Below, piece by piece: positions 1 through 62,234 of a stretch of 62,234 nt of DNA. The notes below the pieces were generated by a model. That model was given only the letters and a program-made list of their open reading frames with translations, did no database searches and had not been told where the DNA came from. The position numbers and the translations under genes are program-made. The number at the start of each line of letters is the position of its first letter. Position 1 is the first letter of the stretch. The stretch is from a virus. The stretch covers positions 1 through 62,234 of the IMG/VR virus record IMGVR_UViG_3300017692_000001. One strand, given 5' to 3'.

Positions 1-12
1 GCTCTGCGGACC
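1..12. other. Left copy of 12-bp terminal repeat, probable cohesive end (cos)
   Basis: GCTCTGCGGACC is the first 12 bases and is repeated as the last 12 bases of the window. Lambda-type phages with a GpA-family large terminase, as encoded here at 48390-50468, make 12-nt 5' cohesive ends. The repeat is therefore best read as a single-stranded overhang written at both ends. It is too short for a usual assembler k-mer overlap. This is inference from length and context; the cut positions are not proven. Confidence 0.6.
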
Positions 13-183
13 CGCCAGCCGGAAATACCGCCGGGGAGGGACCCAAACGTCAGCCCCATCGATTCAAACGCTATCCCCGACCCACGGAAACCAGCGCAGG
101 ACACACGATCCCGACCATAGGTATGACGGGGTAGCCACCTAAAACAGAATGCTGCCATGCAGTCCCTGAGACAGACGCACGGG

Positions 184-310
184 CCTATCCCATAACATGC
201 TTTCCTATCCCATCGTTTAGCCCATCCCTGTTCCATAAGCAGGGTTCGCAGTGCATGGGACAGCCCGTCAGCCTATGGGATAGCCCATCCGTGCGACTGC
301 TATCCCATGC
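184..310. repeat. Cluster of CTATCCCATAA / TATGGGATAG repeats near the left end
   Basis: Six short related words occur in both orientations: 184-196 (CCTATCCCATAAC), 204-214, 228-240 (CTGTTCCATAAGC), 253-263 (GCATGGGACAG), 272-284 (CCTATGGGATAGC) and 300-310. They match the repeats at the right end (62016-62185) and would flank the cos junction in a circle. The rest of 1-430 has no gene I can support. Possible roles are replication iterons or terminase-binding sites; the sequence does not decide between them. Confidence 0.65.
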
Positions 311-364
311 ATACGGGCTGCAGCTACTGGCCGGCAGGCCGGGCCTATCGAAAGTACAGACGAC

Positions 365-387
365 AAAAAGCCCGCACTAGGCGGGCT
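365..387 (-). terminator. Rho-independent terminator of the left leftward operon
   Basis: AGCCCGC (369-375) and GCGGGCT (381-387) form a perfect 7-bp stem with a 5-nt loop. Read on the minus strand the stem is followed by TTTTTG, and it lies about 45 bases beyond the last minus-strand gene (431-586), where a leftward transcript should stop. Confidence 0.8.
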
Positions 388-430
388 ATCGGGGTGAAGG
401 AATGAAGGGCTATCGGTGCATCGGGCTATC

Positions 431-586
431 TCATTGTCCGGGTGTGACGGCGCCGGCCAGCAGCGCAAAGGCCAGCAGCCATGCGAACCCGCCGAGCCAG
501 TCTGACCCGGCGACCATGTGAGTCGTGCACCCGCCCACACCGACCAGCAGCAGCAGACAAGCGATGATGTAAAGAACGTATTTCAT
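431..586 (-). CDS. Small membrane protein or lipoprotein (51 aa)
   Basis: Not recognised. The start at 586 gives MKYVLYIIAC followed by a hydrophobic stretch ending in VGVGGC, which resembles a lipoprotein signal with the lipobox cysteine near residue 20. A second hydrophobic stretch (FAWLLAFALLAGAV) follows, so a two-span membrane protein is equally possible. GGAAG precedes the ATG closely, and the start overlaps the stop of the upstream gene (583-945), suggesting translational coupling. It is the last gene of the leftward operon before the terminator at 365-387. Confidence 0.6.
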   Translation of the reverse strand: MKYVLYIIACLLLLVGVGGCTTHMVAGSDWLGGFAWLLAFALLAGAVTPGQ

Positions 587-945
587 GACTTCCAATCCCA
601 TGCGCCGGCCGGCCAGCGGGTGTGCGTTACGGTGCATCCTGCAAACCATGATCGACGGGCCGATTCGTTCGCTTTGTCGCAGGCCCATTGCATCGCATGC
701 GGGCCATCGACGAAATAGACTTTGCCGACGTCGCCCGAACGATAGAACACCGACACCAGCGCACCCGGCCGGCCTGCATCGGCGAGCATGTCCACATGGA
801 TACGCACCACACCGTTAGAGCGCGCGAATTCCAGGATGGCGCGCAGGTTGCGCGACTGTTTGAAGGGCTCGCCGAGTTCGTTAAAAATGATCGAAGTAGC
901 ACCGACCATGCAGTTCAATTCCGGCCTGTTGTTTTGGGTGTTCAT
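583..945 (-). CDS. Hypothetical protein (120 aa)
   Basis: No family recognised. A soluble, mixed-composition protein with cysteines near residues 12, 88 and 103 and a tryptophan-rich C-terminus (TRWPAGAWDW). It starts three bases after the stop of the gene at 949-1380 and ends overlapping the next gene's ATG, so it sits inside a tightly packed operon. It lacks the CCTGGAGAACA leader of its neighbours and instead has AAGGAATGG just upstream of the start. Confidence 0.65.
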   Translation of the reverse strand: MNTQNNRPELNCMVGATSIIFNELGEPFKQSRNLRAILEFARSNGVVRIHVDMLADAGRPGALVSVFYRSGDVGKVYFVDGPHAMQWACDKANESARRSWFAGCTVTHTRWPAGAWDWKS

Positions 946-948
946 TGC

Positions 949-1380
949 CTACCATTCCTTATGCAGTTGGGTCGCAATGCGGCGCAGTGATGACCCTGCG
1001 CGAACGATCCTATCGACGTTGACACGTTCACGGCCGGAACTGTAGGGATCAGCCTTTGCACCTATCTGCACCGTCAGCGTTTGATTCTGATCGTATGCCC
1101 CATAGGCAACATGACAGTCGATAAGCGCATGCCTGCGCGCTGCACCGTCGGGCAATGTCTCACGGGTCAGCCCGCAACATGAAAGAACGGGATCGAGCTT
1201 TTCGCCTTCACGGATATTTACCGTAAGCGATTCGATCCAAAACACGTTATCCGGCCCATCCGCATCACTGCATGGGGTTACGCGGGTAACGCTGACGTAG
1301 CCATCCGCCCATCCTTCAAAATCGTAGAGATACCCGCCGTTGCGGATAGAAACGTCGCCCGAGTATTGAATGCTTGCCAT
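949..1380 (-). CDS. Hypothetical protein (143 aa)
   Basis: Function unknown. The start at 1380 (MASIQYSGDVS) is chosen over the longer frame because it follows the recurrent leader with GGAGAAC eight bases upstream. The first half looks beta-rich (GDVSIRNGGYLYDFEGWADGYVSV). A paired cysteine (SCCGL) and a C-terminal basic segment (RIVRAGSSLRRIATQLHKEW) follow. It belongs to the leftward operon of small genes driven from the promoter near 3282-3312. Confidence 0.7.
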   Translation of the reverse strand: MASIQYSGDVSIRNGGYLYDFEGWADGYVSVTRVTPCSDADGPDNVFWIESLTVNIREGEKLDPVLSCCGLTRETLPDGAARRHALIDCHVAYGAYDQNQTLTVQIGAKADPYSSGRERVNVDRIVRAGSSLRRIATQLHKEW

Positions 1381-1406
1381 GTTGTTCTCCAGGATGTTCG
1401 ATTGAT
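1381..1406 (-). promoter_or_regulatory. Recurrent translation leader, copy 1
   Basis: On the minus strand this is ATCAATCGAACATCC followed by TGGAGAACAAC and the ATG of the 949-1380 gene. Nearly the same sequence precedes the genes starting at 2066 and 2512, and a shorter form (CACTTCACCTGGAGAACACC) precedes those starting at 3498 and 3815. GGAG is the ribosome binding site; conservation extends well upstream of it. Confidence 0.75.
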
Positions 1407-1409
1407 CGA

Positions 1410-2066
1410 TCAGACTTCGCAATCGGCGTAATCGGTGCGCAGGGTTTTGCGTTTGTCGCGGATGGCCTCCACGAGTTCGCTGATTTCGTCACGAACGTAT
1501 GACATGCACGCTTTATGGCGTAGTGCGATGCACTCGCGCAGCCGGGTGAACGCATCCTCGATTTCGCTTGACAGTTTTTCAGCGGCCGACTGTTTGTTTG
1601 CCTGTTCGCTTTCCTGCTCGCCGATGACCCGTGCGTGTTCGTCGGCCATGCGGGCCGCATCGCTTTCATCGGTGAATACGCCGGGGAAATAGACGCGCTC
1701 ATCATTCATCGTCAGACGGTATCCAGCGATGAACCGGCCGTGCGGCAGGCCGGCCACAATGCCGATTGCTAACTCGTTTTGCCATTCCCCGTCCGTGAAC
1801 CATCCGGTATGGCGCAGGCGGATAACGTCGTGTGCATCACGTTCATTGCGAAACTGTTCCCCCTCAGCATGGGAATACCAAACAGGCGTTTTATCGTTGA
1901 AACCCTGACCCAATGCGCCAGCATTGCGAAAGGTGGAGTAGCGCAGTTCGCGCCATGTCCGATGTTCCGATGGCGGGCGCTTTGCATTGAACTGATTCGC
2001 ACGGGCGCGCAGGTCGGCCAGTCGGGCATAGGCTGCAACGCGAAGATTTTTGTAGATGGCTGTCAT
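1410..2066 (-). CDS. Hypothetical protein (218 aa)
   Basis: No family recognised. The N-terminus is basic and helical (YKNLRVAAYARLADLRARANQF). The middle contains a region rich in aromatic residues (WYSHAEGEQF, HTGWFTDGEW, RVYFPGVFTDE). The last 80 residues look like a charged coiled coil (EQESEQANKQSAAEKL through SYVRDEISELVEAIRDKRKT). The ATG at 2066 follows leader copy 2 with a GGAG ribosome binding site. The C-terminus overlaps the leader of the next gene but not its coding frame. Confidence 0.7.
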   Translation of the reverse strand: MTAIYKNLRVAAYARLADLRARANQFNAKRPPSEHRTWRELRYSTFRNAGALGQGFNDKTPVWYSHAEGEQFRNERDAHDVIRLRHTGWFTDGEWQNELAIGIVAGLPHGRFIAGYRLTMNDERVYFPGVFTDESDAARMADEHARVIGEQESEQANKQSAAEKLSSEIEDAFTRLRECIALRHKACMSYVRDEISELVEAIRDKRKTLRTDYADCEV

Positions 2067-2093
2067 GGGTGTTCTCCAGGATGTTCGATTGAT
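2067..2093 (-). promoter_or_regulatory. Recurrent translation leader, copy 2
   Basis: The minus strand reads ATCAATCGAACATCC then TGGAGAACACCC and ATG (2066). It is identical to copy 1 across more than 20 bases, and the stop codon of the upstream gene lies at its 5' edge (2093-2095). Confidence 0.75.
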
Positions 2094-2512
2094 TAGGCTT
2101 CGATCAGTTTTTCGGCTGCAGTCACATCGCGTTCTGCATCGGCGTGCGACTTCACCGCTTCGGCATCATTCGATTCGACATCGATAGCCCAATCATCGAC
2201 AAACTGTCGTGCATGGCCGACGACAGCGCGCAGCGCATCGCGCAATTGCATGATCTGCTGATCGGCCATTGCTGCATAAACATTGGCCAGCGTTTCGCGT
2301 TTAGTGCGGCCGGTAAGGCTGGAGTACGTGACACCGCCGCCACTGAGCACGCAATACACCTTCGGCCGGTAAACGCCATCGCCTTTGATGTCTGCATATT
2401 GGAGATGTCCGGCAGTAGTGCTGTCGGTGGCGCCCTTCATCTCATTGAGTTTGGCGATTGCTGCGCGGACATGGGTGTCGCGAACGGTCGAAATATTGCG
2501 GGTGGTGTTCAT
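2093..2512 (-). CDS. Hypothetical protein (139 aa)
   Basis: Function unknown. The N-terminus (RNISTVRDTHVRAAIAKLNEMK) is helical. A glycine- and serine-rich segment (VYCVLSGGGVTYSSLTGRTKRETLANVY) follows, and the C-terminal half is a long acidic helix (QIMQLRDALRAVVGHARQFV through DAERDVTAAEKLIEA). The start at 2512 follows leader copy 3. Stop and downstream leader are fused: TAA lies within the first bases of leader copy 2, showing how compactly the operon is built. Confidence 0.7.
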   Translation of the reverse strand: MNTTRNISTVRDTHVRAAIAKLNEMKGATDSTTAGHLQYADIKGDGVYRPKVYCVLSGGGVTYSSLTGRTKRETLANVYAAMADQQIMQLRDALRAVVGHARQFVDDWAIDVESNDAEAVKSHADAERDVTAAEKLIEA

Positions 2513-2540
2513 GATCTGTTCTCCAGTGTGTTCGATTGAT
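2513..2540 (-). promoter_or_regulatory. Recurrent translation leader, copy 3
   Basis: The minus strand reads ATCAATCGAACACAC then TGGAGAACAGATC and ATG (2512). It differs from copies 1 and 2 at a few positions only. Confidence 0.7.
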
Positions 2541-2728
2541 TAGGCGTGTTCGTGATGAACATGGCCGCACTTATTGCCATTGGAATCGCGCGGCACTGGC
2601 AATAGGCCCGTCTCTTCGATTCGATCAGCCATGCGGCGCAGGATCGCGGCAATTTCGGTTGCAGGGGCATCATCGAAAGCAGCGTTACCCGTTTCGATGA
2701 CGATGCGCACTTGTTCGATTCGTGTCAT
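2540..2728 (-). CDS. Hypothetical protein (62 aa)
   Basis: Unknown small protein. Two ATGs lie six bases apart (2734 and 2728); the second is favoured because AAGGGGA then sits at proper spacing. It reads MTRIEQVRIVIETGNAAF, then an acidic helix with EIAAILRRMADRIEE, and ends with a possible metal-binding tail, CGHVHHEHA (one Cys, four His in nine residues). The tail might bind a metal such as zinc, but that is a guess. Confidence 0.65.
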   Translation of the reverse strand: MTRIEQVRIVIETGNAAFDDAPATEIAAILRRMADRIEETGLLPVPRDSNGNKCGHVHHEHA

Positions 2729-2740
2729 GGTCATTCCCCT

Positions 2741-3244
2741 TCAAATCCAGGCCGGCTGCACCGTTGCATCGGGTAACGATTGCAGGAACTGGATAACGTC
2801 TGCAGGCACGTCGCGCGACAGCCATGCGCTGCCGTATTTGTAGGGCTTGCCGTTGCGTAGATAGTCGGGATCAGGATTGAGACCGGCCGACTGAAGCGCA
2901 TGCGAAGCGCTGTCATAGTGCGATCCCGGATATTTCCATGTCACGGGGTTAGCTTTCAAAAATGCAGTCTGTGCGGGCGATCCTGCGGACATATCGTTTA
3001 GATGCCAGTCTTCCCAGATGGCAGCAAATTGCGCCAGTTTTTCGGCATTCCATCCGGGCGCGAAATCTTTGAAGGTGGGAACGGCAGTCATGAAAATCTG
3101 ACCAGACGATCCAGCCGCGTTACCGTTAGCTTTCGGACCTTCAACGCCAGTGATAGAAAGCCTGTTGTCGTTGAAAACGATTTTTGCAAAGGTGTTCCCG
3201 CAGGCAGTGCGGCCGATATGAACAATTTTGGTGAAGGTGGACAT
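2741..3244 (-). CDS. Hypothetical protein (167 aa)
   Basis: No family recognised. The ATG at 3244 (MSTFTKIVHIGRTACGNTFA) is preferred because CCTGGAGC precedes it; the longer reading frame would begin inside the promoter region. The protein is rich in aromatic residues in its second half (WEDWHLND, VTWKYPGSHYDSASH, KYGSAWLSRDVPADVIQFL). It is the first gene downstream of the leftward promoter with operator at 3282-3312, so probably one of the earliest leftward products. Confidence 0.7.
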   Translation of the reverse strand: MSTFTKIVHIGRTACGNTFAKIVFNDNRLSITGVEGPKANGNAAGSSGQIFMTAVPTFKDFAPGWNAEKLAQFAAIWEDWHLNDMSAGSPAQTAFLKANPVTWKYPGSHYDSASHALQSAGLNPDPDYLRNGKPYKYGSAWLSRDVPADVIQFLQSLPDATVQPAWI

Positions 3245-3281
3245 GGTGTGTAGCTCCAGGGTTGTTTCGTTGCGATGATGG

Positions 3282-3312
3282 ATCATAACATGACAGCGCA
3301 ATGGACTGTCAA
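3282..3312 (-). promoter_or_regulatory. Leftward promoter with palindromic operator
   Basis: On the minus strand TTGACA (3312-3307) is followed after 19 bp by TATGAT (3287-3282). A perfect inverted repeat, TGACAG-N9-CTGTCA, occupies 3291-3311 and overlaps the -35 box. The same geometry occurs at 4135-4155, and a related one occurs at the rightward promoters at 4503 and 11521. It should drive the genes from 3244 down to 431. The bound regulator is unknown. Confidence 0.7.
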
Positions 3313-3318
3313 CAATTT

Positions 3319-3498
3319 TTATGCGCCGGCCAGTGTTTCGACGATGACACCCACAAACCAGTCGTCAAAGGAGAGCGGCCGACTGGCAGCGCGGATGCAC
3401 TGCATGGTGTAAGCCCGATAACCCGCGTAGAGCGCGTTCGTTTGGGCGCGGGCATACGGTGTGCCGTCGCGTGCGGGTGCAGTGGTGTCGATGTTCAT
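3319..3498 (-). CDS. Small hypothetical protein (59 aa)
   Basis: A complete short frame from ATG at 3498 to TAA at 3319, starting MNIDTTAPARDGTPYARAQT and ending in DDWFVGVIVETLAGA. It is supported by the leader ACCTGGAGAACACC directly upstream, identical to that of the gene at 3525-3815, and by fitting the gap between two other genes exactly. No family recognised. Its stop lies just upstream of the promoter at 3282-3312. Confidence 0.65.
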   Translation of the reverse strand: MNIDTTAPARDGTPYARAQTNALYAGYRAYTMQCIRAASRPLSFDDWFVGVIVETLAGA

Positions 3499-3524
3499 GG
3501 TGTTCTCCAGGTGAAGTGATGGGA

Positions 3525-3815
3525 TCAGCCGATGTAAAAGCCGCGATAACTCGATTCAGGTGTGTCCGATGTGTAGATGCCGCACGGCAGCAATCCACTA
3601 CGACGCGCGAATGATTCGGGCAACAGGTCCCGCGCCAATTTCAGTGCAGCCGCGCGACTGATATGCACACTGGCCAGCGCGGGAAATACCTTTCCGTCAT
3701 CGCCCGCAATCGGCAGTTCGCAGCGCGTGTGCGCATAGAAGTGCGTCCCTGCCGGCTGACGTCTGATCGCTGCCAGTGCGTCCGGCAGTGTGAAATGATG
3801 TTGTTGCGATGCCAT
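3525..3815 (-). CDS. Hypothetical protein (96 aa)
   Basis: Unknown soluble protein, MASQQHHFTLPDALAAIRRQ at the start, with a central segment (HISRAAALKLARDLLPESFA) that looks like an amphipathic helix, and ending SSYRGFYIG. It follows the short leader form CACTTCACCTGGAGAACACC and is the second gene downstream of the leftward promoter at 4126-4156. Confidence 0.65.
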   Translation of the reverse strand: MASQQHHFTLPDALAAIRRQPAGTHFYAHTRCELPIAGDDGKVFPALASVHISRAAALKLARDLLPESFARRSGLLPCGIYTSDTPESSYRGFYIG

Positions 3816-3842
3816 GTGGTGTTCTCCAGGTGAAGTGACGAA

Positions 3843-4094
3843 TCAGGAATTGATCGCTGCATTGATGCGGATGCGCATCGCGTCATCCATCGGACCGTAG
3901 ATCAGTTCTTGCAGTGCAGCGTCTGCGATGCGCTCCACCATACGCATGCAAACCAGCGCGACAGCCGCGCAAAACAGGCCGACGGCAAACAAGGCGCCAT
4001 CCATGAAGAACACACCCGCGCAGCACGCTGCATAGGTGGCGAGCACGAGGGCGATGCTTGTGAGGCTGAAGAAAGCAGAAGCAATGCGGCGCAT
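3843..4094 (-). CDS. Small membrane protein (83 aa)
   Basis: The ATG at 4094 (MRRIASAFFSLTSIALVLAT) follows CCTGGAATTCACC. Two hydrophobic helices are evident (about residues 5-27 and 30-52, the second ALFAVGLFCAAVALVCMRMV), then an acidic amphipathic tail that should face the cytoplasm. The longer upstream reading would run through the promoter and is rejected. First gene of the leftward transcript from 4126-4156; function not recognised. Confidence 0.65.
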   Translation of the reverse strand: MRRIASAFFSLTSIALVLATYAACCAGVFFMDGALFAVGLFCAAVALVCMRMVERIADAALQELIYGPMDDAMRIRINAAINS

Positions 4095-4125
4095 GGTGAA
4101 TTCCAGGTGATGTTGTCGGTGGTGG

Positions 4126-4156
4126 ATTGTAGCGTGACAGCCGGGTGCGCTGTCAA
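4126..4156 (-). promoter_or_regulatory. Leftward promoter with palindromic operator
   Basis: On the minus strand TTGACA (4156-4151), 19 bp, then TACAAT (4131-4126). The inverted repeat TGACAG-N9-CTGTCA spans 4135-4155 with the same arrangement as at 3291-3311, while the nine-base centre differs. It should serve the genes 4094 down to 3319. The 463-bp region 4095-4557 holds no gene I can support, only this promoter, a direct repeat and the rightward promoter. Confidence 0.7.
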
Positions 4157-4379
4157 ACGATTTGTGCGGTTCATCGCAAAAAGATTCGATAGCCCGCAAT
4201 CCGGCTGCATGCCATTCGATCGACAGCAATCCCGACGCACCCGATTAGCTTGCGTGCGATTCAATCGTGCCCGACACAATTCGTCCGACCCCGAGACGAT
4301 CACCGCATCCGGCCGTGGCCAACCCGAGCCACCGACCAACTGTCACACCTGGCCAGGACCACCGTCACACCAGCCGCCC

Positions 4380-4479
4380 GGCTTACTTGACAGGGTCAGC
4401 CAGTTTCAAATTTCTTGAAGTCTGACGATGACAAATTCCTGGCTTACTTGGCCATGCTGACCTGCTTCAAAATTTATGG
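4380..4479 (+). repeat. Imperfect 40-bp direct repeat upstream of the rightward early promoter
   Basis: GGCTTACTTG begins both units (4380 and 4441, 61 bp apart). Both continue with a GTCAG/CTGAC element and a TTCAAA-TTT block, so about 28 of 40 positions agree. The pair sits just upstream of the promoter at 4503-4531 and could be an activator or repressor binding region. Confidence 0.6.
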
Positions 4480-4502
4480 TGAGAAGTGATGACGATTTTT
4501 CC

Positions 4503-4531
4503 TTGACATTCCACTGCGCTGACAATACAGT
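4503..4531 (+). promoter_or_regulatory. Rightward early promoter
   Basis: TTGACA (4503-4508), 17 bp, TACAGT (4526-4531), then a GAGG ribosome site and the ATG at 4558. The half-site pattern TGACAT-N9-CTGACA (4504-4524) overlaps it. The promoter at 11521 shares the same pattern and also TTGACATTC and GCGCTGACAA, so a common regulator is likely. Confidence 0.75.
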
Positions 4532-4557
4532 CAACCGCACACCAACCGAGGAATGAC

Positions 4558-5196
4558 ATGACCGAAAGCAGCCTTCCCAAGCTCAAGCCTTTTCCCAACG
4601 AATCTGAAGCATTGGCAAACGAACGACGCGATAGCCGTTTGACCCGGCCAGGCATGCAGATCTTCACCGAACGCCAGGACATCGAGAACGACGAGACCAA
4701 GACCACCGAGACGATCGTGCTGATCACCTTCGCGACCGAGAACCAAAAGCCGAGGGGCGTGACGCTCAGCCCTCGCGAGTCGATCGATCTCGAACGACAA
4801 CTGCGCCGCATCAACCACGACCTGCAGCACGACGGTCGCCTGCTCAGCAGCAACCAGGTCAGCGTGCCGACGGTTCTCGATGCGAACTTCGCCCGCGACC
4901 TGATCGAACTCGGCAGCATGATGTTGGCCGACCAGGTGCAGCACGACGTGGGTGAACTGCAGATGACGACGTCGGCCGGCTACATGACCGTCAAGGGTGA
5001 AGTCGGAATGATGATCACCAAGCACAAGCGTGAGCACGTCAAGGCGGTGCAAGACGCAGTGATGCAGGCCGTGCCCGAGTTCAACCTGCTGCTGGAAGAA
5101 CTGTTCATCGCCAAGACCTTCGGCGTGTCGCTGCCGCCCGCCGTGCTGGCCGCGCTGTCGGCCTTCGATTTCGACGTCAAGACAGACGAGGCTTGA
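4558..5196 (+). CDS. Hypothetical early protein (212 aa)
   Basis: First gene of the rightward block, with GAGGAATGAC before its ATG. No family recognised. It is soluble, with a charged N-terminus. The middle segment (RESIDLERQLRRINHDLQHD) looks like a helix, and the C-terminal half is hydrophobic and helical (AVQDAVMQAVPEFNLLLEEL). Position directly behind the strongest-looking rightward promoter suggests an early, abundantly made product, possibly acting on the host; that is inference. Confidence 0.7.
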   Translation: MTESSLPKLKPFPNESEALANERRDSRLTRPGMQIFTERQDIENDETKTTETIVLITFATENQKPRGVTLSPRESIDLERQLRRINHDLQHDGRLLSSNQVSVPTVLDANFARDLIELGSMMLADQVQHDVGELQMTTSAGYMTVKGEVGMMITKHKREHVKAVQDAVMQAVPEFNLLLEELFIAKTFGVSLPPAVLAALSAFDFDVKTDEA

Positions 5197-5199
5197 GTC

Positions 5200-5448
5200 A
5201 TGCGCTCGACCACCAGCAAACGACTTGATGCCTGTCGTGATGTTAGCCACCCGCGAACAACGCCCTACCGCACCACGTTTGAACGGCTGCAGGATCAAGA
5301 GCGTGAGATCGCAAAACAGGAGGCGCGGAACGCGGAAGCTGGGCGTCGTCTTATGAATCAAGGGATCATCATCATGATCCCCATCGTCATACTGCTTTTC
5401 GCACTGGCAGGCATCGTCAGTAAGGCAATCGACCACTTCAAACTATGA
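5200..5448 (+). CDS. Small single-span membrane protein (82 aa)
   Basis: A basic, charged N-terminal region with a heptad-like helix (FERLQDQEREIAKQEARNAE) precedes one membrane helix (IIIMIPIVILLFALAGIVSKAI). The stop overlaps the next ATG (ATGA at 5445-5448). Early coiled-coil membrane proteins of this kind are sometimes exclusion proteins, but nothing specific shows this here. Confidence 0.6.
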   Translation: MRSTTSKRLDACRDVSHPRTTPYRTTFERLQDQEREIAKQEARNAEAGRRLMNQGIIIMIPIVILLFALAGIVSKAIDHFKL

Positions 5449-5633
5449 CCAAGCTCACCAAGTCCGACACCCGTGCACTTTGGTACGCAGTCGACGCCTT
5501 GCACTGGCAAGTTCGCGCCATGCCCGACGTTGTTCCCGAGATCCCGAAGGAGACGATCGAGGCAGAACGCAAACTCTTGAGCGAGGCACGCGCCGCTCTT
5601 CGCAAAGTCAACGCCATCCGAAAGACCACATGA
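5445..5633 (+). CDS. Small hypothetical protein (62 aa)
   Basis: A helical, charged protein (MTKLTKSDTRALWYAVDALH then an acidic linker and EAERKLLSEARAALRKVNAI). It is translationally coupled at both ends: its ATG overlaps the upstream stop and its own stop overlaps the ATG at 5630. Function unknown. Confidence 0.6.
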   Translation: MTKLTKSDTRALWYAVDALHWQVRAMPDVVPEIPKETIEAERKLLSEARAALRKVNAIRKTT

Positions 5634-5968
5634 CCGCTCCCAAGAAACCCCTGCAAAAAGCCCTCAAGCAAAAGGACACCAACGTGCCACGCCCATCGCT
5701 GCGTGAGCCCGCCAGCCTGACCACCCTGCTGTCGAACCTGGCCGTCGGCGAGGTCTACGTGGTGTCGAGTCCTGCGGTGCACGGCAGCACCCTGGATGTC
5801 CACCAAAACTCACTCGCCGATGCCGGCGCGACGATCACCGACAAGGTCGTCCAACCGATCTCCCGAGCACAGGCCGACACCGGCTTCAAGTTCACCCGTG
5901 AACGCAACGTCTGTCTGACCGGTAGCGGCCGGACCTACGTGCAGATCATCATCACCCGCATCTCCTGA
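5630..5968 (+). CDS. Hypothetical protein (112 aa)
   Basis: The start at 5630 (MTAPKKPLQKALKQKDTNVP) is the coupled ATGA start; a lysine-rich N-terminal tail is followed by a compact beta-rich domain (VGEVYVVSSPAVHGSTLDV through GRTYVQIIITRIS). No family recognised. The frame extends further upstream, but that would overlap the previous gene by 150 bases. Confidence 0.6.
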   Translation: MTAPKKPLQKALKQKDTNVPRPSLREPASLTTLLSNLAVGEVYVVSSPAVHGSTLDVHQNSLADAGATITDKVVQPISRAQADTGFKFTRERNVCLTGSGRTYVQIIITRIS

Positions 5969-5978
5969 AAGGCACATC

Positions 5979-6407
5979 ATGAGCATCACACCCGACGACA
6001 TCTTTCGCATGAAGACCATCGAAGAAGAACTGCAGGACCTGAAGAGCCGCTACAACGAAGCGATCGACGTGTTCAGCAACGACTTGCGTCTGCACTTCCC
6101 ACTGTTGACGGTGAGCGATCCCATGCTCACGCTGCTGGTCGAAAAGGCCGAGATCATTCGTGAACTGCTCAAGCCGTTCGACGCTAGCGAGGGACAGCCG
6201 AGGATTGCACCCCGACGCACGACATATAACGGCACGGTGGCCATCCGTGAGATCGCAACTATTGCCAAGCTGATGGACCTGCCGCTAACGCCAGTGACGA
6301 TGACGAACAACGACTTGAGCATCGACCGCTACGACAACGAAGACGGCTGTGATGTCGTCTTGATCAGCGGCACGCTGCGCTGCCTGGTGAAGCGGGACGT
6401 TCGCTGA
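5979..6407 (+). CDS. Hypothetical protein (142 aa)
   Basis: GAAAGG precedes the ATG. The N-terminal 60 residues are helical (MKTIEEELQDLKSRYNEAID). The C-terminal part is beta-rich (TTYNGTVAIREIATIAKLMD, DVVLISGTLRCLVKR). No family recognised. The stop and next start form the junction TGATCATG seen repeatedly in this operon. Confidence 0.65.
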   Translation: MSITPDDIFRMKTIEEELQDLKSRYNEAIDVFSNDLRLHFPLLTVSDPMLTLLVEKAEIIRELLKPFDASEGQPRIAPRRTTYNGTVAIREIATIAKLMDLPLTPVTMTNNDLSIDRYDNEDGCDVVLISGTLRCLVKRDVR

Positions 6408-6409
6408 TC

Positions 6410-6922
6410 ATGGATACCACCGACAAACCCACTCGCCTGTTCATCGACGACAAGGTCGAACTGATGCGCAGCCTCACCGCCGAAGGAAAGAAGCAGATGA
6501 ACACGCTAATCGACGCATTCGATCGCATGGGCGTGGTTGTCGTCGGTGCGACGGCTGGCGTTGGCCAGGCCCTCGACAGTCTGCGTAAGGGCATGGAGCG
6601 TGTCGAGACCCTACCGACGATCGCTTTCCCACATAACGATCGAATCCTCGACCTGAAGGAGACGTTCAGACGGAAGAACAGCGAAGCGGTGCATCGTGAG
6701 ATCGAGCCGCAACTGCTCGAACGCATGTACGGCGTCACCGGTCGACCCGGCCCGCACTTCGCATACAGCACACCGTGGGCGTTCATGTCCCGCAAGGAGC
6801 GCAAGGCCAAGCGGCCGATCAAGCTGGCCGCGGAGGCGCTGGCCCGGGGTGAACATCGTTACTACAGCGGCGCCAAACTGGCACGCAAAGCGGCCAAGGG
6901 CCAGATCGGTGGTGTGAAGTGA
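6410..6922 (+). CDS. Hypothetical protein (170 aa)
   Basis: Not recognised. A glycine-rich hydrophobic stretch near residues 38-55 (FDRMGVVVVGATAGVGQALD) could be a membrane-inserting segment. The C-terminal 45 residues are strongly basic (SRKERKAKRPIKLAAEALAR, KLARKAAKGQIGG), suggesting nucleic acid or ribosome contact. The GTG start of the next gene overlaps its stop. Confidence 0.6.
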   Translation: MDTTDKPTRLFIDDKVELMRSLTAEGKKQMNTLIDAFDRMGVVVVGATAGVGQALDSLRKGMERVETLPTIAFPHNDRILDLKETFRRKNSEAVHREIEPQLLERMYGVTGRPGPHFAYSTPWAFMSRKERKAKRPIKLAAEALARGEHRYYSGAKLARKAAKGQIGGVK

Positions 6923-7185
6923 TTCGTCTGCGCGTGCTTTTGTCGTTGGCCATAACCCTGGCCCTTACTGCCTGTGTTCGAGATCCGATGGAGACGGTGC
7001 AGTCCGATAACGCTGACGTGAAGATCGAACGGCTGTTCACCCACGATGGTGTGACCGTCTATCGCTTTTTCGACGGACGGTTTGTCTACTTCACCGTGCC
7101 GGCCACGCTGGTGCAGAGTGAAATTCAGTGCGGCAAGACCACATGCCCGCAGTTCAACATCCCCGCCAACAAGGTGCCGAAGTGA
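6919..7185 (+). CDS. Small lipoprotein (88 aa)
   Basis: Starts with GTG at 6919, overlapping the previous TGA. The signal peptide MIRLRVLLSLAITLALTAC ends in a good lipobox (LTAC, Cys19). The mature part resembles DUF4884-type small phage or plasmid lipoproteins (DGVTVYRFFDGRFVYF) and has a CGKTTC pair. It probably faces the periplasm, where early phage lipoproteins can block superinfection; the role is inferred only. Confidence 0.65.
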   Translation: MIRLRVLLSLAITLALTACVRDPMETVQSDNADVKIERLFTHDGVTVYRFFDGRFVYFTVPATLVQSEIQCGKTTCPQFNIPANKVPK

Positions 7186-7358
7186 TCCGCCTCTACATCC
7201 TCCTGCTTGCCCTGGTGGCCATGTTCATCCACGGCCAGTACATCGGCCCGTGGCTCTACGCCATGAACCGACCGCTCCTCGACGCCGTCTCGTCCTGGGT
7301 GATGATCCTGCTGGTGGTCTTCGTCGTTGCCTCCATCTGCTACGCCTTCTTCGACTGA
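7182..7358 (+). CDS. Small membrane protein (58 aa)
   Basis: A GTG start at 7182 coupled to the previous stop gives VIRLYILLLALVAMFIHGQY then a loop and a second helix (SSWVMILLVVFVVASICYAF). Two membrane spans with almost no soluble part. Its stop overlaps the next ATG. Lipoprotein plus two-span partner in tandem suggests they work together in the envelope. Confidence 0.6.
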   Translation: MIRLYILLLALVAMFIHGQYIGPWLYAMNRPLLDAVSSWVMILLVVFVVASICYAFFD

Positions 7359-7537
7359 TGAGCAGCAAGACCATCGCTGAACAGTTGGCCAAGAAGATCC
7401 CGGCCTACTCCACCATTCACGTCGTGCTGGTCACACCGGAAGGCGTGAAGCTCCCCTTCACCTATCACAACATCACCGTCGAGAAGTGGGCCGCGATCGT
7501 CCGTGGCCTCGAAGACGCAACCAAGGATCAACGATGA
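7358..7537 (+). CDS. Small hypothetical protein (59 aa)
   Basis: ATG at 7358 shares its A with the previous stop. Short soluble protein, MSSKTIAEQLAKKIPAYSTI then a beta hairpin-like VVLVTPEGVKLPFTYHNI and a final helix. Unknown function; real because it is coupled on both sides. Confidence 0.6.
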   Translation: MSSKTIAEQLAKKIPAYSTIHVVLVTPEGVKLPFTYHNITVEKWAAIVRGLEDATKDQR

Positions 7538-8040
7538 AACGCTACGACCCCTTTGCCGACATCCACGACAAGCGCATATCCGAACTCGACGAAGAACAAA
7601 CCGAACGTGCACATGAACTGTGGGGCCGCCGCAACCTCGACATGAAGCATGTGGCCTATGGCTCGCTGATCCAGTCGCTGTTCATGCAGGTCGACCGACT
7701 GCGCCTGGCACGTCGTCGCCTGCAGGCCATCGCACTGTCCGAACCCAACCAGGTGGCCATGACTGTGTGGGTCGACGAGAACAGTAACGAGGCGCCGAAG
7801 GTGCTGTCGTGGAACAGCATACCGACAGGTGAATACGCGCTGTACCTGCAGCCGCGCAAGCCCGTCGACCAGGACGAGCCCTTCCGTCCCCAACAACCTG
7901 GCGTCCGAATTCCGGTCGATCCGAAACCAATCGACCAAGTACCGCTGCGCATGGAGCGCGACGGTTTCAAGAGCACGGTGAAGTGGTTCTTCATCATCCT
8001 GGCAATCATCATCTTCATCATGTGGAAGGTCGGAAAATGA
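7534..8040 (+). CDS. C-terminally membrane-anchored protein (168 aa)
   Basis: The ATG at 7534 overlaps the preceding stop. The first 65 residues are charged and helical (LFMQVDRLRLARRRLQAIAL), the middle is proline-rich (PRKPVDQDEPFRPQQPGVRI), and a single hydrophobic helix closes the protein (WFFIILAIIIFIMWKVGK), predicting a tail-anchored protein with its bulk in the cytoplasm. No family recognised. Confidence 0.65.
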   Translation: MKRYDPFADIHDKRISELDEEQTERAHELWGRRNLDMKHVAYGSLIQSLFMQVDRLRLARRRLQAIALSEPNQVAMTVWVDENSNEAPKVLSWNSIPTGEYALYLQPRKPVDQDEPFRPQQPGVRIPVDPKPIDQVPLRMERDGFKSTVKWFFIILAIIIFIMWKVGK

Positions 8041-9455
8041 TCACGGATAACTTCAAAGGCGACGACGTTGCCCTCCTGTCGAGCATCGAATCGCTGCTCA
8101 ATCTCGACGCTGCCGGCGCGCTGGTGCCGCATGGCATCGGCGGCCATGCTCGCGATCTGTTATCGGCAGCACATTGCCGGCTGAAGGCGTCTGCAGAGAC
8201 CGACGTCCGCAAGATCATGCTGGATGTCGTGCCGGGCGACGGCATGGGCTACGAGGTCTACGCCAAGACCAATCAGGACGTGATCGATCGGTTGTCGAAG
8301 GTCGACGCCGAACTCGAAGACTGGCAACTCGGGATCAAGCGTCTGCCTCGAACAGCACGAGAGGTCTTCGATCTGCTGGTCGCCACGATGGAAGCGGACA
8401 ACGGGTCCAAGTACCGCACCACCAGCGAGCAGTTTGAGATGGCCGAGGTCCCGATATGCGAACTCCTGAACAAAGGGTATTTCAAGGACAGCCCCGAAGA
8501 CCTTGAGGGGTCCTTCTGGATGTGCATCGGAGGCGATCAAGAGGACGCCGAGAAGTTCTTCGAGCGGGCCGTCGAAGCCTACCGGCTGCTATACATCGTG
8601 ATGAGCCATGTCTTCAACGGACAGCCGCTCGACGCCGATGTCCCGGTCATCGAGATCAGCTACCTGCTGCGCGACGTGGTGAACCAGGAAGGCATGGTCA
8701 GTCCCACCATGCCGGACTACGCGGAGAAGGTGGCCATGTGGCTCGCGAACATCGACGACCAGGTCAAGCCGGCCGACGAGATAGCCTGCGGCACAAACAC
8801 CTGTCTACCGGAAGACAAGCACGTCGCAGGGTGCCATCTCGCCACCTCGGTCAAAGGCTGGTTGGCAGCATTGGCAGATGCGTATCACTGTCAGGCGTTA
8901 GACGCGCACACCCGTGGCAAGTTGAAAGAAGTGTTGACCCATCTCGCTGCCGCACCGTCCGCCGTCGTATCGGAGTACCTGGCCAAAACGGACAACGACC
9001 TGCTCACCAATGAAGAGGGTGGCGTGGAGGCCGACGGTTATGCAATCGAAGCGGCTTATCAGGCAGGCTTTCAGACCATCAACGACAACGCCGACGTGTT
9101 TTGCGCGAGTGCCCGGCAGATCGCAGCCCTGGTCCGCAGTTATCGGCAGCGTGCCGAATCGCTGTCCCATCTCGAAGTGCTGTCCAAAGCCCTCGAAGAG
9201 ATGATCGGCATGCTCGAAGAACGCGAGTGGGCCGAGCACGTCAGCACGATCCACAAGCACCCGCTGGCCGTCCGACTGGAAGCAGTCATCACGGACATGC
9301 ACAACGAAATCGGCAACAGCGAGGTCGGTCGCGCCCTGTTGGATGAAGTGAAGAAGTGCTTCACCCGCGATGACGATCTGCCGAACGACCTGCTGCCGCG
9401 GATCGATGCGTACCTGAAAGAAGGCAACGACGATGACGAAGCCACGCCCGCCTGA
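8037..9455 (+). CDS. Large hypothetical early protein (472 aa)
   Basis: The largest product of the rightward early block. Largely helical and acidic, with several cysteines (VPICELLNKGYF, FWMCIGGDQEDAEKF, EIACGTNTCLPEDKHVAGCH). No catalytic motif recognised. It ends in an acidic run (EGNDDDEATPA) resembling but not matching the DEI tail of other proteins here. The next gene starts 23 bases before its stop. Possible host-interaction factor; evidence is positional only. Confidence 0.65.
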   Translation: MITDNFKGDDVALLSSIESLLNLDAAGALVPHGIGGHARDLLSAAHCRLKASAETDVRKIMLDVVPGDGMGYEVYAKTNQDVIDRLSKVDAELEDWQLGIKRLPRTAREVFDLLVATMEADNGSKYRTTSEQFEMAEVPICELLNKGYFKDSPEDLEGSFWMCIGGDQEDAEKFFERAVEAYRLLYIVMSHVFNGQPLDADVPVIEISYLLRDVVNQEGMVSPTMPDYAEKVAMWLANIDDQVKPADEIACGTNTCLPEDKHVAGCHLATSVKGWLAALADAYHCQALDAHTRGKLKEVLTHLAAAPSAVVSEYLAKTDNDLLTNEEGGVEADGYAIEAAYQAGFQTINDNADVFCASARQIAALVRSYRQRAESLSHLEVLSKALEEMIGMLEEREWAEHVSTIHKHPLAVRLEAVITDMHNEIGNSEVGRALLDEVKKCFTRDDDLPNDLLPRIDAYLKEGNDDDEATPA

Positions 9456-9825
9456 AGAGGCCAGCAACACTCGTCGGGTGTTGTTCTGCCTGTCGCTCTA
9501 TGCACCGATGACCCGTGCCGAGATCGCGCAGACAACCGGCCTGACGAGCGACGAGGTCAAGGCAGCCATAGACATCCAGCGCCGCCGCTTTGGCACCGAT
9601 CAGATCTACATGATCGACTGGCGTGGCGAGGAAGCACTGTACGCCCTTGGCCCTGGTATTGACGCGCCGCGACCGTCCGACGTGCGCGCTGGCCGGGTCA
9701 AACGCAACTACCGTCAGCGCGCCGAGTCCGATGGCCAGCCCAAGGTGATCATCAAACCGTATCAAGGAATGGTCGGCGTGCCGGCGCATCCGTTCGACGG
9801 GCTACTGAAAGGAAAGCAATCATGA
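9433..9825 (+). CDS. Putative winged-helix DNA-binding protein (130 aa)
   Basis: Residues 15-55 look like a helix-turn-helix: RRVLFCLSLYAPMTRAEIAQ followed by TGLTSDEVKAAIDIQRRRFG, a pattern common in MarR/ArsR-like winged helices (three helices, then a wing-like strand pair around YMIDWRGEEALYAL). The C-terminus is basic. It could regulate the early operons, for example at the paired half-site promoters. Moderately confident in the fold, not in the target. Confidence 0.5.
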   Translation: MTKPRPPEEASNTRRVLFCLSLYAPMTRAEIAQTTGLTSDEVKAAIDIQRRRFGTDQIYMIDWRGEEALYALGPGIDAPRPSDVRAGRVKRNYRQRAESDGQPKVIIKPYQGMVGVPAHPFDGLLKGKQS

Positions 9826-10010
9826 GTCAACGACCATCTGTCATCTCCTGCCGAGTGTTCGGTGGACGAAGTCCTTCGACCGGCCTGACCGTCGGCTCGC
9901 GCCACCGCTGGCCCGACGGATGGGGCAAAGGGCAGTGCCTGTTCTGCGGCAAGTACCTCGAAGACGTGCTTGAGAAAAAGCAGCCCGTCGCGCCGAAGCC
10001 CAATGCCTGA
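9822..10010 (+). CDS. Small CxxC-containing protein (62 aa)
   Basis: Contains RHRWPDGWGKGQCLFCGKYL. Only CLFC is a clear metal-type pair, so a complete zinc site would need dimerisation or other ligands. Coupled to its neighbours (ATGA at 9822-9825; the next ATG is at 10003). Function unknown. Confidence 0.55.
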   Translation: MSQRPSVISCRVFGGRSPSTGLTVGSRHRWPDGWGKGQCLFCGKYLEDVLEKKQPVAPKPNA

Positions 10011-10179
10011 CGACGTCAAACCGTTCCCCGGGCGGCACCCCTACCGGGACCTGGGATCACTGCACGACGAGATCGTTGCGCTGGTCCTGCAATACGACGG
10101 CCGGTGTTCACTGGCCGAAGCTCTAGGCGTTCTGCGCCTGGTCGAAGACACCCTCATCAAGAAGAACACAGCAACATGA
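10003..10179 (+). CDS. Small hypothetical protein (58 aa)
   Basis: Overlaps the previous gene by eight bases. Starts MPDDVKPFPGRHPYRDLGSL, then a helix (DEIVALVLQYDGRCSLAEAL). No recognised family. The start of the next gene overlaps its stop. Confidence 0.55.
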   Translation: MPDDVKPFPGRHPYRDLGSLHDEIVALVLQYDGRCSLAEALGVLRLVEDTLIKKNTAT

Positions 10180-10475
10180 AAATCATCAACGTCGAAGTAC
10201 CGGACATTCCTGCAGCGAACGACGAGATGTCTGCGAATCAGATCGTCGACTTGGTCATGGGTCTGACTGCATCTATCAACGCGGTCTGCGTGGGCCAGCC
10301 GGTCGAAGCTGTCTGCGACGCGCTGGTCACGCTCTATGTCCGTGTGCTGGTGCTATTTCCACCCGAGCGCGACCGCCACAGCGTCGAGATCCTGCGAGGT
10401 ATGGCTGACGGCCTTGAAAGCGGTGAGGTCCGCGCGCACTACAGCCAGCAACAAGGAAAGGACACCCTGCAATGA
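10176..10475 (+). CDS. Hypothetical protein (99 aa)
   Basis: Acidic N-terminus (MKIINVEVPDIPAANDEMSA) followed by hydrophobic helices (IVDLVMGLTASINAVCVGQP, LVTLYVRVLVLFPPERDRH). Coupled on both sides. Not recognised. Confidence 0.6.
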   Translation: MKIINVEVPDIPAANDEMSANQIVDLVMGLTASINAVCVGQPVEAVCDALVTLYVRVLVLFPPERDRHSVEILRGMADGLESGEVRAHYSQQQGKDTLQ

Positions 10476-10843
10476 CCAACGTCATCCCATTCCCACGCCG
10501 ATACCCGCTGCCGGGCAGCATGATGCCTCGCGCACGCCAGGCAGTCCGCAAGCCCGATATACCGCCGCTGCGTCGACCGGTGATCGACTGGCAGCAGTCG
10601 GACAAACCGCTGGTCCGTCCGCGATTCATCTTCAAGAACGCGCCCGACGGCTTCAAGCCCGCCTATGGCCAGAAGTTTCAACTCACGTTGTGGCTGTCGG
10701 CCAACCCGCGGGCGCAGGCCGAGTGGAGTTTCATCACCGAACTCACCTTCGAGGGCGGCGGATGGGTCACGGACGTGCTGCCCTGCACGATCCCGGCCGA
10801 AGTGAACTACCAGTACATCGTCAAACCCTACACCGGAGGCTGA
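10472..10843 (+). CDS. Hypothetical protein (123 aa)
   Basis: A proline- and arginine-rich N-terminal third is followed by a beta-rich domain (FQLTLWLSANPRAQAEWSFI, LTFEGGGWVTDVLPCTIPAE) ending in YIVKPYTGG. Unknown function. Its stop joins the next start through TGATCATG. Confidence 0.6.
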   Translation: MTNVIPFPRRYPLPGSMMPRARQAVRKPDIPPLRRPVIDWQQSDKPLVRPRFIFKNAPDGFKPAYGQKFQLTLWLSANPRAQAEWSFITELTFEGGGWVTDVLPCTIPAEVNYQYIVKPYTGG

Positions 10844-10845
10844 TC

Positions 10846-11253
10846 ATGGTCGAGCCAGAAAACATCCCCGCCAGCACCACCATCGCCGCGCTGCAAAAGC
10901 ATCTCGACACCACACCCTTTCAGCCGATCGACCCGACGCTGGTTAAAGAGGCCATCAGGCTGATCGAGTTCTTCCGTGCACCGCAGCAATACATCCTGAC
11001 CGACGAACTCCGCGGCATCCTGGGGACGATCTGCTTTCAGGCGGTGAACCTGGCCAGGCTGCTGCGCGAATCGGACTCAGCGCTGGTCGCTCACAAGGCC
11101 GAAGACGAGCAGGCCGTAGTGATCCATTGGAAACTGAACCTCTACCTCAAGCACGGCGCCGACTGGCCCGAATACGCATCGCGCGACATCACGCGCATGG
11201 TGGAGATCGTCGAGAAGAAACGCGCAGCAGCGACGCCCGATGCCAGCGCGTAA
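10846..11253 (+). CDS. Hypothetical protein (135 aa)
   Basis: ATG at 10846 follows GGAGG at close spacing. Helical throughout (LVKEAIRLIEFFRAPQQYIL, ELRGILGTICFQAVNLARLL), ending in a basic helix (DITRMVEIVEKKRAAATPDA). No family recognised. The next gene begins 14 bases before its stop. Confidence 0.6.
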   Translation: MVEPENIPASTTIAALQKHLDTTPFQPIDPTLVKEAIRLIEFFRAPQQYILTDELRGILGTICFQAVNLARLLRESDSALVAHKAEDEQAVVIHWKLNLYLKHGADWPEYASRDITRMVEIVEKKRAAATPDASA

Positions 11254-11524
11254 ACGCAACCCGAGAACCTGGCACACCGGCCGGCCGCCACACGTCGGCT
11301 GGTGGCAGGCGTCCACTGGCCGCGACAAGAACGTCTGGCGCTGGTGGAATGGTCGACTGTGGTCGTCGAGCATGCGGTTCGACGCGCCGGCCCACCTGGC
11401 TGTCATCGCGGCATACCAGGCTGCACCCCACCTGATCAACCGGCTGGTCAAGTGGACCTACTACTGGCCCGCCAACGCGCGGGTGCCACGGATCAACCCC
11501 AAGAAGATCCGGCAAAACGCTTGA
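11240..11524 (+). CDS. Small tryptophan-rich basic protein (94 aa)
   Basis: Contains eight to nine tryptophans, including GWWQAS, WRWWNGRLW and WTYYW, and is strongly basic at both ends. Last gene of the first rightward transcript; its end overlaps the -35 box of the next promoter at 11521. Composition suggests binding of nucleic acid or membrane, but I recognise no family. Confidence 0.55.
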   Translation: MPARKRNPRTWHTGRPPHVGWWQASTGRDKNVWRWWNGRLWSSSMRFDAPAHLAVIAAYQAAPHLINRLVKWTYYWPANARVPRINPKKIRQNA

Positions 11525-11549
11525 CATTCTTACGCGCTGACAAGATACT
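11521..11549 (+). promoter_or_regulatory. Second rightward early promoter
   Basis: TTGACA (11521-11526), 17 bp, GATACT (11544-11549), with half-sites TGACAT-N9-CTGACA at 11522-11542, the same layout as at 4503. Start codon at 11579. It re-initiates transcription for the second rightward gene group. Confidence 0.75.
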
Positions 11550-11578
11550 GCGCGTACCAACAACACACTGGAAACGAT

Positions 11579-12064
11579 ATGAGCATCGAACTCGCAGACG
11601 ATGGCAAGGGACAACCGTCGCTCGATGACCGGGTCCCCAAGGACAAACGCATTGCCATCGTGCAGCACGCAGTCGACGAGTTGATGTTGCTTGCCGCCAA
11701 ACTTGGCTGCGTGGTGCAGATCAAGACGCATGCCGTGGGCCTGTTCAAAGGTACTGCTCACGCGAGCGTACTGACGCGCGACGATGCTGTTGCGAAAGAG
11801 ACCGCGCGTCGCATGGCGTTGAACGTGGCGTTCGGGAAGATGGGTATGCGGCGCGACGGTTATTTCGGTGGCGTCGCGCAGTACGGCATGACGCCGTCCG
11901 AGATCAAGCCCGACACCAACCGTCCGAACGACCGCTATCTGAACGAGTGCCCTGCCAACGGCACGTCATGTTCGTTCAGCGCCAACGGTCCGGCTGGAGA
12001 AACGCAATGCGATCACTGCGGCCAAGTGCCCGAGTCCCACCCCGCGCGTTGGGGTAACTATTGA
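11579..12064 (+). CDS. Hypothetical protein with C-terminal zinc-ribbon-like motif (161 aa)
   Basis: First gene behind the 11521 promoter (CTGGAAACGAT before the ATG). The N-terminal 110 residues form an alpha/beta domain (RIAIVQHAVDELMLLAAKLG, TRRMALNVAFGKMGMRRDGY-like helix). The C-terminus carries cysteines as C-x6-C-x13-C-x2-C (ECPANGTSC to QCDHCG), likely one zinc site. Family not recognised. Confidence 0.6.
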   Translation: MSIELADDGKGQPSLDDRVPKDKRIAIVQHAVDELMLLAAKLGCVVQIKTHAVGLFKGTAHASVLTRDDAVAKETARRMALNVAFGKMGMRRDGYFGGVAQYGMTPSEIKPDTNRPNDRYLNECPANGTSCSFSANGPAGETQCDHCGQVPESHPARWGNY

Positions 12065-12066
12065 TC

Positions 12067-12456
12067 ATGGACAAGCCCAAGTATCAAAAGCCACCGAAGA
12101 AGCCGCCTGTAGAAAGCAAGCGCATCCGCAAGGCCCGCATCAACCGCGAACTGATGGCCAAGGCAGCAGGACAGACGGCCTGGCCGATCGACCCGAAGGT
12201 CGCATCCAAGACGATGGCCGGCCCCGTGCGTGGCCTGCCGCGCGACATCGAGAAGTTCAAGGCCGAGAACGACTACGAGCACAACCCTCCCCACTGCCAC
12301 AACTGCACGCACTTCCAGGTGCACAAGCGGATGATGATCAACAGCATCCCGGTGCACAACGTGCCGGATATGTGTGGTCTCGGCAGTTTCCGTGTCAAAC
12401 CCAACGCCATCTGCAACGCCTGGCAAGGCCGAGATGGATCAACCCTCGAAAGCTGA
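12067..12456 (+). CDS. Small cysteine-rich, basic protein (129 aa)
   Basis: ATG at 12067 is taken; an overlapping TTG at 12061 is less likely. The N-terminal 40 residues are very basic (PKYQKPPKKPPVESKRIRKA). The C-terminal part has CHNCTHF, a later CGLGSF and CNAW, four cysteines plus several histidines, which suggests a metal-bound fold. Possible nucleic acid binding. No family recognised. Confidence 0.6.
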   Translation: MDKPKYQKPPKKPPVESKRIRKARINRELMAKAAGQTAWPIDPKVASKTMAGPVRGLPRDIEKFKAENDYEHNPPHCHNCTHFQVHKRMMINSIPVHNVPDMCGLGSFRVKPNAICNAWQGRDGSTLES

Positions 12457-12458
12457 TC

Positions 12459-13175
12459 ATGACCAATGCAGACGACGCACGCGCCATCCTTCTTCACATC
12501 GCAGACAGTCTCGGCGTGAACGCTGAAGAGGCACAACATCTCGAAAACACAGCACTGTACGCCGAGCATATCCAGCCTCGGATCAAGGCAATACAGGCTC
12601 TCGGTAAACAGGCCATGAGCCCGACCGACTCGCCCCTGATGCAAGTCTTACGCGATCCCCTGCCTGTCAGCTTCAAGGCTTTTCAGATGGGCGTGGCCAT
12701 GTGGATGCGCAAGTGCTTTGGGCCGCACAAGCCCGCGGTCGCACAGACAGCCGAGCCGACCGACGACGGCTACGCGCGCAACGTGCGGCACTGGCGCTTC
12801 TTTGAAGAGGTCGTCGAGACCATGCAGGCCGGTAGCATCCCGAAATCGGATCTGCTGGCCCTGGTCGACTACACCTACGACCGGCCAGTCGGTGTGTTCC
12901 GCCAAGAGATCGGCGGCGTGCTGATCACACTGGCGGCGCTGTGCAATCGCGAAGAAGTCAGCATGGAACAGGCCGGCATGGATGAACTCATGCGCATCAG
13001 CACACCCGAGATGATCGAGAAGATCCGCGCCAAGCAGGCCACCAAGCCGCGGTTCAGTGCACTGCCCGAGGCCGTGCCGACGGCTGACGCACTGGCCGCT
13101 GCTGCGGGTCGCATCGTCAATGCGCAGGCCGAGATGGCACGGCTCAAGGTCGAGCAGCAGAAGGGTATGTTATGA
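12459..13175 (+). CDS. MazG-like nucleotide pyrophosphohydrolase (238 aa)
   Basis: Member of the all-alpha NTP pyrophosphatase group found in many phages. The domain (about residues 105-215) shows WRFFEEVVETMQAGSIPKSD, then VDYTYDRPVGVFRQEIGGVL with the metal-binding Glu/Asp pattern, LAALC, and the family's closing EMIEKIRAKQATKP and LPEA. It should hydrolyse (d)NTPs to the monophosphate and pyrophosphate. Family members in phages remove modified or host nucleotides or damp alarmone signalling. The N-terminal 90 residues are an extra helical region. A second pyrophosphohydrolase lies at 58030-58527. Confidence 0.75.
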   Translation: MTNADDARAILLHIADSLGVNAEEAQHLENTALYAEHIQPRIKAIQALGKQAMSPTDSPLMQVLRDPLPVSFKAFQMGVAMWMRKCFGPHKPAVAQTAEPTDDGYARNVRHWRFFEEVVETMQAGSIPKSDLLALVDYTYDRPVGVFRQEIGGVLITLAALCNREEVSMEQAGMDELMRISTPEMIEKIRAKQATKPRFSALPEAVPTADALAAAAGRIVNAQAEMARLKVEQQKGML

Positions 13176-13618
13176 CCCTCGAAAGCAGATCCATCATCAC
13201 TTGCACGACCGAGCGCATGAGCGACCAGTTCATGAAGCTCCACATGACGATCGGCAAGTTCCCGATCACGCTGCACCACTTCACCGGACCGGACGTCGAC
13301 GGGCCGCACGACCATCCGTTCTCGTTCTTCACTACCATCATCGCGGGCAGCTACGTCGAAGAGGTATGGGGCATCAATCCCCGTGATCGACTATGGCATT
13401 GCAGGCGAGTGCATCGCTACGCTGGCAACACCCACTTCGTGCATGGCGAAGACATCCATCGCATCGTCGAACTGCCTGACGGTGAATGCATCACTTCCGT
13501 GAAGTGGTGTGAAGGGATCGCGCCACGTCGTCAGCCGCGGTTCTGGCGCTTCGACAACGGCGTGGCTTCGTCGCGCCAGTGGGACGAGCAGACGTTCGTG
13601 CCGTACCGGCCGGAGTGA
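13172..13618 (+). CDS. Cupin-fold protein (148 aa)
   Basis: A single small beta-barrel of cupin type is suggested by GPHDHPFSFFTTIIAGSYVE (first cupin motif: two His and a Glu) and by the later His of HFVHGEDIHRIVEL (second motif), which together would bind one divalent metal. Substrate unknown; small phage cupins may modify nucleotides or sugars. Its ATG overlaps the MazG-like gene's stop, hinting at a shared pathway in nucleotide metabolism. Confidence 0.6.
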   Translation: MTLESRSIITCTTERMSDQFMKLHMTIGKFPITLHHFTGPDVDGPHDHPFSFFTTIIAGSYVEEVWGINPRDRLWHCRRVHRYAGNTHFVHGEDIHRIVELPDGECITSVKWCEGIAPRRQPRFWRFDNGVASSRQWDEQTFVPYRPE

Positions 13619-13658
13619 CAGGCAGAATCCACCCTCTTTCACATTACCAGGACTCACC

Positions 13659-14642
13659 ATGCTACCGACCAAGCTGTTCCGCAACATGATCCCGTTCATC
13701 AACCGATCGGGTAAGACGCTGAACCTCGACGACTTCACCAACTTCGATGGCATGCACGTTGCCGAGCCCGTGCCGTCGTCCTGGGGCAGCAACGGCTTTG
13801 CTTATGTCGAGGCCGAGGCGCACACCGTTGACGTGCAGGGCGCCGCCCAACTGCTGCTCTACCAGTTCAACGACAAGGTCCTGCCCGGCAGCACGCGCGA
13901 CGAGGAAGTCCGCAAGCGCGTCGAAAAGCTGCAGGAGCAGCAGGGCCGCAAGATCGGCAAGAAGGAGTACCGCGAGGTCCGAGACGAAGTGGAGATGACG
14001 CTGCTGACCAAGGCGATGATCCGTCGTTCGTTCGTTCCGGTGCTCATCGTCGACGACTACATCATGGTGTTCACCAGCAGCGCCAAGAAGGCCGACATGG
14101 TCGCCACCGCGCTGATGGTGGCCTATGGCCCGAACGCCGACAAGGCCATGCTGCTGCACAACCTGGTGCACTCGGTGGTGCTGAACCCGGGCAACCTGCT
14201 GCGGCCAGTCGCACAGGCCATCGACGTGGACACGGGCGGCGGGGTGGTGTTCTCGCCGACCAGTTCGGTGGTGCTGAAGGGCGCCGAGAAGCAGGTCATC
14301 CGCATCAAGGACAAGAGCGTCAACAGCCACGACGTGCAGGAACTGCTCAAGCAGGACTACTCGGTCGAGAGTGTCGGCATGGATGTCACCGGCCCGGTCG
14401 ATGCGTCGTTCGTGGTCACGGACAAGCTGATTTTCAAGGGCATCAAGATCGAAGGTGTGAAGCCCGACAAGGACGAAGACGCCAAGTTCAACAACATCTG
14501 GCTGGTCGCGCAGGCGATGGAAACGCTGCTCGACAACGTGATCGAATCGCTCGACGGTCTCGGCGAGGTCACGTTGACTGCTGCGCCTGATGCACCACCG
14601 CGGCCGGACGAAACGCCGGTTGAAGACGACGACGAGATCTGA
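13659..14642 (+). CDS. rdgC: RdgC-like recombination-associated protein (327 aa)
   Basis: ATG at 13659 follows CCAGGACTCACC. Similarity to bacterial RdgC is clear in the N-terminal half: KVLPGSTRDEEVRKRVEKLQ followed by EQQGRKIGKKEYREVRDEV and LLTKAMIRRS, then IMVFTSSAKKAD. RdgC forms a ring dimer around dsDNA and limits RecA access. In a phage it could protect replicating DNA or steer recombination away from host RecA. The length is close to bacterial RdgC (about 300 residues) with an added acidic tail ending VEDDDEI, the tag shared by 13 other proteins here. Confidence 0.8.
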   Translation: MLPTKLFRNMIPFINRSGKTLNLDDFTNFDGMHVAEPVPSSWGSNGFAYVEAEAHTVDVQGAAQLLLYQFNDKVLPGSTRDEEVRKRVEKLQEQQGRKIGKKEYREVRDEVEMTLLTKAMIRRSFVPVLIVDDYIMVFTSSAKKADMVATALMVAYGPNADKAMLLHNLVHSVVLNPGNLLRPVAQAIDVDTGGGVVFSPTSSVVLKGAEKQVIRIKDKSVNSHDVQELLKQDYSVESVGMDVTGPVDASFVVTDKLIFKGIKIEGVKPDKDEDAKFNNIWLVAQAMETLLDNVIESLDGLGEVTLTAAPDAPPRPDETPVEDDDEI

Positions 14643-14645
14643 AGC

Positions 14646-14867
14646 ATGGCCACCGACACCGAAGACGTCGACCTGTACGTGAAGATGTTCCGTGGCTACA
14701 AGCCCGGTGAAAGCTGCTTCATTGAAGGCGGCAAGCGTGCGGACTACGAGTACATCCGCAAGCACTTCACCGCGGCCGGCCTGGGCGTCGAGTTCCGTGA
14801 GGTCGCGTGTGACGTGAAGTACAAGAAGCCCGGCCTGCGGATCTACCGGCGAGAGATCACGGCATGA
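14646..14867 (+). CDS. Small hypothetical protein (73 aa)
   Basis: MATDTEDVDLYVKMFRGYKP then an alpha/beta stretch (DYEYIRKHFTAAGLGVEFRE) and a basic end. Ends EITA, so it lacks the DEI tail although its neighbours on both sides carry it. Coupled to the next gene (ATGA at 14864). Function unknown. Confidence 0.6.
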   Translation: MATDTEDVDLYVKMFRGYKPGESCFIEGGKRADYEYIRKHFTAAGLGVEFREVACDVKYKKPGLRIYRREITA

Positions 14868-15067
14868 CCACCGACGAGATGCTGGAGCGGATCGAAACGC
14901 TCACGGCATGGACAACGCCCGACGGTAGGCGGCTGTGGGTGGCCACCGTTGGCGTCGGCCGCGGCTGGCAGTACCTGGAGTCCAAGGGTCACAAGACGCC
15001 CCAACTGGCGATGGCACACGCGATCGCCGAAGCAGCCGAAGCAGCCGCAGAAGACGAGGAAATATGA
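14864..15067 (+). CDS. Small protein with acidic DEEI C-terminus (67 aa)
   Basis: MTTDEMLERIETLTAWTTPD, a beta segment (RRLWVATVGVGRGWQYLESK) that may be a small DUF-like fold, then an alanine-rich helix ending AAAEDEEI. The C-terminal tetrapeptide matches the tag found on RdgC and others. Its stop overlaps the NADAR gene start. Confidence 0.65.
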   Translation: MTTDEMLERIETLTAWTTPDGRRLWVATVGVGRGWQYLESKGHKTPQLAMAHAIAEAAEAAAEDEEI

Positions 15068-15501
15068 GCACGCCCGCCATCACATCGTTCTCAGGCAGGT
15101 ATCGATTTTTGAGTAACTTCTGGCCAGCGCCGATTCAATTCTCGGGTCTATGGTTCAAAAGCGTCGAGCATGCCTACGTTGCCGCCAAGACGAATTCACA
15201 GGAGGTCCGCAAGACTGTCGCAGTGCTCTCATCACCTGGTCGGGCAAAACGCTATGGCCGTGCCATCGAATTGCGACCGGATTGGGATGAGGTCAAGCTG
15301 AAGTACATGCAGGGCTTCGTGCTGCTGAAGTTCCATCCTCCGTTGCTGCGCGACCTGCTGCTTTGCACGGGCGACGCCGAACTGATCGAAGGCAATACCT
15401 GGGGTGACACCTATTGGGGTGTCTGTGACGGTGTTGGCGAGAACCATCTTGGCAAGATCCTGATGGGCGTCAGAACAATGCTGAACGACGAGGAAATATG
15501 A
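15064..15501 (+). CDS. NADAR-domain (YbiA-like) N-glycosidase (145 aa)
   Basis: A full single-domain NADAR protein: FLSNFWPAPIQFSGLWFKSV, then EHAYVAAKT (Glu35, His36, Lys42), SPGRAKRYGR, LRPDWDEVKLKYM, KFHPPLLRDLLLCTGD and EGNTWGDTYWGV with the usual GENHLGKILM close. The family cleaves N-glycosidic bonds of ADP-ribose derivatives and riboflavin intermediates; some members remove ADP-ribose from guanine in DNA. In a phage this suggests counter-defence against DarT-type or NAD-based systems (inferred). Ends LNDEEI. Confidence 0.85.
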   Translation: MSTPAITSFSGRYRFLSNFWPAPIQFSGLWFKSVEHAYVAAKTNSQEVRKTVAVLSSPGRAKRYGRAIELRPDWDEVKLKYMQGFVLLKFHPPLLRDLLLCTGDAELIEGNTWGDTYWGVCDGVGENHLGKILMGVRTMLNDEEI

Positions 15502-15734
15502 GCCATAAGAAGCTCACGGTCGAAGAGATGCTGCCGCTGATGTGCTCGATCATGCGCTACGACTACGGCGGCTATCTATGGCGTGCTAGGACCATCGCCT
15601 GCAGTGAATACGGGCGTGGCCAGACGCCGGAAGAGGCCATGCGCGAGGCCCTGCTGCTCGAAGACGACGGCATGTTCGGCGACCTGATCGACGCGCCTGA
15701 CGTGACATCTGACACAGATGACGACGAAATTTAA
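15498..15734 (+). CDS. Small protein with DDDEI C-terminus (78 aa)
   Basis: Helical start (MSHKKLTVEEMLPLMCSIMR), a YGGYLWRARTIACSEYGRG beta segment resembling that of the 14864-15067 product, and QTPEEAMREALLLEDDG. The linker to the tail (APDVTSDTDDDEI) is disordered in appearance. The resemblance to 14864-15067 suggests these are diverged duplicates. Confidence 0.6.
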   Translation: MSHKKLTVEEMLPLMCSIMRYDYGGYLWRARTIACSEYGRGQTPEEAMREALLLEDDGMFGDLIDAPDVTSDTDDDEI

Positions 15735-15742
15735 ATAAACCG

Positions 15743-15771
15743 TGGACAGTGGTTGATGGGTACACCATAAT
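15743..15771 (+). promoter_or_regulatory. Internal rightward promoter candidate
   Basis: TGGACA (15743-15748), 17 bp, CATAAT (15766-15771), in one of the few gaps of the block (15735-15797) and 27 bp upstream of an ATG with AGAGGATC. Each hexamer has five of six consensus bases. It lacks the second half-site of the other early promoters. Confidence 0.55.
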
Positions 15772-15797
15772 CACGCTACCAACAAGAGGATCATTCA

Positions 15798-16070
15798 ATG
15801 CAAACCGATTCATCTATTCGACGCATGCGCTTGATGGCCGGTATGGGGGCACCAGCAATAGCGACCGCGCTGATGGCCGAGGCCAGCCAGCGTGTCTACG
15901 AGCAGGCTGCGGCTGAGAACCCCGTGCCCCTGCATGACCCGTCGGTCGACAAGGGCCAAACCGAAGCGCTGCAGCGGCTGCACTGCCCGAGCCGCCATCC
16001 CGACGAGTCGCTGGCCGAGTACCGCCTGCGCCAGAAGCAAAGCCGCATGTACGGGAGCATGGTGCGATGA
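15798..16070 (+). CDS. Hypothetical protein (90 aa)
   Basis: First gene behind the internal promoter. Helical (RRMRLMAGMGAPAIATALMA), a proline linker, then HCPSRHPDESLAEYRLRQKQ. No recognised family; no DEI tail. Its stop overlaps the next ATG. Confidence 0.6.
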   Translation: MQTDSSIRRMRLMAGMGAPAIATALMAEASQRVYEQAAAENPVPLHDPSVDKGQTEALQRLHCPSRHPDESLAEYRLRQKQSRMYGSMVR

Positions 16071-16411
16071 ACAGCCGTCTTCGTCGCAACCTCACCAAGC
16101 TCGAAGCCATCGTGCTGCACTCCGCACCGCGCGAATGGACGATCTTGGATCGTCAGATTACCCGGCCCTACTACGTGCAGATCGGCAACCTGATCGACCG
16201 CGGCTTCATCGAACGCAAGCCGCTCGGCGACAGCATCGTGTGGCGCCGTAAGCCGAAGACCGTCGCAGAAGCTGCGGCCGACCTGGTAATGGCGCTGCCG
16301 TGGACAGACGATGAGATGTCGCGCCTGCCCTACCGCGAGCAGCTTGCTGAACTGCGTCGTCAACTTGAAGTGCTTGCCGAACAACAGGCAAAGGAGACCG
16401 TCGATGCCTGA
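16067..16411 (+). CDS. Hypothetical protein, possibly winged-helix (114 aa)
   Basis: The N-terminal half (RNLTKLEAIVLHSAPREWTI then QITRPYYVQIGNLIDRGFIE and RKPLGDSIVWRRK) has the helix-helix-wing order of a small winged-helix domain, so DNA binding is possible. The C-terminal half is a coiled-coil-like helix (YREQLAELRRQLEVLAEQQA). No specific family recognised. Confidence 0.5.
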   Translation: MNSRLRRNLTKLEAIVLHSAPREWTILDRQITRPYYVQIGNLIDRGFIERKPLGDSIVWRRKPKTVAEAAADLVMALPWTDDEMSRLPYREQLAELRRQLEVLAEQQAKETVDA

Positions 16412-16679
16412 TGTCACCGACTACAGCAAGCTGGTCGACGAAGACCTGTATGTCCTGATGGGCTCGGTCACGTACATGCGCAGCCCCACGACCAAGAAGC
16501 GCGGCTGGTTCGCCATGCGCTTGAACGGCCAGACCACGGGCCAGGGCGATACCGCCCGCGCTGCCATGCTCGACGCCCTGAAGCAGCCGGTCCCCGATCG
16601 GAAGTGGCCAGTCGAACACAAGCAGGTCTTCGTGCCGAAGGTCTTTCCCACGGACGTCGACGACGACGACGAGATATGA
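16404..16679 (+). CDS. Small protein with DDDDEI C-terminus (91 aa)
   Basis: Body VDEDLYVLMGSVTYMRSPTT, KKRGWFAMRLNGQTTGQGDT, ARAAMLDALKQP: the same strand-strand-helix layout as the 14864 and 15498 products. It ends FPTDVDDDDEI. Part of a likely paralogous set of small tagged proteins. Function unknown. Confidence 0.6.
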   Translation: MPDVTDYSKLVDEDLYVLMGSVTYMRSPTTKKRGWFAMRLNGQTTGQGDTARAAMLDALKQPVPDRKWPVEHKQVFVPKVFPTDVDDDDEI

Positions 16680-17284
16680 AGGACTTCTCCATCCGCTGCG
16701 CCACCTTTGGCGCCGGCCCGACCGCCCCGATCCTGGCCATCGCCGCGATCGCGTTCGACCCTGTGTCGGGCAAGCTCGGCAACAAGTTCTACTGCACCAT
16801 CGAACTGCAGTCGGTGTTGAAGCCGGGCGTGTTCCTGATCGACCCCGAGAGCGTGTCGACCTGGATGGGTCGCACGACCGAAGCCCGGTCCATCTTTCAC
16901 CTGAAGCCGAACGTCCCGCGCCATACGATCGCTACGGCACTCGACGAACTGAACAAGTGGATCTGGAGCCAGGGCAGCGAGCCGCCACACGCATGGGGCG
17001 ACCTGGCCGTGCTGGAGTACGCCTACCGTGCCGGCGCGATCGGCCTGCAGCCTGCCTGGCACAACACCGGCCGCCGCGAGAAGGACAGCCTGATCGACGC
17101 ATGTCGCGTGCTATTCGGCATGGGCGAGTTGCCCGACTCCAAGCCTGGTGTGCTCGACGACCTGCGTGATGCTGCTGAACTGCAGGCCACACAGGTGCAG
17201 ATGATGTACGCCTTCATGGCCAAGGCGAAAGCCGCCAAGCCTGCGAAGCACAAGCCTGTCGTCACCGAAGACGACGAAATTTAA
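16676..17284 (+). CDS. DEDD exonuclease-like protein lacking the first catalytic motif (202 aa)
   Basis: Resembles the Rv2179c/DexA-like 3'-5' exoribonuclease family: FGAGPTAPILAIAAIAFDPV, then a segment matching the family's sTxxWW stretch (PESVSTWMGRTTEARSIF), a WG motif (HAWGDLAVLEYAYRAGAIGL), and a final REKDSLIDACRVLF. In active members the N-terminus is DxET-G; here it is RCAT-FG, so the DxE pair appears lost. It may bind nucleic acid without cutting. Carries the tail TEDDEI. Confidence 0.65.
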   Translation: MKDFSIRCATFGAGPTAPILAIAAIAFDPVSGKLGNKFYCTIELQSVLKPGVFLIDPESVSTWMGRTTEARSIFHLKPNVPRHTIATALDELNKWIWSQGSEPPHAWGDLAVLEYAYRAGAIGLQPAWHNTGRREKDSLIDACRVLFGMGELPDSKPGVLDDLRDAAELQATQVQMMYAFMAKAKAAKPAKHKPVVTEDDEI

Positions 17285-17310
17285 CCACCCGCAACCTGAG
17301 AGAAGAAACC

Positions 17311-17592
17311 ATGTCTGAAGCCATCCTTACCAGCAAACTCATCGGCGATCGCATCGGCATCACGATGACCAACGAGTTCATCAACGAGGTGCTGAAGGTC
17401 AAGCCCGACGCACAGCAGAAGAAGTCGATGCTCTACAGCGAAGACACCTTCGTGAAGATCTGCGATGCCTTCGAGGGCCACGTCGCCCGCTGCCGCGCCG
17501 GCAAGTTCGCGCCGGTCCGCGAGGTCGCCACGCGCAACCGCAAGACCGCCGCCCCGGCGCCCGCACCGGTCGATGACGACGACGAGATCTAA
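17311..17592 (+). CDS. Small protein with DDDDEI C-terminus (93 aa)
   Basis: AGAGAAGAAACC precedes the ATG. The body (LIGDRIGITMTNEFINEVLK, SEDTFVKICDAFEGHVARCR) is helical. An alanine-proline linker (TAAPAPAPV) separates it from DDDDEI, the layout expected for a flexible exposed tag. Function unknown. Confidence 0.65.
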   Translation: MSEAILTSKLIGDRIGITMTNEFINEVLKVKPDAQQKKSMLYSEDTFVKICDAFEGHVARCRAGKFAPVREVATRNRKTAAPAPAPVDDDDEI

Positions 17593-17595
17593 GCC

Positions 17596-17973
17596 ATGAA
17601 GGTCATCATCGCGGGCTCCCGTCATCTCGGCACACCGATGCAGATCGTCGCTGCTGTCGAGGCGTCGAAGTTCAAGATCACGCAAGTGGTCTGTGGCATG
17701 GCCCGCGGTGTTGACCTGGCCGGCCGCAATTGGGCCTACCAGCGCGAGATCAGGATTGTTCCTTTTCCCGCGCATTGGCGTCTGCCGAACGGCGTGCTCG
17801 ACAAGGGCGCCGGCTTTCGACGCAATCAGCAGATGGCTGAGTACGCAGACGCCCTGATCGCCGTGTGGGATGGCCATTCCCGCGGCACCAAACACATGAT
17901 CGAGTGCATGGAACGGATGAACAAGCCGGTGCACATCGAACTTATCGGGTACGAAGACCCTGAAGAAATTTGA
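17596..17973 (+). CDS. SLOG/DUF2493 nucleotide-binding protein (125 aa)
   Basis: Typical Rossmann-like SLOG features: MKVIIAGSRHLG at the N-terminus, VVCGMARGVDLAGRNWA, FPAHW, the RRNQQMAEYADALIAVWDGH segment and SRGTKHMIECM. The family relates to YspA and the DprA/TIR-associated SLOG group and is thought to bind nucleotides or NAD-derived ligands. Standing two kilobases from a NADAR gene it may belong to an ADP-ribose or NAD counter-defence set (inferred). Ends YEDPEEI. Confidence 0.75.
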   Translation: MKVIIAGSRHLGTPMQIVAAVEASKFKITQVVCGMARGVDLAGRNWAYQREIRIVPFPAHWRLPNGVLDKGAGFRRNQQMAEYADALIAVWDGHSRGTKHMIECMERMNKPVHIELIGYEDPEEI

Positions 17974-17982
17974 AGGAACACT

Positions 17983-18288
17983 ATGGCCAACCGCAACACA
18001 CCGACGACCCTTGCCAACATGGCTGCACAGACGCCTGCGCCCGCACCTGCTGGCCAAGGGAAGCACAGCCACTACTTCAAGGACGTGCGTCACCTGAAAA
18101 CGATCGACGTGTATCGCGTGCTCGAACTGTTCGATGTCACTGACCCGACGCTGCAGCACGTCGTCAAGAAGGCGCTCGCTGCCGGCCAGCGCAAGCACAA
18201 GACATTCGAGCACGACATCCAGGACATCTTCGACACCACCAAGCGCAAGCTGGAGATGCTGGCCGAAGACGCTTTGGCGAACGACTGA
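17983..18288 (+). CDS. Conserved phage protein, helical (101 aa)
   Basis: After a disordered Ala/Pro-rich start, residues 28-95 read HYFKDVRHLKTIDVYRVLEL, FDVTDPTLQHVVKKALAAGQ and RKHKTFEHDIQDIFDTTKRK. This block is familiar from small uncharacterised proteins of many podo- and siphoviruses near nucleotide or replication genes. No assigned reaction. It has no DEI tail. Confidence 0.65.
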   Translation: MANRNTPTTLANMAAQTPAPAPAGQGKHSHYFKDVRHLKTIDVYRVLELFDVTDPTLQHVVKKALAAGQRKHKTFEHDIQDIFDTTKRKLEMLAEDALAND

Positions 18289-18314
18289 CCAACACCACCA
18301 ACCGAAAGAACTAG

Positions 18315-18869
18315 ATGGCCACCCTCTTCATTCTCCCTGCCTTCGTTGACCCCGAGATCGGCGAATGGCAACACCCATCCACCCGGCCGACCGAGACCGG
18401 CGTGTTCCGTGTGCGTCCCAAAGCATCGGACCCGGATTGGGGTCCCGGCTGGTCCCACTTCGCTGTCGACGGCATCGTCGAGATCGAGGGCAAACAGGTC
18501 GTCGGCGTGTGGGGCAAGGCGTACATGGAGCACGGCGAAATCAAGACCGCCGATGAAGAGTGGTCGGTCAATCAGGACCGCTGGTGGGCCGGCCTGGCCA
18601 AGCCGCCGATCCTTCCGGTGCCGGTGCAAGGCGTGGTCATCGTGAAGAAGGATCTCGACAATTTCCTGCATCCTGGTGTGACGATCGACAACGTCGTTCG
18701 CTACGGTGATGTCTACCACGGCGAGATCACCAACGACCACGGCACGTTCAGCGTGAAAATCGACGTGGCCGACTGCGAAGATCCAGCCGTGCAGCCCAGC
18801 GCTGCAGTCGAGAGCGTACCCGAGGATGCTGCTGTCGAGCAGGCGCCTGTCGAAGACGAAGAGATCTGA
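18315..18869 (+). CDS. Hypothetical protein with DEEI C-terminus (184 aa)
   Basis: The N-terminal 95 residues are tryptophan-rich and beta-like (DPEIGEWQHPSTRPTETGVF, DWGPGWSHFAVDGIVEIEGK, DRWWAGLAKPPILPVPV). A second segment (KKDLDNFLHPGVTIDNVVRY) follows, then a long acidic, alanine-rich linker ending VEDEEI. Another member of the tagged set; family not recognised. Confidence 0.6.
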   Translation: MATLFILPAFVDPEIGEWQHPSTRPTETGVFRVRPKASDPDWGPGWSHFAVDGIVEIEGKQVVGVWGKAYMEHGEIKTADEEWSVNQDRWWAGLAKPPILPVPVQGVVIVKKDLDNFLHPGVTIDNVVRYGDVYHGEITNDHGTFSVKIDVADCEDPAVQPSAAVESVPEDAAVEQAPVEDEEI

Positions 18870-18915
18870 TCACCGGGACGCCGCGGCCCTTTTTCTCGCG
18901 GCACAAGGAGAATCC

Positions 18916-19191
18916 ATGAAAGCGAAACCATTCAAGTTCGAGTTGGGATCAGGCGCCAAGGTCAAGCACGATGCGACGGGCAGCAACGACGACGGCAAGA
19001 AGACCGACGTCAAAGCCGGCATCGTCGGCACCATCACTGCTCGCGCGCAGTACGCACACCCGGAGCAGCCCAACAGCTATTACCTCGACTACCTGTCGCC
19101 CGAAGGCAATTCGATCGGCGCCTACTTGGGTGAAGACGACCTGGAGGCCCACGGTGGCCAGGTGCTTCCACACGACGGGGACGTGTCATAA
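18916..19191 (+). CDS. Hypothetical protein (91 aa)
   Basis: A perfect AAGGAG (18905-18910) precedes the ATG. MKAKPFKFELGSGAKVKHDA, then KAGIVGTITARAQYAHPEQP and YYLDYLSPEGNSIGAYLGED: a small SH3-like beta-barrel is plausible. Last gene before the terminator, so the end of the rightward block. No tag. Confidence 0.6.
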   Translation: MKAKPFKFELGSGAKVKHDATGSNDDGKKTDVKAGIVGTITARAQYAHPEQPNSYYLDYLSPEGNSIGAYLGEDDLEAHGGQVLPHDGDVS

Positions 19192-19215
19192 CTGACCAGG
19201 TCGACGCACCAATGA

Positions 19216-19240
19216 AAAAGGGACCCCGATGGTCCCTTTT
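19216..19240. terminator. Bidirectional rho-independent terminator between converging blocks
   Basis: AAAAGGGACC (19216-19225) pairs perfectly with GGTCCCTTTT (19231-19240) around CCGAT. T runs follow in both directions. It separates the rightward early block ending at 19191 from the leftward structural block ending at 19330. Confidence 0.9.
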
Positions 19241-19329
19241 CTTTTGCCCGTGATGGTCAGCTTACTTGCGCATGGTGTGCCCCTTGGTCCTGTTGATGAT
19301 CGTGTGTTCGGTGGAACGAAAAGCCGATG

Positions 19330-20154
19330 TTAGCGCGGCAGCGGATCGGGCGCAACGATAAACGGCACGTCGGGCAACACCTTGATGTAGGGTGCCGGCG
19401 CGTCGTCGCAGTAGCTGGTCGCGATGGCCCGGTAGACATAGTTGCCGGGAGCCAGGTTGTCGAGTTCGATGTGGACCCGCACGTTCTCCAGGGTCACGCC
19501 GATCTTCGTGGTGGCCTGCGGTGTTGGGGCAAACCGTTGGGCGACTGCCTCGCTGCCGGCGCGCATGATGGTGCGATCGATGCTGCCTGTGCATGGACGT
19601 GTGCGACGGTAGGTATAGACGATGTCGAGATCTCCGTTCGACGTCGTGACCCGTGGATCGGCATACACCTTGTAGATCTGCAGCGGCTCGCCGCGGCCCT
19701 CCATTGCAGCGACAGTTGAGAACATCATCGCCGTGGCCAGCGCGGTCAACGCCAGGAAGTTCTCGGTCTTCAGCCGCTTGATGATGTCGCCTGGCCAGCG
19801 TTCGTTCTTGATGATGGCCGTGCCGCGCATCATGTAGAGCGGAACACCTTGGCGCCACTCGCTGCGGTTGTTCAGCATGTAGACCAGCGTGCCAAGCAGC
19901 GGCACGGCGGTGAAGAAGTCGGGCTGGTCGGCACCCACCGTCAGGAAGAACACGATGATGCCGTGCGTGGTGCCGCATATCGTCGGCAGCACGTAGCGCA
20001 GTTGCACGGTCTTGATCTTGATCGAGTTGAAACGGCACAGGCCCACCACCATGACGGCGACAGCCAGGCCCAACGTGACGAGCGAGTTAAGCCCTGCCAG
20101 CAGGCTCATAGCGCTAGAAAGGAGATGAGCGAGGAAGGAGATGATGTTGTTCAT
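19330..20154 (-). CDS. Membrane protein of the lysis-end region (274 aa)
   Basis: Four or more hydrophobic segments: LLSSAMSLLAGLNSLVTLGL, AVAVMVVGLC, YVLPTICGTTHGIIVFFLTV and FLALTALATAMMFSTVAAM. A C-terminal non-membrane domain of about 100 residues follows with cysteines (RPCTGS, TSYCDD), probably periplasmic. Last gene of the leftward transcript, next to a probable holin. Not recognised; involvement in lysis or membrane exclusion is possible. Confidence 0.6.
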   Translation of the reverse strand: MNNIISFLAHLLSSAMSLLAGLNSLVTLGLAVAVMVVGLCRFNSIKIKTVQLRYVLPTICGTTHGIIVFFLTVGADQPDFFTAVPLLGTLVYMLNNRSEWRQGVPLYMMRGTAIIKNERWPGDIIKRLKTENFLALTALATAMMFSTVAAMEGRGEPLQIYKVYADPRVTTSNGDLDIVYTYRRTRPCTGSIDRTIMRAGSEAVAQRFAPTPQATTKIGVTLENVRVHIELDNLAPGNYVYRAIATSYCDDAPAPYIKVLPDVPFIVAPDPLPR

Positions 20155-20172
20155 GGAATGGGTCCCAAGGCT

Positions 20173-20601
20173 TCAAAGTGATGGCGGTGGGGCGTTGTCA
20201 TCGGTGGGCGCGCCAGACGCCTTCTTTATCCGCATGATTGCTACGTCGACCAGGGCTCGAACCAAAGGTCGAGGGGCCGTAGCGGCAGTGATCGACCACA
20301 GCATAAGGCTGCTGCGAGATGGGCCTGTAGGATTAGGGAGCGTGCTGAAGACATTCACGAGGGAACCGAGATGTTCTGCACACGCTGTCCCGAGCATCGC
20401 GCCAATGACGGACGAGAACATCATGATGACGGCTGCTCGACGGCGAGAAGAAGAGTTGTTGTCGAGCAGCATGGCGAAGGCCGCTGCGATCGTTGCGGAC
20501 ATGAGGGCGTAGTAGTCGACGCCTAGCACAGCCAGAAGAACCGACGACACCGCTGCTATGGCGCCCGCTACTCCGGTTGAAGCTGGATCAGATGGGAGCA
20601 T
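20173..20601 (-). CDS. Putative holin (142 aa)
   Basis: Small protein with three or four hydrophobic helices (TGVAGAIAAVSSVLLAVLGV, YYALMSATIAAAFAMLLDNN, AAVIMMFSSVIGAMLGTACA) and a basic C-terminal tail (MRIKKASG), the usual holin plan of clustered spans and charged end. It sits in the downstream lysis region with other membrane proteins. No clear family signature, so the call rests on topology and place. Confidence 0.5.
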   Translation of the reverse strand: MLPSDPASTGVAGAIAAVSSVLLAVLGVDYYALMSATIAAAFAMLLDNNSSSRRRAAVIMMFSSVIGAMLGTACAEHLGSLVNVFSTLPNPTGPSRSSLMLWSITAATAPRPLVRALVDVAIMRIKKASGAPTDDNAPPPSL

Positions 20602-20660
20602 GTCGGTTTGTTCCGTGTGTAGGTCAGGGGTGGCGGCATTTTAATCGCCGGACGTGAAAA

Positions 20661-20678
20661 GACCCGCCGAAGCGGGCC
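20661..20678 (-). terminator. Rho-independent terminator, leftward
   Basis: GACCCGC (20661-20667) and GCGGGCC (20672-20678) flank CGAA. On the minus strand this is a stem with a TTCG loop followed by TTTTC. It lies just after the gene ending at 20699 and may partly insulate the last two genes. Confidence 0.8.
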
Positions 20679-20698
20679 TTGCTTGGCCACGGGTTCAC

Positions 20699-21028
20699 TT
20701 ACCCGCCGTTCAATGCCTTCTGCCGGCGATACGCCTTGTAGTTGGAGACCAGCAGCACGGTCATCAAGGCGTTGCTGGCCACCAGCAGCACGGTAGCGCC
20801 CCACGGGTAGCCCCATCGCCAGTTCAGCCACAGCAGGCCGAACACCAGGGCCAGCGCCAGGGCCTTGGTCCACAGCAGGGTGAACAGGACACCACGTCGA
20901 GCGAACTGTACCGCGAGCCAGGTGTTCGACTCGCGCCCGCCGATGGCCAGCACGCGAATGGTGGTGTAGCCGTCGAGCACCATCATGGCGATGAGCACGA
21001 CGAAGAGGATTTTGTGAAGCATGGTCAT
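20699..21028 (-). CDS. Small membrane protein, DUF5658-like (109 aa)
   Basis: Three spans (HKILFVVLIAMMVLDGYTTI, LLWTKALALALVFGLLWLNW, WGATVLLVASNALMTVLLVS) and the GGRESNTWLA segment after the first span recall DUF5658 proteins. GAAGGAATTTAATC precedes the ATG. A second holin or antiholin role is possible given three consecutive membrane proteins at this end. Confidence 0.55.
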   Translation of the reverse strand: MTMLHKILFVVLIAMMVLDGYTTIRVLAIGGRESNTWLAVQFARRGVLFTLLWTKALALALVFGLLWLNWRWGYPWGATVLLVASNALMTVLLVSNYKAYRRQKALNGG

Positions 21029-21030
21029 GA

Positions 21031-21624
21031 TTAAATTCCTTCGACAACAGTGACGGTGGCAATGCCGGCAGGAGCACCGGCAAACGGGGTATAGAGAAGA
21101 CCCAAGGTGAAGGTCACAGCGTTGGCTCGATAGAACTGGTGCGTGGTGCTCTTCAGATTGGTAGCAGTCGTTTTCTTATACGACTGATTGGCGAGAGCCA
21201 GCGTGGCCGCGTCAGATGTGGCCCGAGCCGCGTTGTCCCATATCTCGCTGAAGATCGGCGTGCCGTTGGCAGTGCCGTCCATCGTGAGGTTGGTGGTGAC
21301 AGTGCCGTCGCTCGCGGTCACGCCGGTGGCGATGAAACGTTTGACGTTGCCGTTGTAGATCAGCGTGCCGTGCGGCAGCGTTCGCGTGCGTTGGAACAGT
21401 CGAATCCAGCGGCCGGGTGCAGACCCGTTGACGGTCGAAGCGATGACGGTGAGGTACTGGTTGTCGACGGCCGCGGTCGACGTCGGGTCCCACCAGTAGA
21501 AGCCGCCCATGTTGTCGTCCATCGCGGCCTTGCACAACATCCACACCACGACGCTGGCGTCGAACGGTTGCGTTTGAAGTTCAGCAAGAGTCTTGACCTG
21601 TGTTGTGGCGCGGGTTGTTGCCAT
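21031..21624 (-). CDS. Tail-fibre-associated protein (197 aa)
   Basis: Begins in the style of phage tail appendage proteins (QVKTLAELQTQPFDASVVVW). It has a GGFYWWDPTSTAAVDNQYLT segment and a PGRWIRLF motif common in phage particle-surface proteins, followed by a C-terminal beta-rich domain ending FAGAPAGIATVTVVEGI. Immediately downstream of the large fibre gene, so probably part of the receptor-binding complex or its tip. Confidence 0.6.
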   Translation of the reverse strand: MATTRATTQVKTLAELQTQPFDASVVVWMLCKAAMDDNMGGFYWWDPTSTAAVDNQYLTVIASTVNGSAPGRWIRLFQRTRTLPHGTLIYNGNVKRFIATGVTASDGTVTTNLTMDGTANGTPIFSEIWDNAARATSDAATLALANQSYKKTTATNLKSTTHQFYRANAVTFTLGLLYTPFAGAPAGIATVTVVEGI

Positions 21625-21626
21625 GA

Positions 21627-23315
21627 TTACACCTGTGTGGTTACGAGAGCACCGGCATCGCTGACGGTGAGGCGCCAGCGCGTTCCGTTGGGGGACTTCA
21701 TGATCACGCCTTTGCCGATGCTGGTGATCTCCACGTCGTCTTTCAAGACTTGAAGAAGGCCGGTGGCACTCGTGCTGATCAATGTCTCAAAAGGTGTGCC
21801 CTGGTTAGCCGGACTCCGGGCAACCTGGAAGGCATCCAACTCGCCACCCATCAGGCTACGCCAGGCGGGCAGCGTCGAGTCGTCCTTTACATCGCCTACG
21901 CTAATGTTGGTGGTAATGCCGAGTGTTCCAACATAGTTTCGCTCACGGAAGCGAGCAGTGCCTCGACCCGACGAGATGGCCAGTTCTCCAGGAACTCCGT
22001 CGGGTCGACGCAAGGTCAGAATGCCAAGTTCTACATCGTTGTTCGCATCGGCACTCACCAGTTTCCGCCACGGGTTGTAGCTGTTGTTGACTCGGCCTTG
22101 CGTCCAAATTGCGCCAGTGCGCCAGTCGTGGAACGTCAGAAACGAATACCCGGCTGCGGCGTTGTAGTTCAGTACGGTCAACGGACCGTCAGTATCCGGC
22201 GTTGCGGGCGGCCGATTGGCAGCGTCAGCGGTCAAGAAGTAATGCCGCACGCCGGGGGTCATGGTGAAGTTGCGCGCGTTGTTCAACGTGAGATCTGACA
22301 GCGGCGTGGAATTAACCATGTCCGCGTCCATCTTCGCGTTCAGCGCCGGCACATCGGGCACCTTCTCCCAGGCAGTCCACACACCAAGAAAACGAAACCG
22401 CTGCCACGTCAAACCGAGGCGAGCCGCCCCGTCGGTTGCGCCGGCCGCCACCTGCCGCGTGGTGTGGAAATCCACGCTATCGGTTTGCACCTGCAGGTGA
22501 AAGTAGTTGTCGTTCGGTGCGTTGACTAGACCCGAGCCGAAATAGAAGCCAGTAGCTAGGAAGTTATCGAGGTTCGTTCCCACGGCCAGCGGAGACGCAC
22601 CGCCCTTGCCGTCGATGTTCAGCGCAAGGGCCGAGTCCAGTCGAATCCAGGGAGCCCACGCGCCCGTAGACTGACGACGGACATAGCGACCTCCGGTGCG
22701 CCAGTCGGAGAACACTTGATAGGTAAATGCTGCGCCACCGGTTTGATCGGTCGAATAGGCGCGCGTTTCGCACACACCGTCGTTACCGGCAGGAAGAGGC
22801 GGAAGGTTTGCGCAAGCATTGGTGGCCCACACGGCCGACTGACCACCCAACAGCGCCAAGTCGTTCAGATTACCGGTGAATTGGCTTTCACTCAGTGGCA
22901 GGATATTGGTGAGTTTTCGATTGGCTTTGTCTGCGAGATCAGTTGCGGTGGCAACGCGTTCCCATACAGCCTGAACGCCATCGCTGAAAGTCTTTCGATA
23001 GGTCGTGCCAGCAGGCACAGTATTTCCAACACCGAACGCAACCGCAAGAACGGTCGAGTAATTCGCAGTGCTGTTGGATTGGACAAGAATGTGCCAGTTG
23101 CCAGGGTCGGGCATACCGCCAATGCCTGCGCCTTGGTAGACACCGGTGCTCGGCAGCACGGCTGTTAACTCGGTGCCCGGTGCCAGAAACACAGCAGAAC
23201 CAAAATAGGTTTCATCCAGCCCGATGAAAGTTTGGGGCGGACGGTTAGCCACTTTCCCAAGGCCGATCGCCTCCTTGGTGAAAGGCGTTGCTACGCGAGG
23301 AACGATATTTCCCAT
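21627..23315 (-). CDS. Tail fibre with repeated pyocin-knob-like domains (562 aa)
   Basis: Several copies of a knob-like module are visible: GVYQGAGIGGMPDPGNWHIL with FSDGVQAVWERVA, TGFYFGSGLVNAPNDNYFHL with FLGVWTAWEKV, and two copies containing FSDWRTGGRYVRRQ or FHDWRTGAIWTQGR followed by a W-I/R-K-L end. Such modules occur in tail fibres and R-pyocins. The C-terminal 100 residues are different and may be the receptor-contacting tip. Likely trimeric receptor-binding protein. Confidence 0.75.
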   Translation of the reverse strand: MGNIVPRVATPFTKEAIGLGKVANRPPQTFIGLDETYFGSAVFLAPGTELTAVLPSTGVYQGAGIGGMPDPGNWHILVQSNSTANYSTVLAVAFGVGNTVPAGTTYRKTFSDGVQAVWERVATATDLADKANRKLTNILPLSESQFTGNLNDLALLGGQSAVWATNACANLPPLPAGNDGVCETRAYSTDQTGGAAFTYQVFSDWRTGGRYVRRQSTGAWAPWIRLDSALALNIDGKGGASPLAVGTNLDNFLATGFYFGSGLVNAPNDNYFHLQVQTDSVDFHTTRQVAAGATDGAARLGLTWQRFRFLGVWTAWEKVPDVPALNAKMDADMVNSTPLSDLTLNNARNFTMTPGVRHYFLTADAANRPPATPDTDGPLTVLNYNAAAGYSFLTFHDWRTGAIWTQGRVNNSYNPWRKLVSADANNDVELGILTLRRPDGVPGELAISSGRGTARFRERNYVGTLGITTNISVGDVKDDSTLPAWRSLMGGELDAFQVARSPANQGTPFETLISTSATGLLQVLKDDVEITSIGKGVIMKSPNGTRWRLTVSDAGALVTTQV

Positions 23316-23318
23316 GAC

Positions 23319-24038
23319 TTAGACCCCCACCACGACAGAGAACGAAATACCAGCACCGGTCGACGTGCGGCGCGAAGCCCACATATAGAGCCAGGGCGAC
23401 TCGACCACCACAGCGTCAGCGGCCATCACGGTCGACGCGGCGATCGTCAGGTCAGCCAGCTTCACGGCAGTGGTGATGTCGTTGACGTTACTGACCATGA
23501 TGTCGACGATCACCTGGCCAGCGCCCGACGTGGTCTTGCCGAACAGTTGAATGGTGCGCAGCGGCAGCTTCACCTGCACAGCCGGCGACACGGCAACACT
23601 GCCGTCGGAGTTGTTGAACAGGTTGGTTGTCTGACCGACGGTGCCGAGGCTTGCGGCCAGGCCGTTCAGACCTGCCACGAACTGCGCGTTGGTCAGCCCC
23701 GAGGCGCCCAATGGCTCCAGGTTGGCGATGCTCGGCGTACCGGCCAGCGCGGTGCCTTGCGACAGGTTCTGCCACATCGTCTGCCCGATCTGCACGGGCG
23801 ACGTGCCGGTCAGGTCATAGACGCTGGTCGACCGCACGAAGTCGCCGACAGCAGCACCGGCGAATGCGGTCTTGACCTTGTAGTCGGTGAAGGCGAATTC
23901 CCGATCGGCGGCTTGCCCGCTGCCGGGTGCCGTGGTGGCCACGACTTGCAGGGCAAACGAGCCGTCGTTCATATCGACCCACTTCTCGCGGATCTCGTAG
24001 TTTGGCGGCTCGGCCAGGGCTTTCAGTTGGTCAGACAT
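23319..24038 (-). CDS. Tail appendage or fibre-base protein (239 aa)
   Basis: AAAGGAAGCAACC precedes the ATG. N-terminus (MSDQLKALAEPPNYEIREKW) then a beta-rich region and a final strand-rich domain (WLYMWASRRTSTGAGISFSV). No catalytic motif. Adjacent to the fibre gene on one side and the spanin genes on the other. Structural by context. Confidence 0.55.
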   Translation of the reverse strand: MSDQLKALAEPPNYEIREKWVDMNDGSFALQVVATTAPGSGQAADREFAFTDYKVKTAFAGAAVGDFVRSTSVYDLTGTSPVQIGQTMWQNLSQGTALAGTPSIANLEPLGASGLTNAQFVAGLNGLAASLGTVGQTTNLFNNSDGSVAVSPAVQVKLPLRTIQLFGKTTSGAGQVIVDIMVSNVNDITTAVKLADLTIAASTVMAADAVVVESPWLYMWASRRTSTGAGISFSVVVGV

Positions 24039-24050
24039 GGTTGCTTCCTT

Positions 24051-24593
24051 TCAGTTTGCGGGTTGTGCTGCTTCGACTGCAGCGCGGTCATTCAAGATGA
24101 TCCGGCGAAGGACCATCACTTCGGAATCTCGGCGTTCAAGATCTCGACGGAGCGCGTCGACCACCGGGACGCCGGCAGTAAGCTGTTGGTCGAGGGTGAT
24201 GGATCGATCTGCGAGAACTCGGCAGTCAGCGGGGCCAGCTTCAGCGAGGGCGCGATAACGGGTGGCACGGTCTTCGGCGCCGCGCTGCAGCCGGTCAGCA
24301 CGATCAGCATCGTCACGACGAGCAGCAGCAAGGCGGTCACGTTCTTGAGCGAATTCATTGAGGGCTTTCGTTTGTTCGACTTCATGGTTGCGCTGCACAG
24401 CAGCAAGTTGGCCGGCGTACCGGTTGGCGAGGTTGATCCGGGCATCGGTCTCAGCCTTGCGCTCGGCGATCTCGGTCTTCAGATCCAGCCGGGTGTCGAG
24501 CAGTTCGATGTGCTGGAAGACCAGGCGTCCGGCCGCACCGATCAGCAGCACGACGAGCGTGCCGATGACGAAGCGTTGCACGTTCGAGATCAT
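24051..24593 (-). CDS. Rz: Inner-membrane spanin, Rz-like (180 aa)
   Basis: An N-terminal membrane anchor (FVIGTLVVLLIGAAGRLVF) is followed by a long periplasmic coiled coil (ELLDTRLDLKTEIAERKAET to QERDRLAAARRDDADRADRL), the standard i-spanin plan. A separate lipoprotein frame is embedded inside it, and its ATG overlaps the endolysin stop (24590-24593). With the o-spanin it should fuse inner and outer membranes in the last step of lysis. Confidence 0.8.
   Translation of the reverse strand: MISNVQRFVIGTLVVLLIGAAGRLVFQHIELLDTRLDLKTEIAERKAETDARINLANRYAGQLAAVQRNHEVEQTKALNEFAQERDRLAAARRDDADRADRLQRGAEDRATRYRALAEAGPADCRVLADRSITLDQQLTAGVPVVDALRRDLERRDSEVMVLRRIILNDRAAVEAAQPAN
24116..24358 (-). CDS. 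Rz1: Outer-membrane spanin lipoprotein, Rz1-like, embedded in Rz (80 aa)
   Basis: A shifted frame wholly inside the Rz gene encodes MNSLKNVTALLLLVVTMLIV followed by LTGC, a strong lipobox (Cys24), and a short proline-containing periplasmic part (AAPKTVPPVIAPSLKLAPL). Size, lipobox and nesting are diagnostic of Rz1. An alternative ATG lies nine codons upstream (24385); neither has a strong ribosome site. Confidence 0.75.
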   Translation of the reverse strand: MNSLKNVTALLLLVVTMLIVLTGCSAAPKTVPPVIAPSLKLAPLTAEFSQIDPSPSTNSLLPASRWSTRSVEILNAEIPK

Positions 24594-25216
24594 GCGAGTG
24601 CCGCCTTCACGACGTTGACCAGGCGCAGCACCTTGTCCATGCCGATCGTGCCGCCGTTGACCTTCTGACGGATGGCCACAGGATCACCGATCAGCGCGTC
24701 AGGCACCTTGCCCTCCCACCAGGCGATTGCGATCGGCAACGCGCCTTCGGGCAGACCGGCCAGGTCAGGGTTGCCGGCGAGATCCACGCCGACCTTCCGG
24801 CCGGTCTGTAGGTAGTTGTCGTATCCGGTAAGACCGATGACGCCGCGGCCACGGTAACGCCAGCCCGAGTCTGGCCGGGTGTTCCCCATGCGGCCACCGT
24901 AGACAAAGTTGGCCAGCTTCTCGGGGTTGCGCATGTACGGCACTTCGCTGGCCAACGTCTTGAAGCGCGACGGCCACACGACCATCAGCCGGCCGGGCGT
25001 GGAGTAATACAGGCTCTCTTCCATCTTCGTCAGCATCTCCGATTCGTGGAGGATGGTGGGAAGGAAGTCGAGCAGTTCGACCGGGCCTTTGCTGAAGGTG
25101 GTCGGCTTGATGTTGGCGGCGAACGATCCGCTCCAACGATCAGCGATGAAGGGAGAGCAGCCGCACTTCAGGAGCACGGACTGCCAGGTTTGCTTGGAGG
25201 CGGGGAGTGAAATCAT
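24590..25216 (-). CDS. Endolysin, glycoside hydrolase family 19 type (208 aa)
   Basis: Family 19 (chitinase-like lysozyme) landmarks are present: FLPTILHESEMLTKMEESLY with the catalytic Glu region, YSTPGRLMVVWPSRF, FVYGGRMGNTRPDSGWRYRG, and RGVIGLTGYDNYLQTG. It should cut the glycan strand of peptidoglycan. The start at 25216 (MISLPASKQ) has AAAGG six bases upstream. No signal peptide is visible, so export needs a holin. Confidence 0.85.
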   Translation of the reverse strand: MISLPASKQTWQSVLLKCGCSPFIADRWSGSFAANIKPTTFSKGPVELLDFLPTILHESEMLTKMEESLYYSTPGRLMVVWPSRFKTLASEVPYMRNPEKLANFVYGGRMGNTRPDSGWRYRGRGVIGLTGYDNYLQTGRKVGVDLAGNPDLAGLPEGALPIAIAWWEGKVPDALIGDPVAIRQKVNGGTIGMDKVLRLVNVVKAALA

Positions 25217-25298
25217 GACCATCCTTTCGAGTGGCCGTGATTTTATCCGGGAGGGGGTTTGTGGTATCGGAGACCGCGCCAAGGTCGTCCGACTTGTG

Positions 25299-27476
25299 CT
25301 AGACGTTGATCGTGAACACCTTCGGCGTGCCAACCACCCACCCTGTGACATTGCTGAAGGCTTGGATGTTTTCCCATGCGCTGTTGTCGTGAGACCCCTG
25401 CAGCACGAAGTCCTTCGGCGATCGGCCAGCATGCCCCTGTTCGGCCTGCATCCATAGCGCGATCTGTCGGATCACCGTCTCAGCGCCAAGGTCGACCGAG
25501 ATCCAGTGCGGTGCCGGCGAACCGTCGCTGACCCACGAGCCGCTTGTGAAGTTGTTGAACTCGTTGTCGAATGCCTTGGCCCCGCGGTTGTCACCTGGCC
25601 CGTAGTAATCCGACTGGTAGGCCGGCATGCTCGGGTTCGTGACGTCGCTGCCGCCGACCAGGTTGCGCAGTTCGACTTCCTGCAGCGAGGTGTAGTCACC
25701 GCCATAGCCACCGTTGTTCGATGTCATGTAGAGCCGGTAGTAGCGATACGGGCCGGCAGGATTGCTTGGCTCGGCGGGCACATCGATAGGCGTGGCAATC
25801 CGGTACACGTTCGGGAAGCCATCGCTGAACGACGGTCCGTCGACCACCGACGTGATGAGCGACCAGGTCGAGTTGTCGTTCGATCCGTGGATCGTGAAAC
25901 TGCGAGGCCCGCGCTCGGGGCTACCGTACTGTGCCCACAGCCGAAGCTCAGACACAGCGAAGGAGCCGCCCGTATCGACTGTGCCGACATACGGTGGCCC
26001 TGACGACCAACTCGATCGTTCTGCACTAAGCGCGGTGCCGGCGTGACCGTTGGTCTTCTGGCCATCGATCGCATAGGAAAACGTCCGGCTTTCGTACTGA
26101 TCGCTTTGCGTGGTGAGCATCGTCGGATAGAAGATGTTCGCGCCGCCCGGCTGCTCCGACATCTCCATCTCATTGATGCCCGAGTAGGACGATGACGTCC
26201 GGGTCACGGTGATCTTGTAGTAGCGATACGGCACAGCATCCGGCCGGCCGCCCGTGCCATCCCACGCCTTGTAGCCTTCAGGCAGGGCGTAGTAGAGATT
26301 GGCCACGGTCAACTTCGCACGGAAGTCATAGCTGCCGTCTCCGCGGAACTTGCCAACACCCACGTAGAAGGGTCCGTTTCCAGCCAGCGCCGCGGTGCGT
26401 TGGAACGACGAGTTGCGATAGAAACCGACGGTCTTGGCCGTCGCGTCCAATGCGGCACCGATCACATCGCCCTGACCGAGACTGCTGCCATCGGTGTAGC
26501 CGTCGAACTTGGCCAGGATCGTGCCGGCGCTGTCCATGATCACGATCGCACCGTAGCCGTTCGAGACGGTCGACGCGATGCCGAACTCGGCGAACCACTT
26601 GCCGCTGGTCTTCGGCAAGGTCAATTGGGCGTACTGCTCGACGTCGGTAGCGGTCGCCGTGAGGTTCGAGTCGCTGAGGGTGAAACCGGTGCCGCGCCGA
26701 TTCGGATCGAAGGATGCAACGACAGGCTCGGGCTCTCCGGGGTTCGGGAACGCGGCTGTCGGCGGTGCGAAGTTGGCGGTGTAGCGCGCGACCTTGCTGA
26801 CGCGGAACTCGTCGATCCGCATGCCGTATGCCAGCACGCCGCCCCACCCGATGTAGAAGCCATTGAGTTGGCTATCAGCCAGGCGGGTATAGGTGAGCGC
26901 GCCGATGCTCGATGTGACTTCGACGCCATTGATGAACAGCCGCAGTTGCGTGCCCGTGCCGACCAGCGCGATGTGCACAGGCGTGTTCAGTGGGATGTTC
27001 ACGCCTTGATCGAACACAGCGTTGTAGAGCCACAGGCCGCTGTCCGGCACCGCGACATCGAGCAGGATGCGATTCGATGCAGGGATGCGCAACTGGATCG
27101 GGGAATACTGCTGGCCCTGTGTGTACGAGAACAGCGGTTGCGGTGTGTCCGCATTGAAGGAAGTCATGACGACCTGCGCTTCGATGGTGAACGGCTTCGC
27201 GGCGAAGTTGAAGTCGTCGATCGGGGTGACGATGAGACCTCCCGGGTTGTAGTCGAAGCGACCGATACCTGTGCCGAAGACAGGATTGGTCGTCGAGATG
27301 GTCGACCCGCTGGTGCCGCGGTTGGTCACGGTCTTGCCGGTGCCCGATGAGTCGGTGAACACGGTCGATCCGTCGGTGCCGTCCATGTGCAGGAGCAGCG
27401 CAACATCGCCGACCGCAGCAGCAGCCAGTTGGCGCGCCGCGGCCAGGATGCCACGCATCACAGGGCTGAACTTCAT
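25299..27476 (-). CDS. Large receptor-binding tail protein with several carbohydrate-binding-like domains (725 aa)
   Basis: ATG at 27476 overlaps the upstream stop and has CGGAG before it. In order: a LamG/concanavalin-like domain (about residues 22-240, FTIEAQVVMTSF, RLFINGVEVTSSIG), a SPRY-like domain (about 250-400, KWFAEFGIASTVSNGYGAIV, YVGVGKFRGDGSYDFRAKL), and two F5/8-type-C (discoidin) domains (about 405-560 and 570-725; PRSFTIHGSNDNSTWSLI and PKDFVLQGSHDNSAWENI are the paired signatures). Probably binds host surface glycans. It ends the tail module before the lysis genes. Confidence 0.75.
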   Translation of the reverse strand: MKFSPVMRGILAAARQLAAAAVGDVALLLHMDGTDGSTVFTDSSGTGKTVTNRGTSGSTISTTNPVFGTGIGRFDYNPGGLIVTPIDDFNFAAKPFTIEAQVVMTSFNADTPQPLFSYTQGQQYSPIQLRIPASNRILLDVAVPDSGLWLYNAVFDQGVNIPLNTPVHIALVGTGTQLRLFINGVEVTSSIGALTYTRLADSQLNGFYIGWGGVLAYGMRIDEFRVSKVARYTANFAPPTAAFPNPGEPEPVVASFDPNRRGTGFTLSDSNLTATATDVEQYAQLTLPKTSGKWFAEFGIASTVSNGYGAIVIMDSAGTILAKFDGYTDGSSLGQGDVIGAALDATAKTVGFYRNSSFQRTAALAGNGPFYVGVGKFRGDGSYDFRAKLTVANLYYALPEGYKAWDGTGGRPDAVPYRYYKITVTRTSSSYSGINEMEMSEQPGGANIFYPTMLTTQSDQYESRTFSYAIDGQKTNGHAGTALSAERSSWSSGPPYVGTVDTGGSFAVSELRLWAQYGSPERGPRSFTIHGSNDNSTWSLITSVVDGPSFSDGFPNVYRIATPIDVPAEPSNPAGPYRYYRLYMTSNNGGYGGDYTSLQEVELRNLVGGSDVTNPSMPAYQSDYYGPGDNRGAKAFDNEFNNFTSGSWVSDGSPAPHWISVDLGAETVIRQIALWMQAEQGHAGRSPKDFVLQGSHDNSAWENIQAFSNVTGWVVGTPKVFTINV

Positions 27477-28159
27477 GCGAGATCTCCGGTGAGCACCCAC
27501 ACGTTTGTGTCGATCTTCGTGAGTGCGACCTGCGACCACTGAGCCCGCATGCCGAGAGTGAGCGGCGCTGCCACGTTCACCGTCACACCGCTGGCCGCGA
27601 CGATCGTGGTCTTGCCGGCGCCGCGCTGCAGTACCGGGATCGTGGTCTTGATCGGGATGGCCGCGGTGCTGTTGCTTGGCACGGTGAGGGTGTTGGCGCT
27701 GGCCACGTTCATGTGAATGCCGCCCGCGCCGTCGGCCACCACCAACGTGGTCGAATCGGTCGGGATGCGTGGGTCAGCGGGCAGATCCGACACAGCACCA
27801 CCGGTAGGAACGAGCGACCAGGCGTTGCCGACGTACTGGTAGCGCGCATCCTCGTCGTCGACCCACGTCGACCAACCCTCTTTCGGAACGAAGAACTCCC
27901 ACGCCGGGGTCGTCAGATCCGCAGACCAGCGAGCCAGGTTGCCGGCCTTGCCCGACCAGGCGCCGGTGGGATTGCCACCGACGATGTAGGCAGCGCCGTC
28001 GGCCGGACTACCAGGTGGTGCCGAGAGATCCTTGTCGAGCACGCGAGGCTGGATGAGCAGATCGAAGCCGCGGAACTGCCGCATGAGTTCGGCGTAGTGC
28101 TCTTCGCCGAGATTGCCGTTCACCAGCAGGCCGAGATTGGGACCGGATTTCAACGTCAT
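27473..28159 (-). CDS. Tail protein with DUF2793 domain (228 aa)
   Basis: Residues 30-115 match DUF2793: VLDKDLSAPPGSPADGAAYI, VGGNPTGAWSGKAGNLARWS, and WEFFVPKEGWSTWVDDEDAR. This domain is common in phage tail-tip and fibre-associated proteins. The C-terminal half is beta-rich. Between the tail hub genes and the large receptor-binding protein, so it probably links the two. Confidence 0.75.
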   Translation of the reverse strand: MTLKSGPNLGLLVNGNLGEEHYAELMRQFRGFDLLIQPRVLDKDLSAPPGSPADGAAYIVGGNPTGAWSGKAGNLARWSADLTTPAWEFFVPKEGWSTWVDDEDARYQYVGNAWSLVPTGGAVSDLPADPRIPTDSTTLVVADGAGGIHMNVASANTLTVPSNSTAAIPIKTTIPVLQRGAGKTTIVAASGVTVNVAAPLTLGMRAQWSQVALTKIDTNVWVLTGDLA

Positions 28160-28170
28160 GGTGTTTTCCT

Positions 28171-29046
28171 TCAGGGGGTTTTGCCGCCGAGCGACGTGCC
28201 GAGGCGGTAGCCAAGGCCATAGGGTTGGGTGATGGAGTAGGACAGTTCGAGGCGGTAGCCCTGCAGCGAGAGCAGGCCATCACGTTTGCTGTTCAAGAGG
28301 ATGTACCCGGTCATGTTGCCCGCGCCGCTGACGCCGCCGTCGATCATCCAGGCAGTGACGGTTGCCGCGGTGAGCGAAATTGACGTGAGCGTGGTTTCCT
28401 CGGTGTGCCGCAACGTGCCAGCGCTGTCGAAAAACCGCAGCACGGTCGTCTGGCCATCCTCCGGGTTCACAGAGGCTGCAACGTGATCGACCAGTATGTC
28501 GGCCTGCGTCACTCGATTTCGTGAGGCCCAGGACACCACCACGGGGCTCGGGGACCCTGCGGTGAGATTGACGGGGTATCCAAACCACGGATTGCCGGCC
28601 ACTTTGACCTGGCCCGGTGGGTAGGGGCGCGCAAAACGGAACTGCATCAGCAGGGTGTTCGGCGGGGCCGCGGCGATCGGCAAGAGCGGGCTGCGCACCG
28701 TCTGCGGCAGCACCTTCACCCCGAGCGTCTGGCCGGCGAGCGCTGGCACGGTGTCCGCGGCGATCGCGTCTTCGTAGAAGAACAGGATCTCACCAGCAGG
28801 GTGCGCCGCGGGGATGGTGTCTGCGCAGCCCCGGGCGACGGTGAAGTAGGTGTCGCCTACCTCGACCAACCTGACGATCTCCTTGCCGATCATGATTCCT
28901 TCGCCGATCACGCGGCTGTCGCCGGATGACGTCTTGAGGCTGACGATGTCGAAGCGCGTATCGAGCGGCGCCACACCGTTGGCCAGGTTGGCCACCGTTG
29001 CGAAGCTGCCACTGAGACCGCGGACTGTGTAGTCGGTATCTGCCAT
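28171..29046 (-). CDS. Tail-tip protein (291 aa)
   Basis: Begins MADTDYTVRGLSGSFATVAN and contains the segment IGEGIMIGKEIVRLVEVGDT followed by FTVARGCADTIPAAHPAGE, typical of the C-terminal part of tail hub proteins that in other phages is fused to the hub. Here it is a separate gene just after the hub (29055-31022). Structural by similarity of plan and place. Confidence 0.6.
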   Translation of the reverse strand: MADTDYTVRGLSGSFATVANLANGVAPLDTRFDIVSLKTSSGDSRVIGEGIMIGKEIVRLVEVGDTYFTVARGCADTIPAAHPAGEILFFYEDAIAADTVPALAGQTLGVKVLPQTVRSPLLPIAAAPPNTLLMQFRFARPYPPGQVKVAGNPWFGYPVNLTAGSPSPVVVSWASRNRVTQADILVDHVAASVNPEDGQTTVLRFFDSAGTLRHTEETTLTSISLTAATVTAWMIDGGVSGAGNMTGYILLNSKRDGLLSLQGYRLELSYSITQPYGLGYRLGTSLGGKTP

Positions 29047-29054
29047 GTGTGCCC

Positions 29055-31022
29055 TTATGGTGCTGGCGGGACATAGCCGCAGTAGTTGGCCGTGGTCGAC
29101 GGCATGTCGTCGCTGGTGGGCGCGCCGTTGCGGATGGCCAGGCGATAGCTGGCATTGGCCGACTGGCCCTGCTCCAGCACCGCGCCAGCGTAGCCCGACT
29201 CTTCCGTGATCTGCGCAAAGTCAGCGGGCGACATGGTACGGGCAAGCACGACATACGGGATCTCGAACACTTCGTGCCGGCCCACGCACGGGTTGGTGAC
29301 GGGCGGCGTCCATGTGGTCGGCTGGTTACTGACCGCAGGCGTCGACGGCAGGCCAAAGACATCCTGCACACCCGCCACCTTGACCTTGCCGTCGAGCAGC
29401 GTGCCATCCCTGAACGTGACGACCCGCACGACGGTGGCGCCGATGTTGCGGCTCGGGTCGCGCAGCACGAAGCAGTCACCTGGTCGCAAGCCACTGCCAC
29501 GCCGATCGAGCGTGACGTCGAACTTCCGAAGCTCGCGGCCCACCACCCGCAGTTCGCGTTGTGCGACCCGTGTGGCCAGCGCCGGGGTCGGCAGGCCCAG
29601 GTAGGTCTTCGACTGCGAGACGATCGCACCACCGGTAGCCTGGATAGCACCGATGTTCTGCACACGGACCTGCGACTCCTTGTCGGTGATCGGGTCGTAG
29701 TAGGTGACTTTGATCTCGTTGGTGTAGTTGCCACCGCTGGCCACGGGCGCGGCGTCGACGGACAGCAGACCGGACGTGGCATCGAACACCGGCAGTTCCG
29801 CGACAACGTAGTCCTGGCGGATCAGCTTGATCGTGATCTGCGCAGTCTCCTTGTCTTCGTAGATCGTGGCGTTGACATGGTCGAGCATGTTCTGCACGAA
29901 CGACTCGATGGTATCGCCGCGGCTCCAGCGCACACACACCCCGAAACCCTCGTTGAACGCTTGCACCGCGGCGCCTTCCCAAGCAGCAGTCTTGAGCGCA
30001 GCCGGATCGATGCCACGGCCCCACTCGACATTCGTCAGCGCCTCATAGATGACGTGAATGATGTTCTGCGCATGGATGTTCGCGGTCGACGTGACTTCGT
30101 CGGCAGTGGTTGGCCGGGTCATCACGATGAGCGCATGCGACGGCAAAAAGGGCACGTCGTTGGACCAGCCCTTCGTGTTGCGCCGCATGCGCATCTTCCA
30201 GACCTTCGGGTACGGGTTCATCGAACTGATGAGACCGTCATAGAACATGGTGGCCACACCGCGGAAGTCGGGCTGATCGCCGCCGAGCATTGCCTTCAGC
30301 GCGGCCGGCGCGACCTGCGTGGCTTCGCCCATGAGCATGTGGCACAGACCGTCGATGCCGCCTTCGCCGCTGGTGCCGCCGAACAGGTCACGCGCCGAGA
30401 TCTGAAACGACGTGCTGGCGAGCACGCGACCAGTATTGACCGGTGGCTTGAAAGAGCCCGGGTCGGTGCTCTCCGAAGGATCGTAGGGTGAGCCGTCCTG
30501 ATGCACGACCTGGATCGTCATCTGCGCATCAGCGGGTGAGGCTGCAGCGTCCAACCATTCGTAGAAGTTCACGCGATCGCGCATGGCCGTCTTCACCGAT
30601 AGCTGACCGTCATAGATCGCAAGTATCTCGTAGATACCGTCGATGCTGACCGGACGCAGTGTCGTGGTGCCGCCCTCCATCGTGGTGAGCATCCGGGTCG
30701 AGCCGATGATCTGCACGTACTGCTGGCCAACGAAACTCGGCTTGAACACCAGGTAAAAGATCAGGGCGTCGTAGCCCGGGTTGTATTCGTATATCTCCAG
30801 TTGCACGCTCGTGGCCACCGGATAGGTCTGCGGCTGCGACCAGTCGATAGGCACAGGCGCGTTCTCTTCGGTCTTGGCCGCGTTCTCGGGGAACGGCCAT
30901 GCCGACTTGTCGCCGACACGGATCTCGACCAGTTCGTCGATCGGGCCACGACACAGGCCCATGTGCATGCCGAGCGAGTAGTCGTAGCCGATGATCTGCT
31001 CGGAACTTCCACCTTTACTCAT
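29055..31022 (-). CDS. Central tail hub / tip attachment protein (655 aa)
   Basis: Matches the class of siphovirus hub proteins (gpJ-like, phage-tail_3): an N-terminal GYDYSLGMHMGLCRGPIDEL, GDKSAWPF, a middle domain with WGRGIDPAALKTAAWEGAAV and ICVRWSRGDTIESFVQNMLD-like text, and C-terminal beta domains (KTYLGLPTPALATRVAQREL, GLRPGDCFVLRDPSRN). It should close the tail tube end and hold the fibres. Its ATG overlaps the stop of the small gene upstream. Confidence 0.75.
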   Translation of the reverse strand: MSKGGSSEQIIGYDYSLGMHMGLCRGPIDELVEIRVGDKSAWPFPENAAKTEENAPVPIDWSQPQTYPVATSVQLEIYEYNPGYDALIFYLVFKPSFVGQQYVQIIGSTRMLTTMEGGTTTLRPVSIDGIYEILAIYDGQLSVKTAMRDRVNFYEWLDAAASPADAQMTIQVVHQDGSPYDPSESTDPGSFKPPVNTGRVLASTSFQISARDLFGGTSGEGGIDGLCHMLMGEATQVAPAALKAMLGGDQPDFRGVATMFYDGLISSMNPYPKVWKMRMRRNTKGWSNDVPFLPSHALIVMTRPTTADEVTSTANIHAQNIIHVIYEALTNVEWGRGIDPAALKTAAWEGAAVQAFNEGFGVCVRWSRGDTIESFVQNMLDHVNATIYEDKETAQITIKLIRQDYVVAELPVFDATSGLLSVDAAPVASGGNYTNEIKVTYYDPITDKESQVRVQNIGAIQATGGAIVSQSKTYLGLPTPALATRVAQRELRVVGRELRKFDVTLDRRGSGLRPGDCFVLRDPSRNIGATVVRVVTFRDGTLLDGKVKVAGVQDVFGLPSTPAVSNQPTTWTPPVTNPCVGRHEVFEIPYVVLARTMSPADFAQITEESGYAGAVLEQGQSANASYRLAIRNGAPTSDDMPSTTANYCGYVPPAP

Positions 31023-31234
31023 GCTCGTTCATCCTTGGCTTCGTCACGAGCGATCTTGGCCAGGCCGATGGCCAGGTGATCGCCTGTTGCCTCGAACACC
31101 GACGCCGGCAGTCCCGACGTGCAGAACTCCCGGAAGTCGAGGCCGGCATGCATGAACCACTTCTTCGTGCCGCTCACGCATAGCTTTGCCTCGCGCAAGT
31201 GGTCGACGGTAACGATCGGATCTTCGGTGCTCAT
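31019..31234 (-). CDS. Small tail-assembly protein (71 aa)
   Basis: MSTEDPIVTVDHLREAKLCV, then KKWFMHAGLDFREFCTSGLP; a small acidic protein coupled to both neighbours (overlaps at 31019-31022 and 31231-31234). Similar small genes sit before the hub gene in related tail modules. Function unknown. Confidence 0.6.
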   Translation of the reverse strand: MSTEDPIVTVDHLREAKLCVSGTKKWFMHAGLDFREFCTSGLPASVFEATGDHLAIGLAKIARDEAKDERA

Positions 31235-31479
31235 TTTTTTCCGCCTCCGCTGGATTTAATTGGTGCTGTTCGGTAGTTGCCGAGCCCGAGGATCACATAG
31301 TCCTTGGTCCACACGTCGCCGAAGATCACGGCTTGCGCTGTACCTTCTTCGGTCTGAGGGAAGTCAATATCCTCGAACGCGGTCGGCTTCTGCGTGGTGC
31401 TGGCGGCTTTCGGTGCGGCCACCGCCTGCAGTACATACGACGCTACCAGCAGCAGTAGCGCGTCATCCCATCCCATCAT
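31231..31479 (-). CDS. Small tail-assembly protein with hydrophobic N-terminus (82 aa)
   Basis: An N-terminal hydrophobic helix (WDDALLLLVASYVLQAVAAP) is followed by a soluble part with IFGDVWTKDYVILGLGNYRT and a GGGKK end. Probably a tail-tip assembly factor by position between the DUF2163-like protein and the hub; function not recognised. Confidence 0.6.
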   Translation of the reverse strand: MMGWDDALLLLVASYVLQAVAAPKAASTTQKPTAFEDIDFPQTEEGTAQAVIFGDVWTKDYVILGLGNYRTAPIKSSGGGKK

Positions 31480-31491
31480 GATCGGTTCTCC

Positions 31492-32310
31492 TTAGAAGAC
31501 GGGGTTGCCATCGAACGGCGACTTGCCGGGCATGCCGGGAAACCCGCCCATGTTGGACAGGTTGTTGAACCGGTTCTTGCAGTGATCGGTGGTGCGGTTA
31601 CAGCCCGGATAAACCTTCAACTGCAGGCCGGGATAGATGTCGTCGACGCGACCCAGGATGATCAGAACGTTCGACCCGTGCTCTTCGACACCACGGAATT
31701 CGGTGCCGCGCACAGGGTGTTGCCACGAGATCAGCCCACCCGTGAAGAAGCCTTCAGTGATGCCGGTGATGTCGGTGATCAGGCTGTAGTCGCTGCGATC
31801 GAGAACCCGGGCGGTGTACTCATGCGCACTCATCGGCACGCGACAGGTGCTGGCCTGGTAGAGCGCATAGGGGCACGAGCGTTGGTAGCCAAGACGCAGG
31901 CCCTCGCGCGCCAGGCTCGACGTGAGCGTTTCGCACGACAGCGTTGCCGTGCCGGTTGCGGCCGGCGAGCACTGCGTCACATCACCCGAATAGACGACCT
32001 TGCGTTGCGTGTTGCCCTCGTTGGCCCGCAGGATGGCCAACCGGATCTGCGAAGCAGGCGGCACGTTCAGATGGACTTGGACCGGCCCGGCCGTGATCGG
32101 CAATGTGACGGTCAGCATGTCCGTCGTCGCTTCACCCGAATAGCTCGGGCCGTCGTCGCTGATAGCAACCGACTTCCACAGCATGCCGTCGACGTCGAGG
32201 TAATCCCGATCGCGCGATGTGAAACGCCACACGGTCTGCTGCAAGGTGAAGCGGTACAGGTAGATCGGCCGACCGTCTTCGATCGAGCCTTCGATGGTGT
32301 CGTAGCTCAT
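31492..32310 (-). CDS. Tail-tip protein, DUF2163/BR0599 family (272 aa)
   Basis: The family's C-terminal hallmark is plain: VYPGCNRTTDHCKNRFNNLS followed by NMGGFPGMPGKSPFDG. N-terminal DUF2163 features (YLYRFTLQQTVWRFTSRDRD) are also visible. In gene-transfer agents and related siphoviruses this protein forms part of the tail tip next to the hub. The cysteines near the C-terminus may hold an iron-sulphur cluster, as proposed for homologous tip proteins. Confidence 0.8.
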   Translation of the reverse strand: MSYDTIEGSIEDGRPIYLYRFTLQQTVWRFTSRDRDYLDVDGMLWKSVAISDDGPSYSGEATTDMLTVTLPITAGPVQVHLNVPPASQIRLAILRANEGNTQRKVVYSGDVTQCSPAATGTATLSCETLTSSLAREGLRLGYQRSCPYALYQASTCRVPMSAHEYTARVLDRSDYSLITDITGITEGFFTGGLISWQHPVRGTEFRGVEEHGSNVLIILGRVDDIYPGLQLKVYPGCNRTTDHCKNRFNNLSNMGGFPGMPGKSPFDGNPVF

Positions 32311-32882
32311 ACGATCTCAAACTCCATGCGCCAGTTGCGCCCCATGCCGATGTTCTTCAGCCGATCGGTGTAACGCAGGTCAGTGCGCAGTGTGTACGGG
32401 GTCTGGAAGCGATCGCGCTGCTGCCGATAGACGAGACGACCGTCGAGCGTGATGTACGCGAAGATCATGTCCGAGTTCTTGACCTGTGACGCGCGCTTGT
32501 CGTCAAGAGCCATCCGGGGGCAACGGCCTTCGCCGAACTGGTCGACTCGGTAGCCGTTGATCGTCGAGTCGAACCATCGCAGACCCAGGCTCTGACCTTG
32601 CAAAAAGGCCACTGCCGGCCGCATGTTCTGATCGAAGCAGAACGACATCTCGTTCACGTTCGCAGCCTCGAACAACGTGACGGCCGGACCGTTGGCCGGC
32701 TTGAGCCGGATGGCCAGGCCGTCGACCCAACCGGTCCACTCCTGGAAGGCAAGACCCTGGCTCGCGTCGCCGATGGCCACACCGCCCTGCTCGTAGTCGA
32801 ACAGTGGCGTGACGACCTTGTTGTCGGGCGACAGCAGCGCAGCCACTACCGGCACCGATGATGCTTGATTGCCGGGCATCAT
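32307..32882 (-). CDS. Tail protein (191 aa)
   Basis: Start MMPGNQASSVPVVAALLSPD at 32882 is chosen since it lies two bases after the previous stop and has GGAAG upstream. Beta-rich (GWVDGLAIRLKPANGPAVTL, NVNEMSFCFDQNMRPAVAFL). It overlaps the next start by four bases. Minor tail protein by context; no family recognised. Confidence 0.6.
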   Translation of the reverse strand: MMPGNQASSVPVVAALLSPDNKVVTPLFDYEQGGVAIGDASQGLAFQEWTGWVDGLAIRLKPANGPAVTLFEAANVNEMSFCFDQNMRPAVAFLQGQSLGLRWFDSTINGYRVDQFGEGRCPRMALDDKRASQVKNSDMIFAYITLDGRLVYRQQRDRFQTPYTLRTDLRYTDRLKNIGMGRNWRMEFEIV

Positions 32883-32884
32883 GA

Positions 32885-33799
32885 TCAGGTCTTCCGCGCC
32901 CACGCGATGCGCACGGGAAAGGTGAGGCGCTTGGTGTTGTCCTTCGGCAGCGGCGGCGTGAACCGCGATTGGAAGCGACCGATGTTGGTCGAGAACCGCA
33001 TGCTCTTGATGCCGCCGGCAAAGTTGGAAGCATCCAGGCTCGACGAGTAGACAAACTCCTTGTAGAGCGAGTTGTTCACATAAGGCGTGGCTGTCCGACC
33101 CTCAGGTCCGTTGGCAGTGCCTGCGGGGCCTTGGAAGATCGTGCCAATGTCACCGTCGAGAAAATTGGTGTACTCGTACCCCTCGTTGTTCGTGACACCG
33201 ATATAGAAGAGGCGATAGGCCGTCTGCGCGACGACACCGGCAATGTCCATCGCGCGAGTCAGCACGTTGTAGTCGACACCATTCAAGGTGAGGGTCTGCG
33301 TCGAGTCGGTCGTCGGAATGTAGATACGCAGTTCGTAGGTGACATCCAGGAACTCGTTGGCCAGGACAGTGATGGACGTCGGGTTGCCCTGTGCGTCGAG
33401 GATCAGCGCCCGGCTGAAGAGGAAGCCATCAGCACCCCAACCGATACCTACTTCCGACAGGTTGCCGGCAGCAACGCCTTCAGCGAATCGATAGGTGTTG
33501 CTGAGACTCCAGAAGTAAGGCGCGCTCGACTGCGCCGTCTCCTTCATGTCCCGGTTCTCGCTGGTGGACGCGACACGAGACACAAGCCCTGTGTCATTGA
33601 CGCTCGGCGCGATAGATCCCGAGCCCACCTGGCAATAGTTGCCGATGCCGCCCGTACCGAGTCGATTCAGGCCAGCGCTGGTGATCAGGTTGGGAAAGAA
33701 ACCGGTCTCGCGGACGACCTCGCCAGTCTCCTTGCTGCGGACTACCAGGTTGTAGCGACCCTCCAGTCGCGGGTTGATGAGCACAGCAGGTTGTTTCAT
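32885..33799 (-). CDS. Tail protein (304 aa)
   Basis: N-terminus (INPRLEGRYNLVVRSKETGE, VVRETGFFPNLITSAGLNRL) followed by a GSGS-containing segment is the pattern of baseplate/tail-tip proteins found beside this class of hub genes. The C-terminus ends in FPVRIAWARKT. No enzymatic motif. Coupled to both neighbours. Confidence 0.6.
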   Translation of the reverse strand: MKQPAVLINPRLEGRYNLVVRSKETGEVVRETGFFPNLITSAGLNRLGTGGIGNYCQVGSGSIAPSVNDTGLVSRVASTSENRDMKETAQSSAPYFWSLSNTYRFAEGVAAGNLSEVGIGWGADGFLFSRALILDAQGNPTSITVLANEFLDVTYELRIYIPTTDSTQTLTLNGVDYNVLTRAMDIAGVVAQTAYRLFYIGVTNNEGYEYTNFLDGDIGTIFQGPAGTANGPEGRTATPYVNNSLYKEFVYSSSLDASNFAGGIKSMRFSTNIGRFQSRFTPPLPKDNTKRLTFPVRIAWARKT

Positions 33800-35832
33800 T
33801 GGAGAGTTCCGTTCATGAAGGTGATTGAAGTGGGTTCGATGCTCTCAGGAGCCATCGCATTGCGGATCAGATCGATCCGAAGCACGGGCGATTGTAGAGA
33901 AGGCATGCCAGTCAACAGCGCCTCGACAGGGATCGCATAGGTACGGTAGCCCACACCCTCTATCGTCCCCGGCATGAAGGTCGGCATGCTGCTGGCCAGC
34001 GACTCGACCATCGTCGCAGGCAGTGTTCGGTAAGCGACCATGCCGAACTGCACGTCGCCGATCGTCATCACGACGTCGATCTTGTCCGTCGGCCGGGCAC
34101 CATCCTGGAATGCAGCGGCGCCGATGACAGTGGACACCTGCAGCGCATCGCCCGCTTCAATCGGGTACGGCCGGCTCGTGACCCAACAGTCGATCGGCGG
34201 CATGTTGGTCGGGTCGACTGTGCGCGTGACCAGGCCGACTCGCACGACGCGGGAATCGTCGGTGTCGTGCTGGATCTCGAACAGATCCTGATCGAAGCGC
34301 ACCGGGTACAGGTATGAGATCCGCTTGACGCTACGTGCCAGGATGGGCGGCAAGTCGGGTTCGATGTAGATCCGCTCCTTGTCGATGTTCTGCACCACGT
34401 CGACGATGTCGCGGTAGATCGTGGGTGCGTCGTCCTGGAAGTAGATAGCGATCTTCTTGATGGCGCCCTGTGGGCTCTTGGCCAGCGCCTCGTAGCCGGC
34501 AGGCAAGACGTCCATGTACGGACCCGCCGCATCACCGGCCAGCAGGATGTCGTTGGTGAACGACTGCATGTAGAAGCGCACTGCCCGGCCGCGGGCCATC
34601 GCCAGGAATCGACGGAAGTCGTTGACCTGTTGCCGGCCACGCAGCAGGTAGGTGCTCCGCAGCACGACGATGGCTTGATCGCTCGGGTCCACCACCAAAG
34701 GCGTCGACACGCCGTTGTCGAGAGTGACGGTCTCGCGCGACACACCGATCGTCACGTTCTCGGACCAGTTGTGCTTCAGTTGGAACAGCGGCGCGCAGTT
34801 GCCCCACGACGGGTCAAACCCCTCGCTCGGCTCTGTGAGATCGAAGCGAAGCTGTGCCTGCACTACGCTATCGGTCAGATCTGCGAGCGAGGGTTGGTCG
34901 ACGAACCGAGCCTTGCGCAGCGGGACAACTCGCGAGCCTTTGCGCCACGTCCGTGCAGGCGGCGTTACCCACGAAAACGAATTAGCGACCACCTGTGCGA
35001 TGACCGCCACGTCAAACACGTTGGGGTTCTTGTCGATCACCAACACCAACGTGTTCGGCATAAATTCACGCATGGCCGTGTCAGGGATGACGACGCCCCC
35101 GGCAGCGGGTGTCATGTCTTCGGTGAGACGGTACTGCTCGAACCACAGCGGAACATAGAACTCGGCCGACCCGTTGGCCATCACAAAACTCTTCAGGGCC
35201 GCACGCTGCGCACGCTCACGAAGGAAGCCCATCTCGACAGTCCTGCGCGGCAAGGTGCGCAGGCTGCGGCGCTGCTCGACCTGGCGCTCGCTCGGCATGA
35301 TGTCGGTCAGCCATTCAAGGTTCTCGGTGATGCCGTCTTTCCAGTTCGGCAGCATGGTGAACACCGGCATGAGCAGCCGGCGATCGACGCCACCCTTCAG
35401 GTCAGCATCAGCGATCAGCGAGAAGTCCCACTGCCAGTCGGTTGGGTTCGAGGCATAGACGACCTCACCGTTGCGCGAGATGCTGAAGGTGATGAAGCAC
35501 GGCGATGTGCCCGACTGCAGTTGCTGGCTGTAGAAGTCGATGCGCGCGTCGCCGTCGAACACTTCAAACTCGAACGTGCGCAGACCATAGCCTGTCGACT
35601 GCAGGATCATGCGCATGGCGTTGCGGGCAGACCCGAGCCACATCGTGACCGAGTCGATGGCCACCAGTTTGATGGCGTATCGGCCCGGCCGCAGCGCGAG
35701 CAGCCGCGACATATAGATGGTCAGGTAGTTGCCCGTGACCACACCCGTGGCCGACGCCGACAGCGACATCTCGCCATCGGTGAAAGCCTCGGGGAAGTAG
35801 TTGGGCTGGTAGCCGTTTGCTGGATATGCCAT
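33796..35832 (-). CDS. Large distal tail protein (678 aa)
   Basis: First large gene after the tape measure, the place of the distal tail protein in siphoviruses. N-terminal beta-rich domain (RPGRYAIKLVAIDSVTMWLG, FITFSISRNGEVVYASN), then TITENLEWLTDIMPSERQ-like and VEMGFLRERAQRAALKSFVM segments followed by FYVPLWFEQYRL, a pattern shared with other large tail-tip proteins. Much larger than lambda gpM or HK97-type distal proteins, so it may combine several roles. Confidence 0.65.
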   Translation of the reverse strand: MAYPANGYQPNYFPEAFTDGEMSLSASATGVVTGNYLTIYMSRLLALRPGRYAIKLVAIDSVTMWLGSARNAMRMILQSTGYGLRTFEFEVFDGDARIDFYSQQLQSGTSPCFITFSISRNGEVVYASNPTDWQWDFSLIADADLKGGVDRRLLMPVFTMLPNWKDGITENLEWLTDIMPSERQVEQRRSLRTLPRRTVEMGFLRERAQRAALKSFVMANGSAEFYVPLWFEQYRLTEDMTPAAGGVVIPDTAMREFMPNTLVLVIDKNPNVFDVAVIAQVVANSFSWVTPPARTWRKGSRVVPLRKARFVDQPSLADLTDSVVQAQLRFDLTEPSEGFDPSWGNCAPLFQLKHNWSENVTIGVSRETVTLDNGVSTPLVVDPSDQAIVVLRSTYLLRGRQQVNDFRRFLAMARGRAVRFYMQSFTNDILLAGDAAGPYMDVLPAGYEALAKSPQGAIKKIAIYFQDDAPTIYRDIVDVVQNIDKERIYIEPDLPPILARSVKRISYLYPVRFDQDLFEIQHDTDDSRVVRVGLVTRTVDPTNMPPIDCWVTSRPYPIEAGDALQVSTVIGAAAFQDGARPTDKIDVVMTIGDVQFGMVAYRTLPATMVESLASSMPTFMPGTIEGVGYRTYAIPVEALLTGMPSLQSPVLRIDLIRNAMAPESIEPTSITFMNGTLQ

Positions 35833-35835
35833 TGA

Positions 35836-38800
35836 TCAGACCCCGAGGATGGAACGGACAGTCGCCTTGTTGCGGCGAAGGAACTCGACCTGCACGTTGT
35901 CACCGGCAGGCGAGGCCATTGCTTCAGGGATCTTCGAGCGATCGTCGACCAGCACCGTGCGATTGCCCTTGGCTTCTGCCGTCACAGGCTTGAGCCCACC
36001 GTTCAGCACGTTTCGCGCATCGGTCTTCTTCAGCACTTCTTCGCCGTCTTCCAGGATGGCGGTGTACTCGTTCGCCTTGATGCCGTTGACACCGCCGTCG
36101 TGATAGCGAGGGGCGTTGTTGAACAGTTCTGCAGCGACGTTGCGAGAGCGGTTGCTTGGGCCAGGACCGATAGTGCCGCCGTCGTGCTTCACCGTGCCGT
36201 TGACCAGCTTCGAGAAGAAGCCGCCGATACCGTCACCGCCGCCACCCGCGGCCTGCACCGCGTTCAAGATCTGCTGTTGGATGATCATCAGCGCGATCTT
36301 CTTCAGGAAGTCGGCAGCGAAGTTCAAGAACTCCCGGCCCGCCCCCTTGATCGCATCGCCAAGCGACTCGGCGCCAGTGATGGCCTTACCGAACCCTTCA
36401 GCGGTCTTGTCGATGGCCGATGTAGCGCCGCTAGTGAACAGATCGTTCAACTGCTTCGACGTGATCTCGAACGTACCCTTCAACTTTTCACCGCTGAACT
36501 GCAGCAGTTGCAGCTTTGCAATGTAGGCATCCAGCGCAGGGCTCGACCCGGCGCCGCCAAGCGTCTCGGCAAACGCAAGACCGGCCTTCACGACTTCGTT
36601 GATCTTGGTCTGCGACTCGTCGATGATGGCCAGGTTGCGACGGCGACCCTCGCCCTCGGTGATGATCGAGCCAGCAACCAGGTCGTCGTTGGTCTTCAGG
36701 CGCAACGCGCGCTCGGTGATCACGTCGTTGATGACCTTCTCGCCGGCAGCGATCTGATCAGCCTTCACCTTCTGCGCTTCGAGCACCTTCAGTTCTTCGA
36801 TCGCGCTGCGCAGCCGCAACTCGTTCTGATCGGCAGGCGCTGTGTCCATGCCGTTCTTCTGCAGCTTGTCGCGGTAGGCAGCGATCTTGACGAACTGCTC
36901 GCGGTACTGATCATCGATCGCATCGAGCCGCGCCTGCAGATTGACCTTCGACTTCCGGCCGGCCGCGGCATCGACCTGGTCGAGACTGCTGAGAATGGCT
37001 TGCTGCTGCTTGGTCAGATCGTCGTTGAACTTCTGCGTGACCTGCTTGACGTACTGTGCCTTGAGATCGGCAAGCTGCTTCGTGAAAGCCGCACCCTCGG
37101 GACCACCGAGCGCCGAGATCTTCCGCTGCAGCGCGGCGTACTCCTTGTCGATCGCATCGAGTTGCGAAGTCAACGTATCGGTCTGCGCGCGATCGATCTT
37201 GGCGGTGAGGGTTTCGAGCGACTTGGTGATCGACTCGATGGCGTTCTCGCGCTTCTTGATCTCAGCGTCGGTCGGCGGTGGCTTCTTGCCCTTGGTGGGC
37301 TCAGGAACCGGAGTAGGCGTGCCATCGGGACCCTTCGCCGCCGCTGCCTGATCTTTGCCCTCTGCCTCGATCGCAGCGATGCCTTCCTTGCGCTGACGAT
37401 CGATGTCGGCGAGCTTGGCGTCGAGCCGCTTCTTGCGAGCATCCAACGCCTTGCCGGCAGCAGCACCACCGCCGTCGAGACGATCGGCGATGTTGTCGAG
37501 CACCGGAGCGAACACGCTGCCCTGCAGCCGCGCGATCGTGGCGAAGCCCTTGACGAACTCGGCGACGAACTTCTTCAGGTGGCCAAGGGTGGACTCGAAC
37601 GACGTCTTGGCCACGTCCGGCCCGTCACCGAAAGCGCCCTCATATGCGTAGGCCACATACGCGAAGATCCGCTCCATGCTGACCACGAAGCCGAGGCCGG
37701 CCTTCTTGACGATGGCGAACTGGTCATAGAAGTAGGTACCGATGGCGAAGCCAACGACGACGGCCTGGAACGCAGCGTATGCCGCGCTCATGCGACCCGC
37801 AGCGGTCTTGAAGTCGACCGACGCTGCCAGCGCGTTGGTGCCGGTGGCCAGGATGCCCGCGGCGATGTTGGCGAAGACCTTGCCTGCGAACAGCGCAACG
37901 AACGCGGCGCCTGCGATCTGCAGGGTCTTGAAATTGTCGAGCACGAACACGATGCCGCGCGCCAGTGCCGAGAACGCATCCGACGCATCGTTGGCGAACT
38001 TCTTGCCGTCAGCGCTGTTCAGGAACTCGGTGATCCGCTTCAGCGCGTCAGCATAGGCGTTGGCATAGCCGGCGTCACCGATGGCCAGCTTGAAGTCATT
38101 GATCTCGTTGGTGAGGCGAGCCTGCGCCGCGATAATGCCGCTGGTAGCGCCCGGCAGTTGTTCGGCCACCAGCTTCCGGTATGCCTCTGCGATCTTGACA
38201 ACGTTCTCGGTCCCGACCTTGCCATCGGCCAGCGCCTTCTTCAGATCCGGGAATTGCGACTTCAACGCGGTCTGTGCGACGGCGTACAGGCCCGGCAGAC
38301 GTTCCGACAACTGGTTCAGTTCTTCGGCCTGGATCTTGGTCGACGAGAAGATCTGCCGCAGCGCCAGGAACGTACCGTTCATCTGATCGGTGGTGAGACC
38401 GAACACACGGCCTGCCTCGGACATCCCCTCGAAGATGTACTTCACTTCCTGCAAGCTGCGGCCCGACTTCAGGCCGGCCACCGCGAACGAAGCGAACTCC
38501 TTGGCCGTGTCCTGGAACACCAGGCCGATGCGATCCGACTGACCACGCACATAGTCATAGACCTTGTCGATCTCCTTCTTGTCGAGCGTACCGATCGCAG
38601 CCGACAGCACGCCCTTCGTGTTCTCGCGCGAGATCGTCGAGTCGATAGCGCCGCTGGCCAGGTTCTGCGCACCCTGCAGGCCCACATACGCGGTGGCCAG
38701 CGCCAGCACTTCGCCGCGCAGCCGTTGAACATAGGACAAGGTCGTGCGACCTTCATCACCGAACAGGCCCTTCTTGGCCGCGCTGCTTGCGCTCTCCGTG

Positions 38801-40290
38801 GCCTTGCCGTACTTGTCGACCGACGCGGTGAGTTGCTGTGTGGCCTCTTGTGCCTGGCGGCTGGAGTTCAGCAGACGCTCTTGCGCAGCACCAAGGCTTT
38901 GCGTAGCGATGCCGGCGTCGTTCAGCGCGTTGCGTGCTGCCCTGGTGGCCGTGACCTGGCTCTGCAGCGCGGTGGCACTGGTGCGGGCTCGATCCTGTGC
39001 AGCGGCCAGACCCTTGGCGAACGAATCGGCCGACTCACCACCCTGCTTCATTGCAGCGACGATGCCGGCCAGGTTCGCGCGTGCTGCGACGAACTCGGTG
39101 CGTGCGCCGCGCAGAGCCGTGGTTTGCTTGTTGAAGTTGTCGATGAGACCGGCTTGGCGGCCCAACGAGTCCTGCGCAGCCGACAGCAAGGCGAACTGTT
39201 CCCGGTAATCACTCACCGGACCCTTTATCGCGTTCACCGAGTCACGCAATTTGCGAACCTGTGCCTCGACCCCATCCAGGCTTTCCGTGGCGCGCTTGGC
39301 TGGATTCTGGATGTCGGCGATAGCGTCCTTCAACGAACGCACCTTCGGCGTCAGATCCGTGGCTGCGCGCGCCAGCGTGCTGTACTGCTTGGCGACCTGT
39401 TCCGCGGACTCAGCCTGTGCCTTGAGCCCTGTGTCAGCGTCTGCGCGCGCGAATGCGGCCTGCACGTCCTGGCGCTTCTGCTTGAGCGCTTCCTGAAGCC
39501 GGATCTGTTCCTTGGTCTCGTCGTTCTGCCGCTGCAGTGCGGCGAACTCGCCCTGGCCGGTCTTGCTGCGTTCCTGTGCATTGATGATGCGGCGCGCGGC
39601 CTGCTCGACGGCGTCAGCAGCGTCCTTGGCCCGGCTGGCCCGCAGCGCATCGGCCATCGCTTCGGCACGGGCGAACTGCTCCTGCTCTTTCGACAACGCA
39701 CGCGCCTGGTCACGGGCCTGCTTGTTGGTGGCGACGAAGTTGCGCTGCTGGTCTTCGGCCTGTGCGATCGCCCGTGCGACTGCCAGCGTGGTGTCGGCAA
39801 GCCGCTGCTGCGCGTTGCCGAGATCTGCCATCTCGATGCCACCGGCCTTCAGAGCTTCAACGAGATCCGCTTCGACCTTCTGCAGGCCGGCGATCTTGGT
39901 CTGTGCTCCCGTGACGGCCCGCTCGTATGCAGCGAACTTCGCGGCCTGGCCATCGGTGGCCTTGGACACGTCGCCGATCTTCTTGCGGTACGCCTCCAGC
40001 TTGGCTTCGGCCGTGGCCAGCTTGGCGTTCTGTTCGGTCAAGGCGGTGGCCGTCGACTCGACCGCGTCGACCAGCGTCTGCAGGCCCTTCTTGTCGCGAG
40101 CCACAAGCTGCAACGCGGCGAGGGTGGCCTTCAGATCATCGAAGGAACCCTCGCCGCGTTTGGCTGCTGCTGCTTGATCGTCGAGGGTGCTCGTGACTTG
40201 GGCCAGCGACTTGTTGACCGAGTCGACGGTCTGCTTGCCCTTGAACTGTGCCTGGATGGCCAGTTCGATTGTCCGACGTTCGTTACTCAT
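35836..40290 (-). CDS. Tape measure protein (1484 aa)
   Basis: ATG at 40290 (MSNERRTIELAIQAQF) overlaps the preceding chaperone frame. Long alpha-helical N-terminal half with coiled coils, then the recognised tape-measure domain (about residues 560-720: TISRENTKGVLSAAIGTLDK, EEL-NQLSERLPGLYAVAQTA, GKVGTENVVKIAEAYRKLVA), hydrophobic segments around residues 790-880, and a second helical region. The C-terminus ends in RRNKATVRSILGV. About 1480 residues predicts a tail in the range of 200 nm by the usual 0.15 nm per residue rule. Confidence 0.9.
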   Translation of the reverse strand: MSNERRTIELAIQAQFKGKQTVDSVNKSLAQVTSTLDDQAAAAKRGEGSFDDLKATLAALQLVARDKKGLQTLVDAVESTATALTEQNAKLATAEAKLEAYRKKIGDVSKATDGQAAKFAAYERAVTGAQTKIAGLQKVEADLVEALKAGGIEMADLGNAQQRLADTTLAVARAIAQAEDQQRNFVATNKQARDQARALSKEQEQFARAEAMADALRASRAKDAADAVEQAARRIINAQERSKTGQGEFAALQRQNDETKEQIRLQEALKQKRQDVQAAFARADADTGLKAQAESAEQVAKQYSTLARAATDLTPKVRSLKDAIADIQNPAKRATESLDGVEAQVRKLRDSVNAIKGPVSDYREQFALLSAAQDSLGRQAGLIDNFNKQTTALRGARTEFVAARANLAGIVAAMKQGGESADSFAKGLAAAQDRARTSATALQSQVTATRAARNALNDAGIATQSLGAAQERLLNSSRQAQEATQQLTASVDKYGKATESASSAAKKGLFGDEGRTTLSYVQRLRGEVLALATAYVGLQGAQNLASGAIDSTISRENTKGVLSAAIGTLDKKEIDKVYDYVRGQSDRIGLVFQDTAKEFASFAVAGLKSGRSLQEVKYIFEGMSEAGRVFGLTTDQMNGTFLALRQIFSSTKIQAEELNQLSERLPGLYAVAQTALKSQFPDLKKALADGKVGTENVVKIAEAYRKLVAEQLPGATSGIIAAQARLTNEINDFKLAIGDAGYANAYADALKRITEFLNSADGKKFANDASDAFSALARGIVFVLDNFKTLQIAGAAFVALFAGKVFANIAAGILATGTNALAASVDFKTAAGRMSAAYAAFQAVVVGFAIGTYFYDQFAIVKKAGLGFVVSMERIFAYVAYAYEGAFGDGPDVAKTSFESTLGHLKKFVAEFVKGFATIARLQGSVFAPVLDNIADRLDGGGAAAGKALDARKKRLDAKLADIDRQRKEGIAAIEAEGKDQAAAAKGPDGTPTPVPEPTKGKKPPPTDAEIKKRENAIESITKSLETLTAKIDRAQTDTLTSQLDAIDKEYAALQRKISALGGPEGAAFTKQLADLKAQYVKQVTQKFNDDLTKQQQAILSSLDQVDAAAGRKSKVNLQARLDAIDDQYREQFVKIAAYRDKLQKNGMDTAPADQNELRLRSAIEELKVLEAQKVKADQIAAGEKVINDVITERALRLKTNDDLVAGSIITEGEGRRRNLAIIDESQTKINEVVKAGLAFAETLGGAGSSPALDAYIAKLQLLQFSGEKLKGTFEITSKQLNDLFTSGATSAIDKTAEGFGKAITGAESLGDAIKGAGREFLNFAADFLKKIALMIIQQQILNAVQAAGGGGDGIGGFFSKLVNGTVKHDGGTIGPGPSNRSRNVAAELFNNAPRYHDGGVNGIKANEYTAILEDGEEVLKKTDARNVLNGGLKPVTAEAKGNRTVLVDDRSKIPEAMASPAGDNVQVEFLRRNKATVRSILGV

Positions 40291-40540
40291 GCTCGTCCAT
40301 CTCCGCAAGCGTTTTCAATAGAACTTTGCTGCCCTTGCTAGACAGCACGCTTGCTATGGCTTGGACCATCAGCGCCGAACTTGTTGCCAGGCGCTTGGCA
40401 TGCCTCTGACGAACTATTCGGACTTCTGACCAAACCACTGCGAGCGGATAACTTTCGGCGTGTTCATGGCCTTCCGAAAGCAGCAGATTCACATCGCGGC
40501 GAAGCCCCAGGAATTGACGTGTTAGTTCGTCTTCTTTTTC
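40283..40540 (-). CDS. Frameshift extension of tail assembly chaperone (GT-type)
   Basis: A frame without stops runs from the slippery GAAAAAG (40540-40534 on the minus strand) to 40283 and lies at -1 relative to the upstream chaperone (40522-40968). After the shift it reads KEDELTRQFLGLRRDVNLLL, SEGHEHAESYPLAVVWSEVR and ends EMDEHE. It directly precedes the tape measure gene, exactly as the T part of lambda G/GT. Translation probably occurs only as the fusion; a weak internal GTG start is at 40492. Confidence 0.75.
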   Translation of the reverse strand, partial: EKEDELTRQFLGLRRDVNLLLSEGHEHAESYPLAVVWSEVRIVRQRHAKRLATSSALMVQAIASVLSSKGSKVLLKTLAEMDEHE

Positions 40541-40968
40541 AAGGTCTTCGAGATCGCTGTCTTGAGCGCGCTCTTCCGGCTTAGGAGGGCCACGACGACC
40601 TCCACGGCTTTTTTTATCGGCATGGCCTCGGTGAAGGTCATGTTCGCGATCTGCTGGAGCGCTTCGAGTTGGACCGCGGCCGGGTACTGCTCGACGGTGG
40701 CTGCGCCCGTGGGCTCGTCGGCGGCAAGCGCGATGATGTTGGCCACGAGACCGGGCATCTCGGACAGCAGGCCCATCAGCAAGGTATCGGTCTGCGTTTC
40801 ATCGAGTTTGACACCACTGACGACCATGTCGAAGAGGCGCTGTAGATCTGCCAGGTGATAGTTCACCAGGGCATGTATGTCGGTAGGGGTCAGCCCGCGC
40901 AACGAAGCGAGGGACTGACCATCAACCACAAGCGCAAAACGCCGTGGTTGATAGGCAGTAAGGCTCAT
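40522..40968 (-). CDS. Tail assembly chaperone (G-type, 148 aa)
   Basis: Lies between tail tube and tape measure, the conserved place of the chaperone. Helical, MSLTAYQPRRFALVVDGQSL, a central region with LFDMVVSGVKLDETQTDTLL, and a lysine-rich end (AISKTLKKKTN) that contains the shift site. In most siphoviruses the short form and a small fraction of -1 fusion product bind the tape measure during tail assembly. Confidence 0.75.
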   Translation of the reverse strand: MSLTAYQPRRFALVVDGQSLASLRGLTPTDIHALVNYHLADLQRLFDMVVSGVKLDETQTDTLLMGLLSEMPGLVANIIALAADEPTGAATVEQYPAAVQLEALQQIANMTFTEAMPIKKAVEVVVALLSRKSALKTAISKTLKKKTN

Positions 40969-40980
40969 GCTGGTGAGCCT

Positions 40981-41787
40981 TTAGACGACGCCGGCCCGGC
41001 CGTCGATGTAGACCGCTTCCATAGTGCCCTTCTTCAAGATGTCGAAGGTGAACCCGATGGTCTGCCAGTCGTCGCCCTTCAGCGCGTAGTCGCCGTCCGG
41101 TGCGATCTTCACATACGGGAAGTAGTAGTCCTTGTTCGGACCGACCGGGTTGCGACCGATGAAGTGCAGCGCGCCGTAGATGGCGTTGGACGACGAAACC
41201 ACCTGCGTGCGGGTCGATGCAGCCACGTTGTAGGTGACGACGATGTCGATGTTGTCGCCGATGGTCGAGCCCTTGGGGATGTAGACACGACCGAGTTCGT
41301 CGTCGACCTCGTAGTTGCCGGCCTGCTGCACGGTGGTGCCGCCCACGGCCAGCGTGACGCCGGTGACAGTGGTCTTGCGAACACCGGTGGGGTTCGACAC
41401 GCTCTTGCCGAGTTGCAGGTAGCGGCTCTTGAACGCGGTAAGGGTTTCGGTCACGCCGGTGGCCGAGACTTGCGTCAGGGTCGCCTTGGTGCCGAGGAAC
41501 TGCAGCGCGGTGTTGTCGCTGTTGATGTTGTCGGTGGTGAACGAACCGGTACGGTCCTGCGACAGTTGCACCGATGCATCCTTCTCCTTCACGCCCTTGT
41601 CCGAGTCGTAGTGGTCGAGGGTTTCGGACGACTGGCTGGTGCTGAACTCGGGCGTGTTGCCGATGTACCGTTCACCGAGACCTTTGGTGTACTCGTTGAT
41701 GGTGGCGTTCGCCGGATAGAGTTCGATGTAAACCTCACCCCGACCGAGGGTGTAGTTCTTGTTGTCGGTATCGCCGTTGATGGCCAT
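40981..41787 (-). CDS. Major tail tube protein (268 aa)
   Basis: Located between the tail terminator gene and the chaperone, with the composition of tube proteins: N-terminal GRGEVYIELYPANATINEYT, beta-rich throughout (FSTSQSSETLDHYDSDKGVK, SVQLSQDRTGSFTTDNINSD) and a C-terminal DWQTIGFTFDILKKGTMEAV. About 110 residues longer than the minimal tube fold, the extra part being a beta domain near residues 110-190 (TVTGVTLAVGGTTVQQAGNY). Should polymerise into stacked hexameric rings. Confidence 0.75.
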   Translation of the reverse strand: MAINGDTDNKNYTLGRGEVYIELYPANATINEYTKGLGERYIGNTPEFSTSQSSETLDHYDSDKGVKEKDASVQLSQDRTGSFTTDNINSDNTALQFLGTKATLTQVSATGVTETLTAFKSRYLQLGKSVSNPTGVRKTTVTGVTLAVGGTTVQQAGNYEVDDELGRVYIPKGSTIGDNIDIVVTYNVAASTRTQVVSSSNAIYGALHFIGRNPVGPNKDYYFPYVKIAPDGDYALKGDDWQTIGFTFDILKKGTMEAVYIDGRAGVV

Positions 41788-41835
41788 GTGAGACTCCTGT
41801 TGAAAACGAATGATGGATGCGAAAAAGCGTGGGAA

Positions 41836-42378
41836 TTATGGCGTATCTGCTGTTTCGACACCCCCTTGGATGAAGGCGTAGGTCACGCGGACAGGCAGCA
41901 TGAAGCACGCTTTTTGAACAGGTTGGCCAGGTGCGGCCTGTGCCGGCCGGACGACGCCGGGCTGCACTTTCACGCCGACAACGCCCTCGGTGGCCATGCC
42001 GAGCATGTACCAATCGGGGAACGTCGGGACCGGCGCTTGTTCGCCACGGCCCATCAGGTTGATCTTGGCCAGGCACATCTCGACGTCGGCCAGCAGGGCA
42101 TAGAGAAGATCCCCGTCATCGTCTGCGCGCCAGCCCTGGATCAGCAGATCCCAATCCTCTTTCCGCGCCAAGTCGTTGCCGGTGAACAGACCGAAGTCCG
42201 GGCGCGGCGATTCGTTGATCGACACGAACAAAGGCGGATCGTTGTCGCCGAACGTCAGGCGACAACGAAACACCTGGCCGGCAAGATCGTGCGTGAAGCC
42301 GTTGGCGACGGTGATGGTCTCCAGCAGCGCGGTGAGACGCTTCAGGATGACTAGCTTGGGGTGATCTTTATTTGCCAC
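41836..42378 (-). CDS. Tail terminator / completion protein (180 aa)
   Basis: Probable GTG start at 42378 (VANKDHPKLVILKRLTALLE), overlapping the preceding gene's end by 11 bases. Alpha/beta plan of small tail terminators: two N-terminal helices, then TFGDNDPPLFVSINESPRPD and a helix LLYALLADVEMCLAKIN. The position just upstream of the tube gene fits the protein that caps the finished tail. No in-frame ATG is available near the start. Confidence 0.6.
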   Translation of the reverse strand: MANKDHPKLVILKRLTALLETITVANGFTHDLAGQVFRCRLTFGDNDPPLFVSINESPRPDFGLFTGNDLARKEDWDLLIQGWRADDDGDLLYALLADVEMCLAKINLMGRGEQAPVPTFPDWYMLGMATEGVVGVKVQPGVVRPAQAAPGQPVQKACFMLPVRVTYAFIQGGVETADTP

Positions 42379-42964
42379 TGGTAAGCCTATCGAATTGACG
42401 GAAGAATTGCTTGGACAGTGCCGCCGAGATCTCGGGCGACTTGCTGATCGCAACGCCTTGGAAGACCTGGTCGACCGATGGACCGTACAGCAGAAACAGG
42501 TTCTTTCCCAACGGGTAGACCTTGTTCGAGCCCTTCGGCCGCTCACCGGGCTTCAGCCGCACGGCCAGGCCGGTGTTGCCGTTGCGCAGCTTGATCAGGA
42601 ACGCGCTCTTGTCGAGTTTGCGTGCGACACCTGGTTTGACAGTGAGGGTCACGCCGCGCCCGCGCGTGCTGGCAGGAGTCTGGCCCTTGGCGAAACGGGC
42701 GAGAGACGTGGGTCGATCGCGGCCCTGGATCAAGGCGCGCAGGTTCGACTTGTTGGCCTTGGAGATCTGCTTGAGACGATCACCTTCGAGGTAGCCAGAA
42801 GGGAAGTCGACTTCAAGGCGCATCTGCCTGCGGATGCCCGGCAGCGCCGTGCGACTGGTGACGTCGTTGATCGCGTACACCGCAGATTGAATAGCTGTCT
42901 CGGGGAGGGCTTTGAAAAAATCCATCGCGTCTCCCAGGCCCAAGGAAGCGATGGCGCCGATCAT
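42368..42964 (-). CDS. Minor tail / head-tail protein (gpZ-like) (198 aa)
   Basis: ATG at 42964 overlaps the previous stop. N-terminal helical region (MDFFKALPETAIQSAVYAIN, DVTSRTALPGIRRQMRLEVD), then FPSGYLEGDRLKQISKANKS and a beta-rich middle, ending in a basic helix (ALSKQFFRQFDRLTSGK). Fits lambda gpZ/HK97 gp10-like tail completion proteins by position and plan; not certain. Confidence 0.55.
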   Translation of the reverse strand: MIGAIASLGLGDAMDFFKALPETAIQSAVYAINDVTSRTALPGIRRQMRLEVDFPSGYLEGDRLKQISKANKSNLRALIQGRDRPTSLARFAKGQTPASTRGRGVTLTVKPGVARKLDKSAFLIKLRNGNTGLAVRLKPGERPKGSNKVYPLGKNLFLLYGPSVDQVFQGVAISKSPEISAALSKQFFRQFDRLTSGK

Positions 42965-43317
42965 GGCGTGCGGCTTCCGGTGGCCAGCCAGACACGCTCC
43001 AGCGGGCCGGTGGGCTCTTCTGCGGTGTCGAGGGTGTAGACCCAACCAGGCATGTGCTTGAACGAGATCTTGCCGCCACGCTCGAATTCGAGATCCGGTG
43101 TGTCGGAAGGGATCGTGACGATGCGGTACAGGCCCTGAGTCATCTCGGCGTAGCCGTCGCTTTCGGCATCGCCAGACAGCGCCATCTTGGTGTGCAGCCG
43201 CGCGGTGATGCCGGCAGGCGCACTCATGGTTTTGGACTGATAAAACGCCGACACGCCGAGCGTCGTTTGGACGACTCGGCGTGCGTTCGCTTTCACGTCA
43301 GCGAAATCGAAGGCCAT
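42961..43317 (-). CDS. Head-tail joining protein (118 aa)
   Basis: MAFDFADVKANARRVVQTTL, then a beta-rich body (SAPAGITARLHTKMALSGDA, LYRIVTIPSDTPDLEFERGG). Placed between head and tail modules like lambda gpFII-type connectors. The ATG shares bases with the upstream gene's stop. No strong family signature. Confidence 0.55.
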   Translation of the reverse strand: MAFDFADVKANARRVVQTTLGVSAFYQSKTMSAPAGITARLHTKMALSGDAESDGYAEMTQGLYRIVTIPSDTPDLEFERGGKISFKHMPGWVYTLDTAEEPTGPLERVWLATGSRTP

Positions 43318-43541
43318 CAGATCTCGTCGTTGGCCTTCTTCGTGACGGCCTTGACGACCGCCTCTTCCTTCTGCAGTTCACGCAGCATCGGCTTGCCTTC
43401 GGCCTTCTCGGCGCGACGGATGTCGGTGACTTCCTTCTCGTAGAACTCGCAGGGCACGTTGATCGGCAGGTTCACGAACTCGCCTTCACGAACGACGCTG
43501 ATGGTGACGAGAGGAACCAGGGTAACGAGCTTTTCAGCCAT
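43317..43541 (-). CDS. Small head-region protein with NDEI C-terminus (74 aa)
   Basis: MAEKLVTLVPLVTISVVREG, PINVPCEFYEKEVTDIRRAE, then a charged helix ending KKANDEI. Position next to the capsid gene recalls small lambda FI-type packaging accessory proteins. It is one of the few head-module genes with the acidic DEI tag. Confidence 0.6.
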   Translation of the reverse strand: MAEKLVTLVPLVTISVVREGEFVNLPINVPCEFYEKEVTDIRRAEKAEGKPMLRELQKEEAVVKAVTKKANDEI

Positions 43542-43571
43542 GATATTTCTCCAGGGAACGATTGAATGAAG

Positions 43572-43599
43572 GACGGCCAGGCGGAATTGCCCGGCCGTC
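43572..43599 (-). terminator. Hairpin after the major capsid gene, possible attenuator
   Basis: GACGGCC (43572-43578) and GGCCGTC (43593-43599) pair, extended inward by GGC/GCC with one mismatch. No T run follows on the minus strand, so it is more likely an mRNA-stabilising or partially terminating structure that sets high capsid yield than a full terminator. Confidence 0.45.
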
Positions 43600-43608
43600 A
43601 GGCCACCA

Positions 43609-44661
43609 TCAGCGCACGCGCATGCTGAAGGTGGTGTTGGGGTTCTTCGGCACCATCAGGGGCGACGTCTGGCCCAGGATGTATTCGTGCGAAGGATCTT
43701 CCTCCAGCCAGTTCTTGAAGAACCGTGTCAGGGGCTGGAAGCCGGCACGCGCGTCGAAGATCGCGCCGTAGCAGCGGATGCCGTCGAAGCCGTTGCCGAT
43801 GCCGACCACCGTGTCCTGGTCCATGTAGAACTGCAGGGTGCCGGTCTCGTCGACGTACTTGGAGTTGTCGACCCACAGATCCAGACGGCCTTGACCGTCG
43901 GGACCTTGGATGTAGCCCATGTACTCCTGGCCGTCGTAGCCGTCCGAGATCAGGGACACGTTGACCTGCTGGCCACCGTAGTTCTTGTCCATCAGATCGC
44001 GCAGGTTCACGCGCTTGGCGAACGCGCCCCAGGCATTGCCGCCGAAGACGTACTTGTTGACGGTCGTGCCCGACAGGTTGTTCACGGCGATACGTGCGGC
44101 CTTCAGGTCAGCCAGCGGATCGACGCCGACGGTATCCCAGGTTGCGTTACCTGCCTTCACGATGGTCAGCGAACCGTCGCGACGGAAGTCGACCGTGACG
44201 GCCGGGTAGTCTTCGCCCTGCACGACCACGCTGCCCTTGGTGAGCGCCTGGCAGGCCATCCACTCTTCCAGGTTGGCGAACTTGATCTTCTGGCGACGCA
44301 GCAGTTCGGCCTTGACGGCGTCACGACGCTGCTCGATCGACAGGTTGCCGACGATCGGGTTCTCGCCGGGCACGCGCTCGATGTGCATCTCGGGCGTCAC
44401 GACGTCCTTGATCTTCGAGTAGGCCGGCGCGAACTTGATCGAGTCGTAGGTCTGCAGCTTCTGCGGACGACCCTTGACGTTCGGCAGGACGAACGGGGCC
44501 AGGCCACGGTCGTCGCCGTAGACACGATCCCACATGATGTAGGGCGTGTCGAAGTTCAGTTGACGGCCGAACTGCGGGAGCCAGAACTGCTTGGTCGGCA
44601 GCTTCTGGAAACGATAGACCGTGTCGAGCGTGGCACGGTCGTAGAGGGTGATGTCGGGCAT
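43609..44661 (-). CDS. Major capsid protein, lambda gpE family (350 aa)
   Basis: Characteristic of Phage_cap_E proteins: an N-terminus with TVYRFQKLPTKQFWLPQFGR, then KLQTYDSIKFAPAYSKIKDV, SIEQRRDAVKAELLRRQKIK and the C-terminal IGNGFDGIRCYGAIFDARAG and FQPLTRFFKNWLEEDPSHEY. HK97 fold expected. Preceded by the decoration protein gene, as in lambda. The length equals the family's usual 340-350 residues. Confidence 0.9.
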   Translation of the reverse strand: MPDITLYDRATLDTVYRFQKLPTKQFWLPQFGRQLNFDTPYIMWDRVYGDDRGLAPFVLPNVKGRPQKLQTYDSIKFAPAYSKIKDVVTPEMHIERVPGENPIVGNLSIEQRRDAVKAELLRRQKIKFANLEEWMACQALTKGSVVVQGEDYPAVTVDFRRDGSLTIVKAGNATWDTVGVDPLADLKAARIAVNNLSGTTVNKYVFGGNAWGAFAKRVNLRDLMDKNYGGQQVNVSLISDGYDGQEYMGYIQGPDGQGRLDLWVDNSKYVDETGTLQFYMDQDTVVGIGNGFDGIRCYGAIFDARAGFQPLTRFFKNWLEEDPSHEYILGQTSPLMVPKNPNTTFSMRVR

Positions 44662-44695
44662 GATCTTTTTCCTGTGTCGTGGTGTTGCGGGGAGA

Positions 44696-45067
44696 TCAGT
44701 TCGGCAGAACGTGACCGACCTTGATGGGGGTGCCGTTGAAGAACGCCTTGCGGGCGTTCAGCGTGGCGGCCAGACCGGCAGGCCAGACCAACGCTTCGTG
44801 GTTGAAGTGGCCGGCGTCGTAGTAGGGCACACGGGCGCCCACGTTGCCGCCGATCGCGCTGATGACAGCCTGGCTCGGGGTGTTGGTGCCATTGACGAAC
44901 GGCACGACGGTGCCGTCGGACAGCAGCGCGAGCACCTGGTACTGCACGCATGCGGCAGTGGCCATCACAGCCGAGTCGTTGCTGATCGGACGATCGCCCA
45001 CGAAAGGCTGCTTGAGGGCGGGAGGCGTTTGGACTTCGCCCACCGCGAGTTGCGGATATGCAGACAT
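44696..45067 (-). CDS. Head decoration protein, lambda gpD-like (123 aa)
   Basis: Small beta protein located between protease/scaffold and capsid genes. PISNDSAVMATAACVQYQVL, ALLSDGTVVPFVNGTNTPSQ, and GHFNHEALVWPAGLAATLNA with the C-terminal FNGTPIKVGHVLPN match the gpD pattern. gpD trimers stabilise the expanded capsid at the threefold axes. Confidence 0.8.
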   Translation of the reverse strand: MSAYPQLAVGEVQTPPALKQPFVGDRPISNDSAVMATAACVQYQVLALLSDGTVVPFVNGTNTPSQAVISAIGGNVGARVPYYDAGHFNHEALVWPAGLAATLNARKAFFNGTPIKVGHVLPN

Positions 45068-45100
45068 GGAAATTCTCCTTGCGAGTGGATGGGAACGAGA

Positions 45101-45529
45101 TCAGTCCTTGACCGGCACGAACTCGGCGCCGGACGACAGGGCCTGTGCCTTCAGGATGCGGTTGGCGTTGGACATCTCGGGCTCGTCGGTCTTGCCTTTG
45201 GCAGCACCGTCGGCACCGACTTCCGGGTTTTTGGTGTTGCCCATCGCGGCATCCAGCGGCGAGACGCCGTTGGCCTTGGGATCGACGACGGTGGTGCTGG
45301 TGGCTTCGGGTTCCGCGGCGGCGAGCACGGCCTTGGCGTCGGCGACCGACATCTCGGTGTTCATCGACAGGTGGTTGGCGAGCTTGGTCTTGCCCTTGGC
45401 TTCGTCGCTGCCCTGGATGTCCTTGACACGTTGGCGCTCGGCCGTGCGTGCTGCGGACGCGGCTGCGTCGAGATCTTCCTTGGTGTGTGCCTTCGCGTTT
45501 GCGCCCGGCTCGGTTGCTGCTGCAGACAT
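45101..45529 (-). CDS. Nested scaffolding protein (Nu3-like, in-frame internal start; 142 aa)
   Basis: Methionine 301 of the protease gene (ATG at 45529) has GAAAGGAAAG at perfect spacing upstream. From it an acidic, alanine-rich, helical product (MSAAATEPGANAKAHTKEDL to SGAEFVPVKD) can be made alone. This mirrors lambda C/Nu3, where the scaffold is the C-terminal part of the protease gene. Its removal by the protease would follow capsid assembly. Confidence 0.75.
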   Translation of the reverse strand: MSAAATEPGANAKAHTKEDLDAAASAARTAERQRVKDIQGSDEAKGKTKLANHLSMNTEMSVADAKAVLAAAEPEATSTTVVDPKANGVSPLDAAMGNTKNPEVGADGAAKGKTDEPEMSNANRILKAQALSSGAEFVPVKD

Positions 45530-46429
45530 TGCGTCTTTCCTTTCACTGGTGGTAGTTGTCGAGCCGGAAAGCTCGGCGAGAAACGCATTGAACGCCTCCT
45601 TGGGCGTTGCAATGGCGTCGATTAGACCAAGAGACAAAGCGTCCTTGGCCGAATAGGTTCGGGCTTCGGTGGCACGCACTGCCTTGTCCGTGAGCCCACG
45701 ATGTTCGACGACCAGGCCGACAAACTCATCGTAGGAGTCGTCGATCGATGCCTGGATGTCCTTCTTGACGTCGGCCGACAATGGCTCGAACGGGTTGCCG
45801 TCGACCTTGTGCGCACCGGCATGGATGAACGTGACCTTGAATCCCATCTCGGTCAGGAAGCCGCTCATGTCGACGTGCATGGCGACCACACCGATCGAGC
45901 CAGCGCCGCCGCTCGGGGTGCACACGATCTTGTTTGCGGCCGACGACAAGGCGTATGCCGCGCTGTAGCAGTTGGCATCGACCAGCGCCATCGTGGGCTT
46001 GGTCGCAGCGAAGATCGTGCCCGCGCACTCGAAGCAGCCGGCCACCGCGCCGCCGTTGCTGTTCACGTCGAAGATGATGCCGATCACATCGTCGTCGGCT
46101 TCGGCCTGCTGCACCTGGCGGCTGATGAAGTTGTAGCCGGTGGCATAACTGCCATAGGACGACGCCAGGCGGTTCAGCAGTGTGCCGCTGATCGGAATGA
46201 TGGCGATGCCCTGCGCAAACGCAAACGGCTTGGCCTGCGCGACGCCGTCCTGCCCGTAGGCCGCGGCAAGCTGGCCACGACGCACCGACATGAAGTTGTC
46301 GTTCTCCGCGTCGATGTTGGAACTGGCCACATATGCGAGATCGGACTGCAGCGTCTGGAAAGTCGTCGCGATGGCGATCGGCTTCAGGTTCATCGACTGC
46401 AGTGCTTCGCGGGCTAGGTGTTTACTCAT
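45101..46429 (-). CDS. Head maturation protease, S49 family, with C-terminal scaffold (442 aa)
   Basis: Residues 80-290 form a ClpP/S49-type protease: IAIIPISGTLLNRLASSYGS, VIGIIFDVNSNGGAVAGCFE, the nucleophile Ser in ANCYSAAYALSSAANKIV, then PSGGAGSIGVVAMHVDMSGF with the catalytic Lys region downstream. The remainder is the scaffold described for 45101-45529. Corresponds to lambda gpC. Acts inside the procapsid. A pause-free GAAAGGAAAG ribosome site marks the internal start. Confidence 0.9.
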   Translation of the reverse strand: MSKHLAREALQSMNLKPIAIATTFQTLQSDLAYVASSNIDAENDNFMSVRRGQLAAAYGQDGVAQAKPFAFAQGIAIIPISGTLLNRLASSYGSYATGYNFISRQVQQAEADDDVIGIIFDVNSNGGAVAGCFECAGTIFAATKPTMALVDANCYSAAYALSSAANKIVCTPSGGAGSIGVVAMHVDMSGFLTEMGFKVTFIHAGAHKVDGNPFEPLSADVKKDIQASIDDSYDEFVGLVVEHRGLTDKAVRATEARTYSAKDALSLGLIDAIATPKEAFNAFLAELSGSTTTTSERKDAMSAAATEPGANAKAHTKEDLDAAASAARTAERQRVKDIQGSDEAKGKTKLANHLSMNTEMSVADAKAVLAAAEPEATSTTVVDPKANGVSPLDAAMGNTKNPEVGADGAAKGKTDEPEMSNANRILKAQALSSGAEFVPVKD

Positions 46430-46471
46430 TGGGTGCTTACTCCGAATTGGGCGAGATTGTAAATGGGGTGC

Positions 46472-48118
46472 CTAAATCTCATCGTCGTCTTCGTCATCAG
46501 CGGCACCGGCTGACGCGGTCGACTTGGCCGTCGGCTTCTGCGTGCTGAAGTTCAAGGTGAGACCCAACTTCTTGGCGTATGCCTCTTCGCGGGCCTTCTG
46601 CCGCATCACCTTGCGCCAGTCTTCGCCGAGCCGGCCGGTCTCCATTTCCATCGTCGACAGACCCGCGCCCATGCGCAGCATCGCGGCTTGCGTCTCCTTC
46701 ATTTCATCCACCTGCACACGGGATGCACCGATCCAGGATGCGGCAAAGATCGCCTCACGGACCAGGGCATCAGCGTAGAAGCGCTTCAGGAACGCAGCAG
46801 GGGTCACACCCACCGGCAGCGGGACGTTGCCGCGGTTCAGTTCCTCTTCGAGCCACAGCCGATACATGCAGTTGGCGGTGTTGTCGCCGACCAGCTTTTT
46901 GCGCGACTGCATGAACTTCCAGGTCTCACCCATCGAAGCACGCGCCGACGAGTAGTTGGTGTTGGTGTAGTCGCGGCTGAACTGCTCATAGCTCAAGCCG
47001 AGGGTGGCTGCGATATGACGCAACAGCGACTGCTCGAAAGTGGTGCCGACGCCGCCCGGTGTTCCCATCGGCTTCATGTTCAGCTTGGTGCCCGGGAACA
47101 GATGCGGGATCTTGGCACCGTCGACCTTCACCGAACCACCCGCCTCGACATAGCCCATCAGGCCATCCATGAAGCCTTGCACGACTTCGGCATAGGTCTG
47201 TTGGCCAGGACCAGCACCCATCATCTCGCGCACCAGGTCAGGCGACATCTCCGACTCGATCGCCGCGGCATAACTGGCGTTGACCACAGCGTTCTGCAGC
47301 GTCACGTCCTGGAACGTGCTGGTCATCTTCATCTGCTTGAGCGCGGCAACCATGTCGGCCACACCGCGCGACTGGTCGGGCTGCATCTGCTCGATCGTGT
47401 GCAGCACCATGCGCCGGCCCCACGGCTTGTAGGCATTGACGCGTACCCACTCGTAGCCGTCGACGTCCCACAGGATGTCACCGGGGTGGCCCTTGCGAAT
47501 CCAGTACGCGATCGGAGCACCGTAGTTGTCCTTCTCGATGCCACGGCGCAAGGTCTTGGTGTCGGGCATGCCGTCCGGGTTGGACAGCCGCGACGGCGAG
47601 ACCATCTGCATGGCCGAGTAGAACGGGCGATCGGGCCGCTTCTTCCACTCGCATGTGGCCAGCACTTCACCTGTCATCACGAAACCACTGACGGCCAGTC
47701 GCACCAGGCCCGTAAGCGTGTTCATCTCGCTGGCATCGCACCAGTTTTCGCTCGAATCCGACAGCAGGTTGAAGCGGGTCTCAGCCCATGCCGAGAACTC
47801 TTCGGCCCACTCTTCGGTGAAGCCCAAGATCTCATTCACAGGCTGCGCATTGAGTCGGTACTGCGCGCCGACGATGCTATCGCGATGGATGGCCAATGCG
47901 CCCATCGCATAGCCATCGTTCTGGATCATGTCGCGGCTACGAGCGTCAGCCGTCTCCTTCACGCCAGAACTGAGTTGACGATCAGGCGAGATGATGGGCG
48001 GCGACCACAGCGCGGTCTCGCGAGTGGTGCGCTCGGCACCTTCAAGACCACCGCCACCTTGGCCAACAGCGCCAGTGACAGGGCGCGCAGCAACGTCGAT
48101 TACAACAGGTGGTTTCAT
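46472..48118 (-). CDS. Portal protein, lambda gpB family (548 aa)
   Basis: Strong match to the gpB class: RDMIQNDGYAMGALAIHRDS, IVGAQYRLNAQP, TGEVLATCEWKKRPDRPFYS, and the signature ATLGLSYEQFSRDYTNTNYS followed by SARASMGETWKFMQSRKKL. Forms the dodecameric DNA gate. Unlike lambda gpB it ends in AGAADDEDDDEI, the acidic tag shared with TerS and other DNA-handling proteins; in the portal this tail would lie exposed before or during packaging. Confidence 0.9.
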   Translation of the reverse strand: MKPPVVIDVAARPVTGAVGQGGGGLEGAERTTRETALWSPPIISPDRQLSSGVKETADARSRDMIQNDGYAMGALAIHRDSIVGAQYRLNAQPVNEILGFTEEWAEEFSAWAETRFNLLSDSSENWCDASEMNTLTGLVRLAVSGFVMTGEVLATCEWKKRPDRPFYSAMQMVSPSRLSNPDGMPDTKTLRRGIEKDNYGAPIAYWIRKGHPGDILWDVDGYEWVRVNAYKPWGRRMVLHTIEQMQPDQSRGVADMVAALKQMKMTSTFQDVTLQNAVVNASYAAAIESEMSPDLVREMMGAGPGQQTYAEVVQGFMDGLMGYVEAGGSVKVDGAKIPHLFPGTKLNMKPMGTPGGVGTTFEQSLLRHIAATLGLSYEQFSRDYTNTNYSSARASMGETWKFMQSRKKLVGDNTANCMYRLWLEEELNRGNVPLPVGVTPAAFLKRFYADALVREAIFAASWIGASRVQVDEMKETQAAMLRMGAGLSTMEMETGRLGEDWRKVMRQKAREEAYAKKLGLTLNFSTQKPTAKSTASAGAADDEDDDEI

Positions 48119-48121
48119 GGT

Positions 48122-48361
48122 CTAGAAGAAAAAGCCGATGGGCCGACGCGAAACGCGGGCGATCAGCGGGTCACAAGGCAGAAGCGCGTTCAGGCTTCCG
48201 ATGTAGGCGAGCAGTGCGCTCGCGTTGATGGCGGTGAACTCGACACGCTCGCCATTTTGATCCTGCACGACCCGGGCGACCTTGCCGGTCAGCAGGTTGT
48301 GATACGACGTCTCGGCGTCGAGAATCTTCGCCTTCAGGGCAAGGAGTTCTTCGGTCGTCAT
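48122..48361 (-). CDS. Head-tail joining protein, gpW family (79 aa)
   Basis: MTTEELLALKAKILDAETSY, HNLLTGKVARVVQDQNGERV and EFTAINASALLAYIGSLNAL reproduce the gpW alpha/beta plan of lambda, including the length (lambda gpW 68 residues). Placed between terminase and portal as in lambda. It binds under the portal after DNA filling. Confidence 0.85.
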   Translation of the reverse strand: MTTEELLALKAKILDAETSYHNLLTGKVARVVQDQNGERVEFTAINASALLAYIGSLNALLPCDPLIARVSRRPIGFFF

Positions 48362-48389
48362 GTGCGGCCTTTCGATTGTTGGGCGTGGG

Positions 48390-50468
48390 TCAGGCCAGCG
48401 CCTTGGCGTACTTGGAAAAATCAGTGGGCGATTTTATGGTATGCGCCAGCTTCGGAATCTCATCGGGTTGGCGTATGAGACTGTTCTTGTCCCACGGCGC
48501 GGCCCACTGCGGCGGGTTTTCCCAATCCCACGTTTCGATTCGGATGTAGGTCGACAGACACAAGCCGATGCACATATAGCCCAAGTCGACGGCTTCGTTT
48601 CGTGTTCGACCGCTGGTGTGTTCCCACCCCTTGCTGGTCCGCTGCTCGGCGCACATTTCCTCGAAGAACGACGTCGGCAACCAGTTCGGCATCAGGTACA
48701 TGCCCTGGCCCGGCGTGAAGCAATCGAGGCGTGCATCGAGTTCGTCCTTCAGCAGATTCGAGTTGAACTGCAGCACAGGCACGTCGCCGCGCGCTGCCGC
48801 GTTGCGATCCTTCCGGCTGCTGTCCGGGTGGGTAATCTGCGTGCGCGGATGGCCGGGCTTGCCGCTGCCCTTGGTCAACACGAACCGCGCATGCCGGCCT
48901 TCGTCTTTCAGCTTGCGCCAGAAGCGATAAGCCATGCTGGTCACGCCGTCCTTACCACCCGAGTCGCAACCGGTCAGCTTGATCGGCATCATCCTGCCCG
49001 ACCCGTCAGCGAGTTCGTATTCCCGCTCCATCACATTGCCGATGAGTTCATCCCAATCGTCGAGTTCGGCGTGCGGCTTGACCCACTCCAGCCCGCCCAC
49101 TTCATCAGACCGCTGCGAGTATTTGACCTCGAAGCGGTCGATCAAGACCATGTCGAACGGTTTGCCCGGCATGATCCCGAAGATCTGCACGATCCACATA
49201 TTCTTCTGCACGTCACACAGCGCAACCAGGAAGCGCACGCCCTCGGGGACCTTGCGCACCTGGTCTTCCTGCAGCTTGATCGCGTTGGCCTGCAGCGTCT
49301 CGGGCAAACGGCTCGTCAGCATCGACTTCGGCAGGTAAGGCTCGCCCAGGTCGTTGTTGTAGAACTTGGTCAACGGCCCTTCGTTCTGCGTCTTCTCATA
49401 CTCATCGTTGGCATCGAGAAACGCATTGACCAGTTTGGACCACGTCGTGAAGGCCGCGGCGATGCCGTTCAACCAGTAGGAAGCTATCGACGTGCGGATC
49501 TTCGGGCCGAACACGACACCGTCTTTGTCGACGGCCTGGCCATCCTGCACCCATCGACCGGCCATCTGCATCGCCTGCCGCTGGTCAGGGTGGATCAGTT
49601 CGCCGCAACCGGCCAGCGGACACCTCAAGCGCGCGGTGGCGCCGACGTCCATGTTCGTCATGCCCTCCTGCTTCGTGTAAGTGATCTGCGACCAGTTGCC
49701 CTCGAAGTAACCACCGCAGTGAGGGCATGGCCAGTACCAGCGGCACTTGTTCCCGCGGTTGTAGAGGGCCAGGATGCCGGCGCACGGCGGGGCCTCATGA
49801 AGACTGGCGCGAATCCACTTCGGGTTGTCGATCGTGCGCGACGGCGACGACTCACAGACGGTCATGGCGTTCGACAAAAACGTGGTGGTGCGCTTGCTGG
49901 CCAGGTCGTAGGGATCACCGTCACCGTCGATGTCGTCAGGCATCCGATCTCGATCGGTGAGCAGCACGCGGCCGATGGGCTTGCCGGCAAGTTCAGTGAC
50001 GGAGGGATAGCTGAACGTGAGCAGCACACCGTTGCGGTATTGCTTGTCGAACTTGTTGTCGCTGTCTGCACCCGGCAGCATCATGGCGCCGATCTCTTTC
50101 GAGTCGCGGTGCATCCGGTCGACCCGTCGAATCGAGAAGTCGCGCGCAGCCGTGGCCGTAGGACACACCAGCATGATGTCCATCGGGTCGACCTTCACCG
50201 TGTAGGCGATGAAGTTCAGAATCAGCGACTCGGTCTTGGACGACTGCGCTGGCCCTACAAAACAAAGGCCCACGTAGTTGCGGGCCAGGGTCATATCCAT
50301 CGGCTCGACCATGTAGGGAGCCATCGAATTCTTGTACTTGCCGACATAGGCGCCGGGGTTGTTCAGGTAGCGGTACTTCTCCGCGGCCTGCGAGACGGTG
50401 TATTCCTCCTTCGGCTCCAGCAGCGCCAGAACCGACAGGACCATATCCTCGACACGTTCAAATTTCAT
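48390..50468 (-). CDS. Terminase large subunit, GpA family (692 aa)
   Basis: ATG at 50468 (MKFERVEDMVL) is the favoured start; it overlaps the TerS stop. ATPase: CFVGPAQSSKTESLILN (Walker A), then VLLTDRDRMPDDIDGDGDPY in the Walker B place. Zinc motif PCPHCGGYFEGNW with RCPLAGCGEL. Nuclease half includes FKVKYSQR-like and TGCDSGGKDGVTSMAYRFWR (acidic site). GpA enzymes of cos phages nick 12 bases apart, which fits the terminal repeats here. The Walker B Glu appears replaced (DRD in place of DEx). Confidence 0.9.
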   Translation of the reverse strand: MKFERVEDMVLSVLALLEPKEEYTVSQAAEKYRYLNNPGAYVGKYKNSMAPYMVEPMDMTLARNYVGLCFVGPAQSSKTESLILNFIAYTVKVDPMDIMLVCPTATAARDFSIRRVDRMHRDSKEIGAMMLPGADSDNKFDKQYRNGVLLTFSYPSVTELAGKPIGRVLLTDRDRMPDDIDGDGDPYDLASKRTTTFLSNAMTVCESSPSRTIDNPKWIRASLHEAPPCAGILALYNRGNKCRWYWPCPHCGGYFEGNWSQITYTKQEGMTNMDVGATARLRCPLAGCGELIHPDQRQAMQMAGRWVQDGQAVDKDGVVFGPKIRTSIASYWLNGIAAAFTTWSKLVNAFLDANDEYEKTQNEGPLTKFYNNDLGEPYLPKSMLTSRLPETLQANAIKLQEDQVRKVPEGVRFLVALCDVQKNMWIVQIFGIMPGKPFDMVLIDRFEVKYSQRSDEVGGLEWVKPHAELDDWDELIGNVMEREYELADGSGRMMPIKLTGCDSGGKDGVTSMAYRFWRKLKDEGRHARFVLTKGSGKPGHPRTQITHPDSSRKDRNAAARGDVPVLQFNSNLLKDELDARLDCFTPGQGMYLMPNWLPTSFFEEMCAEQRTSKGWEHTSGRTRNEAVDLGYMCIGLCLSTYIRIETWDWENPPQWAAPWDKNSLIRQPDEIPKLAHTIKSPTDFSKYAKALA

Positions 50469-51102
50469 CGTCGTCATCCACTTCAATCACATCGGGCAAC
50501 GCAGGTTCGGCCAGTGCATCGAACGAGCGCTCTTGGTACATCTTCAGGATGTAATTCTCCTTGCTGTCTTCAACGTCGTCAGCGCGCTCCTTGAATTCCT
50601 CCTTGATCGCGTGCTGCAGTTCTTCCAGCAACGCGGCATCGGACTCACGCAGCAGCGTGCGCAGGGCATCACTTAGTTCCATGTTCCGCTCAATGCCGTC
50701 GACCCGTTGGCCGATGCGCTGCTTCAACAACTTGAACAGGCGCGACACGACCTCGACGACCTTGCCCGTGGGCCACAGATCGCCCATCTCGCGCATGTAG
50801 GCGCCGCGCGAGCGCAGACCATTCCAGAACTCCTTGCTGAGTTCCTTCGGCAGCGCGTTGGTGTTCATCCGCGGCAGGATCGCTTCGACCTGTGCCGCGC
50901 TTGGCTTGTAGAGCCGATGCACGACGTCACGCACCAGCCAGCACTTCGCGCCATTGCGCACGCTGTGATGCGGCACCCCGTATATCCGGGCCGTGATGGT
51001 CCGGGAGTCCATGCCGAAGAGCACTTCCATCTGCGAGAGGTTGAAGCCGCCGTGCAGCAGGTCTTCGACCGACGTGACCCCTTCGCCACTTTTCTTAGTC
51101 AT
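50458..51102 (-). CDS. Terminase small subunit, Nu1/DUF1441-like (214 aa)
   Basis: N-terminal winged helix (LLHGGFNLSQMEVLFGMDSR, TITARIYGVPHHSVRNGAKC, WLVRDVVHRLY) of the Nu1/DUF1441 type for cos recognition. A long helical middle (KVVEVVSRLFKLLKQRIGQR) for oligomerisation follows, then a C-terminal part that should contact TerL. Ends EVDDDDEI. Sites it may recognise are the repeats flanking the genome ends. Confidence 0.8.
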   Translation of the reverse strand: MTKKSGEGVTSVEDLLHGGFNLSQMEVLFGMDSRTITARIYGVPHHSVRNGAKCWLVRDVVHRLYKPSAAQVEAILPRMNTNALPKELSKEFWNGLRSRGAYMREMGDLWPTGKVVEVVSRLFKLLKQRIGQRVDGIERNMELSDALRTLLRESDAALLEELQHAIKEEFKERADDVEDSKENYILKMYQERSFDALAEPALPDVIEVDDDDEI

Positions 51103-51110
51103 GATCTTCC

Positions 51111-52751
51111 TTAAACAAATTCTTCTTCAAGCTCTTCCTCTTCGTCGTCGATAACCAGCGGCTTGCCGGCTTTCAACAACGCGATGAAGCGCTTCAGGGT
51201 CTTGAACATATAGGTCTGTGCGCTCTGCTTACGCATCAGTGCCTCGAACACTGCTTCGTCGAGCGTACCAACTGCCGACAGGATGTGGACGACGACAGTC
51301 ATCAACTGACCTTGGCGCGCGAGGCGGCCGATGACCTGCTCGTAGTTTTCCAAGCTCCAAGGCAGGTCGAAGAAGATCATGTTGTGACCACCCTCCTGCA
51401 GATTCAAGCCGTGGCCGGCCGACTGCGGGTGCACCAGCAGCATCGGGATCTTGCCGCTGTTCCACTTCGGGATGCACTTGCCGTCCTTGTCCATCACGAC
51501 GGCCTTGGGGAACGCAGCCTTGATCCGGTGCAACGACGCCTGATGGTGATAGACCACGATCACAGGCTTGCCGTCGAGGTTGTCGACCAGTTCGGCCAGC
51601 GCGTCGAGTTTGAAGTTGTGGATCTTGTGGATCTTCTTGACCTTCTTCATATCGTCGGTTTCGAGATCCTTGTCCAAGTAGGTCTCGTAGAGCACGCCCG
51701 ACGCCAGTTGCAGCAGCTTTTGCGACAGCGCCGCGGCAGTCTCAGCCTCAACCTCAGTGCCATCTTCCAGCTTGACCATAAAGTCCTTCTGGAGTTCACG
51801 ATAGAGGGCCATCGACTTCTCGTCGAGTCGCACCGGCTGCTTGATGATCAGCGGCTCGGGCAGCTTCAGATAATCCTTGGCCTTCATGACCAGCGTCATA
51901 TGCGCAATCTTGGCCAGGATGTCCTTTTCGCCGTTGGGCCGCAGTTCCCACTTCTTGTTGTATTGGTTCTGCGAGAAGTAGGTCTTCCGGTAGGTGGTGA
52001 TGTTGTGGCCGAGCGCAGCGCCCTTATCCAATAAGAACATCTGCGGAAACAGATGCTCGTAGGTCTCAGCCGCAGGGCTGGCCGTCAGCAGATGCAGGCG
52101 CGTGATCAGGTTGCGAGTGCTGCACCGGATGTCCTTCATTGCACGGAAGCGACCCGACTTGTGGTCCTTGAAACTCGATGACTCGTCGATGATCACCGTG
52201 CGGTAAGGCCACTTCACGCCCCAATAGTCACAGAGCCATTCGAGCCAGTCACGCGAGATGATGTGTACGTCAGCACGCTTGTGGGCGGCGTCGATGCGAA
52301 TACGACCCTTCATCACGGTCTCGGCGTTACCTGCAGCACTGTTGATCGCCTTCTCGTCATGGCCAGCAAGCCGACCTTGCTTGCGACAGAATGCCGCGGC
52401 CTGGCGCACACGCGGATCGTCATCACGCGCATGGATGAGCGAATAGCTCATGCCTGCCGTGTGCAGCCAGTTGGCGATCTCCGCAGGCCAGGTCTCGCAG
52501 GCCACCCGGCGCGGCGCCACGATCAGGATCGGATCACCAGTGCAGAAGCCGTCTTCCAACAACAACTCGACGATCATCGTCAGCACGCACGACGTCTTGC
52601 CGAGACCCATGTCGATGAACAGCGCCGAGAACGGGTTGTCCTTCAGAAACTCGATGGCCTGGCGCTGGTAGACATGCAACTGCTGCGGCTTGAGCCGGAC
52701 ACGTCGGAAGAGCGCGCGAATCTGCTTGGCGATGGGGCTCAGTACAGCCAT
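51111..52751 (-). CDS. SNF2/SF2-type helicase (546 aa)
   Basis: Motif I: FIDMGLGKTSCVLTMIVELL (about residues 46-65). Motif II: VIIDESSSFK (DESS in place of DEAH). Motif III: HLLTASPAAETYEHLFPQMF. The helicase C part has KPVIVVYHHQASLHRIKAAF and QSAGHGLNLQEGGHNMIFFD, with motif VI in EQVIGRLARQGQLMTV. It should translocate on dsDNA and remodel replication or recombination intermediates. Its acidic C-terminus is EEEELEEEFV, similar in charge to the DEI tag but without it. Confidence 0.85.
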   Translation of the reverse strand: MAVLSPIAKQIRALFRRVRLKPQQLHVYQRQAIEFLKDNPFSALFIDMGLGKTSCVLTMIVELLLEDGFCTGDPILIVAPRRVACETWPAEIANWLHTAGMSYSLIHARDDDPRVRQAAAFCRKQGRLAGHDEKAINSAAGNAETVMKGRIRIDAAHKRADVHIISRDWLEWLCDYWGVKWPYRTVIIDESSSFKDHKSGRFRAMKDIRCSTRNLITRLHLLTASPAAETYEHLFPQMFLLDKGAALGHNITTYRKTYFSQNQYNKKWELRPNGEKDILAKIAHMTLVMKAKDYLKLPEPLIIKQPVRLDEKSMALYRELQKDFMVKLEDGTEVEAETAAALSQKLLQLASGVLYETYLDKDLETDDMKKVKKIHKIHNFKLDALAELVDNLDGKPVIVVYHHQASLHRIKAAFPKAVVMDKDGKCIPKWNSGKIPMLLVHPQSAGHGLNLQEGGHNMIFFDLPWSLENYEQVIGRLARQGQLMTVVVHILSAVGTLDEAVFEALMRKQSAQTYMFKTLKRFIALLKAGKPLVIDDEEEELEEEFV

Positions 52752-53023
52752 TGTTTTGCCTCTTCAAAGCTATCGGTCCAATAGACCTCGACGTTCTGCG
52801 CACGAAGCTCTCCGTGACGCTTGAACTGCTGGCGCGTTGGCACCTTTCCTACCTTCTTGAACTCGATGCAGACCACACGGGTGTGCGCGCCCTGCGCCCT
52901 GAAAAAGAAGCGATCGGGCCAACCGTTTTTATTGGCCGACATGATCTTGATCTCGACCCATCCTCGTGAGATCGCATACGCCACGCTCGGACCTTCGATG
53001 TCCTTCTCCAACTCGTTCTTCAT
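52739..53023 (-). CDS. VRR-NUC domain nuclease (94 aa)
   Basis: A stand-alone VRR-NUC: ELEKDIEGPSVAYAISRGWV (leading Glu), NKNGWPDRFFFRAQ (PD motif), VCIEFKKVGKVPTRQQFKRH (ExK and Gln), and VYWTDSFEEAKQWL. PD-(D/E)XK superfamily, found as Holliday-junction or structure-specific nucleases in phages next to SNF2 helicases. The overlap with the helicase start (52739-52751) supports joint action. Confidence 0.85.
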   Translation of the reverse strand: MKNELEKDIEGPSVAYAISRGWVEIKIMSANKNGWPDRFFFRAQGAHTRVVCIEFKKVGKVPTRQQFKRHGELRAQNVEVYWTDSFEEAKQWLY

Positions 53024-55104
53024 ACTTCAAGATCCCTGCACTTCTTGCAATGACGATGACCGTCCGGCACCGCATCGAATTCGACCCACTTGTCCCGGAT
53101 CGTCTCGCGCGTTGCCCCGCAGAGCGCAATGCCGCTCGGCAGTTCGACGGTGTGAATGGTTTTCTTCTCTTCCATGTGGGCCAGAACAGTGCCCGTGCGG
53201 CCGGCCAGCGCCGGATCGACACCCTTCATCCCGACGTCGTTCAGGATCGCGTTGGCCTCCCGGAGATACCACTGCATGTCGACGTTCTCGGGGAACTCGT
53301 CCGGCAGTTCCATGCATGGCCAGCAGGCGTCCGACTTCGGCACCTTGTTGCCGTTGTCACGCTTGAACATGGCCTCGCTGCTGTTGTTGCAGTGGTAGAA
53401 GCGGATGGTCTTGCCGACGTACTCGCCGTTGAACATCGCGCCGCCTTCACCGACCTTCGTCGACGTCAGGAATTTGCGGATGTCCTTGCACTCGTAGATC
53501 GTCCGCTCCAGGGGGATGTTCTTCTGCAGGTAGAGCACGACGGCGTCGTAGGCGATCTCGGCGTCGGGGTTCTTCTTCAGCCCATAGGCGCCCGGTATGC
53601 CACGCCCGTGGACCGCGGCCTTGCCCTTGCGCTTGATCTTCACCTTGCCGGTCTTCTCGTCTGGCACGGTGAACGCGATGTAGGTGTTGACGTCACGGGA
53701 GTGGACCGAACTGTATTCGGTGTACTCCATCTCAAGGCTCGTCTCGATCTCCCAATCCATGACCAGGCCGCGGTGCCACCACTTATGCTTGCGCGGCAGC
53801 TTGGTGACGACGCCGTCGGTGTTCGCGCTGATCACCTGGAAGCCGGCAAGGGTCATCTGCTCGATGAACATCAGCAACGATAGCTGACCCCCGAGTGTGG
53901 TCTGGATCATGATCTCGGGCGAGTAGACAACCGACCAGCGGCTGCTCGTCTTGCCGAAGAGACCGTTACACACAATCTTGCGCGACTCGGCAATCTCGAC
54001 CTGGCCCGCTCGCTTGGCGGCGGTTCGTTCGCTCACCTGGCGGCGGAACGCCGGCTGAAAGATCCCGCGCATGTTGTCCGGCTCCCGGCCGGTGGCGATC
54101 ATGTTGTTCGGGTAATAGCCGGTCACGTCGGTGTCGACGATGATCGTGTCTTCATCGGCGTAGTGGCTGATCGACGACTCCATCGAGTGCAGCCCACCGA
54201 TACCCATCATGTATCGGTTACCGCCAATCGTAACGATCCGACCTTCGAGTTCCTTCGGCGGGACGATGTAGCCGTCGCCACGAACGATGAACGACGCACG
54301 CATGACCTCATCGAACATCTGCTGCAGTTCTGGCGTCTGGAAGTTGATGTGCTTCGGTGGCACGAACTTGATCGCACCGGTCTTGACCTCATCGTTCGCA
54401 TACAGCTTGCGACCGGTCTCCTTCTCATAGACGCACTTCATCACCTGTTCGCCGACCTGCGCATCGCTCTTGCTGCGCATGTCGACACCGTATTCGTCGG
54501 ACATCTGCATGCGCAAGGTAATCTGCGGCTGCAACTCATCCCACAGGTCGCAGGTCAACTCCAGGTCGTTGTAGCAGTAGGCGGCCACCAGCGGGCGCAG
54601 ATCCTCGGTAACGAAGGTGTCATGGCCGACGGGCATGTCCTGGATCTTCTTCGACCCCATCATGGCGCCGTACATCTTCAGACTGGTGAACAGCGACTCC
54701 TTGCCACTGTCACGCGCGGCCGACGGTGCGACCTGGATCAAGTCGATGTGGTCGAGACCACGGGGCAGGTACAGCCCGTGGCGGTTCATGAACTCCCACG
54801 GCTTCAGGCCGACCAGTGGCTTCTTGACGATGATGGTGTCGTTCGCTGCCTTTAGTTCCTCGGTGCTGGCGCCGGTCAGGGCCAGGCAGATCATCGGGAT
54901 GTCGTAGTGGTTGCCGTTGAAGCTGACGATTCGATTGCGCGCAATGACCTTGCGGATGCCGTCAGTGTCGAGGGGATGGCCTTCGTATAGCTCGAACTTC
55001 ACACGGCGGCTGCGATCGGCCGTGGACATGAACGCGATCGACCAGTAGCCAGGCAGGCACTCGGTGTCGGTGGTGACGGTCGGTCGCTTGTCGATGTACT
55101 TCAT
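53020..55104 (-). CDS. DNA polymerase, family B with 3'-5' exonuclease (694 aa)
   Basis: Exonuclease: TDTE (Asp13, Glu15), SFNGNHYDIP (Asn63, Asp68) and YCYNDLELTCDL near residue 175. Polymerase motif A is IVDTDVTGYYPNNMIAT, motif B SRKIVCNGLFGKTSSRW and motif C VISANTDGVVTKLP; these fit family B (DxxSLYP, KxxxNxxYG, DTD) and not family A. Motif C is TDG where DTDS is usual. No separate terminal protein gene is evident, and the primase-helicase at 58990-61599 can supply primers. Size is compact for family B. Confidence 0.85.
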   Translation of the reverse strand: MKYIDKRPTVTTDTECLPGYWSIAFMSTADRSRRVKFELYEGHPLDTDGIRKVIARNRIVSFNGNHYDIPMICLALTGASTEELKAANDTIIVKKPLVGLKPWEFMNRHGLYLPRGLDHIDLIQVAPSAARDSGKESLFTSLKMYGAMMGSKKIQDMPVGHDTFVTEDLRPLVAAYCYNDLELTCDLWDELQPQITLRMQMSDEYGVDMRSKSDAQVGEQVMKCVYEKETGRKLYANDEVKTGAIKFVPPKHINFQTPELQQMFDEVMRASFIVRGDGYIVPPKELEGRIVTIGGNRYMMGIGGLHSMESSISHYADEDTIIVDTDVTGYYPNNMIATGREPDNMRGIFQPAFRRQVSERTAAKRAGQVEIAESRKIVCNGLFGKTSSRWSVVYSPEIMIQTTLGGQLSLLMFIEQMTLAGFQVISANTDGVVTKLPRKHKWWHRGLVMDWEIETSLEMEYTEYSSVHSRDVNTYIAFTVPDEKTGKVKIKRKGKAAVHGRGIPGAYGLKKNPDAEIAYDAVVLYLQKNIPLERTIYECKDIRKFLTSTKVGEGGAMFNGEYVGKTIRFYHCNNSSEAMFKRDNGNKVPKSDACWPCMELPDEFPENVDMQWYLREANAILNDVGMKGVDPALAGRTGTVLAHMEEKKTIHTVELPSGIALCGATRETIRDKWVEFDAVPDGHRHCKKCRDLEV

Positions 55105-55130
55105 AGTCGCCTGTATCCGTTAAATGCAAA

Positions 55131-55158
55131 ACGCCCGACAAGCGAACCTGTCGGGCGT
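55131..55158 (-). terminator. Rho-independent terminator upstream of the polymerase gene
   Basis: ACGCCCGACA (55131-55140) pairs with TGTCGGGCGT (55149-55158), a perfect 10-bp stem with an 8-nt loop. On the minus strand a short T run (TTTTGC) follows. It lies between the H1-like gene and the polymerase gene, so it should reduce polymerase expression relative to upstream genes. Confidence 0.8.
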
Positions 55159-55177
55159 CGGGTCCATCAGGCCCGGA

Positions 55178-55486
55178 TCACTTCTTGTCGCGGACGAACG
55201 CGCTGGCGCGGACGGTTGCGGTGCGCCCGGCCGAGACATTGCCGATGCCGATCACTTCGAGCCACACGCCGTTGACCTTTTCGTGCACGGCAGTAACCTT
55301 CACGCGAATCTTCTGACCGCTACGAAGCATCGCTTCACCGCGATCACCGGCCTTCGGGGCGCGGACGGCCGGCGCTTTCGCTGCGGTCTTCTTCGCGGGT
55401 GCTGCAGCCTTTGCCGGTGCGGCTGGTGCCACCGTCTTCTTCGCCGGGGTTGCTTTTTTGGCCGGAGCCTTTTTTGCGGTTGCCAT
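55178..55486 (-). CDS. Histone H1-like basic protein fused to a small beta domain (102 aa)
   Basis: The start at 55486 has GAAGGATAGACATC upstream. Residues 1-45 are a Lys/Ala/Pro tail (MATAKKAPAKKATPAKKTVA, AAPAKKTAAKAPA) like bacterial H1/HC2 nucleoid proteins. Residues 46-102 form a compact beta domain (GDRGEAMLRSGQKIRVKVTA, VWLEVIGIGNVSAGRTATVR). Likely condenses or coats phage DNA; it is next to the ssDNA-binding protein and polymerase. No signal sequence. Confidence 0.65.
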   Translation of the reverse strand: MATAKKAPAKKATPAKKTVAPAAPAKAAAPAKKTAAKAPAVRAPKAGDRGEAMLRSGQKIRVKVTAVHEKVNGVWLEVIGIGNVSAGRTATVRASAFVRDKK

Positions 55487-55535
55487 GATGTCTATCCTTC
55501 TATGGTTGCTGGTTGGGTGATGGGTGTGCGACGGG

Positions 55536-56204
55536 TCAGATCTCGTCGCCGTCGTTGTTGGAATTGCCGCCCAGGCCGTCGTCGCCATCGGCCAAGTCGT
55601 CGTAGATGCTGCTGTCGTCGATCTTGCCGGCGCCGAACGGCTCGCCGTCACGCATGAAGAAGACCGATCCCAGGCTTGCTGCAACTCGCTTCGGATATGC
55701 CTTGTCCTTGCCCTTGACGACACCGCCGAAGAACCACGGGCGAATGACCATCGTCAGATAGCAGCCACTGTAGAAGGTGCGATCGATCTCCGTCGCATCG
55801 GTGATCTCCTTACCCTGGCGATTACGAGCAGTCGGACGCTGCTTGGTCTCAGACGCGCTGATGAGCCAGTGGCCGTGCATGGTTTCGTCTTCACGTTCAT
55901 CACCGTCCTGGATGAACATATTGGCACGCAGCACCTTAACGGCCTTCTCCCCCTTGCCCTGCGCAGCAACGATCTTGTCGATCGTGGCGATGACCAGGTC
56001 GTAGGCTTCGACACGAGCCTTCGGCAGCATGCCAATACCGCGCCACTTCGGATTGGGAGTACCGTCGTCGTTCTTATCGTCGGCCTGCTTGCCGAGGAAA
56101 AGATAGGAGCCGCGCACATCGTCGAGACGGAGCAGGGGGTTGCCTTTGTCGTCTTCGTAGAGTCGTGCGCCAGGAACAGTTTTAATGAGTTTCGGTTGAG
56201 CCAT
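55536..56204 (-). CDS. ssDNA-binding protein, DUF2815/Enc34 type (222 aa)
   Basis: Carries DUF2815 hallmarks: GKQADDKNDDGTPNPKWRGI, MFIQDGDEREDETMHGHWLI, DRTFYSGCYLTMVIRPWFFG and SLGSVFFMRDGEPFG. Enc34-type proteins have an OB fold and an acidic C-terminal tail like bacterial SSB. Here the tail runs DDSSIYDDLADGDDG to NNDGDEI and ends in the tag common to RdgC, TerS and primase-helicase. It coats ssDNA at the replication fork and may recruit partners through the tail. Confidence 0.85.
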   Translation of the reverse strand: MAQPKLIKTVPGARLYEDDKGNPLLRLDDVRGSYLFLGKQADDKNDDGTPNPKWRGIGMLPKARVEAYDLVIATIDKIVAAQGKGEKAVKVLRANMFIQDGDEREDETMHGHWLISASETKQRPTARNRQGKEITDATEIDRTFYSGCYLTMVIRPWFFGGVVKGKDKAYPKRVAASLGSVFFMRDGEPFGAGKIDDSSIYDDLADGDDGLGGNSNNDGDEI

Positions 56205-56230
56205 GATGGTTTCTCTGTTGATAGGAATGG

Positions 56231-57526
56231 TTAATCGATTACTTCGGTTTCAGTGAGATCCGCATAGATCTCGTCATCGTCGATGTTCGTGATTGCAGGA
56301 CGTTTGTCATACAAGGGCACCAACGTCGGTTTGCCTGGTGGTTTGATGACCAGCGGCATCATCACATTCTTCAGCTTGTCGCCCTTGACCCCGACCTTAC
56401 GAAGCTCGTCTTCCGCCTTTGACGGTGAGATCACCGTAAGCGGGAACGCTACCTCGGGGTCGACCCCGTTGGCGATCAACACATTGCCTGCCTCGAAGTC
56501 ATTCTTGAACGATCTGAACGACCGGCCTCGAACGAACTTCATATTCGTCGTCTGACCGGCGCGGGTGCGCTTGGCCAGTTCGATCTCCACTGCCTTCCAC
56601 CAGCCGATAGCCTGGTTCTTGAAGGGCATCAACCGGACCAGTTGATCCGTGGTCAAGGTCATCAGGTTGGCGAACTTGAAGGCGTCTCCGTCTTCGATCC
56701 GATCCTTCAGCGCCTCGACATCGTCGACACCCATGTCGACCAGGTCATCGAACATTCCTGCCGTCTGTGTCGCTTGCAGAGCCACTGCCGGCCCGCACGT
56801 CGCTTTCACCTTGCAGAACTGGCACGCCTTTTCCGACGGCGTGCGTGGTGCATCCAACTGCCAGGCCAGATGCGAGCGAACCCGCACATGCTCGGCGAAC
56901 GCCAGAAGCTCATAACGATTGATGACGTGCCGATCCCAATGGTGCACACGGGGCTGCGCGATGCGCATCTCGATGTACTGGAAGTGGTATTCATCGTCGT
57001 ATCGCAGGAAGAATCCAAGCGCGTAGAGCATCAACTGCGGGTTGTTTCTCGCGGGCACAACCACGCCCTTACCTAGCTTCAGATCGGTAATCGTCAGATA
57101 CCCGGGACGCGCAGCAGCGTGATCGCATGTGCCACCTTGGAAGGGCAGCGGTGTGAACTTGGAAAAGTCCACATGCGTCTCGACGAAATGCACACCTTCG
57201 AGCGGCTGACACCAGTCGACATACTGCTGAACCTCATCCAACATCTGATCGTCGATCTCGATGTCATAGCGGCCCACGTTCTCGACTGTACCGACCAGGT
57301 AGTCCGGCCGACGTTCGGTCTTCAGCCAGGTTTCCCCGACACCATGACCGACCGTGCCGTAGGCCGCATCGAACCCGGCTTCGTCCTTGGCCAGCAGGTT
57401 CGGGATCAGACCACCGGCGCAGGTCAACCACAACCAACTGCCGGACGGTGAGAAGACGTGGTGCGCCGCATGGGCTACCGCGTACTTCGCCGCCAGCGCG
57501 GTGAGGGTGATCCTGTGCTCGGTCAT
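56231..57526 (-). CDS. DUF2800 family PD-(D/E)XK nuclease (431 aa)
   Basis: N-terminal SPSGSWLWLTCAGGL and FDAAYGTVGHGVGETWLKTE (His motif), YLTITDLKLGKG (D-x-K catalytic core), NPQLMLYALGFFLRYDDEYH, and cysteines EKACQFCKVKATCGPA that could bind a 4Fe-4S cluster as in AddB/Cas4-like enzymes. The phage family is found beside DUF2815 ssDNA-binding proteins and probably processes recombination or replication ends. Near the C-terminus lies NIDDDEI, followed by 11 extra residues (YADLTETEVID). Confidence 0.8.
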   Translation of the reverse strand: MTEHRITLTALAAKYAVAHAAHHVFSPSGSWLWLTCAGGLIPNLLAKDEAGFDAAYGTVGHGVGETWLKTERRPDYLVGTVENVGRYDIEIDDQMLDEVQQYVDWCQPLEGVHFVETHVDFSKFTPLPFQGGTCDHAAARPGYLTITDLKLGKGVVVPARNNPQLMLYALGFFLRYDDEYHFQYIEMRIAQPRVHHWDRHVINRYELLAFAEHVRVRSHLAWQLDAPRTPSEKACQFCKVKATCGPAVALQATQTAGMFDDLVDMGVDDVEALKDRIEDGDAFKFANLMTLTTDQLVRLMPFKNQAIGWWKAVEIELAKRTRAGQTTNMKFVRGRSFRSFKNDFEAGNVLIANGVDPEVAFPLTVISPSKAEDELRKVGVKGDKLKNVMMPLVIKPPGKPTLVPLYDKRPAITNIDDDEIYADLTETEVID

Positions 57527-57545
57527 CTATCAGGCCCGGCGTCGA

Positions 57546-57932
57546 TCAGATGTCTTCGGCGGCCTTGGCCTTTTCGCGATCGGCCAGCGCGGCTTCGGCA
57601 GCGGCGAACACCTGGTCCATGTGCTTCTCGCCGATTTCCTTGGACTTGGTATAGCCGAGCGGCACGAACAGGGCGCGTTGCGCCGCGGCCGATGCAGCCT
57701 TGTCGTCGCCGTAGGTGGCGCCGATCTTGCCGAGCAGGGCCTGCACTTCGGCCAGGGTGTGCTTCGGCGCGACGGTCTTGTCTTCGACGGTGGTGGAGGC
57801 GGTGCTGGTGCCCTTGCCGGCGTCGGCGGTGCCCGCGGTGCTGGTAGAAGACGCACCGGCCTTTTCGGCGGCTTGCAGGAAGGCGATGGCCAGGGCAGTC
57901 GATGCGAACTGTGCGGAAACGGTGATGGACAT
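57546..57932 (-). CDS. Hypothetical acidic protein with EDI C-terminus (128 aa)
   Basis: Start at 57932 (MSITVSAQFASTALAIAFLQ) has AAGGATCATC upstream. A Thr/Ser/Ala-rich linker, a helical middle (HTLAEVQALLGKIGATYGDD), and RALFVPLGYTKSKEIGEKHM precede the end, KAAEDI. The last residues approach the DEI tag but lack the second-last Glu. Function unknown; located among replication genes. Confidence 0.65.
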   Translation of the reverse strand: MSITVSAQFASTALAIAFLQAAEKAGASSTSTAGTADAGKGTSTASTTVEDKTVAPKHTLAEVQALLGKIGATYGDDKAASAAAQRALFVPLGYTKSKEIGEKHMDQVFAAAEAALADREKAKAAEDI

Positions 57933-57974
57933 GATGATCCTTGAGATGAAAGGGAACTGCGCAGAGATGAAGAA

Positions 57975-58007
57975 GCACACGTCAGGGATGCGCGCCCCGA
58001 CGTGTGC
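57975..58007. other. Intergenic hairpin
   Basis: GCACACGTC (57975-57983) and GACGTGTGC (57999-58007) pair perfectly over nine bases with a 15-nt loop, between two leftward genes. No T run follows in either direction. It may be a regulatory or mRNA-processing structure. Confidence 0.45.
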
Positions 58008-58029
58008 GGGGAACGTGTGTTGCCGTCGA

Positions 58030-58527
58030 TCAGTCGTTGCGGGGAACGAGGAACGGCGTCAGGTCGGCAGGCTTCCAGCCGGCCGGCTTCAGGATCTTAT
58101 TGGTGACGGGGTCGCGGTTGGCGATACCGTCCGGGAACTTCGCGTCGTTGGCGCCGAGCACCGCGTCGACGGCCAGACGGTAGTGCGGGGTCTGGTACTG
58201 CATGGAACCGGCCGTGACGACGGCGATGTCGATGTCAGCGTCGAGCAGGGCTTCGCGGTCTGCACGGAGAACAGCACCTTGGTAGTAACTGGCCTTGAAT
58301 TTTCGGCCCATCATGTCGAGTTCAGACGCGAACCTACGAAGGTATTCGCGTTCGTTCAAAGTCACAGCACCTTCGGCAACGACAGCAATCTTCTCGGCCA
58401 TCTCTTCCAACTGCATGCCGGTGTGGAAGCACACCCGATCTGCGTTGAAAGTCGGGCCGGGCGGGACGACCTGGCCGATCGCGTTGAAGTTGTGGACGGC
58501 CGAAAGCAGATCGCGGTTGGTTTCCAT
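58030..58527 (-). CDS. Phosphoribosyl-ATP/MazG-like pyrophosphohydrolase (165 aa)
   Basis: First gene of the long leftward transcript. The all-alpha pyrophosphatase core is visible: FHTGMQLEEMAEKI (E-x2-E-like), a central helix, DADIDIAVVTAGSMQYQTPH (D-x3-D), then YRLAVDAVLGANDAKFPDGI and the loop DPVTNKILKPAGWKPADLTP that is typical of phage MazG-like proteins. It hydrolyses nucleoside triphosphates, probably tuning dNTP pools during replication. Second such enzyme in the genome. Confidence 0.75.
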   Translation of the reverse strand: METNRDLLSAVHNFNAIGQVVPPGPTFNADRVCFHTGMQLEEMAEKIAVVAEGAVTLNEREYLRRFASELDMMGRKFKASYYQGAVLRADREALLDADIDIAVVTAGSMQYQTPHYRLAVDAVLGANDAKFPDGIANRDPVTNKILKPAGWKPADLTPFLVPRND

Positions 58528-58573
58528 GATGGTCCTATAAAACGGATGAGGGATGAACGGTTAAGAGACTGCA

Positions 58574-58601
58574 GTATTACCGCAGGTGGTGTACCTGTCA
58601 A
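58574..58601 (-). promoter_or_regulatory. Leftward promoter of the replication-structural block
   Basis: On the minus strand TTGACA (58601-58596), 16 bp, TAATAC (58579-58574). TGACAG-N9-CTG keeps the first half-site and the first three bases of the second. It precedes the ATG at 58527 and lies back to back with the HTH gene at 58652. Confidence 0.65.
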
Positions 58602-58651
58602 CCGTTCTCACATAGAATTGCGAAAATTTTTCGCTGCCACCCGGAGCCTCT

Positions 58652-58933
58652 ATGCAATTTCCCGAGACCGTTGACGACCCGAGTCAACCTGATGAAGAAC
58701 GTGCTCGCCGTCGTTTGAAGTACCTGCTGGATCGGGCCAGCCTGCGCCTGACCGGGCGTGAGAGTGTACGCAGTCTGGCCAAGGCCCTGAACATGAACCA
58801 CTCGTCGGTCATATATGCACTGCGGCAAGGCAAGTGCGCCGCCCACATGGCCGTCACGATCGAAGAGATGTGCGGCCGGACACATACCCGCAACGAATGG
58901 CTGCGTCGCCCGCTCGACGTCCCGACGGAATGA
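58652..58933 (+). CDS. Helix-turn-helix regulator (93 aa)
   Basis: Residues 38-80 form a lambda-repressor-like HTH: ESVRSLAKALNMNHSSVIYA, LRQGKCAAHMAVTIEEMCG, with a closing TRNEWLRRPLD. This resembles small Cro/YdaS-type regulators. CCCGGAGCC precedes the ATG. It stands divergent from the major leftward promoter and upstream of the primase-helicase, the natural position for a regulator of that junction; the paired half-site operators are candidate targets. Confidence 0.7.
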   Translation: MQFPETVDDPSQPDEERARRRLKYLLDRASLRLTGRESVRSLAKALNMNHSSVIYALRQGKCAAHMAVTIEEMCGRTHTRNEWLRRPLDVPTE

Positions 58934-58989
58934 ACCCTGCGGTCTCAGCAGTTCATGGTTCATTCGTCCGCGGACGTCGAGGAAGTTAA

Positions 58990-61599
58990 ATGAGTGGATA
59001 TTTTGAAGATCATGGGCTGACGCTGATAGCCAATGGCTACGGCATCGTCCCGATCCCCAAGGGCAGCAAGTCCCCGGGGTTGCGCATAGGTGAAGGTGAT
59101 GCGGCCAAGCCGTTCGCCTGGCAGTTGGACTACGCACGCACGCCCGAACAGTTCAAGGTCATGATCGACCGCGGATGGGGCAAGCACGGTGTCGGCATCG
59201 TGGCCAAGGACACGCCGGCAATCGACATCGACGTGCTCGACAAGGACATCGTCGAGAAGCTGGTGGATTGGGCCGAACACACGTTCGGCGTCACGTTCCC
59301 GCAGCGCGTAGGCAAGGCGCCGAAGACCCTGCTGATGTTCTCGACCGAGAAGCACTTCGGCAAGATCATGTCCGCGTCCTACTACAACGGAGATCATCCC
59401 GAGTGGACACCCGGCAGGCGGTACATGAAGGTCGAAGTGTTGGCTGACGGTCAGCAGTTCGTCGCCTATCACATGCACCCCGACACCGGCCGGCCCTACC
59501 AGTGGACCACCGACGACACACCGCTGAACACGCCAGTGATCGACCTGCCGCTGCTGACGGTCGACCAAGTGCAGGATGTCTGCCGCGAGTTCGAGCGACT
59601 GGCCGAAGAAGCCGGATGGGAGAAGAAGGCAGAGTCGTCATCCAGCACCACAGCCGGCGATGCAGACTACGACCCGCTGATGGAGATCCCGCCGCCGACC
59701 GAATCGACCTTCGAGGTTGACCGGGTCAAGTCGGCGCTGACGGCGATCAAGACGAAGATCAGCGAGTACAGCTACGAGCAGTGGCGAGATCTGATCTTCG
59801 CGCTGAAGTGGACCAAGTGGGACTGCGCATACGAGTTGGCCAAGGACGTCAGCGAAGCATCGGATCTCCACAACGAAAAGGAGTTCGAGAAGGTCTGGCG
59901 CGGCGCCGAGAAAAAGGAGGCTCGCGCCAACAAGGTCACGCTGGCCAGCCTCTACCAGCAGGCCAAAACCACGGCCGGATGGGATGCCACTCGCACGAAG
60001 ACCGAGGCAGAAGAACTCGAAGACTACGAGAAGATGGCCCGCATGTGCGCCAGGCTCGAAGGCATGGCCGAGGATGACAAATTCCGTCTGCTGCCGAAGA
60101 TCTTCCGCGAGATGGGCGATGCGAACCTGACGCCTGTAAACGAAGACCGCCTGTTGAAGCTGATCGGCAAGTTCACCGGGATCACCCTGCCAACACTGCG
60201 CACCGAACTGCGCAACGCGAAGAAGTCGGCCGAAGACGGTGGCGGCACACACGCTGCCTATGCCGCGGCGCTGATCCGCAATCTGAAGAAGGACAACGGT
60301 GTCGCCCCGATCGGCGTGGAGGGTCAGATCTTCTCCTTCGATACCGACGACCGAGTGTGGCGCGGCAAGATCACGGCCGACTTCGCGGTCGACGTGGCCG
60401 ACGAGTTCGATGGGCGCGAAAACTGCATCCGTCGCAACGACTACACCGCGATCGCAGCGCAAGCCTATGCCGCGGTCAGCCAGGGCAAAGCAGACTTCTT
60501 CAACAAGGCCCCGATCGGCCTGGCCTGCCGCGGCGTCTTCTACAAGGTCGACGATGAAGGCCAGGTCGTGAAGGAAGAACTGCGCGCCGAACACCGTCAG
60601 CGTGTGGCCTTCGACATCCGGCCGATCGTCGGCGACATGCCGATGTTCAACAAGCTGCTCGACGACGCATTCGGCGGCAACTACAAGGACGAGCAGGTAC
60701 AGCTTCTGCAGGAAGTCATCGGCGCCACCGTGCTCGGCATCATGGCCAACTACGAGAAGGTCGTGATGATGAAGGGGCCTGGTCGCGCAGGCAAAGGCAC
60801 GCTGCTGAAGATCATCGAATCGCTGATCCCGCCTGAAGCCCGGTCGGCCGTGTCGCCGTTCAAGTGGGACCGTGAATACTACCTCGCGGATCTCGCCGGC
60901 AAGCGGCTGAACGTGGTGGGCGAGATGCCGGACGACGAGGCTATTCCGTCGGCGCACTTCAAGTCGGTCACAGGCCGCGACACGCTGACCGGACGCCACC
61001 CTACCGGCCGACCCTTCAACTTCCGCAACCAGGCCGCGAACATCTTCAACGGCAACCACTTCATCTATACCAAGGACCACAGCCCTGCCTTCTACTCGCG
61101 GTGGCTGCTGATGTCGTTCAAGAACAGCCGCGTCGGCCGCGAGAACGAACAGCAGGTCGACCTTGCGCAGAAGATCATCGAACACGAGCGTCCGGCTATC
61201 TTGGCATGGGCGCTGCAGGGCGCCAAGGCATTGCAGAGCCGCGGACACTTCGTCGTCACGACCCCACAGCGGCTGATGATGCTGGAATGGCAGCGTCGCA
61301 CCAGCACCTTGCTGGAATTCATCCAGGACACCGACCACTGCGAGATGGGAAAGGGACCGAAATTCGTCACGGCCAGGTCTTTTTTCTACAGCGAATATGC
61401 GCAGTGGTGCAAGGACTCGAACCGCAAACCGATGGGAAAACAGAAACTTTTCGACGAATTGGAACAGGAGCAGACCAAACTTTTAGGCATTTCGACAGGT
61501 TTTATGCACGGCGGCGTCAACTGCGTTCGTGGCGTGCACATCAAACGGGGCGACGGGGGGATGTTCACGGATCTCGAAGACGACCCCGACGAAATCTGA
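58990..61599 (+). CDS. Primase-polymerase / SF3 helicase (869 aa)
   Basis: N-terminal AEP-type primase-polymerase domain (about residues 1-200): GYGIVPIPKGSKSPGLRI, the D-x-D of TPAIDIDVLD (Asp79, Asp81), then PQRVGKAPKTLLMF. A linker follows, then a D5-like region and SF3 helicase with Walker A GPGRAGKGTLLKI (about 597-609), Walker B RLNVVGEMPDDEA and motif C region FRNQAANIFNGNHFI. It should melt the origin, unwind DNA and make primers for the family B polymerase. Ends LEDDPDEI. Divergently transcribed from all other replication genes. Confidence 0.85.
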   Translation: MSGYFEDHGLTLIANGYGIVPIPKGSKSPGLRIGEGDAAKPFAWQLDYARTPEQFKVMIDRGWGKHGVGIVAKDTPAIDIDVLDKDIVEKLVDWAEHTFGVTFPQRVGKAPKTLLMFSTEKHFGKIMSASYYNGDHPEWTPGRRYMKVEVLADGQQFVAYHMHPDTGRPYQWTTDDTPLNTPVIDLPLLTVDQVQDVCREFERLAEEAGWEKKAESSSSTTAGDADYDPLMEIPPPTESTFEVDRVKSALTAIKTKISEYSYEQWRDLIFALKWTKWDCAYELAKDVSEASDLHNEKEFEKVWRGAEKKEARANKVTLASLYQQAKTTAGWDATRTKTEAEELEDYEKMARMCARLEGMAEDDKFRLLPKIFREMGDANLTPVNEDRLLKLIGKFTGITLPTLRTELRNAKKSAEDGGGTHAAYAAALIRNLKKDNGVAPIGVEGQIFSFDTDDRVWRGKITADFAVDVADEFDGRENCIRRNDYTAIAAQAYAAVSQGKADFFNKAPIGLACRGVFYKVDDEGQVVKEELRAEHRQRVAFDIRPIVGDMPMFNKLLDDAFGGNYKDEQVQLLQEVIGATVLGIMANYEKVVMMKGPGRAGKGTLLKIIESLIPPEARSAVSPFKWDREYYLADLAGKRLNVVGEMPDDEAIPSAHFKSVTGRDTLTGRHPTGRPFNFRNQAANIFNGNHFIYTKDHSPAFYSRWLLMSFKNSRVGRENEQQVDLAQKIIEHERPAILAWALQGAKALQSRGHFVVTTPQRLMMLEWQRRTSTLLEFIQDTDHCEMGKGPKFVTARSFFYSEYAQWCKDSNRKPMGKQKLFDELEQEQTKLLGISTGFMHGGVNCVRGVHIKRGDGGMFTDLEDDPDEI

Positions 61600-61623
61600 A
61601 AATTTCACGTTTTTCGCAAAAAT

Positions 61624-61646
61624 TGCCACCTTCGGGTGGCTTTTTC
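61624..61646 (+). terminator. Rho-independent terminator after the primase-helicase gene
   Basis: GCCACC (61624-61629), TTCG tetraloop, GGTGGC (61634-61639), then TTTTTCGTTTT. It stops rightward transcription before the repeat-rich right end. Confidence 0.85.
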
Positions 61647-61847
61647 GTTTTCGCGGTGGATCTTGCCCCCGGTGATCAGTCGCCCGGAATTTCGTGGTTT
61701 CGGCCGACTTTTGCGCGACCTGGTGACGTTTTCAACGACGAGTTGACGGTTTGTTCATGAAAAGTGGCACCAAAAAACCGAAAAATCCTGTCCCATAAGC
61801 ACTTTTTGCCTACTTTTTAAGCAAAAACGATCGAAATTGACAGAATT

Positions 61848-61991
61848 GGTGGCAAATTGACTGTTTGTTGAGAGGGGCTACCCCTATAGAGAAGGTATAA
61901 AAGGATGGGTTTAAGTTAGTGGTGACTAAGGGGGATATATGACCCCCCTATATGACCCCTCCCCTCCGCGGGAAACCGTCAATTTGCCACC
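61848..61991. repeat. Long-range 14-bp inverted repeat
   Basis: GGTGGCAAATTGAC (61848-61861) returns as its exact complement GTCAATTTGCCACC (61978-61991). The enclosed 116 bp contains AT-rich and CCCC/GGGG tracts (61881-61960), including two ATATGACCCC words 13 bp apart. No gene is convincing in 61600-62234. Possible origin or terminase-site architecture. Confidence 0.65.
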
Positions 61992-62015
61992 TGAAAATCC
62001 ACCAGGTCAAAACTT

Positions 62016-62185
62016 CAGCTTATGGGACAGAAATCAGCTTATGAGACAGGACGGTCAGCTTATGGATCAGAAACGGCCCCAACGTCAACCAACAGGCCAC
62101 CCCGACGTCAGCTTATGGGTTTAGACGGCTACGCCGACAGCCCGAACCTCCTGCTTATGGATCAGAAATTCAGCTTATGAGACTG
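62016..62185 (+). repeat. Six helically spaced CAGCTTATGRGACAG repeats
   Basis: Copies start at 62016, 62035, 62056, 62109, 62151 and 62171. Consensus CAGCTTATG then GGACAG, AGACAG or GATCAG. Distances are 19, 21, 53, 42 and 20, all near multiples of one helical turn, so bound proteins would sit on one face of the DNA. A reverse copy is at 61787-61800, and related words lie near the left end (184-310). Iterons of an origin or terminase-binding sites are the two obvious readings. Confidence 0.75.
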
Positions 62186-62222
62186 GTGTCATGATCACTT
62201 TCATAATTTTTCGTAAACCGGG

Positions 62223-62234
62223 GCTCTGCGGACC
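62223..62234. other. Right copy of 12-bp terminal repeat, probable cohesive end (cos)
   Basis: GCTCTGCGGACC, identical to bases 1-12. Joined once, the circle would read AAACCGGG-GCTCTGCGGACC-CGCCAGCCGG. See the left copy for reasoning. Confidence 0.6.

Follow-up and report, generated by a model that had tools for sequence, protein, structure and literature searches.

In phage lambda, Cro, encoded in the early operon, and its partner CI act at the palindromic operators of OR and OL, which lie over strong early promoters. The sites of P1 C1 and of mycobacteriophage L5 gp71, known as dispersed operators or stoperators, are asymmetric, and many of them lie outside promoters. MerR-type control is marked by a promoter spacer of 19-20 bp with the dyad centred in it. 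For Chi and its relatives, which are classical, therapy-relevant phages, the accessible parts of the open-access literature yielded no account of early-gene control or of an operator of the kind described here.

The window analysed is the whole of a 62,234-bp virus record, IMGVR_UViG_3300017692_000001, in which a dyad overlaps the -35 box of four predicted promoters. In this genome and its relatives we computed the sites, their promoter context, the fixed geometry of the dyad, its genome-specific arms and the near-universal occurrence of a Cro-like protein. The system resembles lambda OR/OL in its small HTH protein and in palindromic operators over the -35/-10 elements of strong sigma-70 promoters, a likeness from which early-gene turn-off would be expected. 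In contrast to lambda, however, single operators are spread over several promoters, each with a fixed axis and with one arm formed by the -35 box; no CI partner gene was recognised in this genome, and cro sits with the primase gene rather than in the early operon. With P1 C1 and L5 gp71 the system would share one regulator acting at many sites in the genome, the sequence of which varies between phage groups, whereas the sites here are dyads tied to the -35 box.

Four dyad promoters in a Chi-like phage

Positions 1-12 of the record are identical to positions 62223-62234 (GCTCTGCGGACC), which indicates a complete linear genome opened at a 12-nt cos. This cohesive-end feature of Casjensviridae is also annotated, again at 12 nt, in the record of BcepNazgul (Nazgul). 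From the sequences of its tape measure, DNA polymerase, helicase and primase, the genome is assigned to the Chi-like phages of the Casjensviridae, and its proteins are about 30-49% identical to those of Chi-like relatives. The gene set shared by the family (tape measure, DNA polymerase, helicase, exonuclease and primase plus cro, in one order) is present, and the helicase, VRR-NUC, SSB, Cas4-like exonuclease and primase each occur in 18/18 relatives. Gene order is that of AXY1, AH2 and Nazgul and is reversed in FoX4 and phiAxp-2; from left to right, a leftward early operon gives way to a rightward operon, then to structural and replication genes read leftward, and at the right end to rightward cro and primase. 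Neither a search of IMG/VR with the exact motif and four proteins nor a megablast search among phages returned a close relative. Because no sister phage was found, the exact operator letters could not be compared, and the geometry was compared in more distant relatives instead.

The four sites (Table 1) were found where the initial annotation had placed them and read as it described, and its spacer lengths for this genome, 19 bp leftward and 17 bp rightward, are likewise correct. The motif TTGACAN10CTGWCA occurs four times, against 0.015 expected under a first-order Markov model (maximum of one in 200 simulations), and TGACAN10CTGWCA gives six strand-matches against 0.04 expected from dinucleotide shuffles, 0/100 of which reached six; TTGACA overall is depleted in the genome (16 observed, 29 expected). 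All four sites lie just upstream of genes with a ribosome-binding site, with 26-37 nt between the -10 box and the start codon, and the -10 box of P(3291) also reads as an extended -10 (TGTTATGAT). Such overlap of an inverted repeat with promoter elements, recurring at several promoters within a genome, is the pattern of a Cro-type operator regulon. Two other readings of the letters were set aside: a second, overlapping promoter with CTGACA as its -35 box was rejected by eye for want of a -10 box at a fitting distance, and an RNA hairpin was rejected because the transcript is expected to begin downstream of the dyad.

All four sites contain an extended half, GCGCTGWCA; its five copies in the genome, against 3.2 expected, are informative only together with the partner half. 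At P(4135) the conserved half (GCGCTGTCA) is inverted with respect to the other three and lies over the -35 box rather than in the spacer. This orientation bears on the idea that a single ancestral promoter was copied to give all four, the second half-site being a mere passenger. Copying would account for the stretch TCCAYTGCGCTGWCA that P(3291) and P(4503) have in common; however, the inverted half at P(4135) argues against simple promoter duplication, and the compensated arms found across genera (below) would need selection on symmetry, which makes such an origin hardly credible. As side observations, the small leftward genes have closely similar leaders before the start codon, at 3817-3836 and 4094-4113 (80% over 20 nt), and a half-operator-like TTGACAGGGTCAGCCAGTTTCA between the divergent promoters may be due to chance.

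Table 1. Positions of predicted promoters, operators, genes and repeat clusters in the window and, in the last four rows, of repeat clusters in other genomes
Feature	Position	Strand	Description
Gene under predicted P(3291)	2741..3244	-	167 aa, no family
P(3291)	3282..3312	-	-35 TTGACA 3312-3307; 19-bp spacer to -10 TATGAT
P(3291) operator	3291-3311	-	Palindrome TGACAG-N9-CTGTCA; TGACAGTCCATTGCGCTGTCA
First gene of leftward operon from 4094, under predicted P(4135)	3843..4094	-	83 aa
P(4135)	4126..4156	-	-35 TTGACA 4156-4151; 19-bp spacer; -10 TACAAT
P(4135) operator	4135-4155	-	Palindrome; TGACAGCGCACCCGGCTGTCA
GCTTACTT cluster, this genome	4381-4450		
Candidate extra half-operator	4387..4409	+	TTGACAGGGTCAGCCAGTTTCA; one mismatch to motif on minus strand; no -10 box
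P(4503)	4503..4531	+	-35 TTGACA; 17-bp spacer; -10 TACAGT
P(4503) operator	4504-4524	+	TGACAT-N9-CTGACA; TGACATTCCACTGCGCTGACA
First gene of rightward operon from 4558, under predicted P(4503)	4558..5196	+	212 aa, no family
P(11521)	11521..11549	+	-35 TTGACA; 17-bp spacer; -10 GATACT
P(11521) operator	11522-11542	+	TGACAT-N9-CTGACA; TGACATTCTTACGCGCTGACA
Gene under predicted P(11521)	11579..12064	+	161 aa, no confident family
Gene under predicted fifth promoter	58030..58527	-	Nucleotide pyrophosphohydrolase-like; divergent from cro
Fifth promoter	58573..58601	-	-35 TTGACA 58601-58596; 17-bp spacer; -10 AATACT; reads TTGACAGGTACACCACCTGCGGT-AATACT
Cro-like HTH protein, candidate regulator	58652..58933	+	93 aa, phrog_7401
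Primase-polymerase gene	58990..61599	+	Follows cro directly; conserved in every relative
GCTTACTT cluster, FoX4	54556-54644		
GCTTACTT cluster, YSD1	53024-53189		
GCTTACTT cluster, FSL SP-088	5484-5649		
GCTTACTT cluster, UF_RH7	51150-51427		

Dyad geometry across the Casjensviridae

In a first comparison, of promoter-like sites in five relatives, the letters differed and the geometry was kept. The arms are TGACAC-N9-GTGTCA in AH2, TGACAA-N9-TTGTCA in Nazgul and TGACTT-N9-AAGTCA in AXY1 and phiAxp-2; in a 21-bp frame with its axis at base 11, the -35 box supplies TGAC as the left arm and the spacer holds the right arm. The refutation named in the initial annotation, absence of the pattern upstream of orthologous operons, was answered in two ways, with the letters absent from the relatives and the geometry present.

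A promoter set was assembled from 18 genomes by listing all TTGAC occurrences that have a -10 box 16-19 bp away, a requirement that misses weaker -35 boxes; only sites followed by a ribosome-binding site and an open frame were kept, and near-duplicate genomes were removed, which left 81 sites. Symmetry was assessed by holding TGAC fixed, shuffling the rest of each site and scoring all axes. At axis 11, 329/648 pairs (0.51) are complementary in these 81 predicted promoters, against 165 expected (0.25), giving z = 14.6, a value that is partly after the fact in that the axis was first noticed and then quantified in the same genomes; the shuffles over all axes and the genomes added later serve as guards. 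The next best axis reaches z = 2.8, so that every axis other than 11 stays below z = 3. TTGAC sites in coding DNA are paired at 0.27 at axis 11, with no peak, and phages outside the family, which have only the helicase family in common with it, have no axis-11 symmetry (z = -1.5, 48 sites). The IMG/VR genomes added later gave z = 5.9. This set is small, its 20 sites coming almost wholly from two of the five records, and looks partly close to YSD1 and Q29; it therefore serves as a check and not as independent proof.

In Chi-type sites the paired bases lie further inward, so a strict TTGAC-N13-GTCA pattern misses part of the family. FoX4 promoters have another common spacer element and at most a weak dyad. 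The Aeromonas phage 13AC503A has the dyad (TGACAGGC..GCTGTCC); beside its dyad promoters, three others, at 24544, 26574 and 29599, carry a TTGACAGTCNCC..CACC-type spacer with no clear dyad, perhaps reflecting two regulatory classes within one phage.

The arms differ by genus, with TGACAG/CTGTCA here and TGACAC, TGACAA, TGACTT, TGACCT or ACAC elsewhere, and pairing is kept while the letters change: positions 6/16 are occupied by C-G, G-C, T-A or A-T, and positions 7/15 by A-T, G-C or C-G. Within genomes the arms are more alike (0.47) than between genomes (0.32), a likeness that 0/1000 label permutations equalled. One protein that could read such sites is a regulator of the host, and host factors such as CtrA are reported to regulate some phages (accessible part of PMC9437464). 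However, AH2 and Nazgul, both Burkholderia phages, have different arms, and phages of Salmonella, Klebsiella, Cronobacter, Providencia and Pseudomonas have ACAC/GTGT-like arms in common; different arms on one host group and like arms across five host genera argue against a host protein, which we consider a very improbable binder. The geometry together with the genome-specific arms fits a phage-encoded dimeric regulator.

The initial annotation had read the sites as a regulon with two classes under one regulator. The single regulator is upheld by the common geometry across the family and by the likeness of arms inside a genome; the division into two classes is not. Dyad promoters of the relatives almost all have 16-18 bp spacers in both directions, 19 bp being confined to two promoters here, and each supposed class has only two sites in this genome. 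Nor is the imperfect second half specific to rightward promoters, as had been suggested, for AH2 has an imperfect right arm, ..GTGACA, on a leftward one.

A Cro-like candidate regulator

The Cro-like family is represented by one copy in 17/18 relatives, and its gene adjoins that of the primase in every relative in which the annotation there was inspected. A profile built from 12 of the proteins matches a solved Cro, that of a Xylella fastidiosa prophage (Xfaso 1, PDB 3bd1), with an E value of 6e-7, which supports a relation to Cro and makes 3bd1 the best solved relative of the family profile; at 86-99 aa, the Casjensviridae proteins exceed it in length and carry additional N-terminal sequence ahead of the part that matches. 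This match is in line with an earlier comparison of AH2 gp77 with a Xylella Cro, given in the accessible part of PMC3483164. Used as a single query, the protein of this genome reaches only phrog_7401; its structure model from the single sequence was poor (pLDDT 55.5), and Foldseek with that model returned no match with E below 0.001.

No HTH candidate other than the Cro-like protein was found to be conserved across the family, and the product of 58652-58933 is the best candidate for the regulator. Operator distance is correlated with Cro distance (Mantel r 0.37, p 0.015; 12 genomes with noisy arms), also when primase distance is allowed for (partial Mantel r 0.30, p 0.035), a weak correlation that is suggestive only. 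No clear operator copy was seen at the cro promoter itself in most relatives. The initial annotation had named two possible regulators. The first, this Cro-like protein, is retained; the second, the product of 9433-9825, is judged unlikely, for its only match, to a winged helix, falls below threshold and at 1e-3 none of the 18 genomes contains a relative.

Another phage regulator, such as a fast-evolving early protein with no recognisable domain, could nevertheless bind the dyad. In 13AC503A the dyad is retained although another HTH protein occupies the cro position, and the early proteins are mostly unclassified. Yet a Pfam scan of 40 early proteins of this genome gave a weak HTH-like match only in 9433-9825, which stands alone among the genomes compared, whereas the Cro-like protein is present throughout nearly all of them; we therefore consider such a regulator unlikely.

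The reading we favour, and hold to be probable, is that the -35-box dyad is the operator of a phage dimeric regulator, most likely the Cro-like protein, that competes with RNA polymerase. Strong host-type promoters would fire on infection. Since the -35 box (TGACnn) doubles as the left arm and the spacer contains the right one, and the operator axis sits about 25 bp before the point at which transcription is expected to start, binding of the regulator would compete with -35 recognition by host sigma-70 polymerase. Once the regulator, most likely the HTH protein encoded just upstream of primase, had been made, steric exclusion would shut the promoters down. From these observations we infer protein binding, the Cro-like identity of the binder and repression rather than activation. 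One phage switch protein probably controls early genes family-wide and turns them off.

Activation has to be weighed at this point. In a MerR-type scheme the dyad would be an activator site within an over-long spacer, the -35 and -10 boxes being realigned on activation, and the 19-bp leftward spacers would be its point. The dyad does overlap the spacer, and P(3291) and P(4135) combine 19-bp spacers with good hexamers. Timing in phage JS26 is also relevant: in the accessible part of an RNA-seq report (PMC8754663), the left-end genes gp01-gp13 are early, and gp15-gp45 and gp77-gp84, including cro (gp83) and primase, are expressed in mid-infection. As far as that part of the report defines the blocks, the predicted JS26 dyad promoters at 8878, 12636, 16713 and 20828 lie in the rightward, mid-infection block; the term 'early' is therefore safe only for the left-end operon, and this timing would also fit an activator. 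The axis, however, falls at spacer base 6 rather than mid-spacer, with the -35 box as left arm, relatives have dyad promoters with shorter spacers, and no MerR-like protein was found among the early proteins of this genome. A spacer of MerR length is thus limited to two promoters, without a centred dyad, and activation of this type appears distinctly improbable. Separately, the left-end early promoter regions of JS26 (2972-3090 and 6314-6480) have TTTGCATCCGNCNCATATTCGG and a similar CCCTTCGGGG leader, and are of a type different from the dyad promoters of the same phage.

Extended to the family, repression by the Cro-like protein suggests an old lytic regulon in the Casjensviridae, in which it would silence all early promoters through genus-specific, co-evolved arm codes and with no CI. 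We put this forward tentatively, as a possibility somewhat short of an even chance; if true, mostly virulent phages would form groups of differing repressor specificity and would cross-regulate when they co-infect a host. With the geometry fixed and the letters changing, the operator, the promoters and a candidate regulator can be predicted for each genome, and the family provides a natural series in which to study the co-evolution of a small HTH protein with a site of which part is pinned by the -35 box.

The fifth promoter and other repeats

The initial annotation had added a fifth promoter to the set. The promoter is present (Table 1) and keeps TGACAG and CTG of the four-site motif, and its best palindrome, CAGGT-N5-ACCTG, has the same axis, with five contiguous pairs and CAG..CTG in common with the four. 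Full membership was not sustained, as its counterparts in Nazgul, KPN U2874, YSD1, FSL SP-088 and Redjac have 0-2/8 pairs. We regard this promoter of the divergent cro/replication control region as no more than a weak or diverged member of the set; it may serve autoregulation of the cro region.

Another repeat, GCTTACTT, occurs 2-6 times within about 30-280 bp on one strand in 11/19 genomes, this one included. It lies in the divergent early control region wherever the annotation was checked (this genome, FoX4 and FSL SP-088), and clusters are also found in Nazgul, SS2019XI, Redjac, 13AC503A, UF_RH7, YSD1, JC01 and Q29; at the same place AXY1 has CGTACTTTGG-like and AH2 GTGCCCTTC repeats. This is perhaps a second conserved cis element, consisting of origin iterons or of sites for another regulator. 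Finally, five TCAGCTTATGGGACAG-like repeats lie at 62015-62190, near the right cos end of the window, and CTATCCCAT repeats lie at 184-308, near the left cos end; TTATGGGACA is found in addition four times in Erwinia phage pEp_SNUABM_08, near the record end and upstream of cro. These are possible terminase or initiator sites.

What the first reader, a model, noticed from the sequence alone, without database searches (positions are those of the whole stretch)
13659..18869. A shared acidic C-terminal tag ([D/E]-E-I) on nine of fourteen early proteins
RdgC, the NADAR protein, the SLOG protein, a DEDD exonuclease-like protein and five small unknown proteins in this stretch end in DDDEI, DEEI, DDEI or PEEI. 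The proteins are otherwise unrelated. Codons vary freely (GAC/GAT, GAA/GAG, ATC/ATA/ATT) and stops are TGA or TAA, so selection acts on the peptide. Often a disordered Ala/Pro linker precedes it (for example TAAPAPAPV before DDDDEI at 17592). I know of no described tag of this kind. It could direct proteins to a phage replication compartment, dock them on one hub, mimic the host SSB acidic tip, or control proteolysis.
Basis: partly seen in the sequence, partly recalled or inferred. Interest (0 to 1): 0.93.

Follow-up and report, generated by a model that had tools for sequence, protein, structure and literature searches.

The report
Phage-specific shared C-terminal docking tag
At least fifteen otherwise unrelated proteins of this virus end in the same short acidic peptide closing in isoleucine, and relatives of the virus put their own version (ending in valine, leucine or another residue) on the matching proteins, which suggests each phage labels its DNA-handling proteins with a private docking code.

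Summary
The tail is real and larger than reported. In the 62-kb window (a Casjensviridae-type, chi-like siphophage) the nine proteins named end in [D/E/P]-[D/E]-E-I. Six more do so outside the stretch: SSB, primase, small terminase, portal, a lambda-FI-position head protein, and a small protein upstream of the exonuclease (AEDI). Expected number ending in EI: 0.2. Observed: 13 among 76 called genes (P about 1e-19).

Relatives carry the tail on the orthologous proteins, but with a last residue proper to each phage: Chi 9/9 V, UF_RH7 10/10 L, BUCT551 11/11 I. Within-phage agreement across nine families is 80%, against 29% in permutations. The residue switched together in several proteins on several branches. 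It follows the phage, not the host. NADAR homologues in unrelated phages lack the tail (0/61). Codons vary freely.

Best reading: a C-terminal linear motif, related in kind to the T7 gp2.5/gp4 and E. coli SSB tails, read by one phage-encoded protein that gathers replication, recombination and packaging proteins on phage DNA. The SSB core is my best guess; the DNA polymerase is unlikely, since it is replaced by an unrelated one while the tags persist. I found no published description.

The parts
13659..14642 (+). RdgC, tail VEDDDEI
   Evidence: PF04381 E 1.5e-24; phrog_724; tagged in 16 of 17 orthologues
14864..15067 (+). 67-aa unknown protein, tail AEDEEI
   Evidence: no family
15064..15501 (+). 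NADAR protein, tail NDEEI added after the domain end (GVRTML)
   Evidence: PF08719 E 1.2e-21; 0 of 61 NADAR homologues in unrelated phages have the tail
15498..15734 (+). 78-aa unknown protein, tail DTDDDEI
16404..16679 (+). 91-aa unknown protein, tail VDDDDEI; overlaps next start as ATGA, with rare Ile codon ATA
16676..17284 (+). Rv2179c-like 3'-5' exonuclease, tail TEDDEI
   Evidence: PF16473 E 1e-14; phage relatives Axp2 end EEDDEL and FoX4 DEDDEL
17311..17592 (+). 93-aa unknown protein, Ala/Pro linker then DDDDEI
17596..17973 (+). YAcAr (SLOG) protein, tail EDPEEI
   Evidence: PF10686 E 1.1e-8
18315..18869 (+). 184-aa unknown protein, tail VEDEEI
43317..43541 (-). 74-aa head protein at the lambda FI position, tail KANDEI
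   Evidence: homologous to Chi gp18 (DUF7443); all 20 homologues end in a hydrophobic residue, 16 with the acidic tail
46472..48118 (-). portal protein, tail DEDDDEI
   Evidence: PF05136 E 2.7e-83; tail on 4 of 24 portals only
50458..51102 (-). terminase small subunit, tail VDDDDEI
   Evidence: phrog_141 E 2.6e-27; tagged in 17 of 24 relatives
55536..56204 (-). Enc34/T7-type SSB, tail NDGDEI, disordered in the model
   Evidence: PF10991; PDB 5odj E 2.8e-81; model pLDDT 90, last three residues below 50; Foldseek 5odj and T7 gp2.5 1je5
56231..57526 (-). RecB-like exonuclease with a buried tag NIDDDEI followed by 11 residues
   Evidence: phrog_69; sequence
57546..57980 (-). small protein of the Chi gp4 family, tail AAEDI
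58990..61599 (+). Prim-Pol/DUF5906 primase, tail EDDPDEI
   Evidence: PF09250, PF19263; phrog_1156
53020..55104 (-). DNA polymerase, untagged; not detectably homologous to the family A polymerase of Chi
   Evidence: phrog_1252; Chi polymerase is PF00476/phrog_17

Best explanation
The tail is a C-terminal short linear docking motif: a flexible linker, two to five acidic residues, and a final hydrophobic residue with its free carboxylate. Shown: it sits on DNA-handling proteins of the phage (SSB, primase, exonucleases, RdgC, small terminase, FI-position protein) and on accessory early proteins; it is absent from capsid, tail, protease, large terminase and DNA polymerase; within one phage the carriers share the same last residue, and the residue has switched together in many proteins several times. 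Inferred: one reader protein, encoded by the phage, has a basic groove and a hydrophobic pocket that fit the last residue, and it collects carriers on replicating or packaging phage DNA. When the pocket drifts, every carrier follows.
For: Enrichment and shuffles. Phage-specific last residue on orthologues. Concordant pairs 279 of 350 (80%) against a permuted mean of 29% and maximum of 44% in 5000. Accessory tagged genes match the SSB residue of their own phage in 32 of 46, against a mean of 13 in 5000 permutations, whose maximum was also 32. Parsimony counts 10 changes of the majority residue on a core-gene tree, with clean nested cases: BUCT551+L161 all I inside an all-L clade; window I beside L148; Chi clade all V. 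Same pattern in about 40 IMG/VR loci. The residue follows phage, not host: Aeromonas I (BUCT551) or L (PhAER6); Xanthomonas V (XAP3) or L (FoX4); Providencia V or M/I; Pseudomonas UF_RH7 and Pectobacterium MA12 both L. All six Leu codons occur. No tail on 61 NADAR homologues elsewhere. For SSB as reader: it is one of only five non-structural families present in all 24 relatives (SSB, exonuclease, helicase, TerS, TerL), while the polymerase is swapped. The Enc34 SSB crystal shows the C-terminus lying in a neighbour's groove, and its authors report similar contacts in both DUF2815 structures and T7 gp2.5 (PMC5686142). One SSB core column separates I-phages from L-phages better than in 99% of relabelings, with no such column in four other families.
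Against: No reader was identified. The SSB covariation is weak: five families were tested, and the window itself has a gap at that column. In the Enc34 crystal the last eleven residues are disordered, so the terminal residue is not seen bound. The predicted SSB shows no confident tail position. Some phages mix residues (pPM01, JC01, Kokobel1, Axp2), and some carriers lack the tail. Nazgul and L187/L189 tails are hardly acidic, so the acid part is not strict. The permutation tests do not model phylogeny. Genes were called by a simple script.
Confidence: 0.72

Rival explanations
1. The tails dock on the phage DNA polymerase, as in T7, where acidic tails bind basic patches of gp5.
For: T7 gp2.5 ends DEDGDF and gp4 ends SNDTDF; gp4 tails bind gp5 basic patches (PMC5997990, PMC12593628). 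Polymerase itself is never tagged.
Against: The polymerase is family A in Chi and a phrog_1252 type in the window, AH2 and Axp2, yet tags persist in both groups. Packaging proteins carry the tag too.
Confidence: 0.1
2. The tails dock on another conserved phage protein: the SNF2-like helicase, the RecB-like exonuclease or the large terminase.
For: All three are present in all 24 relatives; large terminase is never tagged, while TerS and some portals, its expected partners, are.
Against: Helicase and exonuclease are themselves often tagged; no covariation signal above relabeling for any of them.
Confidence: 0.22
3. The tails recruit or mimic a host protein interaction (host SSB tip partners) or steer host proteases.
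For: Acidic tails and C-terminal residues are used by host SSB partners and by proteases such as ClpXP and Tsp (own knowledge).
Against: Phages of one host genus use different last residues, and phages of one genus on different hosts use the same one. Host SSB ends in IPF, not EI/EV/EL (own knowledge).
Confidence: 0.07
4. The acid stretch only weakens non-specific DNA binding or raises solubility; the last residue is incidental.
For: Loss of the Enc34 SSB tail raised dsDNA binding (PMC5686142); most carriers of known function act on DNA.
Against: Does not explain concerted switches of the last residue or shared endings with little acid (Nazgul DPAAGL and GGL).
Confidence: 0.06
5. A nucleic-acid signal such as translational coupling, or a copied DNA cassette, makes the ends alike.
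For: Several carrier genes overlap the next start (ATGA).
Against: Codons and stops vary, all six Leu codons occur, third positions agree only 40%; genes not overlapping a downstream gene are tagged too.
Confidence: 0.01

Closest known systems
T7 gp2.5 and gp4 acidic C-terminal tails ending in Phe, binding gp5 DNA polymerase
   Same: Flexible acidic tail with terminal hydrophobic residue on the SSB and on a second replication protein; SSB of the same fold
E. coli SSB C-terminal tip (DDDIPF)
   Same: Acidic C-terminal peptide with terminal hydrophobic residue recruiting genome-maintenance proteins (own knowledge)
   Different: There only SSB has the tip and partners have pockets; here many proteins share the tip; the sequence differs and there is no PF
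Enc34 ORF6, DUF2815 SSB (PDB 5odj/5odk/5odl)
   Same: Same protein family as the window SSB (E 2.8e-81); acidic tail, whose cloned end encodes WDEDEV (reverse primer in PMC5686142)
   Different: The paper describes the tail of SSB alone; a shared tail on other phage proteins is not mentioned in the passages read
Beta-clamp binding motifs
   Same: One short peptide motif on many unrelated DNA proteins, read by one hub (own knowledge)
   Different: QLxLF-type motif for a sliding clamp; no clamp gene noted here

Membership tests
T7-type SSB (DUF2815/Enc34) for the window SSB | Sequence and fold of the family | tested here: met
   PF10991, phrog_112; 5odj E 2.8e-81; Foldseek 5odj and 1je5
T7-type SSB (DUF2815/Enc34) for the window SSB | Unstructured acidic C-terminal tail | tested here: met
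   Block-mean pLDDT 64 or lower from residue 201, below 50 at 220-222
T7 gp2.5/gp4 tail system | Acidic tail with terminal aromatic on SSB and helicase-primase | tested here: not met
   Tail on SSB and primase is present, but the terminal residue is I here and V, L, M or only sometimes F in relatives
T7 gp2.5/gp4 tail system | Tail binds basic patches of the phage DNA polymerase | not testable with these tools
   Indirect evidence against: polymerase replaced while tags persist
E. coli SSB-Ct motif | Terminal Pro-Phe read by host partners | tested here: not met
   Tails end in EI in the window; no PF ending among the relatives listed
Host proteolysis signal (ssrA-like) | Terminal residues fixed by a host recogniser | tested here: not met
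   Residue varies among phages of one host genus
Casjensviridae | Chi-like gene order and orthologues of SSB, exonuclease, helicase, TerS, TerL, portal, protease, capsid | tested here: met
   Present in all 24 relatives compared; portal 60% identical to AH2

The most novel reading that the evidence does not exclude
Each lineage of these phages runs a private protein-addressing code: a single reader with a pocket for one terminal residue defines which phage proteins and captured foreign proteins join its DNA-processing assembly, newly gained genes acquire the tag, and the code drifts as a unit, so that two phages in one host keep separate assemblies.
Probability: 0.4. Interest if true: 0.93.

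Novelty: new variant of a known kind. Interest (0 to 1): 0.87.

Why it matters
SSB tails are classic recruitment peptides, but they are known on one or two proteins. Here a whole genome shares one, and evolution has re-lettered it as a unit several times. That gives a natural experiment for motif-reader coevolution, a way to predict which unknown phage proteins act on phage DNA, including captured enzymes such as NADAR and SLOG, and a lead to how such a phage gathers its replication, recombination and packaging machinery. The terminal-residue swap makes the idea directly testable in chi-like phages.

Tried and rejected
Single-sequence scans of IMG/VR with RdgC, primase and the Rv2179c-like exonuclease found no relatives; portal, an SSB alignment and NADAR did. 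The model does not dock the tail. Covariation between core proteins and the tag residue gave only a weak SSB hint and nothing for exonuclease, helicase, TerS or TerL. Translation coupling or copied DNA was rejected on codon variation. The DNA polymerase was first favoured as reader by analogy with T7, then set low because it is replaced by an unrelated polymerase. The window polymerase matched no solved structure by sequence. Two unrelated siphophages (BUCT548, Itty13) had no protein meeting the tail criterion, and T4 and N4 had one DNA pattern match each in the whole genome. Literature searches found no description of a shared tail; the library holds open-access papers only.
Full report
Observation. 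The stretch 13659-18869 holds 13-14 genes on the + strand. Nine end in [D/E/P][D/E]EI. The window is a 62,234-base virus record of the chi-like family Casjensviridae, judged by orthologues and gene order. Six more proteins outside the stretch share the ending: FI-position head protein NDEI, portal DDDEI, small terminase DDDDEI, SSB DGDEI, the small protein upstream of the exonuclease AEDI, primase DPDEI. The exonuclease has DDDEI followed by eleven residues, as if a stop had been lost; whether a stop was really lost is inference.

Chance. Among 76 genes called by a simple codon-usage caller, 13 end in EI where 0.22 are expected from the internal frequency of EI (P 1e-19). Shuffling the last ten residues of every protein never gave more than 3 against 12 observed. 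The caller missed one true carrier (16404-16679), so the count is conservative. Unrelated phages give background: BUCT548 and Itty13 none; 6 tagged genes in all in 61 IMG/VR loci that hold a NADAR gene.

Relatives. Whole genomes of Casjensviridae were read and called in the same way. Chi has nine tails, all ending V. UF_RH7 has ten, all L. BUCT551 has eleven, all I. MA12 has twelve L and one F. XAP3 has eight V and one I. Soft has eight V and one I. PhAER6 has eleven L. FoX4 has nine L and one M. The carriers are the same proteins: SSB, RdgC, small terminase, FI-position protein, the Chi gp4 family, primase, exonuclease. Capsid, decoration, protease, tail proteins, large terminase and DNA polymerase are never tagged. 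An IMG/VR scan with an SSB alignment returned 58 loci; about 45 look like this family, and nearly all of those show the pattern. Even phages with less acidic ends stay in concert: Nazgul ends SSB, exonuclease, helicase, TerS and primase in GL, with DPAAGL on three proteins; L184 ends SSB, exonuclease, TerS and primase in I; S-ESS1 uses a two-residue ending such as LI.

Concerted change. Over nine families and 24 phages, 279 of 350 within-phage pairs agree in the last residue, against a mean of 29% and a maximum of 44% in 5000 within-family permutations. On a tree of core genes with tails removed, the majority residue changes about ten times by parsimony. Clean cases: BUCT551 and L161 (all I) nested with PhAER6, L180 and L155 (all L); the window (I) beside L148 (mostly L); L184 (I) in an L group; the Chi clade (V). 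Accessory tagged genes outside the core families match the residue of their own SSB in 32 of 46 cases, against a mean of 13 in 5000 permutations (maximum 32). The permutations do not model descent; the tree does so only roughly.

Gain of the tag by unrelated proteins. The window NADAR protein ends right after its domain with NDEEI, while 0 of 61 NADAR homologues in other phages have it. Homologues of the 14646 protein end at or near GTRVYR in Chi-like phages, but UF_RH7 and MA12 continue with NADEEEDDL or NADKDEEL. The Rv2179c-like exonuclease carries EDDEI in the window, EEDDEL in Axp2 and DEDDEL in FoX4.

Level of selection. Glu, Asp, Ile, Leu and stop codons vary; two window tails use the rare Ile codon ATA in an ATGA overlap and five use ATT, against 3% and 9% genome-wide. 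Selection therefore acts on the peptide.

Host or phage reader. Aeromonas phages have I (BUCT551) or L (PhAER6); Xanthomonas phages V (XAP3) or L (FoX4); Providencia phages V (PatoteraRojo) or I/M (Kokobel1). UF_RH7 on Pseudomonas and MA12 on Pectobacterium belong to one genus and both use L. A phage-encoded reader is the simplest account (inference).

Which reader. Non-structural families present in all 24 relatives are SSB, exonuclease, helicase, TerS and TerL. The polymerase is family A in Chi (PF00476) and a phrog_1252 protein without PF00476 match in the window, so it is an unlikely reader. SSB is of the Enc34/T7 type and its tail is disordered. In the Enc34 crystal the C-terminus lies in a neighbour's groove, and the authors report similar contacts in two DUF2815 proteins and in T7 gp2.5 (PMC5686142). 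A search for core columns that track the residue gave one SSB column at the 1% level and nothing in four other families. I regard SSB as reader as a guess, about one in three.

Known context. In T7, gp4 tails bind basic patches on the polymerase (PMC5997990, PMC12593628), and gp2.5 and gp4 both end in an acidic tail with DF. So the principle is known on two proteins. DUF2815 SSBs of several more distant IMG/VR phages have their own ending (DDFLN) that no neighbouring protein shares, which fits SSB as the original owner of the tail (inference). I found no paper describing a shared tail in chi-like phages, in an open-access library.

Verdict. It is a new variant of a known kind, with an unusual feature, the concerted, phage-specific terminal residue, that makes it directly testable.

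Noticed in passing
L009:9227-10756 (Chi helicase) and exonucleases of JC01, pPM01, IMG48920: Untagged helicases and exonucleases often end in a second motif such as VWDDEE, AWDDE or VWDD, also present as DAWDD before the SSB tail; possibly a second docking motif.
   Followed up: no
56231-56281: The exonuclease continues eleven residues past a perfect DDDEI; a relative (L144) also continues past FDDL. Looks like stop loss or an internal tag.
   Followed up: partly
53020-55104: The DNA polymerase (phrog_1252) is not detectably homologous to the family A polymerase at the same place in Chi; no solved-structure match.
   Followed up: partly
14646-14867: Small protein whose homologues are untagged in Chi-like phages but tagged in UF_RH7, MA12 and IMG46692: a visible gain of the tag.
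   Followed up: partly
15064-15501 and 17596-17973: NADAR and SLOG (YAcAr) proteins, families often linked to ADP-ribose or nucleotide signals, sit in the early operon and are tagged; possible counter-defence or DNA-modification roles.
   Followed up: no
L130-L132 (BPP-1): Bordetella phage BPP-1, outside Casjensviridae, ends SSB in AADLV, exonuclease in VEDLV and another protein in GGDLV, so the sharing may reach further.
   Followed up: partly
L011/L012 (AH2), L094-L096 (Nazgul): Burkholderia phages use a longer shared ending, DPA[ADEG][GD]L, on several proteins.
   Followed up: partly

Follow-up and report, generated by a model that had tools for sequence, protein, structure and literature searches.

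A genome-specific C-terminal tag on unrelated DNA-handling proteins of Casjensviridae-type phages, a candidate docking peptide

Tagged genes of the window

The window, i.e. the whole stretch of DNA analysed here (IMGVR_UViG_3300017692_000001, 62,234 nt), belongs to a Casjensviridae-type siphophage. Its genes for TerL, portal, protease, decoration protein, major capsid protein (MCP), DUF2815 SSB, VRR-NUC, SNF2-type helicase and Prim-Pol primase module are colinear with those of AH2, Enc34 and Nazgul, in which the gene order matches and TerL identity is 54–57%.

An initial annotation had pointed to acidic tails ending in -EI on five proteins, and all five are present: on the small head protein (43317..43541, minus strand; Pfam DUF7443), which ends KKANDEI, the portal protein (46472..48118, minus strand; Pfam Phage_portal_2, 2.7e-83), which ends DDEDDDEI, TerS (50458..51102, minus strand; phrog_141, 2.6e-27), which ends EVDDDDEI, the SSB (55536..56204, minus strand; phrog_112, 2e-27), which ends NNDGDEI, and the primase-helicase (58990..61599, plus strand), which ends EDDPDEI and whose naming is borne out by its Pfam domains Prim-Pol, PriCT_2 and DUF5906. 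The reported absence of the tag also holds for TerL (48390..50486, minus strand; our untagged control, ending ALA), the family B DNA polymerase (53020..55104, minus strand; RDLEV), the major capsid protein (SMRVR) and all tail and lysis genes. The SNF2-related helicase (51111..52751, minus strand; Pfam SNF2-rel_dom, 3.5e-13) is likewise untagged and has a long acidic tail, ...EEEEFV.

Nine further genes, at 13.6–18.9 kb on the plus strand, carry the tag. They encode an RdgC-like recombination protein (13659..14642; Pfam RdgC, 1.5e-24) ending VEDDDEI, a NADAR-domain protein (15064..15501; Pfam NADAR, 1.2e-21) ending LNDEEI, an Rv2179c-like 3'-5' exonuclease (16676..17284; Pfam, 1e-14) with a basic linker followed by TEDDEI, and a SLOG protein related to YspA/cpYpsA (17596..17973; Pfam YAcAr, 1.1e-8) ending EDPEEI. 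The other five are small proteins without assigned function ending AEDEEI (14864..15067, the stop overlapping the next start as ATATGA), DTDDDEI (15498..15734), VDDDDEI (16404..16679) and, after a basic, Pro-Ala linker, again VDDDDEI (17311..17592), and a further protein, also unassigned, ending VEDEEI (18315..18869).

An acidic tip followed by -EI is therefore the C-terminus of 14 of about 76 window genes. Of the 75 called genes, 12 have ends of the form [DE]EI, where the internal frequency predicts 0.07 (P ~1e-23), which rules out chance; a codon artefact is rejected as well. The isoleucine codons of the 14 tags are ATC 6, ATT 5 and ATA 3, in a genome that uses ATC in 87%, glutamate is encoded by GAA and GAG seven times each, stops of three kinds follow, and 12 of the 14 terminal 15-mers differ. 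Since codons and stops vary in this way, duplication of a stretch of DNA is also ruled out. Overlaps of stop and start of the form ATATGA hold the three ATA codons, and the remaining tags have no such overlap; this arrangement accounts solely for the ATA codon of three genes and is not the cause of the tag.

Two of the tagged proteins could be described further. The SSB is of the T7 (gp2.5-like) type, with a DUF2815/gp2.5 OB fold and an acidic C-terminus according to phrog_112, the family profile and an AF2 model, and the family profile matches the Enc34 SSB structures 5odj and 5odk (5odj at 1.4e-80). The small head gene comes immediately after that of the major capsid protein, the position of a lambda gpFI-type packaging accessory; a search for likeness to gpFI gave no PDB match at E <= 0.001, the only fold relatives being DUF7443. 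In relatives, this protein has a conserved domain of about 50 residues, a linker very variable in length and net basic on average, and a conserved tip, and the AF2 model of the window protein shows a 57-residue fold followed by a disordered tail.

Distribution of the tag among relatives

As an IMG/VR search with the polymerase alone as query returned no relatives, TerL was taken as the query. The sample of relatives comprises 59 non-redundant genomes, with denominators that differ by protein, and in 17 full genomes whole gene sets were scored for tags. Among the 59, the tag is found on the SSB (40/40), TerS (57/59), the small head protein (42/42) and the primase (8/8; 13/15 among the full genomes), and RdgC-like orthologues carry it in 13 of 13 genomes. 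The SNF2-type helicase is tagged in 16 of 52 relatives and the portal in merely 5 of 49, while TerL (0/59), MCP (0/42), protease (0/45), Ad1 (0/58) and decoration protein (0/43) never carry it. Each full genome has 5–16 tagged genes, in most cases with one dominant last residue.

The tag thus spans operons and tracks a functional class, as had been proposed, with the same orthologues tagged in relatives; for the most part, it is confined to replication, recombination, DNA-modification and packaging-initiation proteins. The class as first worded, proteins meeting DNA up to or during packaging, is mostly right and too narrow, because NADAR and SLOG proteins and, in relatives, a PAPS reductase also bear the tag, which the portal so rarely does. 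Cleavage of the portal and TerS tails, raised in the initial annotation as a point to check, finds no support in the sequence. No mention of the shared tag was found in the literature searched, which covered few subscription journals.

A Loktanella phage is mostly untagged, and the only universal families without a detected homologue in it are DUF7609 and the small head family. This absence might mark DUF7609 as a receptor for the tag; the lead is not convincing, because DUF7609 itself bears the tip, as a C-terminal extension, in two lineages only, one with V and one with I, an addition that in its own right favours the docking reading given below.

The last residue changes in concert

The terminal residue of the tips is I, L or V and in rare cases F or M, and the Ile-Pro-Phe end of cellular SSBs (DDDIPF) was not encountered among them. 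Chemically, exchanging I, L and V for one another changes little, which weighs against reading the last residue as a docking code.

Each genome has its own last residue, I in the window, V in Enc34 and the Chi-like phages, and L or xGL in Burkholderia phages; mixed last residues, which count against the docking reading, occur in 8 of 46 genomes. Agreement within genomes was seen in 176 of 207 pairs, compared with 88±6 in shuffles. In a phylogeny-aware test, the SSB, TerS and the small head protein changed jointly on four tree branches, compared with a null mean of 0.37 (P=5e-5), and on the branch of the window each of them went from L to I. When about 5,400 columns from 15 core proteins were screened, only the terminal columns of these three proteins had changed cleanly and convergently in the I lineages, and the same screen, used to look for a receptor, gave nothing convincing beyond the tag columns. 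The suggestion that tagged proteins share a binding site fits this behaviour, in which the terminal residue changes together across tagged orthologues. Because the switch is concerted across unrelated proteins, the tag is best read, at the level of sequence, as a coevolving ligand by which these proteins dock on one receptor.

A proposed common receptor and the alternatives

The tag is probably a genome-specific C-terminal docking peptide for one common receptor, in which a flexible linker leads to a tip that is acidic or contains glycine and that closes with a single aliphatic residue, free at the C-terminus. Every tagged protein of a phage would dock on this receptor, and at the phage DNA docking would bring together the proteins of replication, recombination, DNA modification and packaging initiation. 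The receptor would read whether I, L or V comes last, so that receptor and all tails change together, and it is probably encoded by the phage. As weak leads, we place the SNF2-type helicase first and the SSB core second. Helicase divergence tracks tag type best, with a partial r of 0.32 under a permutation null that ignores relatedness; the signal is diffuse, column-wise association finding no site, and it could reflect the phylogeny of the module.

The SSB core is present in every full genome examined, and as the receptor it would hold the tails in its OB-fold groove in place of ssDNA, the other tagged proteins mimicking the SSB tail. In Enc34 SSB crystals the tail of a neighbouring molecule lies in the groove, and without its tail the protein binds dsDNA (PMC5686142). 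The last 11 residues, which correspond to the tag, are however disordered in the crystal (PMC5686142), the AF2 model of the SSB leaves the tip undocked with pLDDT <50, which speaks against self-docking of the tip, and SSB divergence follows tag type weakly (r 0.14–0.16). We regard this reading as unlikely.

Docking on the replicative polymerase is the arrangement of T7, in which the tails of gp2.5 (SSB) and gp4 (primase) bind the polymerase, and packaging proteins would here have joined later. The two T7 proteins end DGDF and DTDF, respectively, and none of the other T7 proteins checked has a tail of this kind; in the phages studied here, few proteins are tagged as constantly as the SSB and the primase. 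Rather than one homologous polymerase, however, families A and B alternate among tagged phages (27 and 14 genomes), with no detectable homology between the classes; Enc34-type relatives, for example, have a family A enzyme non-homologous to the family B enzyme of the window. L tags occur with both classes (13 and 13), xGL tags are common to AH2, which has a family B enzyme, and Nazgul, which has one of family A, and no correlation links polymerase class to tag type (r about -0.04). Since tags persist where a non-homologous polymerase has replaced the other, the polymerase, named in the initial annotation as a possible binding partner, is disfavoured and T7-type docking improbable; as far as sequence can tell, the T7 rule does not transfer simply to Casjensviridae.

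The remaining alternatives dispense with a phage-encoded docking receptor or with docking itself. Cellular SSB tips combine acids with a C-terminal hydrophobic residue, which favours a host protein as reader, like the host factors that read the E. coli SSB tip. Tags nevertheless differ from the cellular ...DDDIPF type, phages of Enterobacterales have V, L, I/F or mixed tags, set by phage lineage and not by host, and Smarc1 (Serratia) and UF_RH7 (Pseudomonas), whose hosts belong to different orders, have near-identical L tags; with tag type independent of host identity, a host receptor is disfavoured and seems quite improbable. C-terminal residues govern protein lifetime in bacteria, so the tag might instead shield proteins from a protease or deliver them to one, possibly through a phage-encoded adaptor. 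Generic protection would not predict concerted I/L/V switches, and the tag is limited to one functional class, which leaves a stability or degradation signal very improbable. Non-specific acidic shielding of DNA-binding surfaces would suit the strong acidity of many tips and the tuning of DNA binding by the Enc34 SSB tail (PMC5686142). Against it stand several Nazgul tips with one acid or none (DPAAGL, SASGL), the linker of the small head protein, on average net basic, ahead of the tip, and a terminal hydrophobic residue that is conserved and covaries, and we give it hardly any credence.

Comparison with known systems and implications

In T4, a single clamp is bound by the interchangeable hydrophobic-acidic C-termini of gp43, gp55 and gp33, of which gp55 has a divergent, flexible linker (PMC2988020). 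The likeness lies in a short hydrophobic-acidic C-terminus on unrelated phage proteins with divergent linkers; the T4 motif differs in being carried by about three proteins, as opposed to 5–16, with no head or packaging protein among the T4 carriers. The window proteins scanned, a part of the genes, gave no match to a sliding clamp, and a fold-level homologue may be missed. T7 shares the acidic tail with a terminal hydrophobic residue on SSB and primase-helicase, its SSB being of the same fold, whereas it has two tagged proteins with terminal F, compared with mostly I, L or V here, and docks them on the polymerase, whose exchange in the present phages left the tags in place. The E. coli SSB tip (DDDIPF) is likewise a recruiting peptide with an acid run and a C-terminal hydrophobic residue, although there one carrier serves many readers, whereas here many carriers presumably serve one or few. 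Packaging in T4 is coupled to replication and late transcription through contacts of TerL with gp55 and gp32 (PMC9026906). The physical link to the replication machinery is the likeness, and the difference is that no common peptide tag on TerS or head proteins has been described there (PMC9026906).

Outside T4 and T7, how replication, recombination and packaging proteins assemble on phage DNA is an open question. A phage-encoded hub that unites replication, recombination, DNA modification and packaging through a phage-specific C-terminal code on 5–16 unrelated proteins, a tag-and-socket system, is a serious though tentative possibility, to which we give slightly less than an even chance. If it exists, any protein could join by gaining a few residues, TerS and the head protein would couple replication to packaging, and the system would have outlived exchange of the replicative polymerase. 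Found throughout the family, in the classical phage Chi group as well as in Enc34, whose SSB structure is solved, the tag makes such a hub directly testable by one peptide. It also shows one short linear motif evolving in concert over many unrelated proteins, and offers a rule to predict which uncharacterised early proteins act on phage DNA. A protein without assigned function, encoded before the exonuclease gene (57546..57932, minus strand), has a weak tag in the window, AAEDI, and with the window included, 16 of 17 genomes have a tagged orthologue.

A shared C-terminal tag on DNA-handling and packaging proteins

The window, a complete IMG/VR virus record of 62,234 bases, is colinear with the Burkholderia phage AH2 (Casjensviridae), and the initial annotation had described a common C-terminal tag on its SSB (gp2.5-like, DUF2815), terminase small subunit (TerS), portal, small head protein (DUF7443) and primase-helicase. 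As read here, the tag is an acidic or glycine-containing tip with a last aliphatic residue. All five tails were borne out, each at its exact position, as was the absence of the tag from the terminase large subunit (TerL), polymerase, major capsid, tail and lysis proteins. In a crude gene call, [DE]EI ends 12 of 75 genes, where the frequency of this tripeptide inside the proteins predicts 0.07, and inspection by hand, which recovered genes missed by the caller, gives 14 clear tags, with a further weak one (AAEDI) on the gene before the exonuclease. Codons and stops vary from tail to tail, and the rare codons ATT and ATA make up 8/14 of the tag isoleucines compared with 13% genome-wide, ATGA overlaps accounting for only three of these, which argues that the tag is maintained by selection acting on the protein.

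In Enc34, -EV after acidic residues ends the primase, exonuclease, SSB, TerS, small head protein and RdgC, among others, while AH2 has mostly [DE][DG]L on SSB, TerS, small head protein, ParB, RusA, exonuclease and primase. Nazgul uses xGL, often DPAAGL, on the same kinds of protein plus the helicase; in an Erythrobacter phage the tag takes the form DI, and in FoX4 a DNA methyltransferase carries the tag. The C-termini of 12 orthologue families were read in 80 TerL-centred loci from IMG/VR, where gene starts were taken as the longest open frames, leaving C-termini unaffected. Among 59 non-redundant genomes the tag is found on SSB (40/40), TerS (57/59), the small head protein (42/42) and primase (8/8), on some exonucleases (21/37), helicases (16/52) and portals (5/49), and on no TerL (0/59), major capsid (0/42), protease (0/45), Ad1 (0/58) or decoration protein (0/43). 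The 17 full or nearly full genomes add RdgC (13/13), the gene before the exonuclease (16/17) and a PAPS reductase (7/8). Tagged genes number 5–16 per genome by crude gene calls, with a pattern that admits a few chance matches and overlooks part of the xGL ends; in two distant members (Loktanella, Clavibacter) a clear tag is mostly absent.

The PAPS-reductase-like family (L005:17063-17767 in Enc34) is tagged yet is no obvious DNA-binding protein, and may have a role in DNA or nucleotide modification. ORF55 of Erythrobacter phage R16L (L195:35245-35658, 137 aa), which has no Pfam match, terminates with the DDDIPF of the cellular SSB tip and may mimic the SSB tail of the host. In two fetched loci (L020 and L021, 10001-13114) the TerL match spans ~3.1 kb instead of the usual ~2.1 kb, suggesting an inserted element, e.g. 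an intein or intron.

The small head protein consists of a conserved domain of ~50 residues, a linker of highly variable length that is net basic on average, and the conserved tip; its AF2 model has a confident domain and a disordered tail, and structure comparison gave clear resemblance only to other DUF7443 proteins. The DUF7609 protein (window 5480-5968), of unassigned function and present in all 17 genomes, usually stops at the domain end, with an extra tip only in the V clade (V) and R16L (I), which suggests that its tag was acquired through C-terminal extension.

Concerted change of the last residue

One last residue is dominant in most genomes. The window and two Aeromonas phages use I; Enc34 and the Chi-like and Seifer-type phages use V; most of the remainder have L. 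Within genomes, 176 of 207 pairs drawn from SSB, TerS, small head protein, exonuclease and primase share it, against 88±6 when shuffled within families. As this shuffle ignores relatedness, changes were also mapped on a TerL tree (three families, 34 genomes), where changes in two or more families coincide on seven branches (null mean 3.6, P=0.013) and all three families change together on four (null 0.37, P=5e-5). Since L tags predominate in the clade where the full tree places the window, its own tags have most likely made a concerted change from L to I. Across ~5,400 columns of 15 core proteins, only the last columns of SSB, TerS and the small head protein show clean convergence in the I lineages; a handful of further columns passed the convergence filter, but with mixed states.

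Candidate receptors

The simplest account of the tag would be a docking code, in which many proteins address one putative socket and tails and socket coevolve. The nearest precedent is T4, where interchangeable hydrophobic-acidic C-termini on unrelated proteins bind a single receptor, the clamp (PMC2988020); T4 also couples packaging to replication and to late transcription (PMC9026906). Compared with T4, the Casjensviridae tag is broader, reaching TerS and a head protein, and its last residue is phage-specific, so that it would extend an already known kind of system.

By the precedent of T7, where among the proteins checked only gp2.5 and gp4 have such tails, the reader of the tag would be the DNA polymerase. 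However, the polymerase belongs to family B in the window and AH2 but to family A in Enc34 and Nazgul, with no detectable homology between the two (hhalign probability 0.2%). Of the tagged genomes, 27 have the family A and 14 the family B enzyme, and polymerase class is uncorrelated with tag type. A host protein is an unlikely receptor because tags track phage lineage: phages of Enterobacterales have V, L, I/F or mixed tags, whereas those of Smarc1 (Serratia) and UF_RH7 (Pseudomonas) are nearly identical L tags. The SSB core is a possible socket, against which stand the disorder of the final 11 residues in the Enc34 SSB crystal (PMC5686142) and an AF2 model of SSB in which the tip is not docked.

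As an observation on the polymerases themselves, colinear Casjensviridae genomes differ in which enzyme, family B or family A, occupies one and the same position (window 53020-55104 and, in a fetched relative, L004:6493-8520), a non-homologous replacement within an otherwise conserved replication block.

For the socket of the proposed docking code, the SNF2-type helicase (window 51111-52751) stands out when tag differences are regressed on protein distances (partial r 0.32), with a standardised coefficient of ~1 where other proteins have ~0 or negative values. The signal holds with the tags of TerS and the small head protein alone, and within the family A class the helicase has the highest simple correlation with tag differences. 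It is kept as a lead only, since the signal is diffuse, with no single site prominent, and could stem from how the replication module evolved. The helicase's own C-terminus is a long acidic run (IDDEEEELEEEFV), unlike the tag.
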